IMG/VR virus record: IMGVR_UViG_3300019755_000008
Span: 1-41,548 of that record
Reading direction: 5' to 3' (one strand)
Source: a virus
Length of the DNA stretch: 41,548 nt
Shown here: in pieces, positions 1 to 41,548 of the stretch
Numbering within the stretch: position 1 is the first letter of the stretch
Layout of the letters: each line of letters begins with the position of its first letter
Notes under the pieces: model-generated
What the model was told of the DNA's origin: nothing
Seen by the model: the letters and a program-made list of their open reading frames with translations, nothing else
The model's database searches: none
Translations under genes and position numbers: made by a program

Positions 1-387
1 CAGACAGATTTTAAAATCGGCGTTTTTCATTTTAGAAAAAAGGCCCGAACTAGTCTGGGTATAGTCTGCCATTAAAGCCATCATTTTACCCATGTCCTCC
101 GTTTTCTTTTTACGGTCCATCGCCATATACGTAGCGCCTGTAGGTTCGTAAAAAGTAATAGGGTTAATATCCCCCCCAGCTCTTTGTGGAGTGAACACGG
201 GACACCCGGCTTCATTAACTGTCATAGCTCCAGACATAACCGCTTTTATGATACGTCTTTTAGCCTGTTCGAACCCTTTACGGTCCTCTTCGTCCATAAA
301 CGATGTATCGAAGTCTAAATCCATAGCCTCGCCGAAGCGTTCGAACTCCTGCTCTGCCATTTCTCTACTTATTTTATTTTCTGCCAT
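1..387 (-). CDS. Tail assembly chaperone, N-terminal part (Mu gp41-like; continues at 41548)
   Basis: The ORF starts with ATG at 387 behind AAGGAGTAAATT and stays open through base 1 (129 codons), so it is cut by the window edge. It lies directly after the tube gene in transcription order, where Mu-like phages encode the chaperone that coats the tape measure before tube assembly. The protein is acidic at the N-terminus, followed by a segment with ITFYEPTGATYMAMDR, a signature I associate with Mu-type tail assembly proteins. The reading frame at base 1 continues exactly into the frame of 41548-41354, giving a 193-residue protein if the molecule is circular. Function is inferred from position and motif. 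Confidence 0.75.
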   Translation of the reverse strand, partial: MAENKISREMAEQEFERFGEAMDLDFDTSFMDEEDRKGFEQAKRRIIKAVMSGAMTVNEAGCPVFTPQRAGGDINPITFYEPTGATYMAMDRKKKTEDMGKMMALMADYTQTSSGLFSKMKNADFKICL

Positions 388-397
388 AATTTACTCC

Positions 398-781
398 TTA
401 TTGCTTTGTAAGTTCGCCCGGTCCCATAAGTGACACGGCCGCCGTAGCGTTTTGGCTACTTGCTGATAATTCCCCAGTGATAATCGCTGTACCTTGGTAA
501 ACTGTCCCAGACGCATACGTAATCGATATCGCAAAATAATCTTTTGCATTAGATAGGTCCTGTAGAAACTCGTGGTCCCCTCTAGTATCATCTACCTCTA
601 CCGTAAGACCATCAATACTTAAAGGTACTCTAGTCTTAATAATACGCGCTGTACCGTTTCCATTAGCTTGTACCTCATTCTCAAACCCACCCAACTTACG
701 CTGAGCCTCCGCGTCTGCTGCTACTGCAAAGATACGACCCGATAACGAAATCGCCTCTATACTTCCGCCTACTCCTGCCAT
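398..781 (-). CDS. Tail tube protein (Mu gpM-like)
   Basis: 127 residues, the usual size for the Mu gpM tube family (PF10618 type). It forms the inner tube through which DNA passes after sheath contraction. The N-terminus with GGSIEAISLSGRIFAVAADAE and the middle part with KTRVPLSIDGLTVEVDD fit this family, and it follows the sheath gene by 17 nt, the invariant order in contractile phages. ATG is preceded by AAGGAGTAAATT. Sheath, tube and chaperone all carry this same Shine-Dalgarno type, consistent with high expression in one late transcript. Confidence 0.85.
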   Translation of the reverse strand: MAGVGGSIEAISLSGRIFAVAADAEAQRKLGGFENEVQANGNGTARIIKTRVPLSIDGLTVEVDDTRGDHEFLQDLSNAKDYFAISITYASGTVYQGTAIITGELSASSQNATAAVSLMGPGELTKQ

Positions 782-798
782 AATTTACTCCTTTTCTT

Positions 799-2301
799 TT
801 ACGCTACGACTGTAGCTGTACCGAAATAAAATCCGAAGTTTAAGTCTACAGAGATTATGTTCGTATTTCCGCTTAATTGCACAGTTAAAGCTATGTCTAG
901 CCTCTTAGGGTTTTGTTCGCTAATTTGAGCTAGTGTATTCTCTTTAGCTGTTTTAGGGTCGCTTATTATAGCATTTAATCCTAAGCTATCGATAAGAGCG
1001 TTCGCTGCTGCTACTGCCATTTTAGGCTGTTTAGCTTCCGAGTTAATTGTCGGTTGGTCGTCTGGGATTAACGGCGCACCATCCCACTCGTCCGTAGCAA
1101 AGATAAGATTTAAGTTAAAGATAATATTCTGTAACTTAACGATATCACATACATAACGGTACGCTGGACTAGGGTCGCCTGACGGGTGGTAAAATGTAAC
1201 CGTATCCGATATATTTATAACGCCGTCTTTAACTTCGATAGTCGAGCTACCTTTTTTAACCGCCACGTCTCTATCGACATAGGTCCACTGGTCCCCGTCG
1301 TCGCCTGGATTTAATGTGTCGGCGTCTTGGCTACCGTAGTCTCTAGGTGGGTTATTTTGTGCCACTTTAACAATACGCGCTAACTGACGAGCTGCAACTG
1401 CGAACGGTAAATCTTTAGAACCTGGCGCCACTAATTGCGAGTTCGTTCTATCTGTTTTACGCGTGTCTGACACTGCCGTAGCCGCGGTAACTGTTGTAGC
1501 GGTATTCCCTGTAAACACAATAAGGGGTTTACGAGTAAGTGCTCCCCAGCGTCCCTCCCCGAAATTTGAGAACTTATCCAGAGTCGTAGTGTCTGCAATT
1601 TCTAAACAGTTAAGGACCATAGTCTCCCATACATCCCCCACCTGAGTAAGTGCGTCGTCTACATCCGGATTAATAAGTCCCCCCGTAGGTTGTGTAATTG
1701 CGAAAGTAATCCCGCTGTTATCTACACTTGTAGCTACTACCTCGATAAATAGGTCGTTACCACTTGCGCCAGCCCACTTAGCCTCTAGCCCTACGTCTGT
1801 AGTGTTATCTGTAGCCGACATAGGTAAATTTAATGCCGCGTCTAAAGCTGCCGTCATAGCCGCCGTAATTGTAGCTACTGTATCGCCTGCCGCTACTGCG
1901 AACTGCTCCGACTGAATGTTATTAATGTTAATAACAAAAGACGCCGCCCCGGTTGCTGCACCGCTCGGAGTAATGTCTCCCGCGGAGGCTACACCTGACA
2001 CGTCGTCCTCCAAAGGATAAACCGTTACAGGGATTGTCCCTACTCCGTCTCCGTTAGTTGGTAATAGCTGTAAAGCTGCTAAATGTATCGGCGACCCAAA
2101 ACCGTATAACTGTGCGGCCTCTAAAGCGCTCGTTACCTGTCTTTTAGTTGTCCCGTAAACTGCTGAGGTAGACCCCTGCCCGACAATAGCCACACGTTGA
2201 GGTAAAAATAAAACCCCTCCGCCTCTTAAATCTTTAAAAGCCGTTTTAACTCCGACAACTCTAGCGACTGCTGAGAGGTCCACTGCTGTACTAACTGCCA
2301 T
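799..2301 (-). CDS. Contractile tail sheath protein
   Basis: 500 residues, the typical length for Mu gpL-like sheath proteins. It polymerises around the tube and contracts at infection. Visible features are a conserved N-terminal segment around GGGVLFLPQRVAIVGQGS and a C-terminal segment with LDIALTVQLSGNTNIISVDLNFGFYFG, where the beta-strand exchanged between sheath subunits lies in known sheaths. The centre is rich in Thr, Ala and Asp. It sits between the tail terminator and tube genes. This gene alone makes the phage a myovirus. Confidence 0.92.
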   Translation of the reverse strand: MAVSTAVDLSAVARVVGVKTAFKDLRGGGVLFLPQRVAIVGQGSTSAVYGTTKRQVTSALEAAQLYGFGSPIHLAALQLLPTNGDGVGTIPVTVYPLEDDVSGVASAGDITPSGAATGAASFVININNIQSEQFAVAAGDTVATITAAMTAALDAALNLPMSATDNTTDVGLEAKWAGASGNDLFIEVVATSVDNSGITFAITQPTGGLINPDVDDALTQVGDVWETMVLNCLEIADTTTLDKFSNFGEGRWGALTRKPLIVFTGNTATTVTAATAVSDTRKTDRTNSQLVAPGSKDLPFAVAARQLARIVKVAQNNPPRDYGSQDADTLNPGDDGDQWTYVDRDVAVKKGSSTIEVKDGVINISDTVTFYHPSGDPSPAYRYVCDIVKLQNIIFNLNLIFATDEWDGAPLIPDDQPTINSEAKQPKMAVAAANALIDSLGLNAIISDPKTAKENTLAQISEQNPKRLDIALTVQLSGNTNIISVDLNFGFYFGTATVVA

Positions 2302-2314
2302 CTAATACTCCTTA

Positions 2315-2980
2315 TTATGTTATATAGTCATAGTCCGCGTCGAAAAGAACTTCTCCGTCCTCGGCGCGTTTAACTGTTGCTGATAGTAATTCTAACATAT
2401 CTCCGCTTATTTGTGGCGAAAATTCGTTAAACTTTACTTTAAATCCTATTCGAGCCGCTATAACTGGTCGAACGTTCCCTCTGTCCTGTTGAGGTTGGAA
2501 CATTACTATAGTTTGTGGCCACCGCTGCCATACCAACCCACGAAGACCTAAGTACGTATATTCTGCGGACATTAAAATATTACGTATTAAACGTATTACT
2601 CGCTGTACCGTGAACGCTGCCTCCTGGTCGCCTGGATTATGGCCCCCCGCCTGATTATCCGAGGAGTTAGCCACTCCATAACAATCTATATTAAAAATAG
2701 CTTCCGTAGCTTGTTTTTCCACGATATTACTCTGGCTTTCCGCGAAATTACTATTATCATACCAGATGTTAACTATCGGAGTTAATTCTGTGATGTCATT
2801 TAAGTAAGCCTCCCACGGGTTCGAACGCTCTGTGTATACTTTAAAGTCCCACAGTGCCCCGTCTTTACCTGCGTCTACTGCTAATCCCTTTTGACTAACT
2901 ACTTCCGTAGCTAAAATAACCGCTATCCGGTCGCGTATAATCTCGAAACTGTCCTGTTTATCTATAAGAGTCTGTATCAT
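2315..2980 (-). CDS. Tail terminator / completion-like protein
   Basis: 221 residues when started at ATG 2980. The upstream codon at 3004 is less likely, because ATG 2980 overlaps the stop of the previous gene as ATGA and has GGAGG 11 nt upstream. The protein begins MIQTLIDKQDSFEIIRDRI and contains a long conserved-looking middle with FTVQRVIRLIRNILMSAEYTYLG. Position directly before the sheath gene is that of the terminator that caps the tail tube and meets the head. I infer the role from position and general resemblance; no diagnostic motif is present. Confidence 0.6.
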   Translation of the reverse strand: MIQTLIDKQDSFEIIRDRIAVILATEVVSQKGLAVDAGKDGALWDFKVYTERSNPWEAYLNDITELTPIVNIWYDNSNFAESQSNIVEKQATEAIFNIDCYGVANSSDNQAGGHNPGDQEAAFTVQRVIRLIRNILMSAEYTYLGLRGLVWQRWPQTIVMFQPQQDRGNVRPVIAARIGFKVKFNEFSPQISGDMLELLSATVKRAEDGEVLFDADYDYIT

Positions 2981-3363
2981 ACTACAAAGGCCTCCAGAAT
3001 ACAAGTTATTAGACCTAGGGTCCTGTCTGGGTTGGACTGAATAACTTTAAAAGTGTAAGGGTTACCGTTAATATCGTCGAACGCTACTAACCACGGTTTA
3101 CTATTTTTATCTGTTACCCCTACCGGTAAAGAGTTAAACCCCGCCTCGAATATTGAGGCCACACGAAGAGCTACAGAAGCCGAGCGTCCGCTAACGACTT
3201 GGCCGGTCTCCGGGTCTACTACTTGCGAAATATCATTCGACGAACCCGTTAAAGGACTACTCGTACCATCTGGAGCCGTAACAGTTATAGGCCAGCCGAA
3301 ACCGGTAGCGTTATCCTCTAGGATAAATGCTAGGTCTGCCTCGGCTTGTTGGCGTAAGTTCAT
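2977..3363 (-). CDS. Head-tail connector / head completion-like protein
   Basis: 128 residues. It begins MNLRQQAEADLAFILEDNATGFGWPITVT and ends with DDINGNPYTFKVIQSNPDRTLGLITCILEA in two beta-rich blocks, a pattern I recognise from phage proteins found between major capsid and tail genes. Likely it is a stopper or adaptor closing the portal (lambda FII position). It shares one base with the gene before it (3363) and overlaps the next by ATGA, so the three are translationally coupled. Exact role is inferred. Confidence 0.55.
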   Translation of the reverse strand: MNLRQQAEADLAFILEDNATGFGWPITVTAPDGTSSPLTGSSNDISQVVDPETGQVVSGRSASVALRVASIFEAGFNSLPVGVTDKNSKPWLVAFDDINGNPYTFKVIQSNPDRTLGLITCILEAFVV

Positions 3364-3725
3364 TACTCAATAAACCCAGATTTTTTTAGGTTGTCGAAAG
3401 TTTCCTGTCCGCCCGGAAAGTGCTCCGGTGTTACAGGTGTACCCTCTCCTAAAATGCCTTTAAGACTTGTAAGAGATTTACCCTCAGCAATAACAGGCCG
3501 TTTAGCTGCTGCGTCTGCTTCTGCCTTAGCTGCTGCGTCTGCTTCTGCGATATCTTTAATCGAGTCTTCTAATGCTTCGATAGCAGTTTTACGGGAGTCG
3601 CTCTTAGCCTTTTCTAGGCTTAAAGCTTCCTCTAGTGTTTCCGATGGATAAACGTTTTTTAACTCTTCCTCTAGGTCGGCGACTGATAGAGCTACCAGTG
3701 CCGACGCTATTTTTAATTTACTCAT
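3363..3725 (-). CDS. Small head protein in the lambda FI position, coiled-coil rich
   Basis: 120 residues. An Ala/Glu/Lys-rich central stretch (about residues 45-80) should form a helix or coiled coil and includes an exact octapeptide duplication, AEADAAAK twice, encoded by a 24-bp tandem repeat (3505-3552). The C-terminus has a Pro/Gly-rich segment (TSLKGILGEGTPVTPEHFPGG) ending in a short helix. It follows the capsid gene as FI does in lambda, where FI assists docking of terminase to the prohead. I see no sequence motif that proves homology, so the function stays open. Confidence 0.5.
   Translation of the reverse strand: MSKLKIASALVALSVADLEEELKNVYPSETLEEALSLEKAKSDSRKTAIEALEDSIKDIAEADAAAKAEADAAAKRPVIAEGKSLTSLKGILGEGTPVTPEHFPGGQETFDNLKKSGFIE
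3505..3552. repeat. 24-bp tandem duplication in FI-position gene
   Basis: GCTGCTGCGTCTGCTTCTGC plus four bases occurs twice in tandem, the last bases differing (CTTA, GATA). It encodes the repeated AEADAAAK octapeptide within the predicted coiled coil. Confidence 0.8.
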
Positions 3726-3735
3726 AATTTACCCC

Positions 3736-4815
3736 TTAGATATTAATATCGAGACACCCGAAAGTATCGATAGCCGTAGGTATCATTAATGGACGCGTAC
3801 CAGCTTGAACATATAACGTCTCGCCGTCTTCTGTAATCCACCCCCTAGTCTGTAAATCCATTACTCCGTCAGTATCCCTTAGACGTGTAAATAATTCTGC
3901 AGGAACTCTCGAGTCCATAGTAATAGACGGAATAGCTCCGAACGTAGCGTCTAGTCTACCCATAGAAGCACGTACTACGACTTTATTGTCTAGGATATAC
4001 TTAGTCGGGTTCCCTGTTTGAGGGTCTTTGTATCTACCTGCATAAGTATAAATGTCATATTTATAATTACCAATATCCACAGTACCCCTATAAATCCCAC
4101 CATTACCCATAGCGTCGATAGGAACAATTCTGCCCATATCTCCACGTCTTAAGTCTAACTTACTTTTAACGTCTTCGTCAGCTATGAATAACTCATAAGC
4201 ACGCTCTCCCATAACTAGCATATCTGGGTCCTCTAAACCATCAGAACGAACAACGTTAGCCAGGTCCTCGATATCTTTAATCTTAGTCGAACTCGCACTC
4301 GTCCACGCTACCGAAGCAGTCGGGAAGTGAGTAGTCTTAGGACTGTAATCGATAGTATATATCGCGTTACCATTTTCATCTGTAAGAGTTACCGTACCCG
4401 TTTGTAGTACTTGTGATGACTGCTGCTCCATAGCTCTAAGGATTTTATCTCCCATTTTAGTAACTAACCTAGTACCTCTAGCGATAGCGTTCGCCTGGAA
4501 GTCTGGACTCTGGAATGGGTTTTCTCCGAACTCACGCTTAATTAACTTATGCGCTGGGATAGCCCCTTTTTCCTTATGGATAGGCGGTTTAAAAGATTTG
4601 TTAGTAAAATCGTCTTCACTGTTTAATCTTGCACCTGTACTTAAGTCAGTAATTGCGATAGAGATATCCTCTTCGCTACGCATAATATCGATTTCCACCT
4701 CTTCCGAGCTGTGAAAGTTTTCCTCTGGCGCTTGGAACATACCTGTAAGGAACATAGTAGGCCTACGTCTTGACTGGTATCCTCTTAGCATTACTTTAGT
4801 AGTATTATCACTCAT
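3736..4815 (-). CDS. Major capsid protein (lambda gpE-like)
   Basis: 359 residues, close to lambda gpE (341). The N-terminal region with PTMFLTGMFQ, then SEEVEIDIMRSEEDISIAI, and the block NPFQSPDFQANAIARGTRLVTKMGDKILRAMEQQ match the gpE family (PF03864) pattern. The C-terminus has FTRLRDTDGVMDLQTRGWITEDGETL. It directly follows the decoration protein, as in lambda (D then E). RBS AGGAGTAAC lies before ATG 4815. It forms the icosahedral shell. Confidence 0.9.
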   Translation of the reverse strand: MSDNTTKVMLRGYQSRRRPTMFLTGMFQAPEENFHSSEEVEIDIMRSEEDISIAITDLSTGARLNSEDDFTNKSFKPPIHKEKGAIPAHKLIKREFGENPFQSPDFQANAIARGTRLVTKMGDKILRAMEQQSSQVLQTGTVTLTDENGNAIYTIDYSPKTTHFPTASVAWTSASSTKIKDIEDLANVVRSDGLEDPDMLVMGERAYELFIADEDVKSKLDLRRGDMGRIVPIDAMGNGGIYRGTVDIGNYKYDIYTYAGRYKDPQTGNPTKYILDNKVVVRASMGRLDATFGAIPSITMDSRVPAELFTRLRDTDGVMDLQTRGWITEDGETLYVQAGTRPLMIPTAIDTFGCLDINI

Positions 4816-4828
4816 TTGTTACTCCTGT

Positions 4829-5230
4829 TTATTGATTATCAAAGCTATTTAGCTCTGACACTGTTCTTGGTGTGATACCGTAATCGCGTAACTGGTCCTG
4901 TACTGCTTTATCCACATTAGAACTGTCTCCATCTGCTGCAATAACTAACTTATCGATACGAACGTAACCCTCGATACCTGCACGAATAGCCTCGTCCCCT
5001 GCTCCAGCAGCGACAACGTCATACGTAAGAACCGCTTTAGGGATACCATTTTCGTTAGTAGACCCACCTTTTACAAAAGGTACGTACTTAAGAGATACTG
5101 AGTCTACCGCTAAGATAGTCCCCTCTACAACTGTACCAGCCCCAGCGAACGTTAATAGTCCGTCTTCAAATTCCCCACAGTCGATAAATACCGAACCGTT
5201 ATCTATATTAGTAGCCGTTAAATTACTCAT
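4829..5230 (-). CDS. Head decoration protein (lambda gpD-like)
   Basis: 133 residues, near lambda gpD (110) with a C-terminal extension. The segment FAGAGTVVEGTILAVD followed by KYVPF and a Val/Ala-rich strand region fits the gpD fold, which trimerises on the expanded capsid and stabilises it against DNA pressure. ATG 5230 overlaps the end of the protease gene, so translation is probably coupled. Position between protease/scaffold and major capsid is as in lambda. Confidence 0.8.
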   Translation of the reverse strand: MSNLTATNIDNGSVFIDCGEFEDGLLTFAGAGTVVEGTILAVDSVSLKYVPFVKGGSTNENGIPKAVLTYDVVAAGAGDEAIRAGIEGYVRIDKLVIAADGDSSNVDKAVQDQLRDYGITPRTVSELNSFDNQ

Positions 5231-5558
5231 TTTCTACTCCTAAAAGTTTAGCTACTGCGTCAGCCATAGCCTTATCTCCGTCTCCCGCTTCTCCGTTTGG
5301 CGTGTTTACGTCTGGAACGTTCTCACTATTACGGTCGTTTGACTCTGCTCTCTTCATATGCGCAGCCATATACTTAGCGTTAACAGTTGCCGACATTTCC
5401 GACCCGTCGTTAATACACTTCGTAGCCATTTCCATATCGCCTGACGCTTCGCCCATTGTTAAATGTGCAGATACGCGCTCGCGCTCTTGATTAACACCTA
5501 GCCCTACCACTTGCGCGAATAGCTCTGGGTGCTGTGCCTGTAATTCAGAAATTTTCAT
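5223..5558 (-). CDS. Nested scaffolding protein (internal start in protease gene, lambda Nu3-like)
   Basis: An in-frame ATG at 5558 is preceded by AAAGGAGATGAAATT, a full Shine-Dalgarno at good spacing inside the linker of the protease gene. The product would be 111 residues, starting MKISELQAQHPELFAQVV, acidic and largely helical, the character of an internal scaffold. Lambda gene C and Nu3 use the same nested arrangement. The Shine-Dalgarno is seen directly; production and function are inferred. Confidence 0.7.
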   Translation of the reverse strand: MKISELQAQHPELFAQVVGLGVNQERERVSAHLTMGEASGDMEMATKCINDGSEMSATVNAKYMAAHMKRAESNDRNSENVPDVNTPNGEAGDGDKAMADAVAKLLGVENE

Positions 5559-6269
5559 AATTTCATCTCCTTTATTTGAATTTGTAGAGGGACCACTGTC
5601 CCCACCTCGGTCTCGGGTTGGTGCCTCTGGTGCACTATTATAGCCTAAATTTTCTAAATTACAGCCTCCTATACACGCAGATAGCGCCTCGATAGACACA
5701 TTTTCCTCTTTTAGGGCCTTATTCGCTGCCTCTAATTGTAGGCTGGCGTACGCTATCGCCTCGTCTTTTGTTTTATTTTCGTCACTTTCTGAGTCCAGAA
5801 TATTATCCGCGAAACCTTGGTCTAATATTTCCTGACCGAAGAGGTAAGTCTCGTCGTTCATCATTTCTAAAACTTCGTTCGCTGCTTTACCTGACTTTTT
5901 TTCGTATGTTTTTGCTAACATATTAGTCATAGACTTAAGCACTTTACTACGCTTATCCAGTTCTCTATAATCCCCATATGCGCCACCCTGTGCGTTATGT
6001 ATCATAAATATAGAGTTATCATATACCTGGACCTCGTCGGCTGCTAGTGCGATTTGAGTCATCATAGACGCCGCGTAAGATACTCTCGCCGTAATCTTAC
6101 CTTTATCGTACGCTCTTATTTTATTAAATATAGAGACCCCGTCCGTAATATATCCGCCTCCAGAGTTAAGGTCCAAGAGGATTTCCCCCTTAGTGTTGTC
6201 TAACTCTTCGCCGAACTCTTTAGCGTTTATGTCCCAGCCTACTACGCCGTGTAAATTAATTGTTTTCAT
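5223..6269 (-). CDS. Prohead protease (ClpP-like) with C-terminal scaffold domain
   Basis: 348 residues. Residues 1-165 form a ClpP/crotonase-type serine protease: DLNSGGG oxyanion region (33-39), nucleophile Ser68 in YAASM, general base His91 in MIHNAQGG, and a helix-rich end with MNDETYLFGQEILDQGFAD. A Ser/Gly/Asn-rich linker (about 205-235) leads to an acidic, helical C-terminal part (238-348) resembling scaffolding proteins. It cleaves scaffold and portal or capsid during head maturation. ATG 6269 has AGGAGTATGAT upstream. An internal start at 5558 probably yields the scaffold alone (separate entry). Confidence 0.85.
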   Translation of the reverse strand: MKTINLHGVVGWDINAKEFGEELDNTKGEILLDLNSGGGYITDGVSIFNKIRAYDKGKITARVSYAASMMTQIALAADEVQVYDNSIFMIHNAQGGAYGDYRELDKRSKVLKSMTNMLAKTYEKKSGKAANEVLEMMNDETYLFGQEILDQGFADNILDSESDENKTKDEAIAYASLQLEAANKALKEENVSIEALSACIGGCNLENLGYNSAPEAPTRDRGGDSGPSTNSNKGDEIMKISELQAQHPELFAQVVGLGVNQERERVSAHLTMGEASGDMEMATKCINDGSEMSATVNAKYMAAHMKRAESNDRNSENVPDVNTPNGEAGDGDKAMADAVAKLLGVENE

Positions 6270-6278
6270 ATCATACTC

Positions 6279-7070
6279 CTACTCTACTGGGGCGTCTTCT
6301 AGCCACCCAAACCACTCTACCGAAATAGTAGCGCCTTTATCTACTGTTACCGTTAACCCCACTACTGTGCCCTCTTTAAAAAGCCTAGGCACGGGTAGAG
6401 GAAGCGTTACGCTGTTGTCCTGTAGCCCTATTTCCCCCTGCGGGATTAAAATAAAAGGGTCTAAATACTGTCGGTCTGCAAATTCAGTTCCCACGAATTG
6501 CATTAGCGCTTTAGCGGCTGCCGTACCACTAATCGAACTAACTAAAACAGTATCGACTAAAAGCTGTTTCCCTTTTGGTACCATTCTTAACGAAGATTTA
6601 GCTATCTCTTCGGTAGGATTTATAACTGAAAATATGGCGGCTGCGTCTCCCGCTCTGTACGCTTTTATCTCCCCCACTGCCGCAAGGGTAGAACCTGCGT
6701 CTATAAGCCCCACACTTTGGATAAACCGTACCCCCGTTATCTGGGAAGCTACCTCCGTGGTCCCATTTAAAATTACCTCCGTGGTTTGGGGTTGTAGGTT
6801 GATATCAAGGTGCCGCACCTCGAGAGTATTTATCCCTGTTTGGGTACCCGCCCCGTCTTCGTCCGAGGTACTTACAAAACTAACAGTCTCGCCCGTAGTT
6901 TGGTCTGGAAAAGTAAAGTCCCCGTTAGGCCACACTATACGTTTAGTTACCCCCTCCGTGACTGTTAGTTTTCCAAACGCCGAAGCTGGCTCTACTCCTC
7001 CGAGTTCGCCTCTGGCGATTTGGGCGCCTACTTTTTGCGCTGTTGTTAGTGGGGCCTTATTGATATTCAT
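6279..7070 (-). CDS. Virion structural protein, beta-rich, unknown exact role
   Basis: 263 residues. The middle region alternates hydrophobic and Thr/Asn residues, with GINTLEVRHLDINLQPQTTE then VILNGTTEVASQITGVRFIQ. This pattern (a repeated-strand module ending LNGTT) occurs in many phage virion proteins. The C-terminus has FILIPQGEIGLQDNSVTLPLPVPR. It lies between portal and protease, so it is likely a head or neck component, possibly a capsid fibre. ATG 7070 is preceded by AGGAGTAAAAAA. I do not know a lambda counterpart at this place. Confidence 0.55.
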   Translation of the reverse strand: MNINKAPLTTAQKVGAQIARGELGGVEPASAFGKLTVTEGVTKRIVWPNGDFTFPDQTTGETVSFVSTSDEDGAGTQTGINTLEVRHLDINLQPQTTEVILNGTTEVASQITGVRFIQSVGLIDAGSTLAAVGEIKAYRAGDAAAIFSVINPTEEIAKSSLRMVPKGKQLLVDTVLVSSISGTAAAKALMQFVGTEFADRQYLDPFILIPQGEIGLQDNSVTLPLPVPRLFKEGTVVGLTVTVDKGATISVEWFGWLEDAPVE

Positions 7071-7074
7071 TTTT

Positions 7075-8718
7075 TTACTCCTCTTTTAGATTATTTATCG
7101 CTTCTATTAGCGTCTCTTCTGGGTTCTCATCTTTAATGATACCCGCGTCGATTAATGGCTGTACCGCCGCCGCTAACTGTTCGTTCTCACGTACTAGCTG
7201 CTGTACCGATTTGCTAAACTTCATACCCGTAAGCTCTCTAGTCGCACGCTCTCGAGTTATCCACCCCTCGTCGCACAGTAGCTTATAGGCTTTAGCTTCT
7301 TTTAATAGGTCGACGTTCGGCTTAATAGCCCCCGACCAATCCGCAGAGACCCACGCTCCATATAAATACCATAAGCTAGGGTTACGTCTAGCGTCCAAAA
7401 AGCCTGGCATATCTATAGCGCCGATAAGCGTCTCTGATATTAAAAACTCCTGGTAAATAGGGTCGTTAAACTCTTCCCCGAACCCGTTACGTATACGCTC
7501 CAGATACATTTTAAACTCATTTACTGCTCCTCGGCTCGCCGAATAGTTATTCTGAAAAGCTAGGGTCAGCACTTCCGGAGGTACTTCGTTAGCCCACGCA
7601 ATAGCGTTAATAATTGCAGCCTCGAACGTTCCAAAATTTACATTAGGACGTCGGGTGTCATAGCTTACCGGCTCCTCGCCAGTTTGTAACTCCTGCATAA
7701 TCATACCCGGCATATTAGTAGAGAACTGTACATCTTTACGACCTTGGCTATCGTCCTGAGTAGTGTGAATATCTTTTCTTATGGCTCCACCGGTAACCGG
7801 TAAAGTCCCCATTTTATCCTCGGACTTTTTAACCCACATAGCTATCATACTATTAATTACCGCGGCCCGTTGTTCTGCGTCACGGTAACGGTCTACTTCT
7901 TTTAACGACTGAATTACTAGAGCTAGTAAAGACTGACCTCTTACGTCGTCTATCATTCGCTCCGTACCATATACTAGCCAGGCCTGACGTCTGCCAGTTC
8001 TCACCCCTTTAGCTGGTACCCGTATGTGTGTTCCATTTTCTTGTCTTACATAAAAAGCGACATGTCTTCCGTTTGTATCCGTCTCGACTCCGTGCTTAAT
8101 TTTGTTCCCGCGAGCTTTAGCCTGTCGGAAAAATTTATCCGCAGTTATCGGACTCTCTACATTGTCAGCGTCTATTAATTCCACAGTGGGGAGCTTACTA
8201 TTTCCCTGGCGTAGAATAACTAGAACATCCCCGGATACTAAAGCCAGCATACGCGCCTGGCGTTGAACCGCCCCGAATGTACGTAAGCCCCTATGGTCGC
8301 ATAACTCCGGGTTTTTACCCCATACACTAAAACGGCGTTCCGTCATTTCTGACCAGTCCGAAAGTGTATTCTCGTCTATATCTAAGATACTAGTGTCTGG
8401 AGTGGCTTCCAGGGCTAGGCCTTTGTTAATTTCATTAGTGAGTAGTCTACGAATAAGACCACGTGCGTATAAGTTCTCTGTAAAAAGTTGTTTAGAGCGT
8501 TTTCTAAGTTTCCAATAGTCGACTATCGAGTAGTCTTTAGTAATTCCGAAACCACTATAAAACTTATCGCCGTCCCACGTACTCGATACCGCACCATGTC
8601 CCCCCGTATAACCTCCGGAGCTTGCCTGGTCCCCTAGCTGGTTTAAGCTAACGACCGTTGTCCCGGGCTGAGTAGCTTCCGAGGACCCTGTTATTTTAGC
8701 CCATAATTTACCTACCAC
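7075..8718 (-). CDS. Portal protein (lambda gpB-like)
   Basis: 547 residues, like lambda gpB (533). Features: RLLTNEINKGLALEATPD near the start, SGDVLVILRQG, ELIDADNVESP, and FGTFEAAIINAIAWANEVPPEVLTLAFQNNYSASRGAV near residue 360, a hallmark region of gpB-type portals (PF05136). The dodecameric portal is the DNA gate and docks terminase. It starts with GTG at 8718, 6 nt after GGGAGG, and overlaps the preceding gene by 7 nt, so coupling is likely. Confidence 0.9.
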   Translation of the reverse strand: MVGKLWAKITGSSEATQPGTTVVSLNQLGDQASSGGYTGGHGAVSSTWDGDKFYSGFGITKDYSIVDYWKLRKRSKQLFTENLYARGLIRRLLTNEINKGLALEATPDTSILDIDENTLSDWSEMTERRFSVWGKNPELCDHRGLRTFGAVQRQARMLALVSGDVLVILRQGNSKLPTVELIDADNVESPITADKFFRQAKARGNKIKHGVETDTNGRHVAFYVRQENGTHIRVPAKGVRTGRRQAWLVYGTERMIDDVRGQSLLALVIQSLKEVDRYRDAEQRAAVINSMIAMWVKKSEDKMGTLPVTGGAIRKDIHTTQDDSQGRKDVQFSTNMPGMIMQELQTGEEPVSYDTRRPNVNFGTFEAAIINAIAWANEVPPEVLTLAFQNNYSASRGAVNEFKMYLERIRNGFGEEFNDPIYQEFLISETLIGAIDMPGFLDARRNPSLWYLYGAWVSADWSGAIKPNVDLLKEAKAYKLLCDEGWITRERATRELTGMKFSKSVQQLVRENEQLAAAVQPLIDAGIIKDENPEETLIEAINNLKEE

Positions 8719-8966
8719 GCTGGCCTCCCTATTACTGTTCCGTTTCCGGTAAGTCTAGCTTCCAGTGTTGCTAGACGGTTATAAAGTGAGTCTATCACTT
8801 TGTTAATTATATTTATGCTGGACCTTGTTACTACCTGGCGAGACTGCCCGGTATCCAAAGTATAAGACGTTATCGCTCCAGACGATAGGGACAGCGCTGC
8901 GTCTTCCAGTGCGGTTATTTGGTCTTTAGTAGCAGTAATACGCTCTTTTAAAAATGTCGCGTCCAT
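8712..8966 (-). CDS. Small head protein in the lambda gpW position
   Basis: 84 residues, mostly helical: two amphipathic helices (about 1-28 and 50-75) separated by a strand region with SYTLDTGQSRQVVTR, ending GNGTVIGRPAW. It lies between large terminase and portal, the place of lambda gpW (68 residues), which completes the head after packaging. The family is common in phages with this head type. RBS GGGAGGCCC precedes ATG 8966. Confidence 0.6.
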   Translation of the reverse strand: MDATFLKERITATKDQITALEDAALSLSSGAITSYTLDTGQSRQVVTRSSINIINKVIDSLYNRLATLEARLTGNGTVIGRPAW

Positions 8967-9020
8967 ATGGGCCTCCCTATCGAAGTTTTATTAAATTCCC
9001 TAAGTATACCATAAATTTAT

Positions 9021-10985
9021 TTAAGTTTCGAAATAAATCGCCCCATTTTCTAAATAATCCCAGAATTGGTCCCAGTCTACTGTCTTTAATTGGAAGTATT
9101 GAATACAGATAGACCACGCTATAACCTCGATAGCCGCGTGTCCATAGACCAGTAAATCCCACAACTCATTACGGGCGTTACCTGGACGGTGCCAGTAGTA
9201 GCTAGTGTTACCGTTCGCGTCGGTTTTTTCCCTACGTGTCTCTACCGTAAGCTCTTTTAGGGCCTTATCCGGGAGGTCGATAGGTGCATTAAAGTGGTGG
9301 GCCTTTTGTATCCCCGCGTCTTCCGTCCATTCTCTACGCAGCACTGGCGCCAGGCGGTCTTTATAGTGGTCAACAGTAATCGTGTACCCCGTAGTCCCCG
9401 TCTGCGTTGTAAACTCCGAGAACTCCTTAACGCGATTTGATTTACCCGGACGGTCACGCCCTAAAACAGGTACAACTCCCGAGGCATAATCCGCGCAAAA
9501 AGATACGACTGTATCGTTAGCATAACCAGCGTCGATAAATGTCATTACCACACCATATCGCTTACCGTCGTCAGCTTCGTACCTACGCTCCTCTATAATC
9601 TCTCGCAGCTCGCCCCAGACTTTACTCGTAGACTCGCTGCAGTCCTCGTCTTCCAAACGTATATATTCAATAACATATGGCTTAGCGTCTCTCGCCCAGC
9701 CCATTACCGAAACCGCTAAAAAAGATTTATGTACGTCGACCTGGCACGTAAGTAACAGTATCGGACTCCCACTAAATTCTGTCGAGTATTTATTCGGTAT
9801 CTGCCCTAGCCTATAAGCAGGTCTACGGTGTAGTGATACCGTCGTAAATCTAATTTTAGAACCCATTACCTCGAACGGCTCGGCCAGGACGTTATTATAA
9901 AACACTTGATACTTAGAGATATCTTTTACCCTACGCTCTTCTGGGTCGTACCCTGCGAGATATGCGCCGACACTTTTAGACCAGGGCTGCATACCTATAG
10001 GCGAGTAAAGCGCGGGTAAATGATACGACCGTATCCCAGCCTCTACAGGTCTAGCGGTAGGCTCCCAGTGCGCGCCGTCCTCTTCCGAGAATAGCCGCTC
10101 TTTATCGTGCTCGAAATGTGGTTCTCCGCACTCTTTACAGCGGTACTGTACGGACTCGGGCAGTAGAATACCGCCGTCCGTCTCCCAGTAAAAGCCGCCT
10201 TTTTCATTTTCGCCATACGACCACCTCAACTCCTGGGGCGCATTACACTTTTTACAACGGACTTTATATTTTCGCTGGTCTCCTCTTAAAAATGCTTTTT
10301 GTATTTTAGACGAGCCTGTAATAAGCGGCGTAGAACCTCTAAAAATCTTACGACGTTCCCAGTAACCCGAACACCTATCATCTGACAGCGTGTCGGGGTC
10401 CCCGTCTTTACCCACAGTATCGGGCCAGGCGTCTATCTCGTCCTTAAGAAGTACTGCTATAGAGTAAGACCTCATTTTATCCGCGTTCTTAGCCCCGAAA
10501 GGTACTAGGTATCCACCGCCGGCCCATTGAATGTGGTTGGAAGTCTTACCCGTTTTACGACTATTACCCTCGTCGCTCGACTGAATTATGTCCCCGAAAC
10601 CGGACTGATTAATCATAGGTATAATATTATTCTCTATTCTGGCCGCTGCCAGCTCTTTATCCGCGGTCATATACATGCACGGGAGCGTCTTAACGTGCGC
10701 CATATAGTATAAAAGACCCGACTCCAGTAGTGTCGTGTAAGTAATCTGTACGCCTTTTTTAAGATTTACTTCCCTTACGTTAGAGTCTGCGTCGAAGCAG
10801 TTTATAATTTCGCGCATAAACGGGTTAACATCGTAGCGGATATATCCTGGCATAGACGTAACGGACTCCGGGAGGTACCTATGCTCCTCGTTAAACTTTG
10901 CGGGTGTAACTTTGTGTATTACTTCTGTTAGAGCGCCTACCTGGTCCATTAGCCATTCCTGGCCTATAGTTTTAATCGTCGACAT
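9021..10985 (-). CDS. Terminase large subunit (lambda gpA-like)
   Basis: 654 residues, as lambda gpA (641). ATPase: a Walker A-like region around KKGVQITYTT (76-85) and Walker B AVLLKDEID with D182/E183. A zinc-ribbon-like insert has C244, C247, C283 and C286. The nuclease domain shows CQVDVHKSF, VVMTFIDAGYAND and ARNELWDLL, carrying the acidic residues that bind metal. It translocates DNA into the prohead and cuts it at the packaging site. ATG 10985 overlaps the end of the small-subunit gene by 14 nt. gpA-type terminases usually make cohesive ends. Confidence 0.93.
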   Translation of the reverse strand: MSTIKTIGQEWLMDQVGALTEVIHKVTPAKFNEEHRYLPESVTSMPGYIRYDVNPFMREIINCFDADSNVREVNLKKGVQITYTTLLESGLLYYMAHVKTLPCMYMTADKELAAARIENNIIPMINQSGFGDIIQSSDEGNSRKTGKTSNHIQWAGGGYLVPFGAKNADKMRSYSIAVLLKDEIDAWPDTVGKDGDPDTLSDDRCSGYWERRKIFRGSTPLITGSSKIQKAFLRGDQRKYKVRCKKCNAPQELRWSYGENEKGGFYWETDGGILLPESVQYRCKECGEPHFEHDKERLFSEEDGAHWEPTARPVEAGIRSYHLPALYSPIGMQPWSKSVGAYLAGYDPEERRVKDISKYQVFYNNVLAEPFEVMGSKIRFTTVSLHRRPAYRLGQIPNKYSTEFSGSPILLLTCQVDVHKSFLAVSVMGWARDAKPYVIEYIRLEDEDCSESTSKVWGELREIIEERRYEADDGKRYGVVMTFIDAGYANDTVVSFCADYASGVVPVLGRDRPGKSNRVKEFSEFTTQTGTTGYTITVDHYKDRLAPVLRREWTEDAGIQKAHHFNAPIDLPDKALKELTVETRREKTDANGNTSYYWHRPGNARNELWDLLVYGHAAIEVIAWSICIQYFQLKTVDWDQFWDYLENGAIYFET

Positions 10986-11697
10986 TTTCTAAGGCCCTTT
11001 TTATTTTAGCTTTAGCGGGTTTTATAAATGAGGATATCTGCTCGGCTATAAATTTCTCCAGGTCGTCCGCGTCTTTACCTGCTCCAACCATAGCCACACT
11101 ACGACGGGCTATGGTTTTAGCTCCATCCGTTAACATTTTCCTATGTGCCGAGTCAATAGGCTCTAGGACCCCTTTAGAGACTAAGTCCCTGTGGACTAGC
11201 TCACCTCTCATTTTAGCACTCTTTATCCTACGCTCGTCGATAGTCTCTATCTCTTTTAACGCACGTAGGTAGTCGACCATCCTATAGTCAGTACCGAACT
11301 TAGTAACAACCTCTCGTATAGTCATATCTGCAAAGTCCTGCATATTGTCGGGTACATCCGCCGGGTCTATGTTGTAGAGGCTTAGCGCCTTACGTGACTC
11401 TTTAGCTCCAGACGCTCCACTAAGTTTTGGGCCAGACTCGAGCTGTTCCATATACTCGTCGTACGGAAGCTCCCCTCCACCGTTTACTGAGACCATGACT
11501 TTAGGTCCTTTTTGTGTACGGTCATCCAGATATGCTGTAGCCGCCGGGTGGTTCGGGTCTATTCTCATTTTACGACCGTCGCCTACTGTTGCCTTATGTA
11601 GACCCCTGCCGGGCTTACACGCTTTAGCTATAGCTGTAGGAGTAACTCCTGCTAGTTTAGAAAATTCTGCTTTAGTTATTAGTTCTCGTGTTCCCAT
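10972..11697 (-). CDS. Terminase small subunit (Nu1-like, DNA-binding)
   Basis: 241 residues from ATG 11697. The N-terminus MGTRELITKAEFSKLAGVTPTA is a helix-turn-helix (about 8-27) like lambda Nu1, which recognises the packaging site. The C-terminal half is helical with basic stretches and probably contacts the large subunit. The frame is open up to a GTG at 11781, but ATG 11697 is preferred: the HTH starts there, and the extra 28 residues are low complexity. No Shine-Dalgarno precedes either; instead TATACT lies 6 nt before ATG (see motif at 11703). Confidence 0.75.
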   Translation of the reverse strand: MGTRELITKAEFSKLAGVTPTAIAKACKPGRGLHKATVGDGRKMRIDPNHPAATAYLDDRTQKGPKVMVSVNGGGELPYDEYMEQLESGPKLSGASGAKESRKALSLYNIDPADVPDNMQDFADMTIREVVTKFGTDYRMVDYLRALKEIETIDERRIKSAKMRGELVHRDLVSKGVLEPIDSAHRKMLTDGAKTIARRSVAMVGAGKDADDLEKFIAEQISSFIKPAKAKIKRALENVDD

Positions 11698-11702
11698 GGC
11701 CA

Positions 11703-11716
11703 CAGTATAGCATAAA
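11703..11716 (-). promoter_or_regulatory. Late promoter-like element before terminase small subunit
   Basis: Minus strand reads TTTATGCTATACTG, then 5 nt, then the ATG at 11697. It contains an extended -10 (TGCTATACT) with no recognisable -35. Transcription would start at or next to the ATG, giving a leaderless message, in keeping with the missing Shine-Dalgarno. The same element at the same spacing precedes the gene starting at 13114. Confidence 0.5.
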
Positions 11717-11743
11717 TTAGCTAAAGGTTTACTTTGGGGTTCA

Positions 11744-11781
11744 TTTCGGTTCCGAAAGCCCCTTTTGTGCGAGGCGCGCAC
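11744..11781. other. Inverted repeats upstream of terminase genes (candidate packaging site)
   Basis: Two perfect inverted repeats lie close together: TTTCGGTTCCGAAA (11744-11757) and arms GTGCG/CGCAC with a 5-nt loop (11767-11781). A G/C-rich stretch with GAGG and CCTC arms follows to about 11815. In phages with gpA-type terminase the cos site is usually next to the terminase small-subunit gene. The symmetry is seen; the role as cos, pac or operator is inference. Confidence 0.35.
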
Positions 11782-11825
11782 GACATAATCAAAACTGCGG
11801 GAGGTTGCCCCCCTCTACACAGTAC

Positions 11826-12347
11826 CTAAATGTTTTTATCCCTACGAAACTTCCTGCTCGCTAAGTTCTCCTGCTGTGTTACAAAGCTACAAGTCTTAGG
11901 GCTGTAGACTTTATTCCCTGGAGTAATTATATCTTTGTCTAGTTGGTAGCGTTTCCCATCTGTTGGGTAGTTCTCTTCGAACCATTCAGCGAACGTCTGG
12001 AAGTTGTGCCACTCTTCGGCTACCTTTCCTCCCTCATAAGACGGCTGGTGGTGTCGGCTTCCTCGGTAGTAACAGCGTCGTAACATAGCGCGCCATATGC
12101 TAAACGCTTTTGTATCGGCCCCCTCGGTGTGTGCCTTATGTTCCCCTACTCCGATACAGCCTACTCCGAACACGGTCTTAGCTAAAGGGTCGCGTATCCT
12201 CGGTCGGTCACTCCCGACTAACGTACGCTTAGCGGTCTTTACTATCGTACCAGTATCTAAAAAGGCTACCATCACGTTATTAGCGTTATGGTATTCGCAG
12301 ACTACTACTCCGCCGCAGTTTTGAGTCTTGAACTTCTGTCCGAACAT
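11826..12347 (-). CDS. HNH/homing-endonuclease-like protein
   Basis: 173 residues. The N-terminal module (MFGQKFKTQNCGGVVVCEYHNANNVMVAFLDTGT... RDPLAKTVFGVGCIG) followed by WRAMLRRCYYRG, EEWHNFQTFAEWFEENYP, LDKDII and KVYSPKTCSFVTQQEN is a layout I know from free-standing phage endonuclease genes related to HNH/AP2-type homing enzymes. A complete H-N-H triad is not clear. It has its own sigma70 promoter (12377-12405) and RBS (CAGGAGTTTAAT), and interrupts the late head genes, as expected of a selfish insertion. Confidence 0.6.
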   Translation of the reverse strand: MFGQKFKTQNCGGVVVCEYHNANNVMVAFLDTGTIVKTAKRTLVGSDRPRIRDPLAKTVFGVGCIGVGEHKAHTEGADTKAFSIWRAMLRRCYYRGSRHHQPSYEGGKVAEEWHNFQTFAEWFEENYPTDGKRYQLDKDIITPGNKVYSPKTCSFVTQQENLASRKFRRDKNI

Positions 12348-12376
12348 ATTAAACTCCTGTTATATTGTTTGACAGT

Positions 12377-12405
12377 ATTCTATCAGAATTGTAGGACAGT
12401 GTCAA
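12377..12405 (-). promoter_or_regulatory. Sigma70 promoter for the HNH-like gene
   Basis: Minus strand: TTGACA (12405-12400), 17-nt spacer, TAGAAT (12382-12377). The -35 is a perfect match and the -10 matches 5 of 6. It lies in the 62-nt gap between the gpZ-like gene and the HNH-like gene, about 30 nt before ATG 12347. Confidence 0.7.
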
Positions 12406-12409
12406 GGGG

Positions 12410-13114
12410 TTAGCGGAACAGTTTGTTACGTTGTAGCTGGAACTTAAGAGCGTCTAAATATATCCCGGGTATATATTTCTCTGTATCTTTAACAGCGGGA
12501 GCTAGCCACGGACTCTTAGGTATCGTAACGCTAGAGCGTGTCAAGTCCTGTACCATCTTAAGCTTAGGCTTACGCTTCCCACCTGTTACCCTAAAGATAC
12601 CACGACGTCTACCGAGGTCTAAATAGATAAACTTCTGGCCACTCTTAGCCGCTTGCTGTACAGCTATAAAGTTCTGCTGCTTACGCGAGCTACCCCCCTT
12701 ACGCCTCTTCTGTAGCTGGATATTGCCCATCTTATTAGGCCGACGAGGTAGCCTAGTTCTCGGACGCTGCCCCTCTTGCCCTGCAGAGTATGAGGTAGCA
12801 ATAGCCACGCCCTTACCACTAGAGCTTGTCTCTGTACCTCCGAACTCTTGTGTCTCCAGGTAGTCAGCTATAGACCCCACAGTGGCAGCCTGACGGGATA
12901 CCGCTAAGGTACGAGTCTTATCCACGCGTATACTCTTCTCTGTAAATTTATTACGTAAGACCATATCACTACGTAAGTTACCTTGGGCTAGTTCCCTCGC
13001 TTTAAACGCCCCAGTATTCACTGTATGGCGGGTAGCGTAAGGATATGCACGGTTTGCGAAAGTCTTTAAGTCTCGCTCGTATTCTTTAATTTGTTTTGTG
13101 TTTACTTTTATCAT
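12410..13114 (-). CDS. Putative minor tail / morphogenesis protein (gpZ-like)
   Basis: 234 residues from ATG 13114, strongly basic. The N-terminal half contains AFKARELAQGNLRSDMVLRNKFTEKSIRVD, then VGSIADYLETQEFGGT, which resembles prophage minor tail protein Z (PF06763 type), needed for tail completion in lambda. The C-terminal half is rich in Arg/Lys/Gly and ends with KSPWLAPAV and a helix. The gene opens the leftward late operon, far from the tail cluster. A longer frame (to 13150) exists, but the conserved-looking part starts at MIKVNTKQIKEYERD. Assignment is tentative. Confidence 0.45.
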   Translation of the reverse strand: MIKVNTKQIKEYERDLKTFANRAYPYATRHTVNTGAFKARELAQGNLRSDMVLRNKFTEKSIRVDKTRTLAVSRQAATVGSIADYLETQEFGGTETSSSGKGVAIATSYSAGQEGQRPRTRLPRRPNKMGNIQLQKRRKGGSSRKQQNFIAVQQAAKSGQKFIYLDLGRRRGIFRVTGGKRKPKLKMVQDLTRSSVTIPKSPWLAPAVKDTEKYIPGIYLDALKFQLQRNKLFR

Positions 13115-13119
13115 ACTGT

Positions 13120-13133
13120 CAGTATAGCGTAAA
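13120..13133 (-). promoter_or_regulatory. Late promoter-like element before gpZ-like gene
   Basis: Minus strand reads TTTACGCTATACTG, then 5 nt (ACAGT), then ATG 13114. It differs at one base from the element at 11703-11716 and has the same distance to ATG. TATACT would serve as the -10 and start transcription at about the ATG. No Shine-Dalgarno is visible, consistent with leaderless translation. Confidence 0.5.
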
Positions 13134-13446
13134 AACACCTTACCCCGCAAATACCCCGAACACCCCTAACATCCGGGGTGCCTATAAACCTAGTAACTAA
13201 GGGGCCTACAGAGATAAATACCCCGATACCCCGGACTGTGCATTCTTTATATATAGAGAGAGAAAGAAAAGAAGTAGAAGACGCACGCGAACACAGGGGC
13301 ATACGCTAATTAGTACGGGATAGGAAAAAAGTGGGGGTAAAGGGTATCGACACCCCTCAGCCCCCATAAATACGGACTTTGTGACCACCCCCCCGACTTA
13401 ACCCCCGAACCTGGGTAAGGGTGGAAAAATGGGGACTTACTATATA
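13134..13446. other. Divergent intergenic region with many C4/G4 runs
   Basis: No gene is supported in these roughly 310 bases; the short leftward frames have no RBS and low-complexity translations. I count 14 runs of four or more C or G (for example near 13142, 13153, 13162, 13173, 13200, 13221, 13228, 13297, 13333, 13353, 13360, 13388, 13401, 13430), often as taCCCCga. The region separates the leftward late operon from the rightward early operon. It may hold regulator sites or a replication origin; this is inference. Confidence 0.5.
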
Positions 13447-13475
13447 TTGACTCGATAATTAATACCTGATATATT
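13447..13475 (+). promoter_or_regulatory. Early promoter P1
   Basis: TTGACT (13447-13452), 17-nt spacer, TATATT (13470-13475): five of six matches in each box with optimal spacing. It is the upstream member of a tandem pair whose -35 boxes are 37 nt apart. Confidence 0.65.
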
Positions 13476-13483
13476 ACTAGCTA

Positions 13484-13512
13484 TTGACAAAAGAGTTAAT
13501 ATGTAGTATAAT
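13484..13512 (+). promoter_or_regulatory. Early promoter P2 (perfect consensus)
   Basis: TTGACA (13484-13489), exactly 17 nt, TATAAT (13507-13512), a perfect sigma70 consensus. Transcription would begin near 13520, about 23 nt before ATG 13543. Such strength suits an immediate-early gene. Confidence 0.85.
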
Positions 13513-13542
13513 TACGGTAAATTTCAATAAAAAGGATACAAA

Positions 13543-13866
13543 ATGGGAAAGATGGACGTTTTAGAGTTAGTTAAAGAGTTAGAGAAAATAGGTAACTTTT
13601 GGGCAAATGGAGTGGGTGATATGGTGAACAATAAAGACGGTCTTAGTCTAATGATTATAGAGAATGACACTTTAGATATAGACGAAATTACAGACTTTAA
13701 TACTTCTGCTATGTCTATCGGTTTTAGGATTATAAAGAGGGGTGGTCGGTTATCGCGCGATAGCGGAAGTAGAACCGGTAGGGTAAAGTCTTCTTTATGG
13801 GTAGAATTTAATTTTAGGAAATTTACAGACGGCGGTACGTTTGTTCAAGTAGAAGTTACTTTTTAA
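13543..13866 (+). CDS. Early protein of unknown function
   Basis: 107 residues, first gene behind the tandem promoters, with AAAAAGGATACAAA before the ATG. An acidic N-terminal helix (DVLELVKELEKIG) is followed by strands and a basic patch (IIKRGGRLSRDSGSRTGR), ending in an alternating strand (GGTFVQVEVTF). No family recognised. As the first gene of the strongest promoter it is a candidate for host takeover or anti-defence, but nothing in the sequence proves this. Confidence 0.7.
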   Translation: MGKMDVLELVKELEKIGNFWANGVGDMVNNKDGLSLMIIENDTLDIDEITDFNTSAMSIGFRIIKRGGRLSRDSGSRTGRVKSSLWVEFNFRKFTDGGTFVQVEVTF

Positions 13867-13879
13867 AAAGGAGTAAGAT

Positions 13880-14203
13880 ATGGAATTTGTAAGAGTACAG
13901 TCAATATATATCCCTAAAACTAAAGAGAACTTTCAGGGGGCAATAGCTGCCTTAATTGAGGAACCTGGGGTACACGGTAGCCTAACGACGGCGGATTTAC
14001 ATAAAATTAAAGATATGGTAACCCTGCTAATTGTTGAGTTTATTGATATTCCCCGGGAGAGGGTAAGCTTTAGACTAGGACTAACCGAAAAAGGTAGGCT
14101 GGATGTTCTGCCGTACGGAGAACTAGCGCGGTTACTAAGTCCATTTAAAGGCGAACAACTGTCCCATATGGGGAACGAAGCTAAATATAAAAGAATTTGG
14201 TAG
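13880..14203 (+). CDS. Early protein of unknown function
   Basis: 107 residues, 13 nt after the previous gene with RBS AAGGAGTAAGAT. Mixed alpha/beta composition: MEFVRVQSIYIPKTKEN, a helix pair around HKIKDMVTLLIVEFIDIPRERVSFRLG, and a basic C-terminus. No signal peptide, membrane segment or known motif. It belongs to the same early transcript as its neighbours. Confidence 0.65.
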   Translation: MEFVRVQSIYIPKTKENFQGAIAALIEEPGVHGSLTTADLHKIKDMVTLLIVEFIDIPRERVSFRLGLTEKGRLDVLPYGELARLLSPFKGEQLSHMGNEAKYKRIW

Positions 14204-14230
14204 TATAATTTCAATATAAAGGAGTAAGAT

Positions 14231-14827
14231 ATGGAAAAGAAATATGAGTTAGATACCTCAGACGTTAAAGAGTTTTATGGTAGGAAATTATTTAGGGTAA
14301 TATCGTTAACTTCATTTTTAACGGTTTCGGTAGGTGATAAAGGTGGATATATAGAGTCTGAGAAAAACCTTAACCACGACGGGAACGCGTGGGTATATGG
14401 GAACGCGTGGGTATATGGGAACGCTAGGGTATCTGGGAACGCTAGGGTATCTGGGAACGCGTGGGTATATGGGAACGCTAGGGTATCTGGGAACGCGTGG
14501 GTATATGGGAACGCGGAGGTATCTGGGAACGCTAGGGTATCCGGGGACGCTAGGGTATCTGGGGACGCGGAGGTATCTGGGGACGCGGAGGTATCTGGGG
14601 ACGCGGAGGTAATGTGGGTTACAAAAATTGGAAGCTCAAAAAGTACGTTAACAGTGTTCCGAACTAAAGACGGGTATAACTTGGTAAGAGGCTGTTTTTT
14701 AGGTACCATGGAACAATTTAAGGACGCGGTATCAAAAAAAACCGATAGCGACAAAAGTAAAAAAGAGTATGAGCTGCTTATTCCAGTAATAGAATACCGA
14801 TTTAATAAGTACCTTACCAAGGAGTAA
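14231..14827 (+). CDS. Hexapeptide-repeat (beta-helix) phage protein
   Basis: 198 residues, RBS AAGGAGTAAGAT. Residues 1-50 form a globular cap (MEKKYELDTSDVKEFYGRKL, then KGGYIESEKNL). Residues 51-128 hold 13 six-residue repeats of the type G-N/D-A-x-V-x (GNAWVY, GNARVS, GDAEVS), expected to stack as a left-handed beta-helix. The C-terminal 70 residues are mixed and basic. Similar proteins with this cap plus repeats occur in many phages and prophages; their function is not known to me. The repeats are encoded by an 18-bp tandem array (14381-14614). Confidence 0.8.
   Translation: MEKKYELDTSDVKEFYGRKLFRVISLTSFLTVSVGDKGGYIESEKNLNHDGNAWVYGNAWVYGNARVSGNARVSGNAWVYGNARVSGNAWVYGNAEVSGNARVSGDARVSGDAEVSGDAEVSGDAEVMWVTKIGSSKSTLTVFRTKDGYNLVRGCFLGTMEQFKDAVSKKTDSDKSKKEYELLIPVIEYRFNKYLTKE
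14381..14614 (+). repeat. 18-bp tandem repeat array (13 units) in the beta-helix gene
   Basis: About 13 units of GGGAACGCGTGGGTATAT and variants. Variation is confined mainly to the Trp/Arg/Glu codon, the Tyr/Ser codon and Asn/Asp. Three unit types (W-Y, R-S, E-S) alternate, and identical units sit next to each other, which points to recent duplication by slippage or recombination. Unit length is a multiple of 3, so copy number can change without frameshift. Confidence 0.9.
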
Positions 14828-14830
14828 ATA

Positions 14831-14968
14831 ATGACATTTAAGCAGGCATTAAAAGAAGCTAAAGGCGATAAATATTATTATGACCCGAAGACTAAAACGG
14901 GTAAATTAAAACATACGAGGAGAAAATATGCAGTTATTAATAACAAACCCAGCGACGGGATTAAGTAA
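14831..14968 (+). CDS. Small basic protein, unknown
   Basis: 45 residues starting MTFKQALKEAKGDKYYYDPK, rich in Lys and Tyr, stop TAA at 14966. ACCAAGGAGTAAATA gives a strong Shine-Dalgarno 7 nt before ATG, directly after the beta-helix gene. It overlaps the next small gene by 41 nt in another frame. No family recognised. Confidence 0.6.
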   Translation: MTFKQALKEAKGDKYYYDPKTKTGKLKHTRRKYAVINNKPSDGIK

Positions 14969-15068
14969 AACAGTGGATGTTGCAACGTATACATTGCGGG
15001 AATATGTGAAAACCTTTAGCGTGTACGTTAACGCTGGGTTTAGTGTTAAAATCCTGAATTATGTCTAA
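14928..15068 (+). CDS. Small protein, unknown
   Basis: 46 residues, MQLLITNPATGLSKTVDVAT..., ending KILNYV. RBS GAGGAGAAAAT lies just before ATG 14928, inside the previous gene. The stop (15066-15068) overlaps the ATG of the next gene by 8 nt (ATGTCTAA), so the three small ORFs form a chain of overlapping genes. No known family. Confidence 0.55.
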   Translation: MQLLITNPATGLSKTVDVATYTLREYVKTFSVYVNAGFSVKILNYV

Positions 15069-15291
15069 GTTACCTTTATACACAGTCGTACCTATAGAAG
15101 AGTTCGAACGCCTGACTCCTAACGCAGGCTATCGTAAGGGCACTACTAATCTGATAGTAGACCACACCCAGCACACCGTCGCGCTAAAGGTAGGTAACTT
15201 ATACTATGCGGAACAGTTCGGGAACCTGGAGCAGGCCTCAGGTAAGTTTAAAGAGCTTAAAGGTCGCATACGAAATGGAGAGAAGCTTTAA
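15061..15291 (+). CDS. Small early protein, unknown
   Basis: 76 residues: PLYTVVPIEEFERLTPNAGYRKGTTNLIVDHTQHTVALKVG, then a basic helix at the C-terminus. It lacks a good Shine-Dalgarno of its own; the start overlaps the stop of the preceding gene, so translation probably depends on coupling. Last protein gene of the early rightward operon. No family recognised. Confidence 0.6.
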   Translation: MSKLPLYTVVPIEEFERLTPNAGYRKGTTNLIVDHTQHTVALKVGNLYYAEQFGNLEQASGKFKELKGRIRNGEKL

Positions 15292-15300
15292 GTCTTACTC

Positions 15301-15309
15301 TGCTATACT
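15301..15309 (+). promoter_or_regulatory. Possible extended -10 promoter before tRNA-like element
   Basis: TGCTATACT forms an extended -10 with no matching -35 upstream. It would start a transcript that begins with the hairpin at 15321-15347 and runs into the tRNA-like sequence. The core GCTATACT is shared with the two late elements at 11703 and 13120. Confidence 0.3.
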
Positions 15310-15320
15310 TACATTTTTAA

Positions 15321-15347
15321 GGCGTGGGAGATAGAAAACTCCACGCC
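15321..15347 (+). other. Stem-loop upstream of tRNA-like element
   Basis: GGCGTGGGAG pairs with CTCCACGCC (one bulged G), loop ATAGAAAA. No run of T follows, so it is not a standard terminator. It could be an RNA leader or processing site. Its 3' arm (CCACGCC) could also pair with GGCGTG at 15426-15431 in the tRNA-like 3' end. Confidence 0.45.
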
Positions 15348-15357
15348 CCACTCAGGT

Positions 15358-15434
15358 ATACATGTAACTCAGCCGGGTAGAGCGCTGGTTTGTGGTACCA
15401 GAGGTCGGAGGTTCGACTCCCTCTAGGCGTGCCA
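15358..15434 (+). tRNA. tRNA-His(GTG)-like, degenerate
   Basis: The anticodon arm is perfect: CTGGT, loop TTGTGGT with GTG at 15392-15394, ACCAG. A D-arm (ACTCAGCCGGGTAGAGC) and T-loop TTCGACT are clear, and CCA is encoded (15432-15434). Defects: the T-stem has an A-C mismatch, the 5' acceptor strand ATACATG pairs poorly with TAGGCGT (two mismatches, two G-U), and the base before CCA is G, not the C73 usual for bacterial tRNA-His. So it may be a decayed tRNA, a tRNA 3' fragment, or a structured RNA. A covariance-model scan would decide. Confidence 0.5.
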
Positions 15435-15475
15435 TCTATTCAAAGGCCACATTGTGACGAAAACAAATATTTGAT

Positions 15476-15559
15476 ATGAACGACTACGGAGTTAAAGTCT
15501 CACTATCTAACGTAGATGATAAGGCGCGTAAGTTTTTATATAGACCCTTTAGTAGTTAA
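15476..15559 (+). CDS. Very short ORF, possible gene remnant
   Basis: 27 codons, MNDYGVKVSLSNVDDKARKF and a few more residues, without a clear RBS. The opening DYGVKVS resembles the start of a phage protein family I have seen near tail genes, so it may be a truncated remnant. It lies in the convergent gap between the early operon and the end of the primase gene; apart from this, the tRNA-like element and its hairpin, I see nothing in 15292-15589. Confidence 0.2.
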   Translation: MNDYGVKVSLSNVDDKARKFLYRPFSS

Positions 15560-15589
15560 TGGAGACTATGATACGGAAGCACTCGGGGT

Positions 15590-18187
15590 CTAACGCCCGA
15601 ATACTTCTTTAGCCGCACCATTAACCGGGTCAGACTGTGCGTCGATATACGCTTTAGCTGCGTCCGACGCGCTATGGATACCGGCGCTTATGTGTCCTTT
15701 ACGGATATATAATCTCGGTTTCTTATGGTCGTCCAGGGCGATAGGGTTATTAACTCTACCGTCTGAGAGCGCAGGGTGCCAGTCGTAACCTAACTGTCTT
15801 AAAATCTCCCTACGTTTATTATGCGATATCTTAGCAGCCGAGCGCGTATGCTGCAGCAGTTTATCCAGGGCCACAGACGACACCCAGCCACCAGCGAACC
15901 CGGGGCGACCCTCTTCAATAGCTTCGATAATATCCTGCTCGACACCACCTAACGACGACGTAATAGCCTCACGGGTAGACGATGTCTCCGGCGCCCTATG
16001 ACATTTACCGGCAGGGTTAAGCTCTTCTGGTATTGTGTAAGTACTGAGGAGCTCATTAACTATTGCATACCCGCCGTTATTTAACCAGCTATATAGTTCT
16101 GGGAAGTAATCACCGTCCATACCGTCTCGCACCAGGTCGTCCGCCGTCTGCTGTGCGGTATAGAACATGGCGAAACGTCGGTCCCCGTGAGTCTTACGGA
16201 TAGCGTCTTTATGATTAGAGTTAAGCATAAAATTAGCGCATAGGTCCGCAGTTACTTGCGAGTGCTGCATAGCACGTTTAGCCAGCTTATTATTAGTAAT
16301 CATAGGCTTAAGAACTTCAATAACTTCTTTTTTATGGTCTGCTACGTAGACATCTTCTACACCTATAAATAGCTTACCGAATAGCCACTCGTTAAACTTC
16401 TCCGATATCTCGTTCGCTGGCGGAAAATGTGTGTATTTATCTCCGATAGCGAAAGCCACACAACGGGTTAACAGAGTTTTGCCGTTACCCTCTGTACCTT
16501 GGATAAGTGGCGTCCACTGAAACTTAACGCCCTTATGTTGCACACATGCTGCCATATAAGAGAGAAGTATATCCCGGTCTCGAGTATCTGGTAGTAATTT
16601 GCTGAGGTGCGCCATAAATGGCTGGATATCTCCCTGCTGACGTTGAGTCGTTATTGGTACGTAAGAATTAACCTCTTTATGGCCGTCTACGTCCACTATC
16701 GCCCCGGGTTGTAAGTCTGGGCGAAAGCAGCTAGTCTCTGCCTTTGGATATCTGATTATCTGTGACTCTGTAAACGCCTCCCACGCCTTACGAGTAACTT
16801 TATCTCCCGACTCGTCCATCTGGAACACATAACCTCCATAGGTGGCGTTAAACTGCTCCGCTTTAAGTTGTGCGCCTTTAGGAGTTAGGACTCGGTGTGT
16901 CTCTTGAACATATACACAGCCTTTAAAGTGTTCGAGTTGCTGTTCCGCTGCCAGGTATTGAAATCCTGTAACTATTGTAGGCTGTGTCGAAGCACCTAAC
17001 GGGTCGCACGCCTGCTCTACTGGGGTAACCATAGCCGCGATATCTGCCGCTGACTGTGACTCGTTATCTATCCACGTCCTAGCTGCGGGTATCTTAGCCA
17101 GTTTTAGAGATAACGCCCTATCGTGCTGTACCTCTGCCAGTTTACGGGAACGGATAGACTCGGCGTATTCTCTCTGTTTATCAGACGACGCTCTTAGCTT
17201 ACACGCGCCTAGCTTGTCGGCTAGAGTTGTGTCTATCTGCCCACCTGTAGAGTAGACGGCTGTCTGCATACCTACAGCTCTCGTAATAGTACGAATGAGG
17301 TAGTCTTCTCTGTCCCACTTCTCGCGTACTAGAGCCGACATTTTCATAATTCTATCTATACGCTCGCAGTTCTTACCGGTCCAGAACGCTAAATGCTGTG
17401 CCAGGGCAGCGTCGGCACTCGAGCCGTCGTAAGTTCTGTGTCCCTCATTATCTGGGTAAGCTGCCGCCAATGCGTCGTCGTTAGCTGTAAATAGGTCCGC
17501 GAAGGTAGCACGCCCACCAAATACAGCCCCCGCACTCGACGACTCGATAGCTTTAGTAATTAACTCCTCGTCGCTCTCTGGCCCGTTGTATTCTGGTACG
17601 GGCTCGGTGGTCCACTCTGAGATGTCGGCCTGTTTTTTCGGGAAATAGTCGTTAACTAACTGCGTCAGGGCTACCGTACTGTCTACCGACGCGTCTCCGA
17701 TAGCGTTCGTACCAGTTAAAGCCACGAAACGCCCCTCGGTATACAGCTCGATATTAAGTGGTATATTTTTACTAGCGTGTTCTGGTAGTTTACCTACCCC
17801 GAAAATATGTAACCCCCGCCCAGACTGTGAAACCTCAACGGCTGCACCAGCTAAACGAGTCATAAGGTCATTAGCTAAAGGCGACCACATGTTATCTGGT
17901 TGTAGACATTTATCTATATCCAGGAAGTAGAACGGGTCGTTAGGTGTAAATAAATACCCCACGCCGTATCCCTCAGGTAACTGTGCAAGTAAAGCCGCTA
18001 CCTCTTCATACATTACAGTACTGCTAGCGTCCTGCTGCCAGTTGCTACCTTTAGGGAATACCTGCACAGTACGTGGGTTTAATGGTATTTTGTTATGTTT
18101 TTTCTTAGTCTCGTCCCATACCAGCTTATAGAGTAAAAACTGAGGGTATGTGGTCAACGGCTTAAGAGCCTCTGGTAATGTAAACAT
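15590..18187 (-). CDS. Primase-polymerase (AEP) fused to helicase
   Basis: 865 residues. N-terminal archaeo-eukaryotic primase fold: FLDID with D90/D92, SGRGLH with S122/H127, and ELYTEGRFVALTG (147-159) as the third catalytic strand. A linker of about 350 residues follows. The C-terminal helicase has Walker A GTEGNGKT (564-571), Walker B LFIGVEDV (606-613) and a sensor region HGDRRFAM, as in DUF5906/D5-type phage helicases. The whole resembles phage NrS-1-type primase-polymerases that start DNA synthesis without a separate primase. Last gene of replication operon 1, 2 nt after the double-HTH gene. Confidence 0.85.
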   Translation of the reverse strand: MFTLPEALKPLTTYPQFLLYKLVWDETKKKHNKIPLNPRTVQVFPKGSNWQQDASSTVMYEEVAALLAQLPEGYGVGYLFTPNDPFYFLDIDKCLQPDNMWSPLANDLMTRLAGAAVEVSQSGRGLHIFGVGKLPEHASKNIPLNIELYTEGRFVALTGTNAIGDASVDSTVALTQLVNDYFPKKQADISEWTTEPVPEYNGPESDEELITKAIESSSAGAVFGGRATFADLFTANDDALAAAYPDNEGHRTYDGSSADAALAQHLAFWTGKNCERIDRIMKMSALVREKWDREDYLIRTITRAVGMQTAVYSTGGQIDTTLADKLGACKLRASSDKQREYAESIRSRKLAEVQHDRALSLKLAKIPAARTWIDNESQSAADIAAMVTPVEQACDPLGASTQPTIVTGFQYLAAEQQLEHFKGCVYVQETHRVLTPKGAQLKAEQFNATYGGYVFQMDESGDKVTRKAWEAFTESQIIRYPKAETSCFRPDLQPGAIVDVDGHKEVNSYVPITTQRQQGDIQPFMAHLSKLLPDTRDRDILLSYMAACVQHKGVKFQWTPLIQGTEGNGKTLLTRCVAFAIGDKYTHFPPANEISEKFNEWLFGKLFIGVEDVYVADHKKEVIEVLKPMITNNKLAKRAMQHSQVTADLCANFMLNSNHKDAIRKTHGDRRFAMFYTAQQTADDLVRDGMDGDYFPELYSWLNNGGYAIVNELLSTYTIPEELNPAGKCHRAPETSSTREAITSSLGGVEQDIIEAIEEGRPGFAGGWVSSVALDKLLQHTRSAAKISHNKRREILRQLGYDWHPALSDGRVNNPIALDDHKKPRLYIRKGHISAGIHSASDAAKAYIDAQSDPVNGAAKEVFGR

Positions 18188-18189
18188 AT

Positions 18190-18690
18190 TTATAACTCTG
18201 CTAAGTATGCTACGGCTTTGTATTTAAGCTCTTTAGGGGCTTGAATAGCTATCGGGTCCCTATTCGTTAATCCTTGCGCTATAATCTCTGGTACCTCTTG
18301 CTTAACTGCGGTTTTTAGGATTACCACCTGCAGCGCTTTGATACTTTTAAAATAGTGAGAGATTAACCCAGGCGATACATTAGCTTTCTTAGCAATATCC
18401 CCTCGGGTAACTTGGTTATATCCTTTAGTCTTCGCCAGTTCGATAGCAACTTCTAAAACGTACTTACGTCTTAAAGTCGGGTTAACACGCTTACGGTCTA
18501 CAGTGTCCCCGATAGGAGCACCCTCTAGTCTATCGATAAACTCCGTAAAACTTTCGTCCATAACGTCATAGAACGAACCATCCGAGATATTAGCTCTAGC
18601 GCATACCTCCGCTCGTGTGATATTGATTAACCCGCGCTCGGCGGCTAATTCTCTCGCCACCTGTTCGATAAGTTGCTTTTTATTTTCCAT
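18190..18690 (-). CDS. Double helix-turn-helix (TetR_N-like) DNA-binding protein
   Basis: 166 residues with two tandem TetR-type HTH units: ITRAEVCARANISDGSFYDV (24-43) and VTRGDIAKKANVSPGLISHY (94-113), each with a preceding helix (QVARELAAERG, EVAIELAKTKG). No TetR ligand-binding domain, so one chain may bind a two-part site alone. RBS AAGGGGAC precedes ATG 18690, which overlaps the end of the upstream small gene by 11 nt. Encoded directly upstream of the primase gene and downstream of the promoter/operator at 18845-18873; regulator or origin-binding protein are both possible. Confidence 0.7.
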   Translation of the reverse strand: MENKKQLIEQVARELAAERGLINITRAEVCARANISDGSFYDVMDESFTEFIDRLEGAPIGDTVDRKRVNPTLRRKYVLEVAIELAKTKGYNQVTRGDIAKKANVSPGLISHYFKSIKALQVVILKTAVKQEVPEIIAQGLTNRDPIAIQAPKELKYKAVAYLAEL

Positions 18691-18823
18691 AACCTTGTCC
18701 CCTTAAGTACTTATACATTTTAAACGCGGCTTGTACGACGTTCGAATACTTGTTTCCAATAACTTTATCAAAGACAGTCACTTTCCATTTTTTCGTCTCT
18801 TCTACTTGCTCTATTTTTATCAT
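18680..18823 (-). CDS. Small protein, unknown
   Basis: 47 residues, MIKIEQVEETKKWKVTVFDK..., Lys/Val-rich, ending RGQGYGK. GGAG lies 8 nt before ATG 18823. It is the first gene behind the promoter at 18845-18873 (predicted leader about 15 nt) and overlaps the HTH gene. No family recognised. Confidence 0.6.
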   Translation of the reverse strand: MIKIEQVEETKKWKVTVFDKVIGNKYSNVVQAAFKMYKYLRGQGYGK

Positions 18824-18844
18824 TTTTAAATCTCCATTTTTGAA

Positions 18845-18873
18845 ATAATATCATTTATTGACGGCTTTGTCAA
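18845..18873 (-). promoter_or_regulatory. Replication operon promoter with palindrome over -35
   Basis: Minus strand: TTGACA (18873-18868), 17 nt, TATTAT (18850-18845). The -35 is perfect and the -10 matches 5 of 6. The -35 and first spacer bases form the palindrome TTGACAAAGCCGTCAA (separate entry). It lies within the 3' end of the frame-restored small membrane gene and drives the small protein, HTH protein and primase. Confidence 0.75.
18858..18873. promoter_or_regulatory. Operator-like palindrome A (TTGAC-N6-GTCAA)
   Basis: 16 bp reading TTGACGGCTTTGTCAA on the plus strand and TTGACAAAGCCGTCAA on the minus. The 5-bp arms are perfect. A second copy with the same arms and spacing overlaps the -35 of the other replication promoter (22598-22613). 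Binding there would block RNA polymerase. Confidence 0.55.
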
Positions 18874-18920
18874 TAGCATACGGACGGTGCCTCCAGTTAA
18901 AGAACCGACGGAGCGCGTAA

Positions 18921-19091
18921 CTACGGGTGTAAGACCACACAAAAAAAGATAACCGACGATATCGTGGCTACGTGCGCCTGTGGTAAATGGTCGAATAGCG
19001 GAAAAAGGAGGTAAACTATAAGCCAGCCTCCTACTATTCCGATAACTTGGTTAGTTAAAATCTCTATATGTGACTGTTTACGTGTTTGCAT
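18921..19091 (-). pseudogene. Small membrane protein (DUF7220-like), frameshifted
   Basis: In frame, 56 residues: MQTRKQSHIEILTNQVIGIV, a membrane segment (16-33) and a second one (41-54), then stop. If one T is removed from the run of seven T (minus strand; seven A at 18941-18947), the frame continues as VWSYTRSYALRRFFNW, matching the usual R-S-Y-x-L-R-R-x-F end of this phage family. So the gene is either broken, read by slippage, or hit by a homopolymer sequencing error. ATG 19091 follows the stop of the methyltransferase directly (TAAATG). Confidence 0.6.
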
Positions 19092-19793
19092 TTAATACCC
19101 CCTATACATGAATAACTTTTCGGTAGCCTTTTTAGCCCCCGTATCTTTTGTTAAACTCGAGTTAACTTCTTTTTGCCAGATAGGAACGAAGTCGTAAGGC
19201 GCGTTATATTCTGAAATAAAAACGGTATGGCCTTTTTTAGCCATAATCCTACACCACTCCCAGAATTTATCGTGGTCGAAATTATCTTTATATTTAGTAG
19301 CGCCGGCGTAAGGCAGGTCACAGTATATCATACTCCTATCGGGAATATCTAACCCGTCATAACTACAGTTCACTAACTTAACATTTTTTAGAAGAGGACT
19401 TTGTTTAATCGCACTTCTGTAGCTTTCAGCTACATAATCTCTTTTTCCTGCCCGGTCTCTACGCCAGCCCCCTAGCCATTTCCCAGAATAACTAAAAGCA
19501 AAACCAGCGTAACTTTTTAGAGGGTTTTTATCAGATTTATGTAGCTCTAAGTACATAGCCTCCGTAAATTCCGTATTATTTTTAGGTAAATTTACAGCGT
19601 TATCACGTATATAGGTTAAAGCCTCTATTACGTACGGGTTTAAATCAGCACCTATCCTAGACCCGTCGATTTTATCTATCATATTACCACCCCCGACGAA
19701 AGGCTCTACCCAGGTCTGCCCTGGTTTACGCTCGGCTAGCATAATCGGAGCTATCTCTTTAGCTATCCTGTTTTTACTACCCATATATTTCAT
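19092..19793 (-). CDS. DNA N6-adenine methyltransferase (D12/Dam family)
   Basis: 233 residues. SAM-binding motif EPFVGGGN (30-37) with MKYMGSKNRIA at the N-terminus, GADLNPYVIEAL (48-59), the central target-recognition region with FAFSYSGKWLGGW, and a catalytic motif read as IYCDLPYAGATKY (156-168). This family normally has DPPY; here Pro160 is replaced by Leu (GAC CTG CCT TAC), a one-base change. The rest of the motif, including the following T-x-Y, is intact. It may methylate phage DNA against host restriction, but the phage has no GATC, so a Dam specificity would have no target here. ATG overlaps the VRR-NUC stop by 4 nt. Confidence 0.85.
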   Translation of the reverse strand: MKYMGSKNRIAKEIAPIMLAERKPGQTWVEPFVGGGNMIDKIDGSRIGADLNPYVIEALTYIRDNAVNLPKNNTEFTEAMYLELHKSDKNPLKSYAGFAFSYSGKWLGGWRRDRAGKRDYVAESYRSAIKQSPLLKNVKLVNCSYDGLDIPDRSMIYCDLPYAGATKYKDNFDHDKFWEWCRIMAKKGHTVFISEYNAPYDFVPIWQKEVNSSLTKDTGAKKATEKLFMYRGY

Positions 19794-20266
19794 AACGTCC
19801 CCTCCCCATTAGCGAAACAGGCGTCCCCACCCATACTCGCGATTAACTCCGCCCACCGTAACTGGGCCTCCTCTCGCTCAGTACCACGGTATCTCCACCC
19901 CGCGGCTTTAACTTCACGACTTACGAACTGTCCTATAACTTTACCGACGTGGTGTGGTTCGATTAATACCGGACGGATACCTATAAGGTCGTGCGACTTT
20001 ATGTGGTCATTCATTTGCTTACTATCATTAGCCAGGCCATATCGTAAGAACGAACCCTCCTCGGTATATGTTCCACCCACATTGTTACGCCACAATCTCA
20101 CGCCGTTACGGCTAGCCTCCAGGCGTATACGTGTCTGGATAGCTGCTTCGCTCTCTCCAGGTAAAGTCTTAGGGTCTGGCGTCTGGCTTGCGAGCGTGTC
20201 CTGTAGGTCTTTGATAGCTTCGGGAGATATCCCCCAGCGGTTCGCCCATTCTGTTATAAGAGTCAT
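19790..20266 (-). CDS. VRR-NUC domain nuclease
   Basis: 158 residues. PD-(D/E)XK signature of the VRR-NUC family: acidic-Gln pair in ESEAAIQTRI (38-46), LWRNNVG, SHDLIGIRP with D93, and SREVKAAGWRY with E118 and K120. The family cuts branched or single-stranded DNA and is common in phage replication modules. A helical N-terminal extension (1-35) precedes it. It overlaps both neighbours by 4 nt. Confidence 0.8.
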   Translation of the reverse strand: MTLITEWANRWGISPEAIKDLQDTLASQTPDPKTLPGESEAAIQTRIRLEASRNGVRLWRNNVGGTYTEEGSFLRYGLANDSKQMNDHIKSHDLIGIRPVLIEPHHVGKVIGQFVSREVKAAGWRYRGTEREEAQLRWAELIASMGGDACFANGEGTL

Positions 20267-20709
20267 TCCAGGAACCCCGCTTTAATTTCTCTAGCCTTTT
20301 CGGTATCACATAAAATCGAGAAACTACCCACCCTCTTATTCTTAATAGTGATACCCTCCTGGTAAAACTGTTCGGCTAATTCCCTTAACCTACGTTCTGC
20401 TATCCCTATACTAGGCCCCCACATAATACACGGGTCGCCAGGAGTGCAGCCCCTTAGCCTATTCTCTCTTAAGACTACGTCGGCGTCTGGGTTCTTTGCG
20501 CTATACGCTCTAAATCTAACTTCCACTACCCCTCTTAAGTCATTCCCCGCAGTATCTCCTACCGGGAAAAAATCGTTAAGGGTCTGAACATAGCCTAAAT
20601 GTTCGTTAGCTTCAAAATCTCGTCCCGCTTTACGGTTCCGTAATACCTCCGCGTAGTGATACGCTCTTAACTCGCGTAGGCCTTTTAATGTTTTGCTATT
20701 TACCTGCAT
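20263..20709 (-). CDS. Unknown protein of replication operon
   Basis: 148 residues. It begins MQVNSKTLKGLRELRAYHYAEVLRNRKAGRDF, probably a helical hairpin, then DVVLRENRLRGCTPGDPCIMWGPS with two Cys, and a helical end (AERRLRELAEQFYQEG). It overlaps the helicase and nuclease genes by 1 and 4 nt, so it is co-translated with them. I do not recognise the family. Confidence 0.7.
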   Translation of the reverse strand: MQVNSKTLKGLRELRAYHYAEVLRNRKAGRDFEANEHLGYVQTLNDFFPVGDTAGNDLRGVVEVRFRAYSAKNPDADVVLRENRLRGCTPGDPCIMWGPSIGIAERRLRELAEQFYQEGITIKNKRVGSFSILCDTEKAREIKAGFLE

Positions 20710-22349
20710 TACTTAATCTCCTCTAAATGTGAATTTATATGGCAAGTCAATTCGACCGCCTCTTTAGTTCCTAACGCCTGCGCGCTTAGTACGTCGGTCC
20801 CGAACGCGAACCAAAAGCGACGATAACTCTCGCTATCCGGTCGACCTGCTGCTCTTTGGTAGCCCGCCCATAACGCAATCGCATATCGTAGCTGCGCCTG
20901 GGCCTCTTGACGTGCTACATGTCGTTTAACATTAGCGAGCTGCCCCACTTGCGGCATACGTTTAGCCATAAGTTCCGCTCGGTACTGCTCTGGGTCTTTA
21001 TCTATGGCCTCTATCTCGCCACGCATAGCAGCCAGAGCCGCAGCGTCTAACTCGCATAAGTCGCCGTCGACATATTCCGGACCTGAGCGTATCGTTGGAG
21101 CGGGTTTAAAACCACAGAACGGACATTCTGCATATATACGCTCGTATACTCCCGTACACTGCGGACACGATTTAACCGGAATAACGTCGTCCTGTGCCTG
21201 GCGTGACCTCTTCTCTCTACGGTCCAGCGACCAGGTACGGCGCGCGTCCGGTAAACCGTGACGTACTACGTTACCTACATGGTCGATAATAAGCGCCTCA
21301 GTTTTACCCTCCAGGATACGAAGTGCTCTACCGAACTGCTGCGCGTATAAACTGTAAGACTGTGTAGGTCTCGCCATACTTACGACCTCGATAGCTGGCA
21401 GGTCGAAACCCTCTCCGAATAGGTCCACATTAACGAGCTGCAATAGCTCCCGCTTTTTAAACCTACGTAACACAGCGATACGGTCCGCGTCTGGAGTCTT
21501 AGCACTTACCACCTCAGCCGGTACGCCCGCCTCGTTAAACTGCGCCGCTATATTTGTCGCAGTCTCTACATCAGTGGCGAACGTTATCCCCAGTTTACCT
21601 CGGGCTATCTGTAAATAATGTTTAACCACGTCTCCCATAATATGAGATTTACGGACCGCCTTACGTAGACCGTCTTTATTATAGTCCCCAGTCGTTGCGG
21701 ATATCTTTACCGCGCCGAGGTCTAAGTCGGAGGGTGGCGCAAATATCCTATAATCTGTAAGGAACCCCATATTAATAAGGTCGCGCATATTAGGTCCCTC
21801 GACCATTACATCGAAATTACCGTCCGCGTGACGCCCCAGGCCTTTACCGTCTGCTCGTATAGGTGTGGCCGTAACTCCCAGGCCTCTAGCGTTAGGGAAC
21901 ATTTCTATAGCTTTACCCCATTTATTATCTACTAGCGGGTGGTGAGACTCGTCCATAAGCCAGAGTGTTACAGAGAGTAACCAGTTCTTAAGTTCTGCCT
22001 CTCTACGTATAAGAGTGTCTACTCCAGCTACCGCTGTCCTAGCTGTCGGGTCATAAAACGAGCGACCCACTTCGGCCATGTGGATATTAACCGCTAACTT
22101 AATAACGTTCTTAGGGCCTATTATCCTGTGTTTAATCCCGTCTCTAGCCAGGGCTAGCGATATCTGAGTTACTAGCTCCTGGCGGTGTGCAATAGCGCAC
22201 GCTGCGCCCGTATGTTCGTGGACGATATCTGACATAGTCACGGTTTTACCGCCTCCCGTAGGTAATACATATAATACATTTTGTATCCCGGTGTCCCACT
22301 CTTTATAAATGTTTTGTTTAGCTTCTAGCTGATATGGACGTAGCCTCAT
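20709..22349 (-). CDS. DEAD/DEAH-box (SF2) DNA helicase
   Basis: 546 residues. Motif I LPTGGGKT (29-36), motif II MDESHH (132-137), motif III VTATP (159-163), motif IV region ITFATDVETA, motif V DLFGEGFDLPAIE, motif VI QQFGRALR. After the second RecA domain follows a zinc ribbon with CPQC and CPFC around 395-415, then a helical tail. Such helicases (UvsW/RadD-like) act in replication restart and recombination. ATG overlaps the preceding small gene as ATGA. Confidence 0.9.
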   Translation of the reverse strand: MRLRPYQLEAKQNIYKEWDTGIQNVLYVLPTGGGKTVTMSDIVHEHTGAACAIAHRQELVTQISLALARDGIKHRIIGPKNVIKLAVNIHMAEVGRSFYDPTARTAVAGVDTLIRREAELKNWLLSVTLWLMDESHHPLVDNKWGKAIEMFPNARGLGVTATPIRADGKGLGRHADGNFDVMVEGPNMRDLINMGFLTDYRIFAPPSDLDLGAVKISATTGDYNKDGLRKAVRKSHIMGDVVKHYLQIARGKLGITFATDVETATNIAAQFNEAGVPAEVVSAKTPDADRIAVLRRFKKRELLQLVNVDLFGEGFDLPAIEVVSMARPTQSYSLYAQQFGRALRILEGKTEALIIDHVGNVVRHGLPDARRTWSLDRREKRSRQAQDDVIPVKSCPQCTGVYERIYAECPFCGFKPAPTIRSGPEYVDGDLCELDAAALAAMRGEIEAIDKDPEQYRAELMAKRMPQVGQLANVKRHVARQEAQAQLRYAIALWAGYQRAAGRPDSESYRRFWFAFGTDVLSAQALGTKEAVELTCHINSHLEEIK

Positions 22350-22516
22350 TTTTTACCCGTCCTAGCGTCAAATAACCTAGCCCTATAAGAGGTATTAGAC
22401 TCTAATAGTTTACGTTTAACTCCGATACGCTTACCCCATTTATTTAAAATATTATATTCGTTAATCGCTAAGCTTAAATCCCACGCCCACGATTTTAATA
22501 GTTTTAACATTTTCAC
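22346..22516 (-). CDS. Small basic protein, first gene of replication operon 1
   Basis: 56 residues from GTG 22516 (AAGGAG 6 nt upstream); an ATG two codons later is 12 nt from the same Shine-Dalgarno, so GTG is preferred. The sequence has KMLKLLKSWAWDLSLAINEYNI, an amphipathic helix, and a basic end RARLFDARTGKK. Its TGA overlaps the helicase ATG. No family recognised. Confidence 0.6.
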   Translation of the reverse strand: MKMLKLLKSWAWDLSLAINEYNILNKWGKRIGVKRKLLESNTSYRARLFDARTGKK

Positions 22517-22552
22517 TCTATACTCCTTATATAATATAGTTTCGATTATGTA

Positions 22553-22581
22553 ATAATACCAGTTATTGACTTAAATGTAAA
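22553..22581 (-). promoter_or_regulatory. Promoter of replication operon 1
   Basis: Minus strand: TTTACA (22581-22576), 17 nt, TATTAT (22558-22553), each box 5 of 6. It gives a leader of about 30 nt to GTG 22516. It is divergent to the promoter at 22598 and separated from it by only 16 nt. Confidence 0.6.
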
Positions 22582-22597
22582 TAAATTTAATTTACTA

Positions 22598-22613
22598 TTG
22601 ACAAGCCTGTCAA
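22598..22613. promoter_or_regulatory. Operator-like palindrome B (TTGACA-N4-TGTCAA)
   Basis: TTGACAAGCCTGTCAA has perfect 6-bp arms and covers the -35 and first spacer bases of the rightward promoter. It is 16 bp long like palindrome A at 18858-18873 and shares the central GCC. The paired sites suggest one phage regulator for both replication operons. Confidence 0.6.
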
Positions 22614-22626
22614 AAAATGTTATAAT
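22598..22626 (+). promoter_or_regulatory. Promoter of replication operon 2 (perfect consensus)
   Basis: TTGACA (22598-22603), 17 nt, TATAAT (22621-22626): perfect sigma70 match. The -35 is the left arm of palindrome B. Start would be near 22633, about 27 nt before ATG 22660, whose RBS is AAGGAGATAAATAA. Confidence 0.85.
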
Positions 22627-22659
22627 TTCGCTGACACCAAAAAATAAGGAGATAAATAA

Positions 22660-23385
22660 ATGTTAAGAGATAATAATGTAACGGTATCGGTACCGTATGA
22701 TTACGAAGCGCTAACGAGAGCTTCTATCATGTTAAGAGGTATAGCGGATAGCATGTCGATAAAAATGGAAGTATCAGACGCAGACGCTAAAGCAGACTTA
22801 GCTGGAGAACCTAGACCAGATAATCCGTCGCCAGAAGCTACGGCTATGCAGAAACAGGAACCTGCGAAAGCCGTAGACGACGCTAAGGCAGTATTCGGAG
22901 AGCCTGTAAATGAAACGCCAACTCCCCCTGCTCCGGAAATGAACGTGAGCGCAGACCTAGACACTAACGGTTTACCATGGGACGAACGTATCCACGCAGG
23001 TAGTAAGACTAAAGATGTTAAAGGTTACTGGAAATATAAAAGAGGCGTAGATAGAGACGTTCTGGTTCCAGAGGTAGAAGCTGAGCTTAAAGATAGGAAT
23101 GGCGCTGCGTGGGACGCGGTAGACGCCGACTCAAACGCACAGCCGGGGGCACCCGTGGGCGAAATTGTAGACGCTAGCGTTACCCCACCCGCCCCCCCTG
23201 CACCGCTGGCAGCACCTAGTAGCGAGATAACTACATTCGCGCAGTTAGTTACTGCTATTACCGCGAAAAGTATCACCGAGGAGAAAGTTAAAGAGGCGCT
23301 AGATAAAGTAAGGGTAGGTAACTTCGCGTTACTTGGAGCTAGACCTGACCTTATTCCAACCGTAGCGGGACACTTAGGGCTATGA
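22660..23385 (+). CDS. LPWD-motif phage protein, unknown function
   Basis: 241 residues. The conserved-looking core is DTNGLPWDERIHAGSKTKDVKGYWKYKRGVDRD (about 101-133), a motif found in a phage protein family encoded beside DUF2800/DUF2815 replication genes. It is flanked by Pro/Ala-rich linkers (50-95 and 155-190). The C-terminal 50 residues form helices (ITTFAQLVTAIT, EEKVKEALDKVRVG). The flexible multi-part layout suggests an adaptor in the replication or recombination complex. First gene of operon 2. Confidence 0.65.
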   Translation: MLRDNNVTVSVPYDYEALTRASIMLRGIADSMSIKMEVSDADAKADLAGEPRPDNPSPEATAMQKQEPAKAVDDAKAVFGEPVNETPTPPAPEMNVSADLDTNGLPWDERIHAGSKTKDVKGYWKYKRGVDRDVLVPEVEAELKDRNGAAWDAVDADSNAQPGAPVGEIVDASVTPPAPPAPLAAPSSEITTFAQLVTAITAKSITEEKVKEALDKVRVGNFALLGARPDLIPTVAGHLGL

Positions 23386-24566
23386 GTCACTCAGTAATCC
23401 CGCCGTCTTCGGCTGCTATCTGGGGCGCACCTAACGGGTGCACTGGTTGGCCAGCTATGGACGCACAGTATCCAGAGGAGGAGTCCGAGGCTACACGTGA
23501 GGGTGAGGCGTCGCACTGGTTAGGGGAGACCCTTATCCAGATGGGCGTAGCTATGCACATTACCCCTAGCATACGCGACGGACTTATTGGAGAGACTGCC
23601 CCTAACGGGGTTATCGTATCCGACGAAATGTTCGAGGCTGCGTGGGAGTATGCTAACGACGTAGTAAGAGAGGTTAAGGCGCACCCAGGCAGCCGGTGGG
23701 GCGTAGAGCAGAGAGTACAGGCACCTCGTATCCACGCGGAGTCGTTCGGTACTACTGACGCGTATTTATATGACGCAGCGGACCACCGCTTAATAGTGTG
23801 GGATTATAAATACGGTTTTAAAATTGTAGAGGCGTTCGAGAATTGGCAGGGTATTAACTATGTAGCTGGTTTATTCGAGTTACTTAGTATCGACGGTTTA
23901 GCAGACCGGAGGTTAAGAGTAGATATCCGTATCGTACAGCCTAGAGCGTTCCATAAAGACGGCGCTATTCGTTCGTGGAAAGTGTTAGGCTCGGATTTAC
24001 GCGGATACATAAACACACTAAACAATAACGCCCACCGAGCACTAGGTCCAGAGGCAGCGACGCAAAGTGGTGGGCATTGTATTTATTGTAACGCACGCCA
24101 CGCCTGCTCCGCTGCACTAGACGCCGGCCTAGGTATGTTCGAGGCAGTTAACAAGCCGATACCGGCAGAGTTAAGCGCCGAGCAGTTAGGTACTCAGCTA
24201 TCTATCGTTAAGCGTGCACATAAACAGCTCGAATATTTAGAGGCTGGATACGAAGAGCAGCTTAAATCTTTAATAAGAGGGGGCACGAACGTACCGGGCT
24301 GGTCGGTAGAGCAGGGCGTAGGTAAGAGACAGTGGTCTAAACCTACCGAGGAGATAATAAAACTAGGGGACCTTATGGGAGTAGACCTTAAAGAACCAGT
24401 TAAGCCTATCTCTCCGGCGCAGGCAGAGAAAAAAGGTGTCGACGCTGCGGTAGTAGCCGCATACGTTGTGAGAAGACAAACGGGACTTAAAGTGGTTCCA
24501 GATAACAATAATAAAGCTAGGGAGGTATTTTCAAAATGGGACGTAGACCAACAGACGCAGAAATAG
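23382..24566 (+). CDS. PD-(D/E)XK nuclease (DUF2800 type)
   Basis: 394 residues. GTTDAYLYDAADHRLIVWDYKYG (123-145) gives the D-(x)n-D-x-K core with D126, D141 and K143; an acidic residue lies upstream at E109 or E120. A Cys cluster HCIYCNARHACSA (about 229-241) may bind a metal or an Fe-S cluster, as in Cas4/RecB-like nucleases. Likely a recombination exonuclease. ATG overlaps the previous stop as ATGA. Confidence 0.8.
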   Translation: MSHSVIPPSSAAIWGAPNGCTGWPAMDAQYPEEESEATREGEASHWLGETLIQMGVAMHITPSIRDGLIGETAPNGVIVSDEMFEAAWEYANDVVREVKAHPGSRWGVEQRVQAPRIHAESFGTTDAYLYDAADHRLIVWDYKYGFKIVEAFENWQGINYVAGLFELLSIDGLADRRLRVDIRIVQPRAFHKDGAIRSWKVLGSDLRGYINTLNNNAHRALGPEAATQSGGHCIYCNARHACSAALDAGLGMFEAVNKPIPAELSAEQLGTQLSIVKRAHKQLEYLEAGYEEQLKSLIRGGTNVPGWSVEQGVGKRQWSKPTEEIIKLGDLMGVDLKEPVKPISPAQAEKKGVDAAVVAAYVVRRQTGLKVVPDNNNKAREVFSKWDVDQQTQK

Positions 24567-24688
24567 AAGAGCAGATTAACAAAGCTGATGAAGTTGAATA
24601 CGAGGGTATGAGCTTCTCCGAGGGGGTAGCGCAGGCCCTCGAATGGGTACTAGGCCGCAGTGATGAGAAACCGTTCGAAGACGAATAA
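24536..24688 (+). CDS. Small acidic protein
   Basis: 50 residues, MGRRPTDAEIEEQINKADEVEYEGMSFSEG... ending KPFEDE. GGGAGG lies 10 nt before ATG 24536. It overlaps the nuclease gene by 31 nt in another frame. Acidic, helical; small proteins that begin like this occur next to recombination genes in other phages. Function unknown. Confidence 0.65.
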   Translation: MGRRPTDAEIEEQINKADEVEYEGMSFSEGVAQALEWVLGRSDEKPFEDE

Positions 24689-24724
24689 AACTAAATTTAA
24701 TAAAAAATTATAGGAGAAATAATT

Positions 24725-25627
24725 ATGAGTAACACAAACAGAACAGATATATTAACACCAGTAGGAAGATTAGTAGCGGGCGATGTATTTAAAGCAAACA
24801 CAACGGACGCACAGGGTAGACCTTTAACTATTAAGAGTGGGCCGAACGCAGGACAGCCTAGAACTGAGTATTACTTCGCGCTAGCTATCCCTAAAACTGA
24901 CCCGTCGTATGACGCGGAAGTTATGCAAAAATTACAGGCCACAGCTAAAGCAGGTTTCCCGACTATGTTCGACGCTAACGGGCAGTGCGTACGCCCAGAC
25001 TTTGCGTGGAAAGTTGTAGACGGAGACAGTAACATTCCTAACCAGAATAATACTATCCCTAGCACTAAAGAGGGTTATCCGGGACACTGGGTTCTATCGT
25101 TTAAAGGTGGGTTCCCTCCGAAAGTTTACTCTAAAGGTGGCGAAGCGGTAATTACTGACCCGGAACAAGTTAAGAGGGGGTACTATGTAAGAGTATATGG
25201 GTCTGTGGCTGCTAACGGGGATAACCAAAAGCCAGGCGTATATCTTAACCCGTCTATGGTTGAGTTAGTAGGATATGGAGACGAGATTAACAACGGCCCA
25301 GACGGTGTGGCTGTATTCGGTGGCGCTCCGGCGGCTAATTTACCGGCAGGGGCTAGCGCGACACCTGTAGCACCTACGACACCTATCGCACAGCTGAGCG
25401 CAGTTGCAGTTCCAGCAGTTCCAGGCGCAGCACCTCAGCCAGCCGCTCCGCAGGTACAGTTAGCCCAGGACTTCTTAAACCCACAAAATGCAGCACCGGC
25501 GCCTCATCCTATGGCTCCAGCGGCTCCAGTTGCACCTAAAGCGTACACAGTACAGGGCGCACAGTACACAGCAGAACAGCTTAAAGCTGGCGGGTGGACT
25601 GACGAACAGATAGCGACTTTAGGATAA
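24725..25627 (+). CDS. ssDNA-binding-like protein (DUF2815 type)
   Basis: 300 residues. Residues 1-185 look like an OB-type core: ILTPVGRLVAGDVFKANTTD, TEYYFALAIPKTDP, HWVLSFKGGFPPKV, RGYYVRVYGSVAANG, GVYLNPSMVELVGYGDEI, as in DUF2815 proteins of phages. Residues 190-275 are a Pro/Ala/Gln-rich linker. The last 25 (YTVQGAQYTAEQLKAGGWTDEQIATLG) form a small helical tip that could contact partner proteins. Place next to nuclease and polymerase supports ssDNA binding. Confidence 0.75.
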   Translation: MSNTNRTDILTPVGRLVAGDVFKANTTDAQGRPLTIKSGPNAGQPRTEYYFALAIPKTDPSYDAEVMQKLQATAKAGFPTMFDANGQCVRPDFAWKVVDGDSNIPNQNNTIPSTKEGYPGHWVLSFKGGFPPKVYSKGGEAVITDPEQVKRGYYVRVYGSVAANGDNQKPGVYLNPSMVELVGYGDEINNGPDGVAVFGGAPAANLPAGASATPVAPTTPIAQLSAVAVPAVPGAAPQPAAPQVQLAQDFLNPQNAAPAPHPMAPAAPVAPKAYTVQGAQYTAEQLKAGGWTDEQIATLG

Positions 25628-25631
25628 GACT

Positions 25632-26150
25632 ATGTTTAAAGTATTAGACGAAGCGTGTACGCCCGAATGGGCTACCGAGTTTAGTAGCTGCATGGACTTA
25701 TTCGCCAGGGAAGACGTAACAATTCACGCGGGGGAGACTAAAGTAGTTCCCCTCGGCGTTAAAATTAATCCGGACTTTTTCGTTTATGAAATAGCGGGGG
25801 TAAATGTAGACGCGGGCGGGACGGTTACTGCTGGGGATAGCGATAAAGTTAACGAGTTTTTAAAATCACACTGTTTAGAGCTTAAGTGTAGAAGTTCTCT
25901 ACCTCTTAAAAAAGGTCTGATTATTGCGAATGGTGTAGGCGAAATAGATTTCGACTATCCGGACGAAATAGGTATTATTTTACATAATCCGCTTATCCCT
26001 TTTTCGGCGCATAACGTAACAGGGCCTACGTTAATTAAAAAAGGCGACAAGATAGCACAGGTAAAACTCGTAGAACATAAAAGCTATTTAATGGGATACG
26101 AAAGTAAAGACAAAAGAGTCGGCGGCTTCGGTAGTAGCGACAAAAACTAA
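25632..26150 (+). CDS. dut: dUTP pyrophosphatase (dUTPase)
   Basis: 172 residues with all five trimeric dUTPase motifs: SSCMDLF (18-24), CRSSLPL (86-92), GVGEIDFDYPDEI (101-113, catalytic D106), LIKKGDKIAQVKL (134-146), RVGGFGSS (162-169). A 25-residue insert (about 55-80) separates motifs I and II. It hydrolyses dUTP to dUMP and PPi, keeping uracil out of phage DNA and supplying dTMP synthesis. It ends 12 nt before the polymerase gene. Confidence 0.9.
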   Translation: MFKVLDEACTPEWATEFSSCMDLFAREDVTIHAGETKVVPLGVKINPDFFVYEIAGVNVDAGGTVTAGDSDKVNEFLKSHCLELKCRSSLPLKKGLIIANGVGEIDFDYPDEIGIILHNPLIPFSAHNVTGPTLIKKGDKIAQVKLVEHKSYLMGYESKDKRVGGFGSSDKN

Positions 26151-26162
26151 AGGGGTGTACCT

Positions 26163-28430
26163 ATGAGTAAATTAGCATACATGCAGGTACCCGTAGGCGT
26201 ATCGTACGCGACCGTCCTCCCGGACTTTGACTTCGAGACTTATTCGGAGGCAGGGTTCGACTATGACGAGGTTACAAGAAAGTGGGTCTCGGTAATGGGT
26301 AAAGGTAAAAAAGGGGGACTCGCCGCGGTAGGTTCGGCGGTTTACGCCCAGCACCCTAGCACCGAGGTACTTTCGCTAGCTTACGACCTTAAAGACGGTC
26401 AAGGGCGGAGACTATGGGTTCCGGGTATGCCACCACCGCAGGACCTTTTTAACCATATAGCGACGGGCGGATTATTAGAAGCCTGGAACTGTGGTTTTGA
26501 GTGGCTTATCTGGGAGTATGTATGTCGAGCACGTATGGGGTGGCCTGTACTTTCACATACACAACTAAGAGACGCTATGGCTAAGTCTCGGGCGTTCTCT
26601 CTTCCGGGAGCATTAGGTAAAGCTGGTCCGGTTTTAGGACTGACAGACGTTAAAGACAAAGAGGGTACTAGGTTACTTAAGAAGTTTTCAGTACCGAGAC
26701 ACCCTACAAAAAAAGACCCACGTACTCGTATTAAACCCGAAGAGGATTTTACGGACGCTATGAAACTGTACGCATATAATATCCAGGATATCGTAGCCGA
26801 GGCGGCTATATCGGAAAATATCCCGGACTTAATTCCCTCAGAGTTAGAGTTCTGTATCAATACACAGGCCTGTAACTTCCGAGGTGTTGCTGTGAACCCT
26901 ACCGAGGTAGAAGCGTGTATCTCTGTTTTAGAGCAGGCATACTCGAGATATAACTCGGAACTGTACGCACTAACCGGGGCTACTGTAGCGGAAGCTACTA
27001 AAGTGGACCAGATTATGCAGTGGTGTAATAGCCGAGGCGTACATATGGCAGCGTTAGACGACGCGGCAGTTAAAGAGGCGCTTAAGAACCCAGTATTAGC
27101 TCCAGACGTTAAGCGAGTCCTAGAGATAAGACGGCTTATAGGTTCGGCAGGAGTTAAAAAGGTTTACGCTATGCAACGCCAGGCGACGAGAGATAATAGA
27201 CTGTGTAATCTGTTTATTTATCACGGCGCTAGAACGGGTAGAGATACCGGGGCGGACGTACAGCCACAGAACCTCGTTAAGGCTGGACCTAAGTTAAAGT
27301 GGTGCTCCGAGGGCTGTAAGAAGCCGTCGGGGGCTAAGAATGACTGGTGTCCTCACTGTGGTAGCTGCTTAATAGACGAGCCTACTAAAGGCTGGGGCTG
27401 GGAAGCGGTAGACACAGCTCTCGAGGTTATGAAGTCGGGAAGCCTGGACCGAGTGGAAGAGGTTTTCGGTAATGCAGTGCTAACTATTTCGGGCTGTATC
27501 CGTGGGCTATTCGTAGCTGCTCCAGGTAAAGACTTAGTATGTTCGGATTATTCAAGTATCGAGGCGGTAGTTACTGCGGTCCTATCGGGCGAGCAGTGGC
27601 GTATCGAAGCTTTTAACCGTAAAGAGGATATTTACCTGGTTTCGGCCGGACGTATCACAGGTAGAACTATGGACGAGTACCTGGCGTATCATAAAGAGAC
27701 GGGAGATAAACACCCTGACCGTCAAAAGATAGGGAAGCCGGCCGAGCTAGGTCTAGGCTTCGGAGGTTGGCTAGGTGCCTGGAGACAGTTCGATAGCTCG
27801 GATAACTTTAGCGATAACGAAGTTAAAGACAATATTAAAGCGTGGCGAGAGGCTTCTCCTGCTATTGTGGAAATGTGGGGCGGTCAAATGAGAGGTAAAC
27901 CCTGGGCGCCGGATAGGTTCGAACTGTTCGGCCTGGAGGGTATGGCTATAGCAGCCGTACAAAACCCGGGGACTATGTATACTTTTAGATACGTAAGCTA
28001 CGGAGTTAAAGACGACATGCTATACTGTCGCCTCCCGTCTGGACGTTTCTTAACGTACCATAAGCCACGTTTAGCGCCAGTCGTTAAATGGGACCAGACG
28101 CAGCTACAGCTCTCTTATGAGGGGTGGAACTCTAACCCTAAAATGGGCGCTATGGGTTGGCAGCGTATAGAAACGTACGGCGGTCGACTTATGGAGAACG
28201 TGGTCCAGGCAGTCGCTCGGGATATTATGGCTTACGCTAATAATAACCTGGAGACTAGAGGCTACCCTGTGGTCTTACGTGTGCACGACGAAATAGTGTG
28301 CGAGGTGCCAGAGAACTACGGAAGTATAGACGAGTTCGAGGCTATTATGATGGAATTACCAGACTGGGCTAAAGGTTGGCCCGTGAGAGCTGCCGGAGGG
28401 TGGCGAGGTAATCGATATAGAAAGGATTAA
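26163..28430 (+). CDS. DNA polymerase, family A, with 3'-5' exonuclease
   Basis: 755 residues. Exonuclease: DFDFETYS (D23, E25), EAWNCGFE (106-113), YNIQD (205-209). Polymerase: RTGRDTGADVQPQNL (357-371), motif A SDYSSIEA with D462, motif B RQKIGKPAELGLGFGG (520-535), motif C RVHDEIVCEV with H708/D709. Between the QPQNL segment and motif A sits an insert with C381, C385, C396 and C399 that looks like a zinc ribbon. It is the replicative polymerase of the phage. Confidence 0.93.
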   Translation: MSKLAYMQVPVGVSYATVLPDFDFETYSEAGFDYDEVTRKWVSVMGKGKKGGLAAVGSAVYAQHPSTEVLSLAYDLKDGQGRRLWVPGMPPPQDLFNHIATGGLLEAWNCGFEWLIWEYVCRARMGWPVLSHTQLRDAMAKSRAFSLPGALGKAGPVLGLTDVKDKEGTRLLKKFSVPRHPTKKDPRTRIKPEEDFTDAMKLYAYNIQDIVAEAAISENIPDLIPSELEFCINTQACNFRGVAVNPTEVEACISVLEQAYSRYNSELYALTGATVAEATKVDQIMQWCNSRGVHMAALDDAAVKEALKNPVLAPDVKRVLEIRRLIGSAGVKKVYAMQRQATRDNRLCNLFIYHGARTGRDTGADVQPQNLVKAGPKLKWCSEGCKKPSGAKNDWCPHCGSCLIDEPTKGWGWEAVDTALEVMKSGSLDRVEEVFGNAVLTISGCIRGLFVAAPGKDLVCSDYSSIEAVVTAVLSGEQWRIEAFNRKEDIYLVSAGRITGRTMDEYLAYHKETGDKHPDRQKIGKPAELGLGFGGWLGAWRQFDSSDNFSDNEVKDNIKAWREASPAIVEMWGGQMRGKPWAPDRFELFGLEGMAIAAVQNPGTMYTFRYVSYGVKDDMLYCRLPSGRFLTYHKPRLAPVVKWDQTQLQLSYEGWNSNPKMGAMGWQRIETYGGRLMENVVQAVARDIMAYANNNLETRGYPVVLRVHDEIVCEVPENYGSIDEFEAIMMELPDWAKGWPVRAAGGWRGNRYRKD

Positions 28431-28432
28431 CA

Positions 28433-28699
28433 GTGGCTAAAATAGTCTTAATGAAAAAACAATTTAATACAGGTCCGTTCGCATTTGACGAGGACTGTGT
28501 AGACACCGAAATAACATTTAGTTTATATATAAATAAATCGGGCGTATTTTTTAATGTCAATACGGGGGACTTTTCGACTAACTATTTAAACCCGTTTAAA
28601 GCCTTTATGCGGGCGTTAGAACACAGTCAAGTAGCAGCAATAAAATACCTAAGACTAAAAGAAAAGCTTAGGGATAACGGAATGTGGAAAAAATTATAG
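28433..28699 (+). CDS. Small protein, unknown
   Basis: 88 residues from GTG 28433, with AAAGGA 7 nt upstream and only 2 nt after the polymerase stop. The core TEITFSLYINKSGVFFNVNTGDFS looks like a beta sheet, followed by a helix LNPFKAFMRALEHSQVAAIKYL. An ATG six codons in is an alternative start. No family recognised. Confidence 0.6.
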   Translation: MAKIVLMKKQFNTGPFAFDEDCVDTEITFSLYINKSGVFFNVNTGDFSTNYLNPFKAFMRALEHSQVAAIKYLRLKEKLRDNGMWKKL

Positions 28700-28708
28700 G
28701 AGAAAAGA

Positions 28709-30703
28709 ATGTCACAAAAATTAACTAACGGAGAAATAAGAGGCGAGGTAGTTTACAGACGTACCTACTCGAGACCAAAAGAGGGCGGCGGGTTCGAAAC
28801 TTGGCCGGAAACTGTAGAGCGTGTAATTAGCCATCAAGCGTGGCTATGGGAGAGAGCAGCCGGCAGAGCGTTAAAACCACACGAACTTAGCGAACTGGAT
28901 GAGCTGCGTACTCTTATGCTAGAGAAAAAGATATCGACTAGCGGCCGTACTTTATGGCTAGGCGGTACCGACACAGCTAAAGACCGCGAGAGTTCTATGT
29001 TTAACTGCTCATTTACAAATGTAGAGACCGTTTACGACATAGTAGATGTACAGTGGTTACTACTCCAGGGCTGCGGTGTAGGCTTCCGTCCTATCATAGG
29101 TATACTTAACGGGTTCTTTAGGCCTATCGATAAAATAGAGGTTATCCGTTCTAAGAAAACGCTAGGGCCTAACGGGGAGTTCAAAAAAGGAAGAGAACAC
29201 AACGTCGAGACATTTAAAGACGGAGTATGGGCTATCTCAGTAGGAGACTCGGCCGAAGCCTGGGCGAAAGCTATCGGGAAACTTATCGCAGGTAAATACA
29301 ACGCTAGTAAGTTAGTGTTCGACTTCTCAGGGATTAGACCGTCGGGAGTTAGACTTAAAGGTTACGGCTGGATATCGTCTGGAGACGAGGCTATCTCGGT
29401 AGCATATGTAGCAATAGCTAATATTATGAACCGTAAAGCCGGGCAGCTTTTAAGCCGTATAGATATCCTGGATATAATTAACCATATGGGAACTATTTTA
29501 TCGTCGAGACGCTCGGCAGAGATAGCTCTATTTGAATATGGTGAGCCTGAGTGGGAAGAGTTTGCAGTAGCTAAAAAAGACTACTTTATAAACAATATGC
29601 AGCGTGAACAGTCTAATAATTCCCTGGTGTTCAGAGCGAAACCTGCTAGAGACGAACTGGTTAAACTATTCGACGTTATGGCGGACGCCGGAGGAAGTGA
29701 GCCCGGGTTTATTAATGCAGAGACCGCGCTAAAACGTGCGCCGTGGTTCCAGGGAGTTAATCCGTGCGCGGAGATACTTCTAGGTAATAAGTCGTTCTGT
29801 AACTTAACAGAGGTAGACCTGGCGAAATTCAAAGGCGACACGGTAGGACTTACTAGAGCTATGGAACTGGCAGCACGCGCTAACTATAGACAGACCTTAG
29901 TAAATCTAAAAGACGGCGTACTCCAGGAAGCCTGGCACCTTAATAACGAGTTCCTAAGACTTTGTGGTGTTGGATTAACGGGTATCGCTAGACGTGACGA
30001 TATGACGGAATACGATTTTAAACAGTTGCAGCACGTAACGACCTCAGCCGCTTATAGTATGGCCGACGAGTTAAGACTACAGCGCCCTAAAAATGTAACC
30101 ACAGTTAAGCCGTCGGGTACTCTTAGTAAGTTAATGGGTACGACTGAGGGTGTACATAAGCCTCTAGGTAAATACATTTTTAATAATATTAACTTTGGGA
30201 AACACGACCCCCTAATCGGTAAACTAAGAGCAGCAGGATATAACGTTTTTGATAATCCGAACGACTCGAACGCTATTTTAGTAACTTTCCCAGTAGCGTG
30301 GGAGGATGTACCGTTTACGAAAGTAGAAACGGTCCACGGTATAGTCGAAATTAACACAGAGACCGCTGTAGAACAGCTAGAGAGATACAAAAAGATACAG
30401 ACTGGCTATGCACAGCAGAATGTCTCTATAACGGTCTCATACTCGCCGGGAGAGGTAGACACTATTATCGACTGGCTACTAGCTAACTGGGATATCTACG
30501 TGGGAGTAAGTTTCTTATACAGAGCTGACCCGAGTAAAACTGCTGAGGACCTGGGCTACAGGTACCTACCGCAGGAGGTAGTAACTAAAGAGAAATTCGA
30601 GGCATACATGGCAGCACTTAAACCTGTAGACTTTACAGATACGGACAGTTACGAAGAGCTAGAAGACGCCGAGTGTGCTAGTGGGGCGTGCCCGGTAAAG
30701 TAG
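28709..30703 (+). CDS. nrdJ: B12-dependent ribonucleotide reductase, class II, monomeric
   Basis: 664 residues. Key residues match the Lactobacillus-type ribonucleoside-triphosphate reductase in spacing: C100 (FNCSF) and C364 (SFCNL) as the redox pair, N351-P-C353-A-E355 with C353 as thiyl radical site and E355, and a C-terminal pair C656/C661 (CASGAC) that re-reduces the active site. STSGRTLWLGGTD and GCGVGF are also as in this family. It reduces NTPs to dNTPs with adenosylcobalamin and needs no oxygen or second subunit. No intein is visible. Confidence 0.92.
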   Translation: MSQKLTNGEIRGEVVYRRTYSRPKEGGGFETWPETVERVISHQAWLWERAAGRALKPHELSELDELRTLMLEKKISTSGRTLWLGGTDTAKDRESSMFNCSFTNVETVYDIVDVQWLLLQGCGVGFRPIIGILNGFFRPIDKIEVIRSKKTLGPNGEFKKGREHNVETFKDGVWAISVGDSAEAWAKAIGKLIAGKYNASKLVFDFSGIRPSGVRLKGYGWISSGDEAISVAYVAIANIMNRKAGQLLSRIDILDIINHMGTILSSRRSAEIALFEYGEPEWEEFAVAKKDYFINNMQREQSNNSLVFRAKPARDELVKLFDVMADAGGSEPGFINAETALKRAPWFQGVNPCAEILLGNKSFCNLTEVDLAKFKGDTVGLTRAMELAARANYRQTLVNLKDGVLQEAWHLNNEFLRLCGVGLTGIARRDDMTEYDFKQLQHVTTSAAYSMADELRLQRPKNVTTVKPSGTLSKLMGTTEGVHKPLGKYIFNNINFGKHDPLIGKLRAAGYNVFDNPNDSNAILVTFPVAWEDVPFTKVETVHGIVEINTETAVEQLERYKKIQTGYAQQNVSITVSYSPGEVDTIIDWLLANWDIYVGVSFLYRADPSKTAEDLGYRYLPQEVVTKEKFEAYMAALKPVDFTDTDSYEELEDAECASGACPVK

Positions 30704-30708
30704 TAGAC

Positions 30709-30746
30709 AGCTATAGCCGCCTGGAGTATATCCGGGGCTATCAGCT
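30709..30746 (+). other. Stem-loop after the RNR gene
   Basis: AGCTATAGCC pairs with GGCTATCAGCT, and inside it CCTGGA pairs with TCCGG, loop GTATA: an imperfect stem of about 15 pairs. No U-run follows directly, so it is a weak terminator candidate; an attenuator or mRNA 3' stabiliser is possible. The next gene begins 47 nt later. Confidence 0.5.
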
Positions 30747-30792
30747 CTCCGAAATATTCGGGAAATATAAATTATTTTAAGGAGATAAACTT

Positions 30793-31092
30793 ATGACAAA
30801 AATATACGAGGGTGGGGATACCTACCATTTACACAGTGTTAGTGGTAAAGTTCTCGATGTTACGACAGACGAAATAAACGAAATAGCCGAAGAGTCTCCA
30901 ATAGCTCGGGACTTAAGAGAAGAGGTGGCCGAAGCTAAAAACGAGTACAATAGAGCGCGGGGTTATGCTAATGACGCGTGCGGGGAAATAGACGAGCTGG
31001 AAAGTTATCTTATGTCTGAAAGGGAAGACGTGGACCTAGACGAAATATTACGCCTAGTCCAGGGTATTAAGGGTACGGTCGAACGTATCTAA
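30793..31092 (+). CDS. Small acidic protein, last gene of operon 2
   Basis: 99 residues, RBS AAGGAGATAAACTT. The N-terminal third is beta (YEGGDTYHLHSVSGKVLDVT); the rest is a long acidic helix or coiled coil (REEVAEAKNEYNRARGYAND, CGEIDELESYLMSE). No known family. Its stop overlaps the stop of the oppositely oriented endolysin by 4 nt. Confidence 0.65.
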   Translation: MTKIYEGGDTYHLHSVSGKVLDVTTDEINEIAEESPIARDLREEVAEAKNEYNRARGYANDACGEIDELESYLMSEREDVDLDEILRLVQGIKGTVERI

Positions 31093-31523
31093 ACTAATTC
31101 AAAGTGGGGCAGGTCGTCGAACGTTTGGTCTCTGAACGTGTCGTCGCCGTCCCAGTCTAACCCGAAACGTACGCTATGCGTAATCTTACCCTCTTCTTTT
31201 AATCTAGCCACTACGGCCTTAACCATACCCATCATCATATAGAAACGACGGTCGTCTTTTTCGTGGCCACTAAACGCGTTAGTACCTTTTTTCCACGGCA
31301 TAATATCGACTGCCATAGATGGGCTAGACTGGTGCCTAGACTTCATATTAACGCCATCAAGCGTGGACTTACCCTCAGCGAAATAACGCGCCTGTGTCTC
31401 GAGCGACCTGTGGCCCTCCAGTACCGAGAAGTCGTATATCTTTATCAGTTCGTTACAGATTAACCGTATATCTGGGTGGCACGTATCTAAACGCGATTTA
31501 CTTTTATATCCGAAATTATACAT
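31089..31523 (-). CDS. Endolysin, M15-family peptidase (L-alanyl-D-glutamate type)
   Basis: 144 residues. Zinc ligands H64 and D73 in SRHQSSPSMAVDIMPW, third ligand H140 in DLPHFEL, and the N-terminal signature VLEGHRSLETQARYFAEGKS (35-52). It cleaves peptide stems of peptidoglycan at the end of infection. No signal peptide, so it needs the holin. It is the last gene of the leftward operon and starts 2 nt after the holin-like gene. Confidence 0.9.
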   Translation of the reverse strand: MYNFGYKSKSRLDTCHPDIRLICNELIKIYDFSVLEGHRSLETQARYFAEGKSTLDGVNMKSRHQSSPSMAVDIMPWKKGTNAFSGHEKDDRRFYMMMGMVKAVVARLKEEGKITHSVRFGLDWDGDDTFRDQTFDDLPHFELV

Positions 31524-31525
31524 AG

Positions 31526-31924
31526 CTATTTCCCCTCCGATTTTCTCTTAATGCTTTCCGCTAGACCCCCGCCGAAATAGAACGAAACTATCATAATCAG
31601 AATTTCTCCCAGCCACATTTTATCCGCGAAATTTCTAGCGTTATTTACATTAGCCATATCCACCCAGCCATACAGTGCCCCAAGTACACCATTTAACATT
31701 ATGAATAAAAACACAAATACGAAGCCGAAAGCTATAAACCTCTGAGCCACCTTAAACGGGGCGTATGCGTCCATTAACTTAATACGGTGTTCCGCTTTAA
31801 ATTTAGTCATTTCCTTTTTATCTGCTGCCTCTTCACTATCCGTGTAGAAAGCGTCGTCGATAAGGTCTCCCGCTTTTTCGATAACTCTATCACTACCAAA
31901 TATTTTACCCAATAGTCCTAACAT
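31526..31924 (-). CDS. Holin-like membrane protein
   Basis: 132 residues. The N-terminus (1-55) is amphipathic and charged (MLGLLGKIFGSDRVIEKAGD), followed by two membrane segments (60-86 and 103-122) and a basic tail ESIKRKSEGK. Layout and place before the endolysin fit the holin family that includes gene-transfer-agent holins (PF11351 type). RBS AAGGAGTAAGAA. Confidence 0.7.
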   Translation of the reverse strand: MLGLLGKIFGSDRVIEKAGDLIDDAFYTDSEEAADKKEMTKFKAEHRIKLMDAYAPFKVAQRFIAFGFVFVFLFIMLNGVLGALYGWVDMANVNNARNFADKMWLGEILIMIVSFYFGGGLAESIKRKSEGK

Positions 31925-31934
31925 TTCTTACTCC

Positions 31935-32000
31935 TTATTTTCCCGTTGTGGGATATGTTGACGGTTTAGTCGAACGCTTTTTCGGTTTTGGTGTTGTCAT
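31935..32000 (-). CDS. 21-residue basic minigene in lysis cassette
   Basis: MTTPKPKKRSTKPSTYPTTG plus a final Lys: 21 residues, Lys/Thr/Pro-rich, with AAGGAGTAAGAA 5 nt before ATG 32000. Its ATG overlaps the TGA of the preceding gene (ATGA), and its stop lies 11 nt before the holin-like ATG with an identical Shine-Dalgarno between. The regular signals make it a likely translated peptide; no function is known. Confidence 0.55.
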   Translation of the reverse strand: MTTPKPKKRSTKPSTYPTTGK

Positions 32001-32494
32001 TTCTTACTCCTTAATTCATTTAGTAACACTTCGAGCGTATCTACCCGCCCGACGGTCTGCGTTAATTGCTTGGGTAAGTTCTCGTCGAATAGTAACCAAC
32101 GTAAAGTATCCTCATTACTTGTAACTTTATTCATTACCCCAGACATTTTCTGGTTAGATAGTTGTATTAACGCGGTATTCTGTGTCGCCGTGTTAGAAAC
32201 GCCCTGTATATTAGTGTTCATTACTTGCAACTGCGTAAACATAGGGGCGTTAGCTGAGTTCGCTATATATATAACTGACCCGAATAAGAGGGCGAAAACT
32301 GTAAGAATAGAAACCGCAGCACCGAGGACCATATTAAAACTCATAGGCTTAGGTCTTACCTCTTGCATAAATGAGTCCATCTTATCGTAAAGTAGGTCGT
32401 TCTTTTCGAATAGTTTACCCACTAACGAGTTAAGAGTATGGACTTCGGACTCTAAGTGTCCTATTATTTTGTCGTGGTCTTTTCCCTCTGCCAT
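31997..32494 (-). CDS. Single-span membrane protein of lysis region
   Basis: 165 residues. Helical N-terminus (10-45, coiled-coil-like), one membrane segment (54-79, MVLGAAVSILTVFALLFGSV), then a Gln/Asn-rich part and a final helix with LEVLLNELRSKK. Possibly a lysis regulator or spanin-like component, but no spanin lipobox or signal is visible. It lies between the DUF1353-like gene and the minigene. Confidence 0.6.
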   Translation of the reverse strand: MAEGKDHDKIIGHLESEVHTLNSLVGKLFEKNDLLYDKMDSFMQEVRPKPMSFNMVLGAAVSILTVFALLFGSVIYIANSANAPMFTQLQVMNTNIQGVSNTATQNTALIQLSNQKMSGVMNKVTSNEDTLRWLLFDENLPKQLTQTVGRVDTLEVLLNELRSKK

Positions 32495-32497
32495 TTC

Positions 32498-32815
32498 CTA
32501 GCCCCTCAGATACTTAGTATAAAATTTAACTGATTGTACCATAGCTTTAGTTATAAAAGACTTTTCTATCTCCAGGAGGATATCCTTAAACAGTTTGTCC
32601 GCTTTAGAATATTCTTTTATAGAGCAGTAGTAATCGTGTGCTATAACCGCAGGTAGAAACTTAGGTTTAAATGGAGGTATAAATATCCAGAATAGCCTCG
32701 GAACGTCGGCACCGTTAGTCTGATATCCTTTAGGGATAACCACACTTTTAACGGCGTAGTCTTCCAGGAGTATAAAACGGTTATCGTTCGTCGGCTGTAG
32801 CTTCGGGTATTCCAT
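32498..32815 (-). CDS. DUF1353-like phage protein
   Basis: 105 residues. The core VIPKGYQTNGADVPRLFWIFIPP, then FLPAVIAHDYYCS and DKLFKDILLEIE is the pattern of DUF1353 (PF07087): G-(x)-T/(x)-D/G-A-S/D-V-P, then A-x-(x)-H-D-x-x-Y. Function unknown; often beside lysis or tail fibre genes in phages, as here. Confidence 0.75.
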   Translation of the reverse strand: MEYPKLQPTNDNRFILLEDYAVKSVVIPKGYQTNGADVPRLFWIFIPPFKPKFLPAVIAHDYYCSIKEYSKADKLFKDILLEIEKSFITKAMVQSVKFYTKYLRG

Positions 32816-32825
32816 GGTTTATCCC

Positions 32826-33194
32826 TTAGCCCAGTGTAAAGAATGCGTTACGTTTATTTACGAACCATACCGCGAAGTCTTGGAAATCTGTTGCAGTAAT
32901 TGGCATTTTAGTACCGTTCGTAAAGTAAATAACCGTATCTGTAATACCCAACTCGAACGCTGCATTAACTTGCACTAAACCGTCTGCGTCGTCTTTCATA
33001 AAAGGCACCAGGTAGTCTACGCTGTTAAGTGTGTATATCTCTCCGTCCACTTTAGGATTAATTACTGGCTCTACATATGTAAGAGTTCGCATTTCAGCCT
33101 CAGTAATCGACGTTAAATCTTTCCCATAGCCTTGCGCCACCTGCCCGTCGTCGTATGCAAAAATTTTGTTATTTTTGTCTTTAAAGAAATTCAT
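32826..33194 (-). CDS. Tail fibre-associated (fibre assembly-like) protein
   Basis: 122 residues. The N-terminus NFFKDKNNKIFAYDDGQVAQG and the motif EAEMRTLTYVEP resemble phage tail fibre assembly proteins. The C-terminal half (GLVQVNAAFELGITDTVIYFTNGTKMPITATDFQDFAVWFVNKRN) resembles a domain seen in fibre-linked phage proteins (DUF4376-like). It follows the fibre gene by 12 nt, the normal place for a fibre chaperone. Confidence 0.6.
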   Translation of the reverse strand: MNFFKDKNNKIFAYDDGQVAQGYGKDLTSITEAEMRTLTYVEPVINPKVDGEIYTLNSVDYLVPFMKDDADGLVQVNAAFELGITDTVIYFTNGTKMPITATDFQDFAVWFVNKRNAFFTLG

Positions 33195-33206
33195 AGTTTA
33201 ATCCTT

Positions 33207-34109
33207 TTATCTTAATTCAATCCAAATAGTTACACTACTGTTTACTACGGTAGCTTTATATGTAGAGCCGTTAGGTATTATCGCCTGCACACTATTACTA
33301 TAAGAAGCCGGTGAAGTTGTCCTAGAACAGTTAGGCACACCGTCTATCTCAACGGATATATTATTTGTAGCAGCAGCCGAAGTCCCATATAGCGAGACCC
33401 AAATAGGTTTACCTGTCGTATTCGTGTATGTTACATTTAGTACCCTACTACCTGTTACATCTTGATAAGTTTGGCCCATACCTAATATAGTACTGTTAAT
33501 ACCTAACGGCGTTATGACTTTTTCGTTATTTGTCCCGGTTCTAATTTCCGCAGCTGTAGCGACTTCCCTACCGGAACTACCCGCGAAGTCGTTAAAGTTA
33601 GTAACATCTGTCCCGTCACTTACTAGGACCGCGCTCCCCCCCGCTAAAACCGCAACGCCAGAACCGCCCGAAACTTTAACCGTAAGAGTTTGTAACGTTG
33701 AGTTCGTAAATATTAAAATACGCCCCACGTCGTCGATAATAATATCACGACCCGCACTTAGCATCACGCCAGTATCGGTTATCTCTAGCTTAGCGTAGAG
33801 GTTCTGGCCTGTTGTAAGTGTGTAGTTAGCGTCCGCCGTAATGTTATGCACTGCCGAACGAACGTTTAATAATTTCCACATAGCGTCGAACTGCTGCGAG
33901 GCTGTAGCGTTATCGGGTGTACCTGACGGCGTAATCCCCGCTTTAGAAGTGATAAACTGCTGGAACCCGAAAAGGTCGTTAACCAGTTTAGCCTCCCACG
34001 GTGTACCCGTCCCGTCTCCTGGCGACGTAATGTTTTGAGCTTTACCGTCCGGATACTCCGAACTTACCGGCGCTACTTTGCCCGGATATGCGTCTATGGG
34101 TCTAATCAT
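33207..34109 (-). CDS. Tail fibre protein
   Basis: 300 residues. The N-terminus (YPGKVAPVSSEYPDGKAQN, GDGTGTPWEAKLVNDLFGFQQF, AGITPSG) is the baseplate-attaching part seen in Mu/P2-type fibres. The middle has Gly/Thr/Val-rich strands, and the last 90 residues (QTYQDVTGSRVLNVTYTNTTGKPIWVSLYG) form a receptor-binding-like tip. It is short for a fibre, so the host contact may be a stubby spike. RBS AGGAGTAATTT. Confidence 0.8.
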   Translation of the reverse strand: MIRPIDAYPGKVAPVSSEYPDGKAQNITSPGDGTGTPWEAKLVNDLFGFQQFITSKAGITPSGTPDNATASQQFDAMWKLLNVRSAVHNITADANYTLTTGQNLYAKLEITDTGVMLSAGRDIIIDDVGRILIFTNSTLQTLTVKVSGGSGVAVLAGGSAVLVSDGTDVTNFNDFAGSSGREVATAAEIRTGTNNEKVITPLGINSTILGMGQTYQDVTGSRVLNVTYTNTTGKPIWVSLYGTSAAATNNISVEIDGVPNCSRTTSPASYSNSVQAIIPNGSTYKATVVNSSVTIWIELR

Positions 34110-34118
34110 AAATTACTC

Positions 34119-34937
34119 CTATGTATAAGTTACTAATATCCCTAGCCACTGCTGGGTCGGGCATATTTTAAGACACAGTTCCTCGAACTCGTCTCTACGT
34201 TTTGGGTCTACTGTAGCTAAATCTCCGAACGTTTCGCCACCGATATATAAAAAATACGGCCACGTGTCGGGGTCTGTCGGAATATTATACCTTATCGGCC
34301 TTTCGTAATAGCTTAAAGTTTCGTCACACTCCGCCAGTAGTTCCCCACATTCTGCCCGAGCTTCCCCACACTGTACCTTAGCCGGTACGGGTTCAAATAT
34401 CTTGTTAACTAGCGCGTAGCCAGTAGGCGAGATAGTTTCCCCCGCCAGGGCGTCCGCTTCGCCACACTGAGCTAGCACCTCACCACACTCGGCGAAATAA
34501 ACTAGCGCCACGTCTCCATCTCTTAAATACGTCAGGGGGTTACGGGGTGTAGCTTCCGCGGCACTGTTAACCGCTGGCTCTGTCCCGGGGACCCACCATT
34601 CGTGGACGTACACATCGAAGCCGTTAGCCTGTAGTGTAGACTGGATATAGTCTGGGTCCTGGCCGCCTAAGGTCTTCCAAGTAATATCTAACCGGTCGCG
34701 GCGTAGCTGCTCAGTAAGACCGTAAGACCTTAGCCCGAACTGCTGCTCCCAGCGCTCGAGTTCCCTAGTCGTACTCGGTAAGATATCAAAGAGAATACGG
34801 TCGTGGTAGTTCTTAACATCCACACCTAGAGGGGCTAGCCCCGCCAGGAACTTACGCAGTGTTTTATCTACGGTAATACGCCACGCGCGAGCGTTAGGTA
34901 ATAAGTGCGTAATAATCCGTAAAAATGTGTCTATCAT
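34119..34937 (-). CDS. Baseplate wedge protein (Mu gp48-like)
   Basis: 272 residues. Helical N-terminus (LRIITHLLPNARAWRITVDKTLRKFLAGL), LERWEQQFGLRSYG, RLDITWKTLGGQDPDYIQSTLQANGFDVYVHEW, and a C-terminal region with ELCLKICPTQQWLGILVTY, as in the Mu gp48 family (DUF2313). A Cys/Glu-rich insert with ECGEVLAQCGEADAL and QCGEARAECGELLAECDE (about 150-210) is unusual. It connects wedge and fibre. ATG overlaps the gp47-like stop. Confidence 0.8.
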   Translation of the reverse strand: MIDTFLRIITHLLPNARAWRITVDKTLRKFLAGLAPLGVDVKNYHDRILFDILPSTTRELERWEQQFGLRSYGLTEQLRRDRLDITWKTLGGQDPDYIQSTLQANGFDVYVHEWWVPGTEPAVNSAAEATPRNPLTYLRDGDVALVYFAECGEVLAQCGEADALAGETISPTGYALVNKIFEPVPAKVQCGEARAECGELLAECDETLSYYERPIRYNIPTDPDTWPYFLYIGGETFGDLATVDPKRRDEFEELCLKICPTQQWLGILVTYT

Positions 34938-36133
34938 AAGTAAATTACCTCTCCGAGTTTAGCTTTTTCTCCTATACCTAAAGTATAAAGGTCTACCAGA
35001 GCAGTAGTTCCCTCTAAGTAGATAAAAGCGTTCGTAAATACTCCACCCGCAGCCGTAACCACGTCGTCCACAACTCCCGAGACCGACGCTTTAGTGATAC
35101 GGTCTTTACGGGGAGGCACCGATAGACCTATAATAAACGGCTCTCTATCTAGGAAAAACTCCGTAAGTGCTGTCTCTATATCCGCCCTAACTTGCGCCAG
35201 GTCGTCGGCCACTAAGCCTGATACCCTAACGTCGAAGCCCGTACGCGTAATCCCGAAAGCGTTTACTAAAGCATTCGCTGGTCTACGTGTAGCTAGCCCA
35301 CTCTGGTCTAAGTCGATAGAGACTAGGACAGCCTCGAGCTGAGCCGTCGTAGGAATGCCATCCGCGTTCCCCGAGCTTGCCACTGTGGCTTCCGCATAGA
35401 CGTCGACCTGCCCCGGGTTAGTGCTTGTATACGGATAAATGTTAACAATACCCGCCGTCTCTTCGCCCCACTGTTCATAGTCAGCGTATGCTCCGCCCTG
35501 CGGTCTCTTTTGAAACCTGTCGACGATACGCTGACGGTAAACCTCGAAGTCTTCCGCGTCTGCACCTGTAACCGTTTGAGATATAACCTCGGTGTCCCTA
35601 GCCACATTAGCCAGAGGGTTAGCGAACGAGATTATCGCTCCCGCCGTTAAGTTTCCTATCGTTCCAGCACCTCCGCCGCCAGCCTGGTCGGCTGCGGCTC
35701 TTACTGTTACCTGCTTAGTCACAGCGTCTAACGCTATAGAACCAATAGTTATATACGTTACGCCGTTCGTAGCTGTAAGCTGCGTCCCAGAAGGTAGCGT
35801 ACCCGTTTGGTTCTCGACTGTTATTTCCACAAGTAGCTCGGCCTGTGTAGCCCCTACCGGGTCTCCAATACCTATAAGTCTACCCCATTCTATAAGGGGA
35901 GTAAGTATCTTACCATTAATAACCGTCTGTTTAGTGCTGGCCGTACTTACGAAAATCTGTAAGAACGTAAAGCCACCGTATTTGTAAAGTAATATAAAAA
36001 CTCCCGCCAGAGCTTTAGCTAGTACACGGATAAACGACTTAGGTAAAAGCGGGATAGTTTGGTTTAGAGAGGCGCTTATCTGTGATACGATATTATCGCT
36101 TATCTCTTGTATAGTTGGCGTTTGTAAACTCAC
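34934..36133 (-). CDS. Baseplate J-like protein (Mu gp47-like)
   Basis: 399 residues. It begins with TIQEISDNIVSQISASLNQTIPLLPKSF; the centre has the typical RQRIVDRFQKRPQGGAYADYEQW and GIVNIYPYTSTNPGQVDVYAEA, and VDLYTLGIGEKAKLGEVIYL at the end. This matches baseplate_J proteins (PF04865), the structural wedge conserved in all contractile systems. Confidence 0.9.
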   Translation of the reverse strand: MSLQTPTIQEISDNIVSQISASLNQTIPLLPKSFIRVLAKALAGVFILLYKYGGFTFLQIFVSTASTKQTVINGKILTPLIEWGRLIGIGDPVGATQAELLVEITVENQTGTLPSGTQLTATNGVTYITIGSIALDAVTKQVTVRAAADQAGGGGAGTIGNLTAGAIISFANPLANVARDTEVISQTVTGADAEDFEVYRQRIVDRFQKRPQGGAYADYEQWGEETAGIVNIYPYTSTNPGQVDVYAEATVASSGNADGIPTTAQLEAVLVSIDLDQSGLATRRPANALVNAFGITRTGFDVRVSGLVADDLAQVRADIETALTEFFLDREPFIIGLSVPPRKDRITKASVSGVVDDVVTAAGGVFTNAFIYLEGTTALVDLYTLGIGEKAKLGEVIYL

Positions 36134-36558
36134 GACGTCGTCCTCCAGTTTTCTACGAATTTAAAAGTCTCTTGGTCTATATTAATAGCTAATTCTATCA
36201 TATTTAACCCTAAAATACTAGCCGATACATTTATATCCGTAGCGACTCCCTCGTTTTTAAACCAGGCTAAGTCCCGTTTCGCCGCGTCTTCGACCCGTAG
36301 TAAGTTCCCAGACGTAATTGGTAGAGACTCTAGTAAGTTCTGCGTCTCGCTTATATATTTGCGTGATTTTTCTGTCTCCGTGATGTTACCCCACCAGGTC
36401 TTATTGTTGTCCGCTAGCCCGTCGTCGTCTTCATTACCTCCGAATAGGGATAAGTAAGCCGCCGTTCGTAGGCCGCCCGACATTTCGACAAGTCCGTTAG
36501 TTACAGATATCTCCCCGTCGTCGTTAGTTTGATACAGTAGTACATCGCCCTCTTGCAT
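36130..36558 (-). CDS. Baseplate protein (Mu gp46-like, gp25/W-like)
   Basis: 142 residues: DVLLYQTNDDGEISVTNGLVEMSGGLRTAAYLSLFGGNEDD, KTWWGN and AAKRDLAWFKNEGVATDINV are hallmarks of the Mu gp46 family. It joins the sheath platform and the gp47-like wedge. It overlaps the next gene by 4 nt. Confidence 0.85.
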   Translation of the reverse strand: MQEGDVLLYQTNDDGEISVTNGLVEMSGGLRTAAYLSLFGGNEDDDGLADNNKTWWGNITETEKSRKYISETQNLLESLPITSGNLLRVEDAAKRDLAWFKNEGVATDINVSASILGLNMIELAINIDQETFKFVENWRTTS

Positions 36559-36569
36559 AGTTTACTCCT

Positions 36570-37079
36570 CTATTCTGTAGGGGTTGACGGGTCGGTCTGG
36601 ACTCCGCCCCCCGCGTCATTTCCGTCGTTTTGTAGGTGCGTGTGGTTGTCTAAGCTTACGCCTGACGCAGTTATCACGTCGCCACCCGTAGTTATACGTG
36701 CGCCGTTCGCTTCTATCTCGCCGTCTGGTTTAAGCGTTAAATAGCCGCCAGCATTGACTAGCGTAGCCTCACCTGTATTTTTTAACCACAGTTCGACGAT
36801 ACTAGCTCCTGAGCTGTCTCTCGAGTAGATACGCTTTTCCCCGGCCGCTGCTTTTTGGTCGTTCTTAGGGTCCAGGTATCCGACTACCGCCGAACCGCCC
36901 GAGCGTTGAATACCTACGTTAACTACGTAATCTCCTGCTAACGGGTGCGCGTCGTCTCCTGGGGCCGAGAAGTGCTCCGCCGTAACGTTTGGCCCACCGC
37001 CCGGGTCGAGCTTAGCGTCTGATAGCTTCGCGCCGTTTCGCGTACCTCTAATAAAGGATAGTAACTTCCCTAGTCCCAT
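36570..37079 (-). CDS. Baseplate spike (Mu gp45-like, with His-x-His tip)
   Basis: 169 residues. N-terminal OB-like part (AEHFSAPGDDAHPLAGDYVV, SAVVGYLDPKNDQKAAAGEKRIYSRD) followed by short beta-helix strands (GYLTLKPDGEIEANGARITT) and the metal-binding tip DNHTHLQND with H146 and H148. In P2/Mu spikes three such chains bind one iron ion and pierce the outer membrane. This supports a Gram-negative host. Confidence 0.88.
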   Translation of the reverse strand: MGLGKLLSFIRGTRNGAKLSDAKLDPGGGPNVTAEHFSAPGDDAHPLAGDYVVNVGIQRSGGSAVVGYLDPKNDQKAAAGEKRIYSRDSSGASIVELWLKNTGEATLVNAGGYLTLKPDGEIEANGARITTGGDVITASGVSLDNHTHLQNDGNDAGGGVQTDPSTPTE

Positions 37080-38290
37080 GGTAACACCTCCGGTATTTTT
37101 CCACTAAACGAACCCGGTATTACTAGGTCTAAAGTAGCTGTCTGACTGTTTTCGTCACGGCTAAACTCTACCGAGCGGATAACGAGGTTATATGGTTCGT
37201 ATATCATAGCATTATTTGACTGTAAATTTACTAAAGTGTTTGGCTGCCACAATTTACCCGCCGGGTCTCTCCATGTATTTACTGATAACTTATAGGATAC
37301 CATATTACCAAACATACGTCCAGCTTTAGCCTCTACGGCCTCCTTAAGGGTCCCCGACTCTGCGTCTTGGGCCAGGAACGTAAACGGTCGTAACAAGGTA
37401 GTAAGTTTCCCGTTTTTAACGGTAAATACATCGCCAGCAAGTCCTACGACGATAGGTTCTATCCCTGTAACGTGGCTATAGTAATCCTGTGGGTTAAATG
37501 TAGGCGAAACTGATACGACCGGACTCTCGCCCTGGCGTAATTTTGCTACAGGTACCCCATTCTCTATAGATTTACGGAATAGTAACTCCCCGCGTTCGGT
37601 GCTGGATATAACTAAGTTACGCTGACGTGCTAGGTCTGAGATAAAGTCTAGTAACTTCTGTCCCGGATTTATAGCCACACGTTCAAAGACTGCGCCTGGT
37701 TCCGCTTCGAATACTGCGCTAAGGCCGAAAGGCTTTATGACTGCATTCGTAAGCGCTTGTAAATTCTGGTTATTATATTCTAACGGGTAGGCACTCGCTG
37801 GAGCCGTACAGTCATTAAGTACACCTGGCATAGAGTATGCGCTTACCTGTATAACTTTACTGTCCCCCAGTGTAGGTATTACAGATATCATTGTCCCCTT
37901 AAAAAGAGGTTCGCCGCCGACCGTAATCTCGGTAGATTTAAACGAGAACGGTCTAAACGTCTCTTTAAAACTAGCCAGGTTAGGCTCGAACGGTGCCCCT
38001 ATGTCTAGCGTATCCATATTATCGATACCACGCGTAAGCTTTATAGACGTCCAGAACCTAAAACGTTTACCGTCAATTAATAACGCTACCTCGTCCAGGT
38101 TTTCCGCCTCGGCGGTCTGCGGCTTGTTTTCATTAGCTGTGGGGTTCGCTGGTATGATTAAAGACGTACCAGGTTGCAGCGGTTCACTTGCACCCGGGTT
38201 CGCTTGTATAATATTGCCCGTGTACTGTTCGGTACCGTACTGCTTGCGCGATATAAGTTCGAACGTGTCGCCAGATACTACACTATACAT
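37070..38290 (-). CDS. Baseplate hub (Mu gp44-like) with N-terminal LysM-like domain
   Basis: 406 residues. Residues 1-47 look like a LysM or gpX-type domain (SVVSGDTFELISRKQYG, QPGTSLIIP). The remainder is a gp44/gpD-type hub: VALLIDGKRFRFWTSIKLTRGIDNMDTLDIG, FKGTMISVIP, KLLDFISDLARQRNLVISSTERGELLF. In P2 the LysM protein (gpX) is separate; here it is fused. It forms the trimeric hub between tube and spike. Confidence 0.85.
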   Translation of the reverse strand: MYSVVSGDTFELISRKQYGTEQYTGNIIQANPGASEPLQPGTSLIIPANPTANENKPQTAEAENLDEVALLIDGKRFRFWTSIKLTRGIDNMDTLDIGAPFEPNLASFKETFRPFSFKSTEITVGGEPLFKGTMISVIPTLGDSKVIQVSAYSMPGVLNDCTAPASAYPLEYNNQNLQALTNAVIKPFGLSAVFEAEPGAVFERVAINPGQKLLDFISDLARQRNLVISSTERGELLFRKSIENGVPVAKLRQGESPVVSVSPTFNPQDYYSHVTGIEPIVVGLAGDVFTVKNGKLTTLLRPFTFLAQDAESGTLKEAVEAKAGRMFGNMVSYKLSVNTWRDPAGKLWQPNTLVNLQSNNAMIYEPYNLVIRSVEFSRDENSQTATLDLVIPGSFSGKIPEVLPWD

Positions 38291-39518
38291 AATATACCAC
38301 CTCTTTACCTTTTGGAAGCTCTAATATTTCCGAGCCGCTAAAATCGTTACTATCGATTAAGAAGTCCAGCTTATCATCTACACTACCGTAAAGCTCTGCC
38401 GTTAAATCCACGATAGTACGAGCGCGGTCTAGGATTATTCTACGCTCTTGCTTTAGTGAGAACGATATCTCAACTAAGAACCCTGCCGTAAGAGCTACAG
38501 CGTTCTGGAGTTGCTGGTACGCTGCTCCTGTGTCTATCGCTTCCAGTTCTGTGAGGTTCGCGTCTTTCCAGGTGCTTACTTCGTCGAACTGTTCTAACAC
38601 TGCCGCTGCTGCCTCGATAGCGTCTGCGCGCGTCTCGAATTGATTATTAACAGTCGATAGTACAGACCCAGTAACATATGTCGCCGCGTATAAATCTTTA
38701 GTATAAAAGTCGATAGGGTCTGCGCTTATGCTAGTCTCGCCGTCTGCGTCTGATATAAGAGATGTAGCCAGGTTTTTATATGCGTCCAGTTTAGCCGTAA
38801 TTAATGAGAACGCCCTAGCTGGTGCCTGGATAAGTTGCATAGTCTGAAACGCTAACGTAAGCGGTTGTCCGATTAACACGTCAATACCGCGATTAATCGA
38901 GTCATTAATGGCCTTAAATTCCGCCCGTACCTCTGCGACTGTATCAGCTACCACACCAAGGCCGCCCTCTACGTCGTCTAAAAAGATGTCATATTTATTT
39001 TTAAAGGTAGCTTTTTTAACGGCCGTATCTAAATTAATATTTTCTTCGAACTCTGCCGCCTGCGAGCTATTGAACGCCTCGACTGCTGCTACGACTTCAC
39101 TCGCGGGGTCGTTCTGTGCGCTCGGATAAATAAGTCCAATAGTAGACATAAACGTAACTTCTATTATAGCCTGGTTTCCGGCTGTCTTAAGGTCGTCTCG
39201 TCTCGTAATATTTCCCGTAGGTACTACATCCACAGTTCCGTAGATAGGGTGCTCCAGTTTCCCAGCCCCGACTTCAAAGAGTGCAGCGTCGAACGCGTCC
39301 GCCTCTAGGTCATAATTTGCGCCCCAGAATATGCAGAGTAACGGAAACATACGCCCGTCGCTTCCGTTCGGCTGCACATATGTACCGTCCGCGTCCGGGA
39401 ACCCGAAGTTAGCTGTCCTTTTATTACGCGAGTTACTTACATTCTCGAACTCGAACGTATAACGGTCGCCTGACGGGGAGATATACGCCGCCTCTTTTAA
39501 TCTGTCAGTCCACGACAT
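38283..39518 (-). CDS. DNA circularisation-type baseplate protein (Mu gp43-like)
   Basis: 411 residues. It starts MSWTDRLKEAAYISPSGDRYTFEFENV, followed by DVVPTGNITRRDDLKTAGNQAIIEVTF, the signature of the DNA_circ_N family (PF07157) named after Mu gpN. Despite the name, it is a tail/baseplate component between tape measure and hub. The C-terminal two thirds are helical. It overlaps the hub gene by 8 nt. Confidence 0.88.
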   Translation of the reverse strand: MSWTDRLKEAAYISPSGDRYTFEFENVSNSRNKRTANFGFPDADGTYVQPNGSDGRMFPLLCIFWGANYDLEADAFDAALFEVGAGKLEHPIYGTVDVVPTGNITRRDDLKTAGNQAIIEVTFMSTIGLIYPSAQNDPASEVVAAVEAFNSSQAAEFEENINLDTAVKKATFKNKYDIFLDDVEGGLGVVADTVAEVRAEFKAINDSINRGIDVLIGQPLTLAFQTMQLIQAPARAFSLITAKLDAYKNLATSLISDADGETSISADPIDFYTKDLYAATYVTGSVLSTVNNQFETRADAIEAAAAVLEQFDEVSTWKDANLTELEAIDTGAAYQQLQNAVALTAGFLVEISFSLKQERRIILDRARTIVDLTAELYGSVDDKLDFLIDSNDFSGSEILELPKGKEVVYYV

Positions 39519-39520
39519 AT

Positions 39521-41350
39521 CTAAAACCCTCCTGTCTGTTGTAATTTAAGGCTAGGTCCCATACTAGAGTTAGTTACCTGAGCGCTACCTGTACGGTCTG
39601 CGATAGTTATTTCCGCCGACGTCTTTTTCTCTTCGATATTACGCGCGATACGTTCCTGCGGGCTTACCATTTGACTAGCTGGCTGAGCCGCGAGTTTAGC
39701 TTCGTCTCTTCCGAACCCGAAAAACCCTTTAATACCTGCGCCTATGTTGGAAACTTTGTCTCCGATAGCCCCCGTTACGTCTGGGATACTGATATCTGTA
39801 ATAGCTCCGATATTATCTTTAACCCATTTTATAGCTTTTATTAAAAGCCCCATAGGTGCTAATATAGCCTGGATGATACCAGGTAATGAGTCAAAGCCAG
39901 CCGCAACATCGTCAATCCATACTACTAGCGCGGTAAAGCCTGCTATAAGTGCGGCTATCCCCAGGACTATAAGTCCGATAGGGTTCATAGCTAAAACTAG
40001 ATTAACCGCTGTCATAGTTAGGACGAATGTCTTTAGGACTGTTGTAAGTGCTATAAACACGCCTAGGGCTATTCCTATTCGTTTACCCCAGGTTACTATC
40101 GACTCGAAGTTATCTATAATCATTTTAAGGAACCTGCCTATATTAGACGCGATAAGTTGTCCGTTAGCCCTAACCCAATCTGTCATACGGTCGACTACTT
40201 CGCTCAGTGGCCCTTGGTTCATTGAAAAAATAGAGATTTTAACGCCCTCTACTGCTGACATAAGACTTTTTAGTCTACCCTGTAAAGTATCTCGCATAGC
40301 TGCCGCCATTTTAGAGGCTGCGCCCCCAGAAGCTTCTAGCTCTCCTCGGTAGGCCTTAAGTTGCTTTTCTCCGGCGTTCATTAAAACGTTAACTCCAGCG
40401 ATAGCTTCCATACCGAAAACAGACTGTAAGGCTGCCGCTTTTTGAGCTGCCCCCATACCTTTAGTAGCTTTATTAAACTGCCCTATAACCTGGGTAATAT
40501 CTCGTAAGCTGCCGTCCTGGTTTGTAAGCTGAATACCTAGTCTCTTAATAGTTTTAGCTGCGGCACCCGTAGGCGCCTGTAAACGTATGAACATATTTTT
40601 AAGAACTGTACCCGCTTTACCACCTTTAATACCTGCGTTAGCTAGTTCTCCCGTCAGCGCTGCGAACGTTTCCATAGACGCTCCGGCTGCCGTAGCAACT
40701 GGCCCCCCCTCTTTAATTGTATCGAACATGAGTTCGACGGTAGTATTCGCGCTAGTTGTGGTTTTTGCGATAAGGTCGTTAACCCTAGCTAGGTTCTTAC
40801 CTAACTGGGCCGAGTCTTTAGTCATAAGCCCGAACGCCCCTAGGGAGTCAGACGCTACATCTGTAGCTGTTGCTAGGTCGACCTGTGCCGCGGTAGCTAA
40901 ATCCACAACTCCTGGAAGCGCGGAAACTGCCGCCTCTGCGTCGAACCCTGCCATAGCTAAGAAGTTAAGAGCCTCAGCTGCCTGAGAGGCTGAGTATTCA
41001 GTGGAAGCCCCCGTCTTACGTGCTGCGTCTTCTAGCATTTTAAAAGCCGGCGTACCCTTTTTTACTTCGCCAGGAAACTTTGCTGCTGCGTTTACGAGAG
41101 TCTGCTCGAACTGTGCCCCCGTGTTGATAATATCGGCCATGGCAATGGAAACCGTCCCCAGAGCTGCAGCACTGTACGCCGCGCCTCTTTTTATGCCATC
41201 GCCGAGTCTATCCATATTTTTATTAACACGGTATAACCCCCTCTCCATAGAGCGGGTCATTTTTCCGACTTTATTCTGCATACGCGTAACTGGAGCGCTA
41301 ACGCGGTCTATTGCTTTAAAAACTGCTTCCACTGAAAAACGTCCAGCCAT
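39521..41350 (-). CDS. Tail tape measure protein
   Basis: 609 residues. N-terminal helices (VEAVFKAIDRVSAPVTRM) lead into the TP901-type core (GAQFEQTLVNAAAKFPG, LNFLAMAGFDAEAAVSALPGVVDLA, GIKGGKAGTVLKNMFIRLQAP, LQSVFGMEAIAGVNVLMN). Two hydrophobic segments lie at 424-447 and 450-478, then a flexible tail with IPDVTGAIGDKVSN. By the usual scaling of about 0.15 nm per residue it suggests a tail near 90 nm. ATG 41350 follows AAAGGATAAAAA. Confidence 0.92.
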   Translation of the reverse strand: MAGRFSVEAVFKAIDRVSAPVTRMQNKVGKMTRSMERGLYRVNKNMDRLGDGIKRGAAYSAAALGTVSIAMADIINTGAQFEQTLVNAAAKFPGEVKKGTPAFKMLEDAARKTGASTEYSASQAAEALNFLAMAGFDAEAAVSALPGVVDLATAAQVDLATATDVASDSLGAFGLMTKDSAQLGKNLARVNDLIAKTTTSANTTVELMFDTIKEGGPVATAAGASMETFAALTGELANAGIKGGKAGTVLKNMFIRLQAPTGAAAKTIKRLGIQLTNQDGSLRDITQVIGQFNKATKGMGAAQKAAALQSVFGMEAIAGVNVLMNAGEKQLKAYRGELEASGGAASKMAAAMRDTLQGRLKSLMSAVEGVKISIFSMNQGPLSEVVDRMTDWVRANGQLIASNIGRFLKMIIDNFESIVTWGKRIGIALGVFIALTTVLKTFVLTMTAVNLVLAMNPIGLIVLGIAALIAGFTALVVWIDDVAAGFDSLPGIIQAILAPMGLLIKAIKWVKDNIGAITDISIPDVTGAIGDKVSNIGAGIKGFFGFGRDEAKLAAQPASQMVSPQERIARNIEEKKTSAEITIADRTGSAQVTNSSMGPSLKLQQTGGF

Positions 41351-41353
41351 TTT

Positions 41354-41548
41354 TTATCCTTTCGGTTTTGTATGTTCCTTTAGCTCTGGCCTTAAGCCAT
41401 TGTAAAAGAAGCGTATCTCCGAAGCGCTAAGAGTTCTAACGTCCGGTAATCCCGGGTAATCCCGGGTAATTTGGAGGAGCATTTCCGCGTAAACAGGTCC
41501 CGCCCTATGCTCTCCTTTAACGAACTTATCGTCCGCCCCGTATCTAAC
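41354..41548 (-). CDS. Tail assembly chaperone, C-terminal part (joins 387-1)
   Basis: 64 codons plus TAA (41356-41354), open to the window end. The end TLSASEIRFFYNGLRPELKEHTKPKG is helical and resembles the C-terminal part of Mu-type tail assembly proteins. It ends 3 nt before the tape measure ATG. Joined with 1-387 it gives a 193-residue ORF with no stop or frame change at the junction. In many phages the two parts are linked by a programmed frameshift; here they lie in one frame. Confidence 0.75.
   Translation of the reverse strand, partial: VRYGADDKFVKGEHRAGPVYAEMLLQITRDYPGLPDVRTLSASEIRFFYNGLRPELKEHTKPKG
41443..41470. repeat. 10-bp direct repeat in chaperone gene
   Basis: Minus strand: ATTACCCGGG twice in a row, then ATTACCGG. 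The unit length is not a multiple of 3, so gain or loss of one unit would shift the frame in the C-terminal part of the chaperone, 84 nt before its stop. Confidence 0.85.

Follow-up and report, generated by a model that had tools for sequence, protein, structure and literature searches.

How a phage genome can come to lack one short DNA word entirely, and what selected for the loss, is the question raised by an IMG/VR virus record of 41,548 bases (the window, i.e., the whole stretch of DNA that was analysed). The window derives from a contractile-tailed phage and contains 46 ORFs covering 93% of the sequence. The proteins found in it include terminase, portal, sheath, tape measure, baseplate, primase, polymerase, helicase, exonuclease, and ribonucleotide reductase; the window proteins that were searched yielded no integrase. 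Its terminase is related to 79 loci in viral contigs and, at more than 60% identity, to the terminases of two cultured phages, Shewanella phage SppYZU01 (74%) and Acinetobacter phage Scuro (66%). Two routes to the host were abandoned: the genome collection yielded two contigs only (Nitrospinota and Shimia bins), with terminases just 64% identical, and the matches of the ribonucleotide reductase were mixed and not decisive. Features of the window are collected in Table 1.

Table 1 Features of the window referred to in the text, with their coordinates and conservation
Feature	Coordinates	Strand	Remark
Terminase large subunit	9021..10985	-	Query for the comparison with relatives and for the tree
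HNH endonuclease	11826..12347	-	Lacking in the other GATC-free relatives that were compared
Protein with YdcK-type beta-solenoid repeats	14231-14827	+	Without counterpart in the relatives compared
tRNA-His (gtg)	15358-15434	+	Sole tRNA gene
Remaining CCTTC site	17501..17505	-	One of two
Protein with TetR-type DNA-binding domain	18190-18690	-	Kept in most relatives
D12-class adenine-N6 DNA methyltransferase (predicted)	19092..19793	-	PF02086, 43.7 bits (gathering threshold 22), N-terminal part of the profile only; motif IV is DLPY (83 homologues: DPPY 73, DIPY 10, DLPY 0)
Endonuclease (phrog_93)	19790..20266	-	Conserved across relatives, whether GATC-free or not
Ribonucleotide reductase	28709-30703	+	Closest phage matches annotated as adenosylcobalamin-dependent (class II); essentially missing from 20 relatives compared
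Remaining GCATC site	33761..33765	+	Sole one left
Remaining CCTTC site	35790..35794	-	Other of two

An earlier note, made from the sequence alone, had reported that GATC is missing, and a direct count on both strands of the window bears this out: there are no copies. Because expected counts vary with the null model, at least two nulls were used. Dinucleotide shuffles (n = 100) predict a mean of 102 copies (sd 8.6), synonymous-codon shuffles of the 46 ORFs (n = 400) a mean of 102.9 with a minimum of 82, and a trinucleotide-based Markov model 74. The figure of about 160 given in the note was thus too high, although its conclusion holds regardless. A specific short word lies far below what both composition and codon usage predict, as restriction-site avoidance entails. 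Among the 4-base palindromes, GATC alone is absent, CATG is partly depleted (27 versus 63 expected), and the rest are near normal. The window holds 1,775 tetramers one substitution away from GATC, so that new sites are expected to arise steadily and to need removal. The tetramer TATA, despite a z-score of -13 in the trinucleotide model, was rejected as a case of site avoidance, as 281 copies are still present.

The lack of GATC is upheld through silent codon choice in intact reading frames. Whenever an aspartate codon precedes C, it is GAC (136 of 136) and never GAT, a codon used 262 times elsewhere. None of the 149 isoleucine codons that follow G is ATC, compared with 193 of 621 isoleucine codons elsewhere, and after codons ending in GA serine is encoded by AGY in all ten cases and by TCN in none. 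Loss through synonymous changes is the second hallmark of restriction-site avoidance.

The same note had taken GATC to be the single target of counter-selection. The counter-selection is real, but its scope was drawn too narrowly: a scan of all 4-, 5-, and 6-mers, in which the lowest of several expectations was taken, uncovered at least three further purged words. GAWTC (GAATC/GATTC) is absent, against 57 copies expected from a first-order model and a codon-shuffle mean of 50; CCTTC/GAAGG is present twice (76 and 60 expected, respectively) and GCATC/GATGC once (39 and 56). The sister word GASTC is normal (66 versus 63 expected), and hence what was purged is GAWTC, not GANTC as a whole. We take the four words to match the specificities of DpnII (GATC), TfiI (GAWTC), HpyAV (CCTTC), and SfaNI (GCATC). 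CTGAAG and TCTAGA, with zero copies each, and several other 6-mers were left unclaimed, because their expected counts are small or because they follow from a paucity of CA/TG where codons meet, which many relatives display as well. Across the whole window, CAA/TTG and TCA/TGA are under-represented and GATA/TATC is abundant (604 versus 378); this bias is common to many relatives, with or without GATC.

Among the relatives, the ratio of observed to expected GATC is strongly bimodal. On a terminase tree of 81 rows, a quick one with some weak branches, the GATC-eliminated state requires at least five changes; several of the relatives are fragments. The window itself has a near neighbour, L006 (terminase 84% identical), which contains 58 GATC against about 40 expected. 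None of the 51 L006 sites alignable to the window is kept, compared with 37% of all tetramers and with 333 of the 887 other tetramers in which every base occurs once. Full loss of GATC is also seen from G019 to G002 (0 of 21 and 0 of 26 sites kept) and from G013 to SppYZU01 (0 of 27).

Within the window's clade, the words are lost and regained separately. CCTTC is gone in all members whose length permits a judgement (the window and L002-L007). GATC is gone in the window, L002-L004, and L007 and present in L005 and L006; GAWTC is gone in the window, L002, L004, and L006 and present in L005 and L007; GCATC is gone in the window and L007 and present in L006. L007 has also lost GGATG. A single degenerate enzyme responsible for all four words is ruled out, since L006 and L007 separate them.

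Farther relatives have purged other words, many of which presumably correspond to known Type II specificities: CTAG (0 of 39 expected in L083), ACGT (4 of 57 in L084), CCGG (1 of 32 in G021), CCWGG (0 of 25 and 0 of 21 in G015 and G035), and both CCTTC and CCAGC in G040. In Acinetobacter phage Scuro (L086, L088), GGATC is completely lost (0 of 70 expected) and CCAGC nearly so (4 of 60); GATC persists in other contexts and as a whole stands at 0.41 of expected; this is the pattern of a 5-base asymmetric word being lost. The group adjoining SppYZU01 (G013; L117-L119) lacks a 6-base word, GATCGC (0 of 27 expected), and retains about half of the expected GATC. At the opposite extreme within the same terminase family, GATC is 2.9-fold over-represented in G026 (L107, L108; 294 versus 102).

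Changing host Type II restriction-modification systems very probably selected these losses, and external restriction is the simplest common cause for them. The absences, their synonymous mode, and the turnover of words among lineages are observed directly; which enzymes the hosts carried, and that these acted on the phage, we infer. For GATC, the likeliest agent would be an enzyme that cuts unmethylated GATC at entry (DpnII/MboI/Sau3AI-like); GAWTC, CCTTC, and GCATC would each have been targeted by a separate enzyme of that specificity. Each site would raise the odds of cutting, so that silent mutants with fewer sites would win until almost none were left, and a shift of the lineage to hosts with other enzymes would change the set of purged words. 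In a published survey, site elimination was found in 7.1% of Type II site-genome pairs and in less than 0.5% for other types, and less frequently in temperate phages (PMC6286503); a review reports the same trend for virulent phages (PMC12707154). Counting against this reading, two of the purged words are asymmetric, and the survey stresses orthodox Type II sites (PMC6286503). Of the causes proposed in the earlier note, host restriction of GATC is the best supported, and avoidance of Dam, SeqA, or MutH is disfavoured as a sufficient one.

The latter explanation, already put forward for enterobacterial phages, holds that GATC disappeared in escape from methylation by the host's Dam, from SeqA, or from cutting by MutH, the other words having a separate cause; we consider it unlikely. 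Vibrio, Aeromonas, Pseudoalteromonas, and Shewanella hosts are usually considered Dam+. Those of their phages compared here contain GATC at 0.58 to 1.94 of expected, with SppYZU01 of Shewanella as the sole exception (2 of 118, or 0.02); two of them, 1/41 and phiV208, entered the comparison through their methyltransferase and not through their terminase, and some of the records were covered in part. Normal or raised GATC in most of these phages indicates that Dam, MutH, and SeqA are not sufficient causes. Nor is GATC the only word lost: GAWTC, CCTTC, and GCATC, which have no link to Dam, were purged in the same genome and switch alike. A precedent for the Dam-related explanation is offered by phiX174, which is GATC-free and whose mutation rate is reduced when sites are restored (PMC5014478); the near-absence of GATC from SppYZU01 speaks for it too.

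We consider it quite improbable that the losses go back to certain hosts whose methyl-dependent enzymes (DpnI-type, Type IIM/IV) cut GATC that had been Dam-methylated in other hosts and so selected GATC-free phages, although for GATC alone such an enzyme may have been at work. Although GATC is under expectation in 46 of 46 phages of hosts with methyl-dependent enzymes (PMC6286503), DpnI-type cutting leaves the loss of GAWTC, CCTTC, and GCATC unexplained.

That a nuclease or methyltransferase of the phage itself makes its GATC harmful or useless is suggested by the D12 methyltransferase and two endonuclease genes encoded in the window, but is highly improbable given their distribution. The methyltransferase scores 47.5 bits against the NCBIfam dam model, under the cut-off of 114.85, which does not support assignment as Dam. 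Among the relatives, the gene is found in the window and G009 only, other complete GATC-free relatives being without it, and carriers elsewhere span everything from absence of GATC to over-representation; hence it does not track GATC loss. The phrog_93 endonuclease is kept regardless of GATC, including in GATC-rich relatives, and is therefore not the driver. More generally, no gene of the window is common to the GATC-free relatives and missing from the others among the relatives compared. A family search gave no match to DpnII; the corresponding DpnI search, silent even in its control genomes, carries no weight. A phage Dam (PF05869) was likewise rejected, as it occurs only in G015, whose GATC is normal. 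Finally, composition, codon bias, or an assembly artefact, in favour of which there is nothing beyond a general codon-junction bias, can be dismissed, because removal is synonymous within intact reading frames, codon-context counts refute it, codon shuffles never fall below 82 GATC, and the loss recurs in independent contigs and in a phage isolated in culture.

At least 90% of the expected GATC has gone from 13 of 64 contigs with a related terminase and from 11 of 68 contigs of other phages (contigs within these samples are not mutually independent), and no other 4-base palindrome is eliminated as often in either sample. Zero GATC alone is therefore common, occurring in about one in five or six. 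Phage escape from restriction by word loss is known as well; the interesting part is the set of four words and its switching between close relatives, and our literature search returned nothing useful naming this set. To us the evidence is evenly poised as to whether the eliminated words form a readable record of the restriction repertoire that each phage lineage recently met, rewritten so fast within the clade that whole words distinguish phages with about 77% DNA identity. If they do, word loss alone would suffice to infer the restriction repertoires of hosts, and in part the hosts themselves, so that host restriction specificities would become predictable for phages known only from metagenomes. 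The clade is also a clean natural experiment in phage-host conflict: its close relatives differ in the words purged, so that how fast and in what order sites are lost and regained can be measured.

Three known systems bear comparison. phiX174 likewise has zero GATC, against about 20 expected (PMC5014478), but that phage, of 5.4 kb, infects Dam+ E. coli and its lack of sites is discussed in terms of mismatch-repair avoidance, whereas the window spans 41.5 kb and has lost unrelated words too. SppYZU01 (KY622015) resembles the window in its terminase, in sharing most structural and replication genes, and in its 2 of 118 expected GATC; unlike the window, it has kept CCTTC (98 versus 83 expected) and GAWTC (57 versus 64), and other, longer words are low. 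The closest parallel is restriction-site avoidance in non-temperate dsDNA phages, in which Type II words undergo near-complete silent loss (Rusinov et al. 2018, PMC6286503), as the probable Type II words of the window have done; here, by contrast, four words were lost together, and the set switches between relatives with terminases 84-88% identical.
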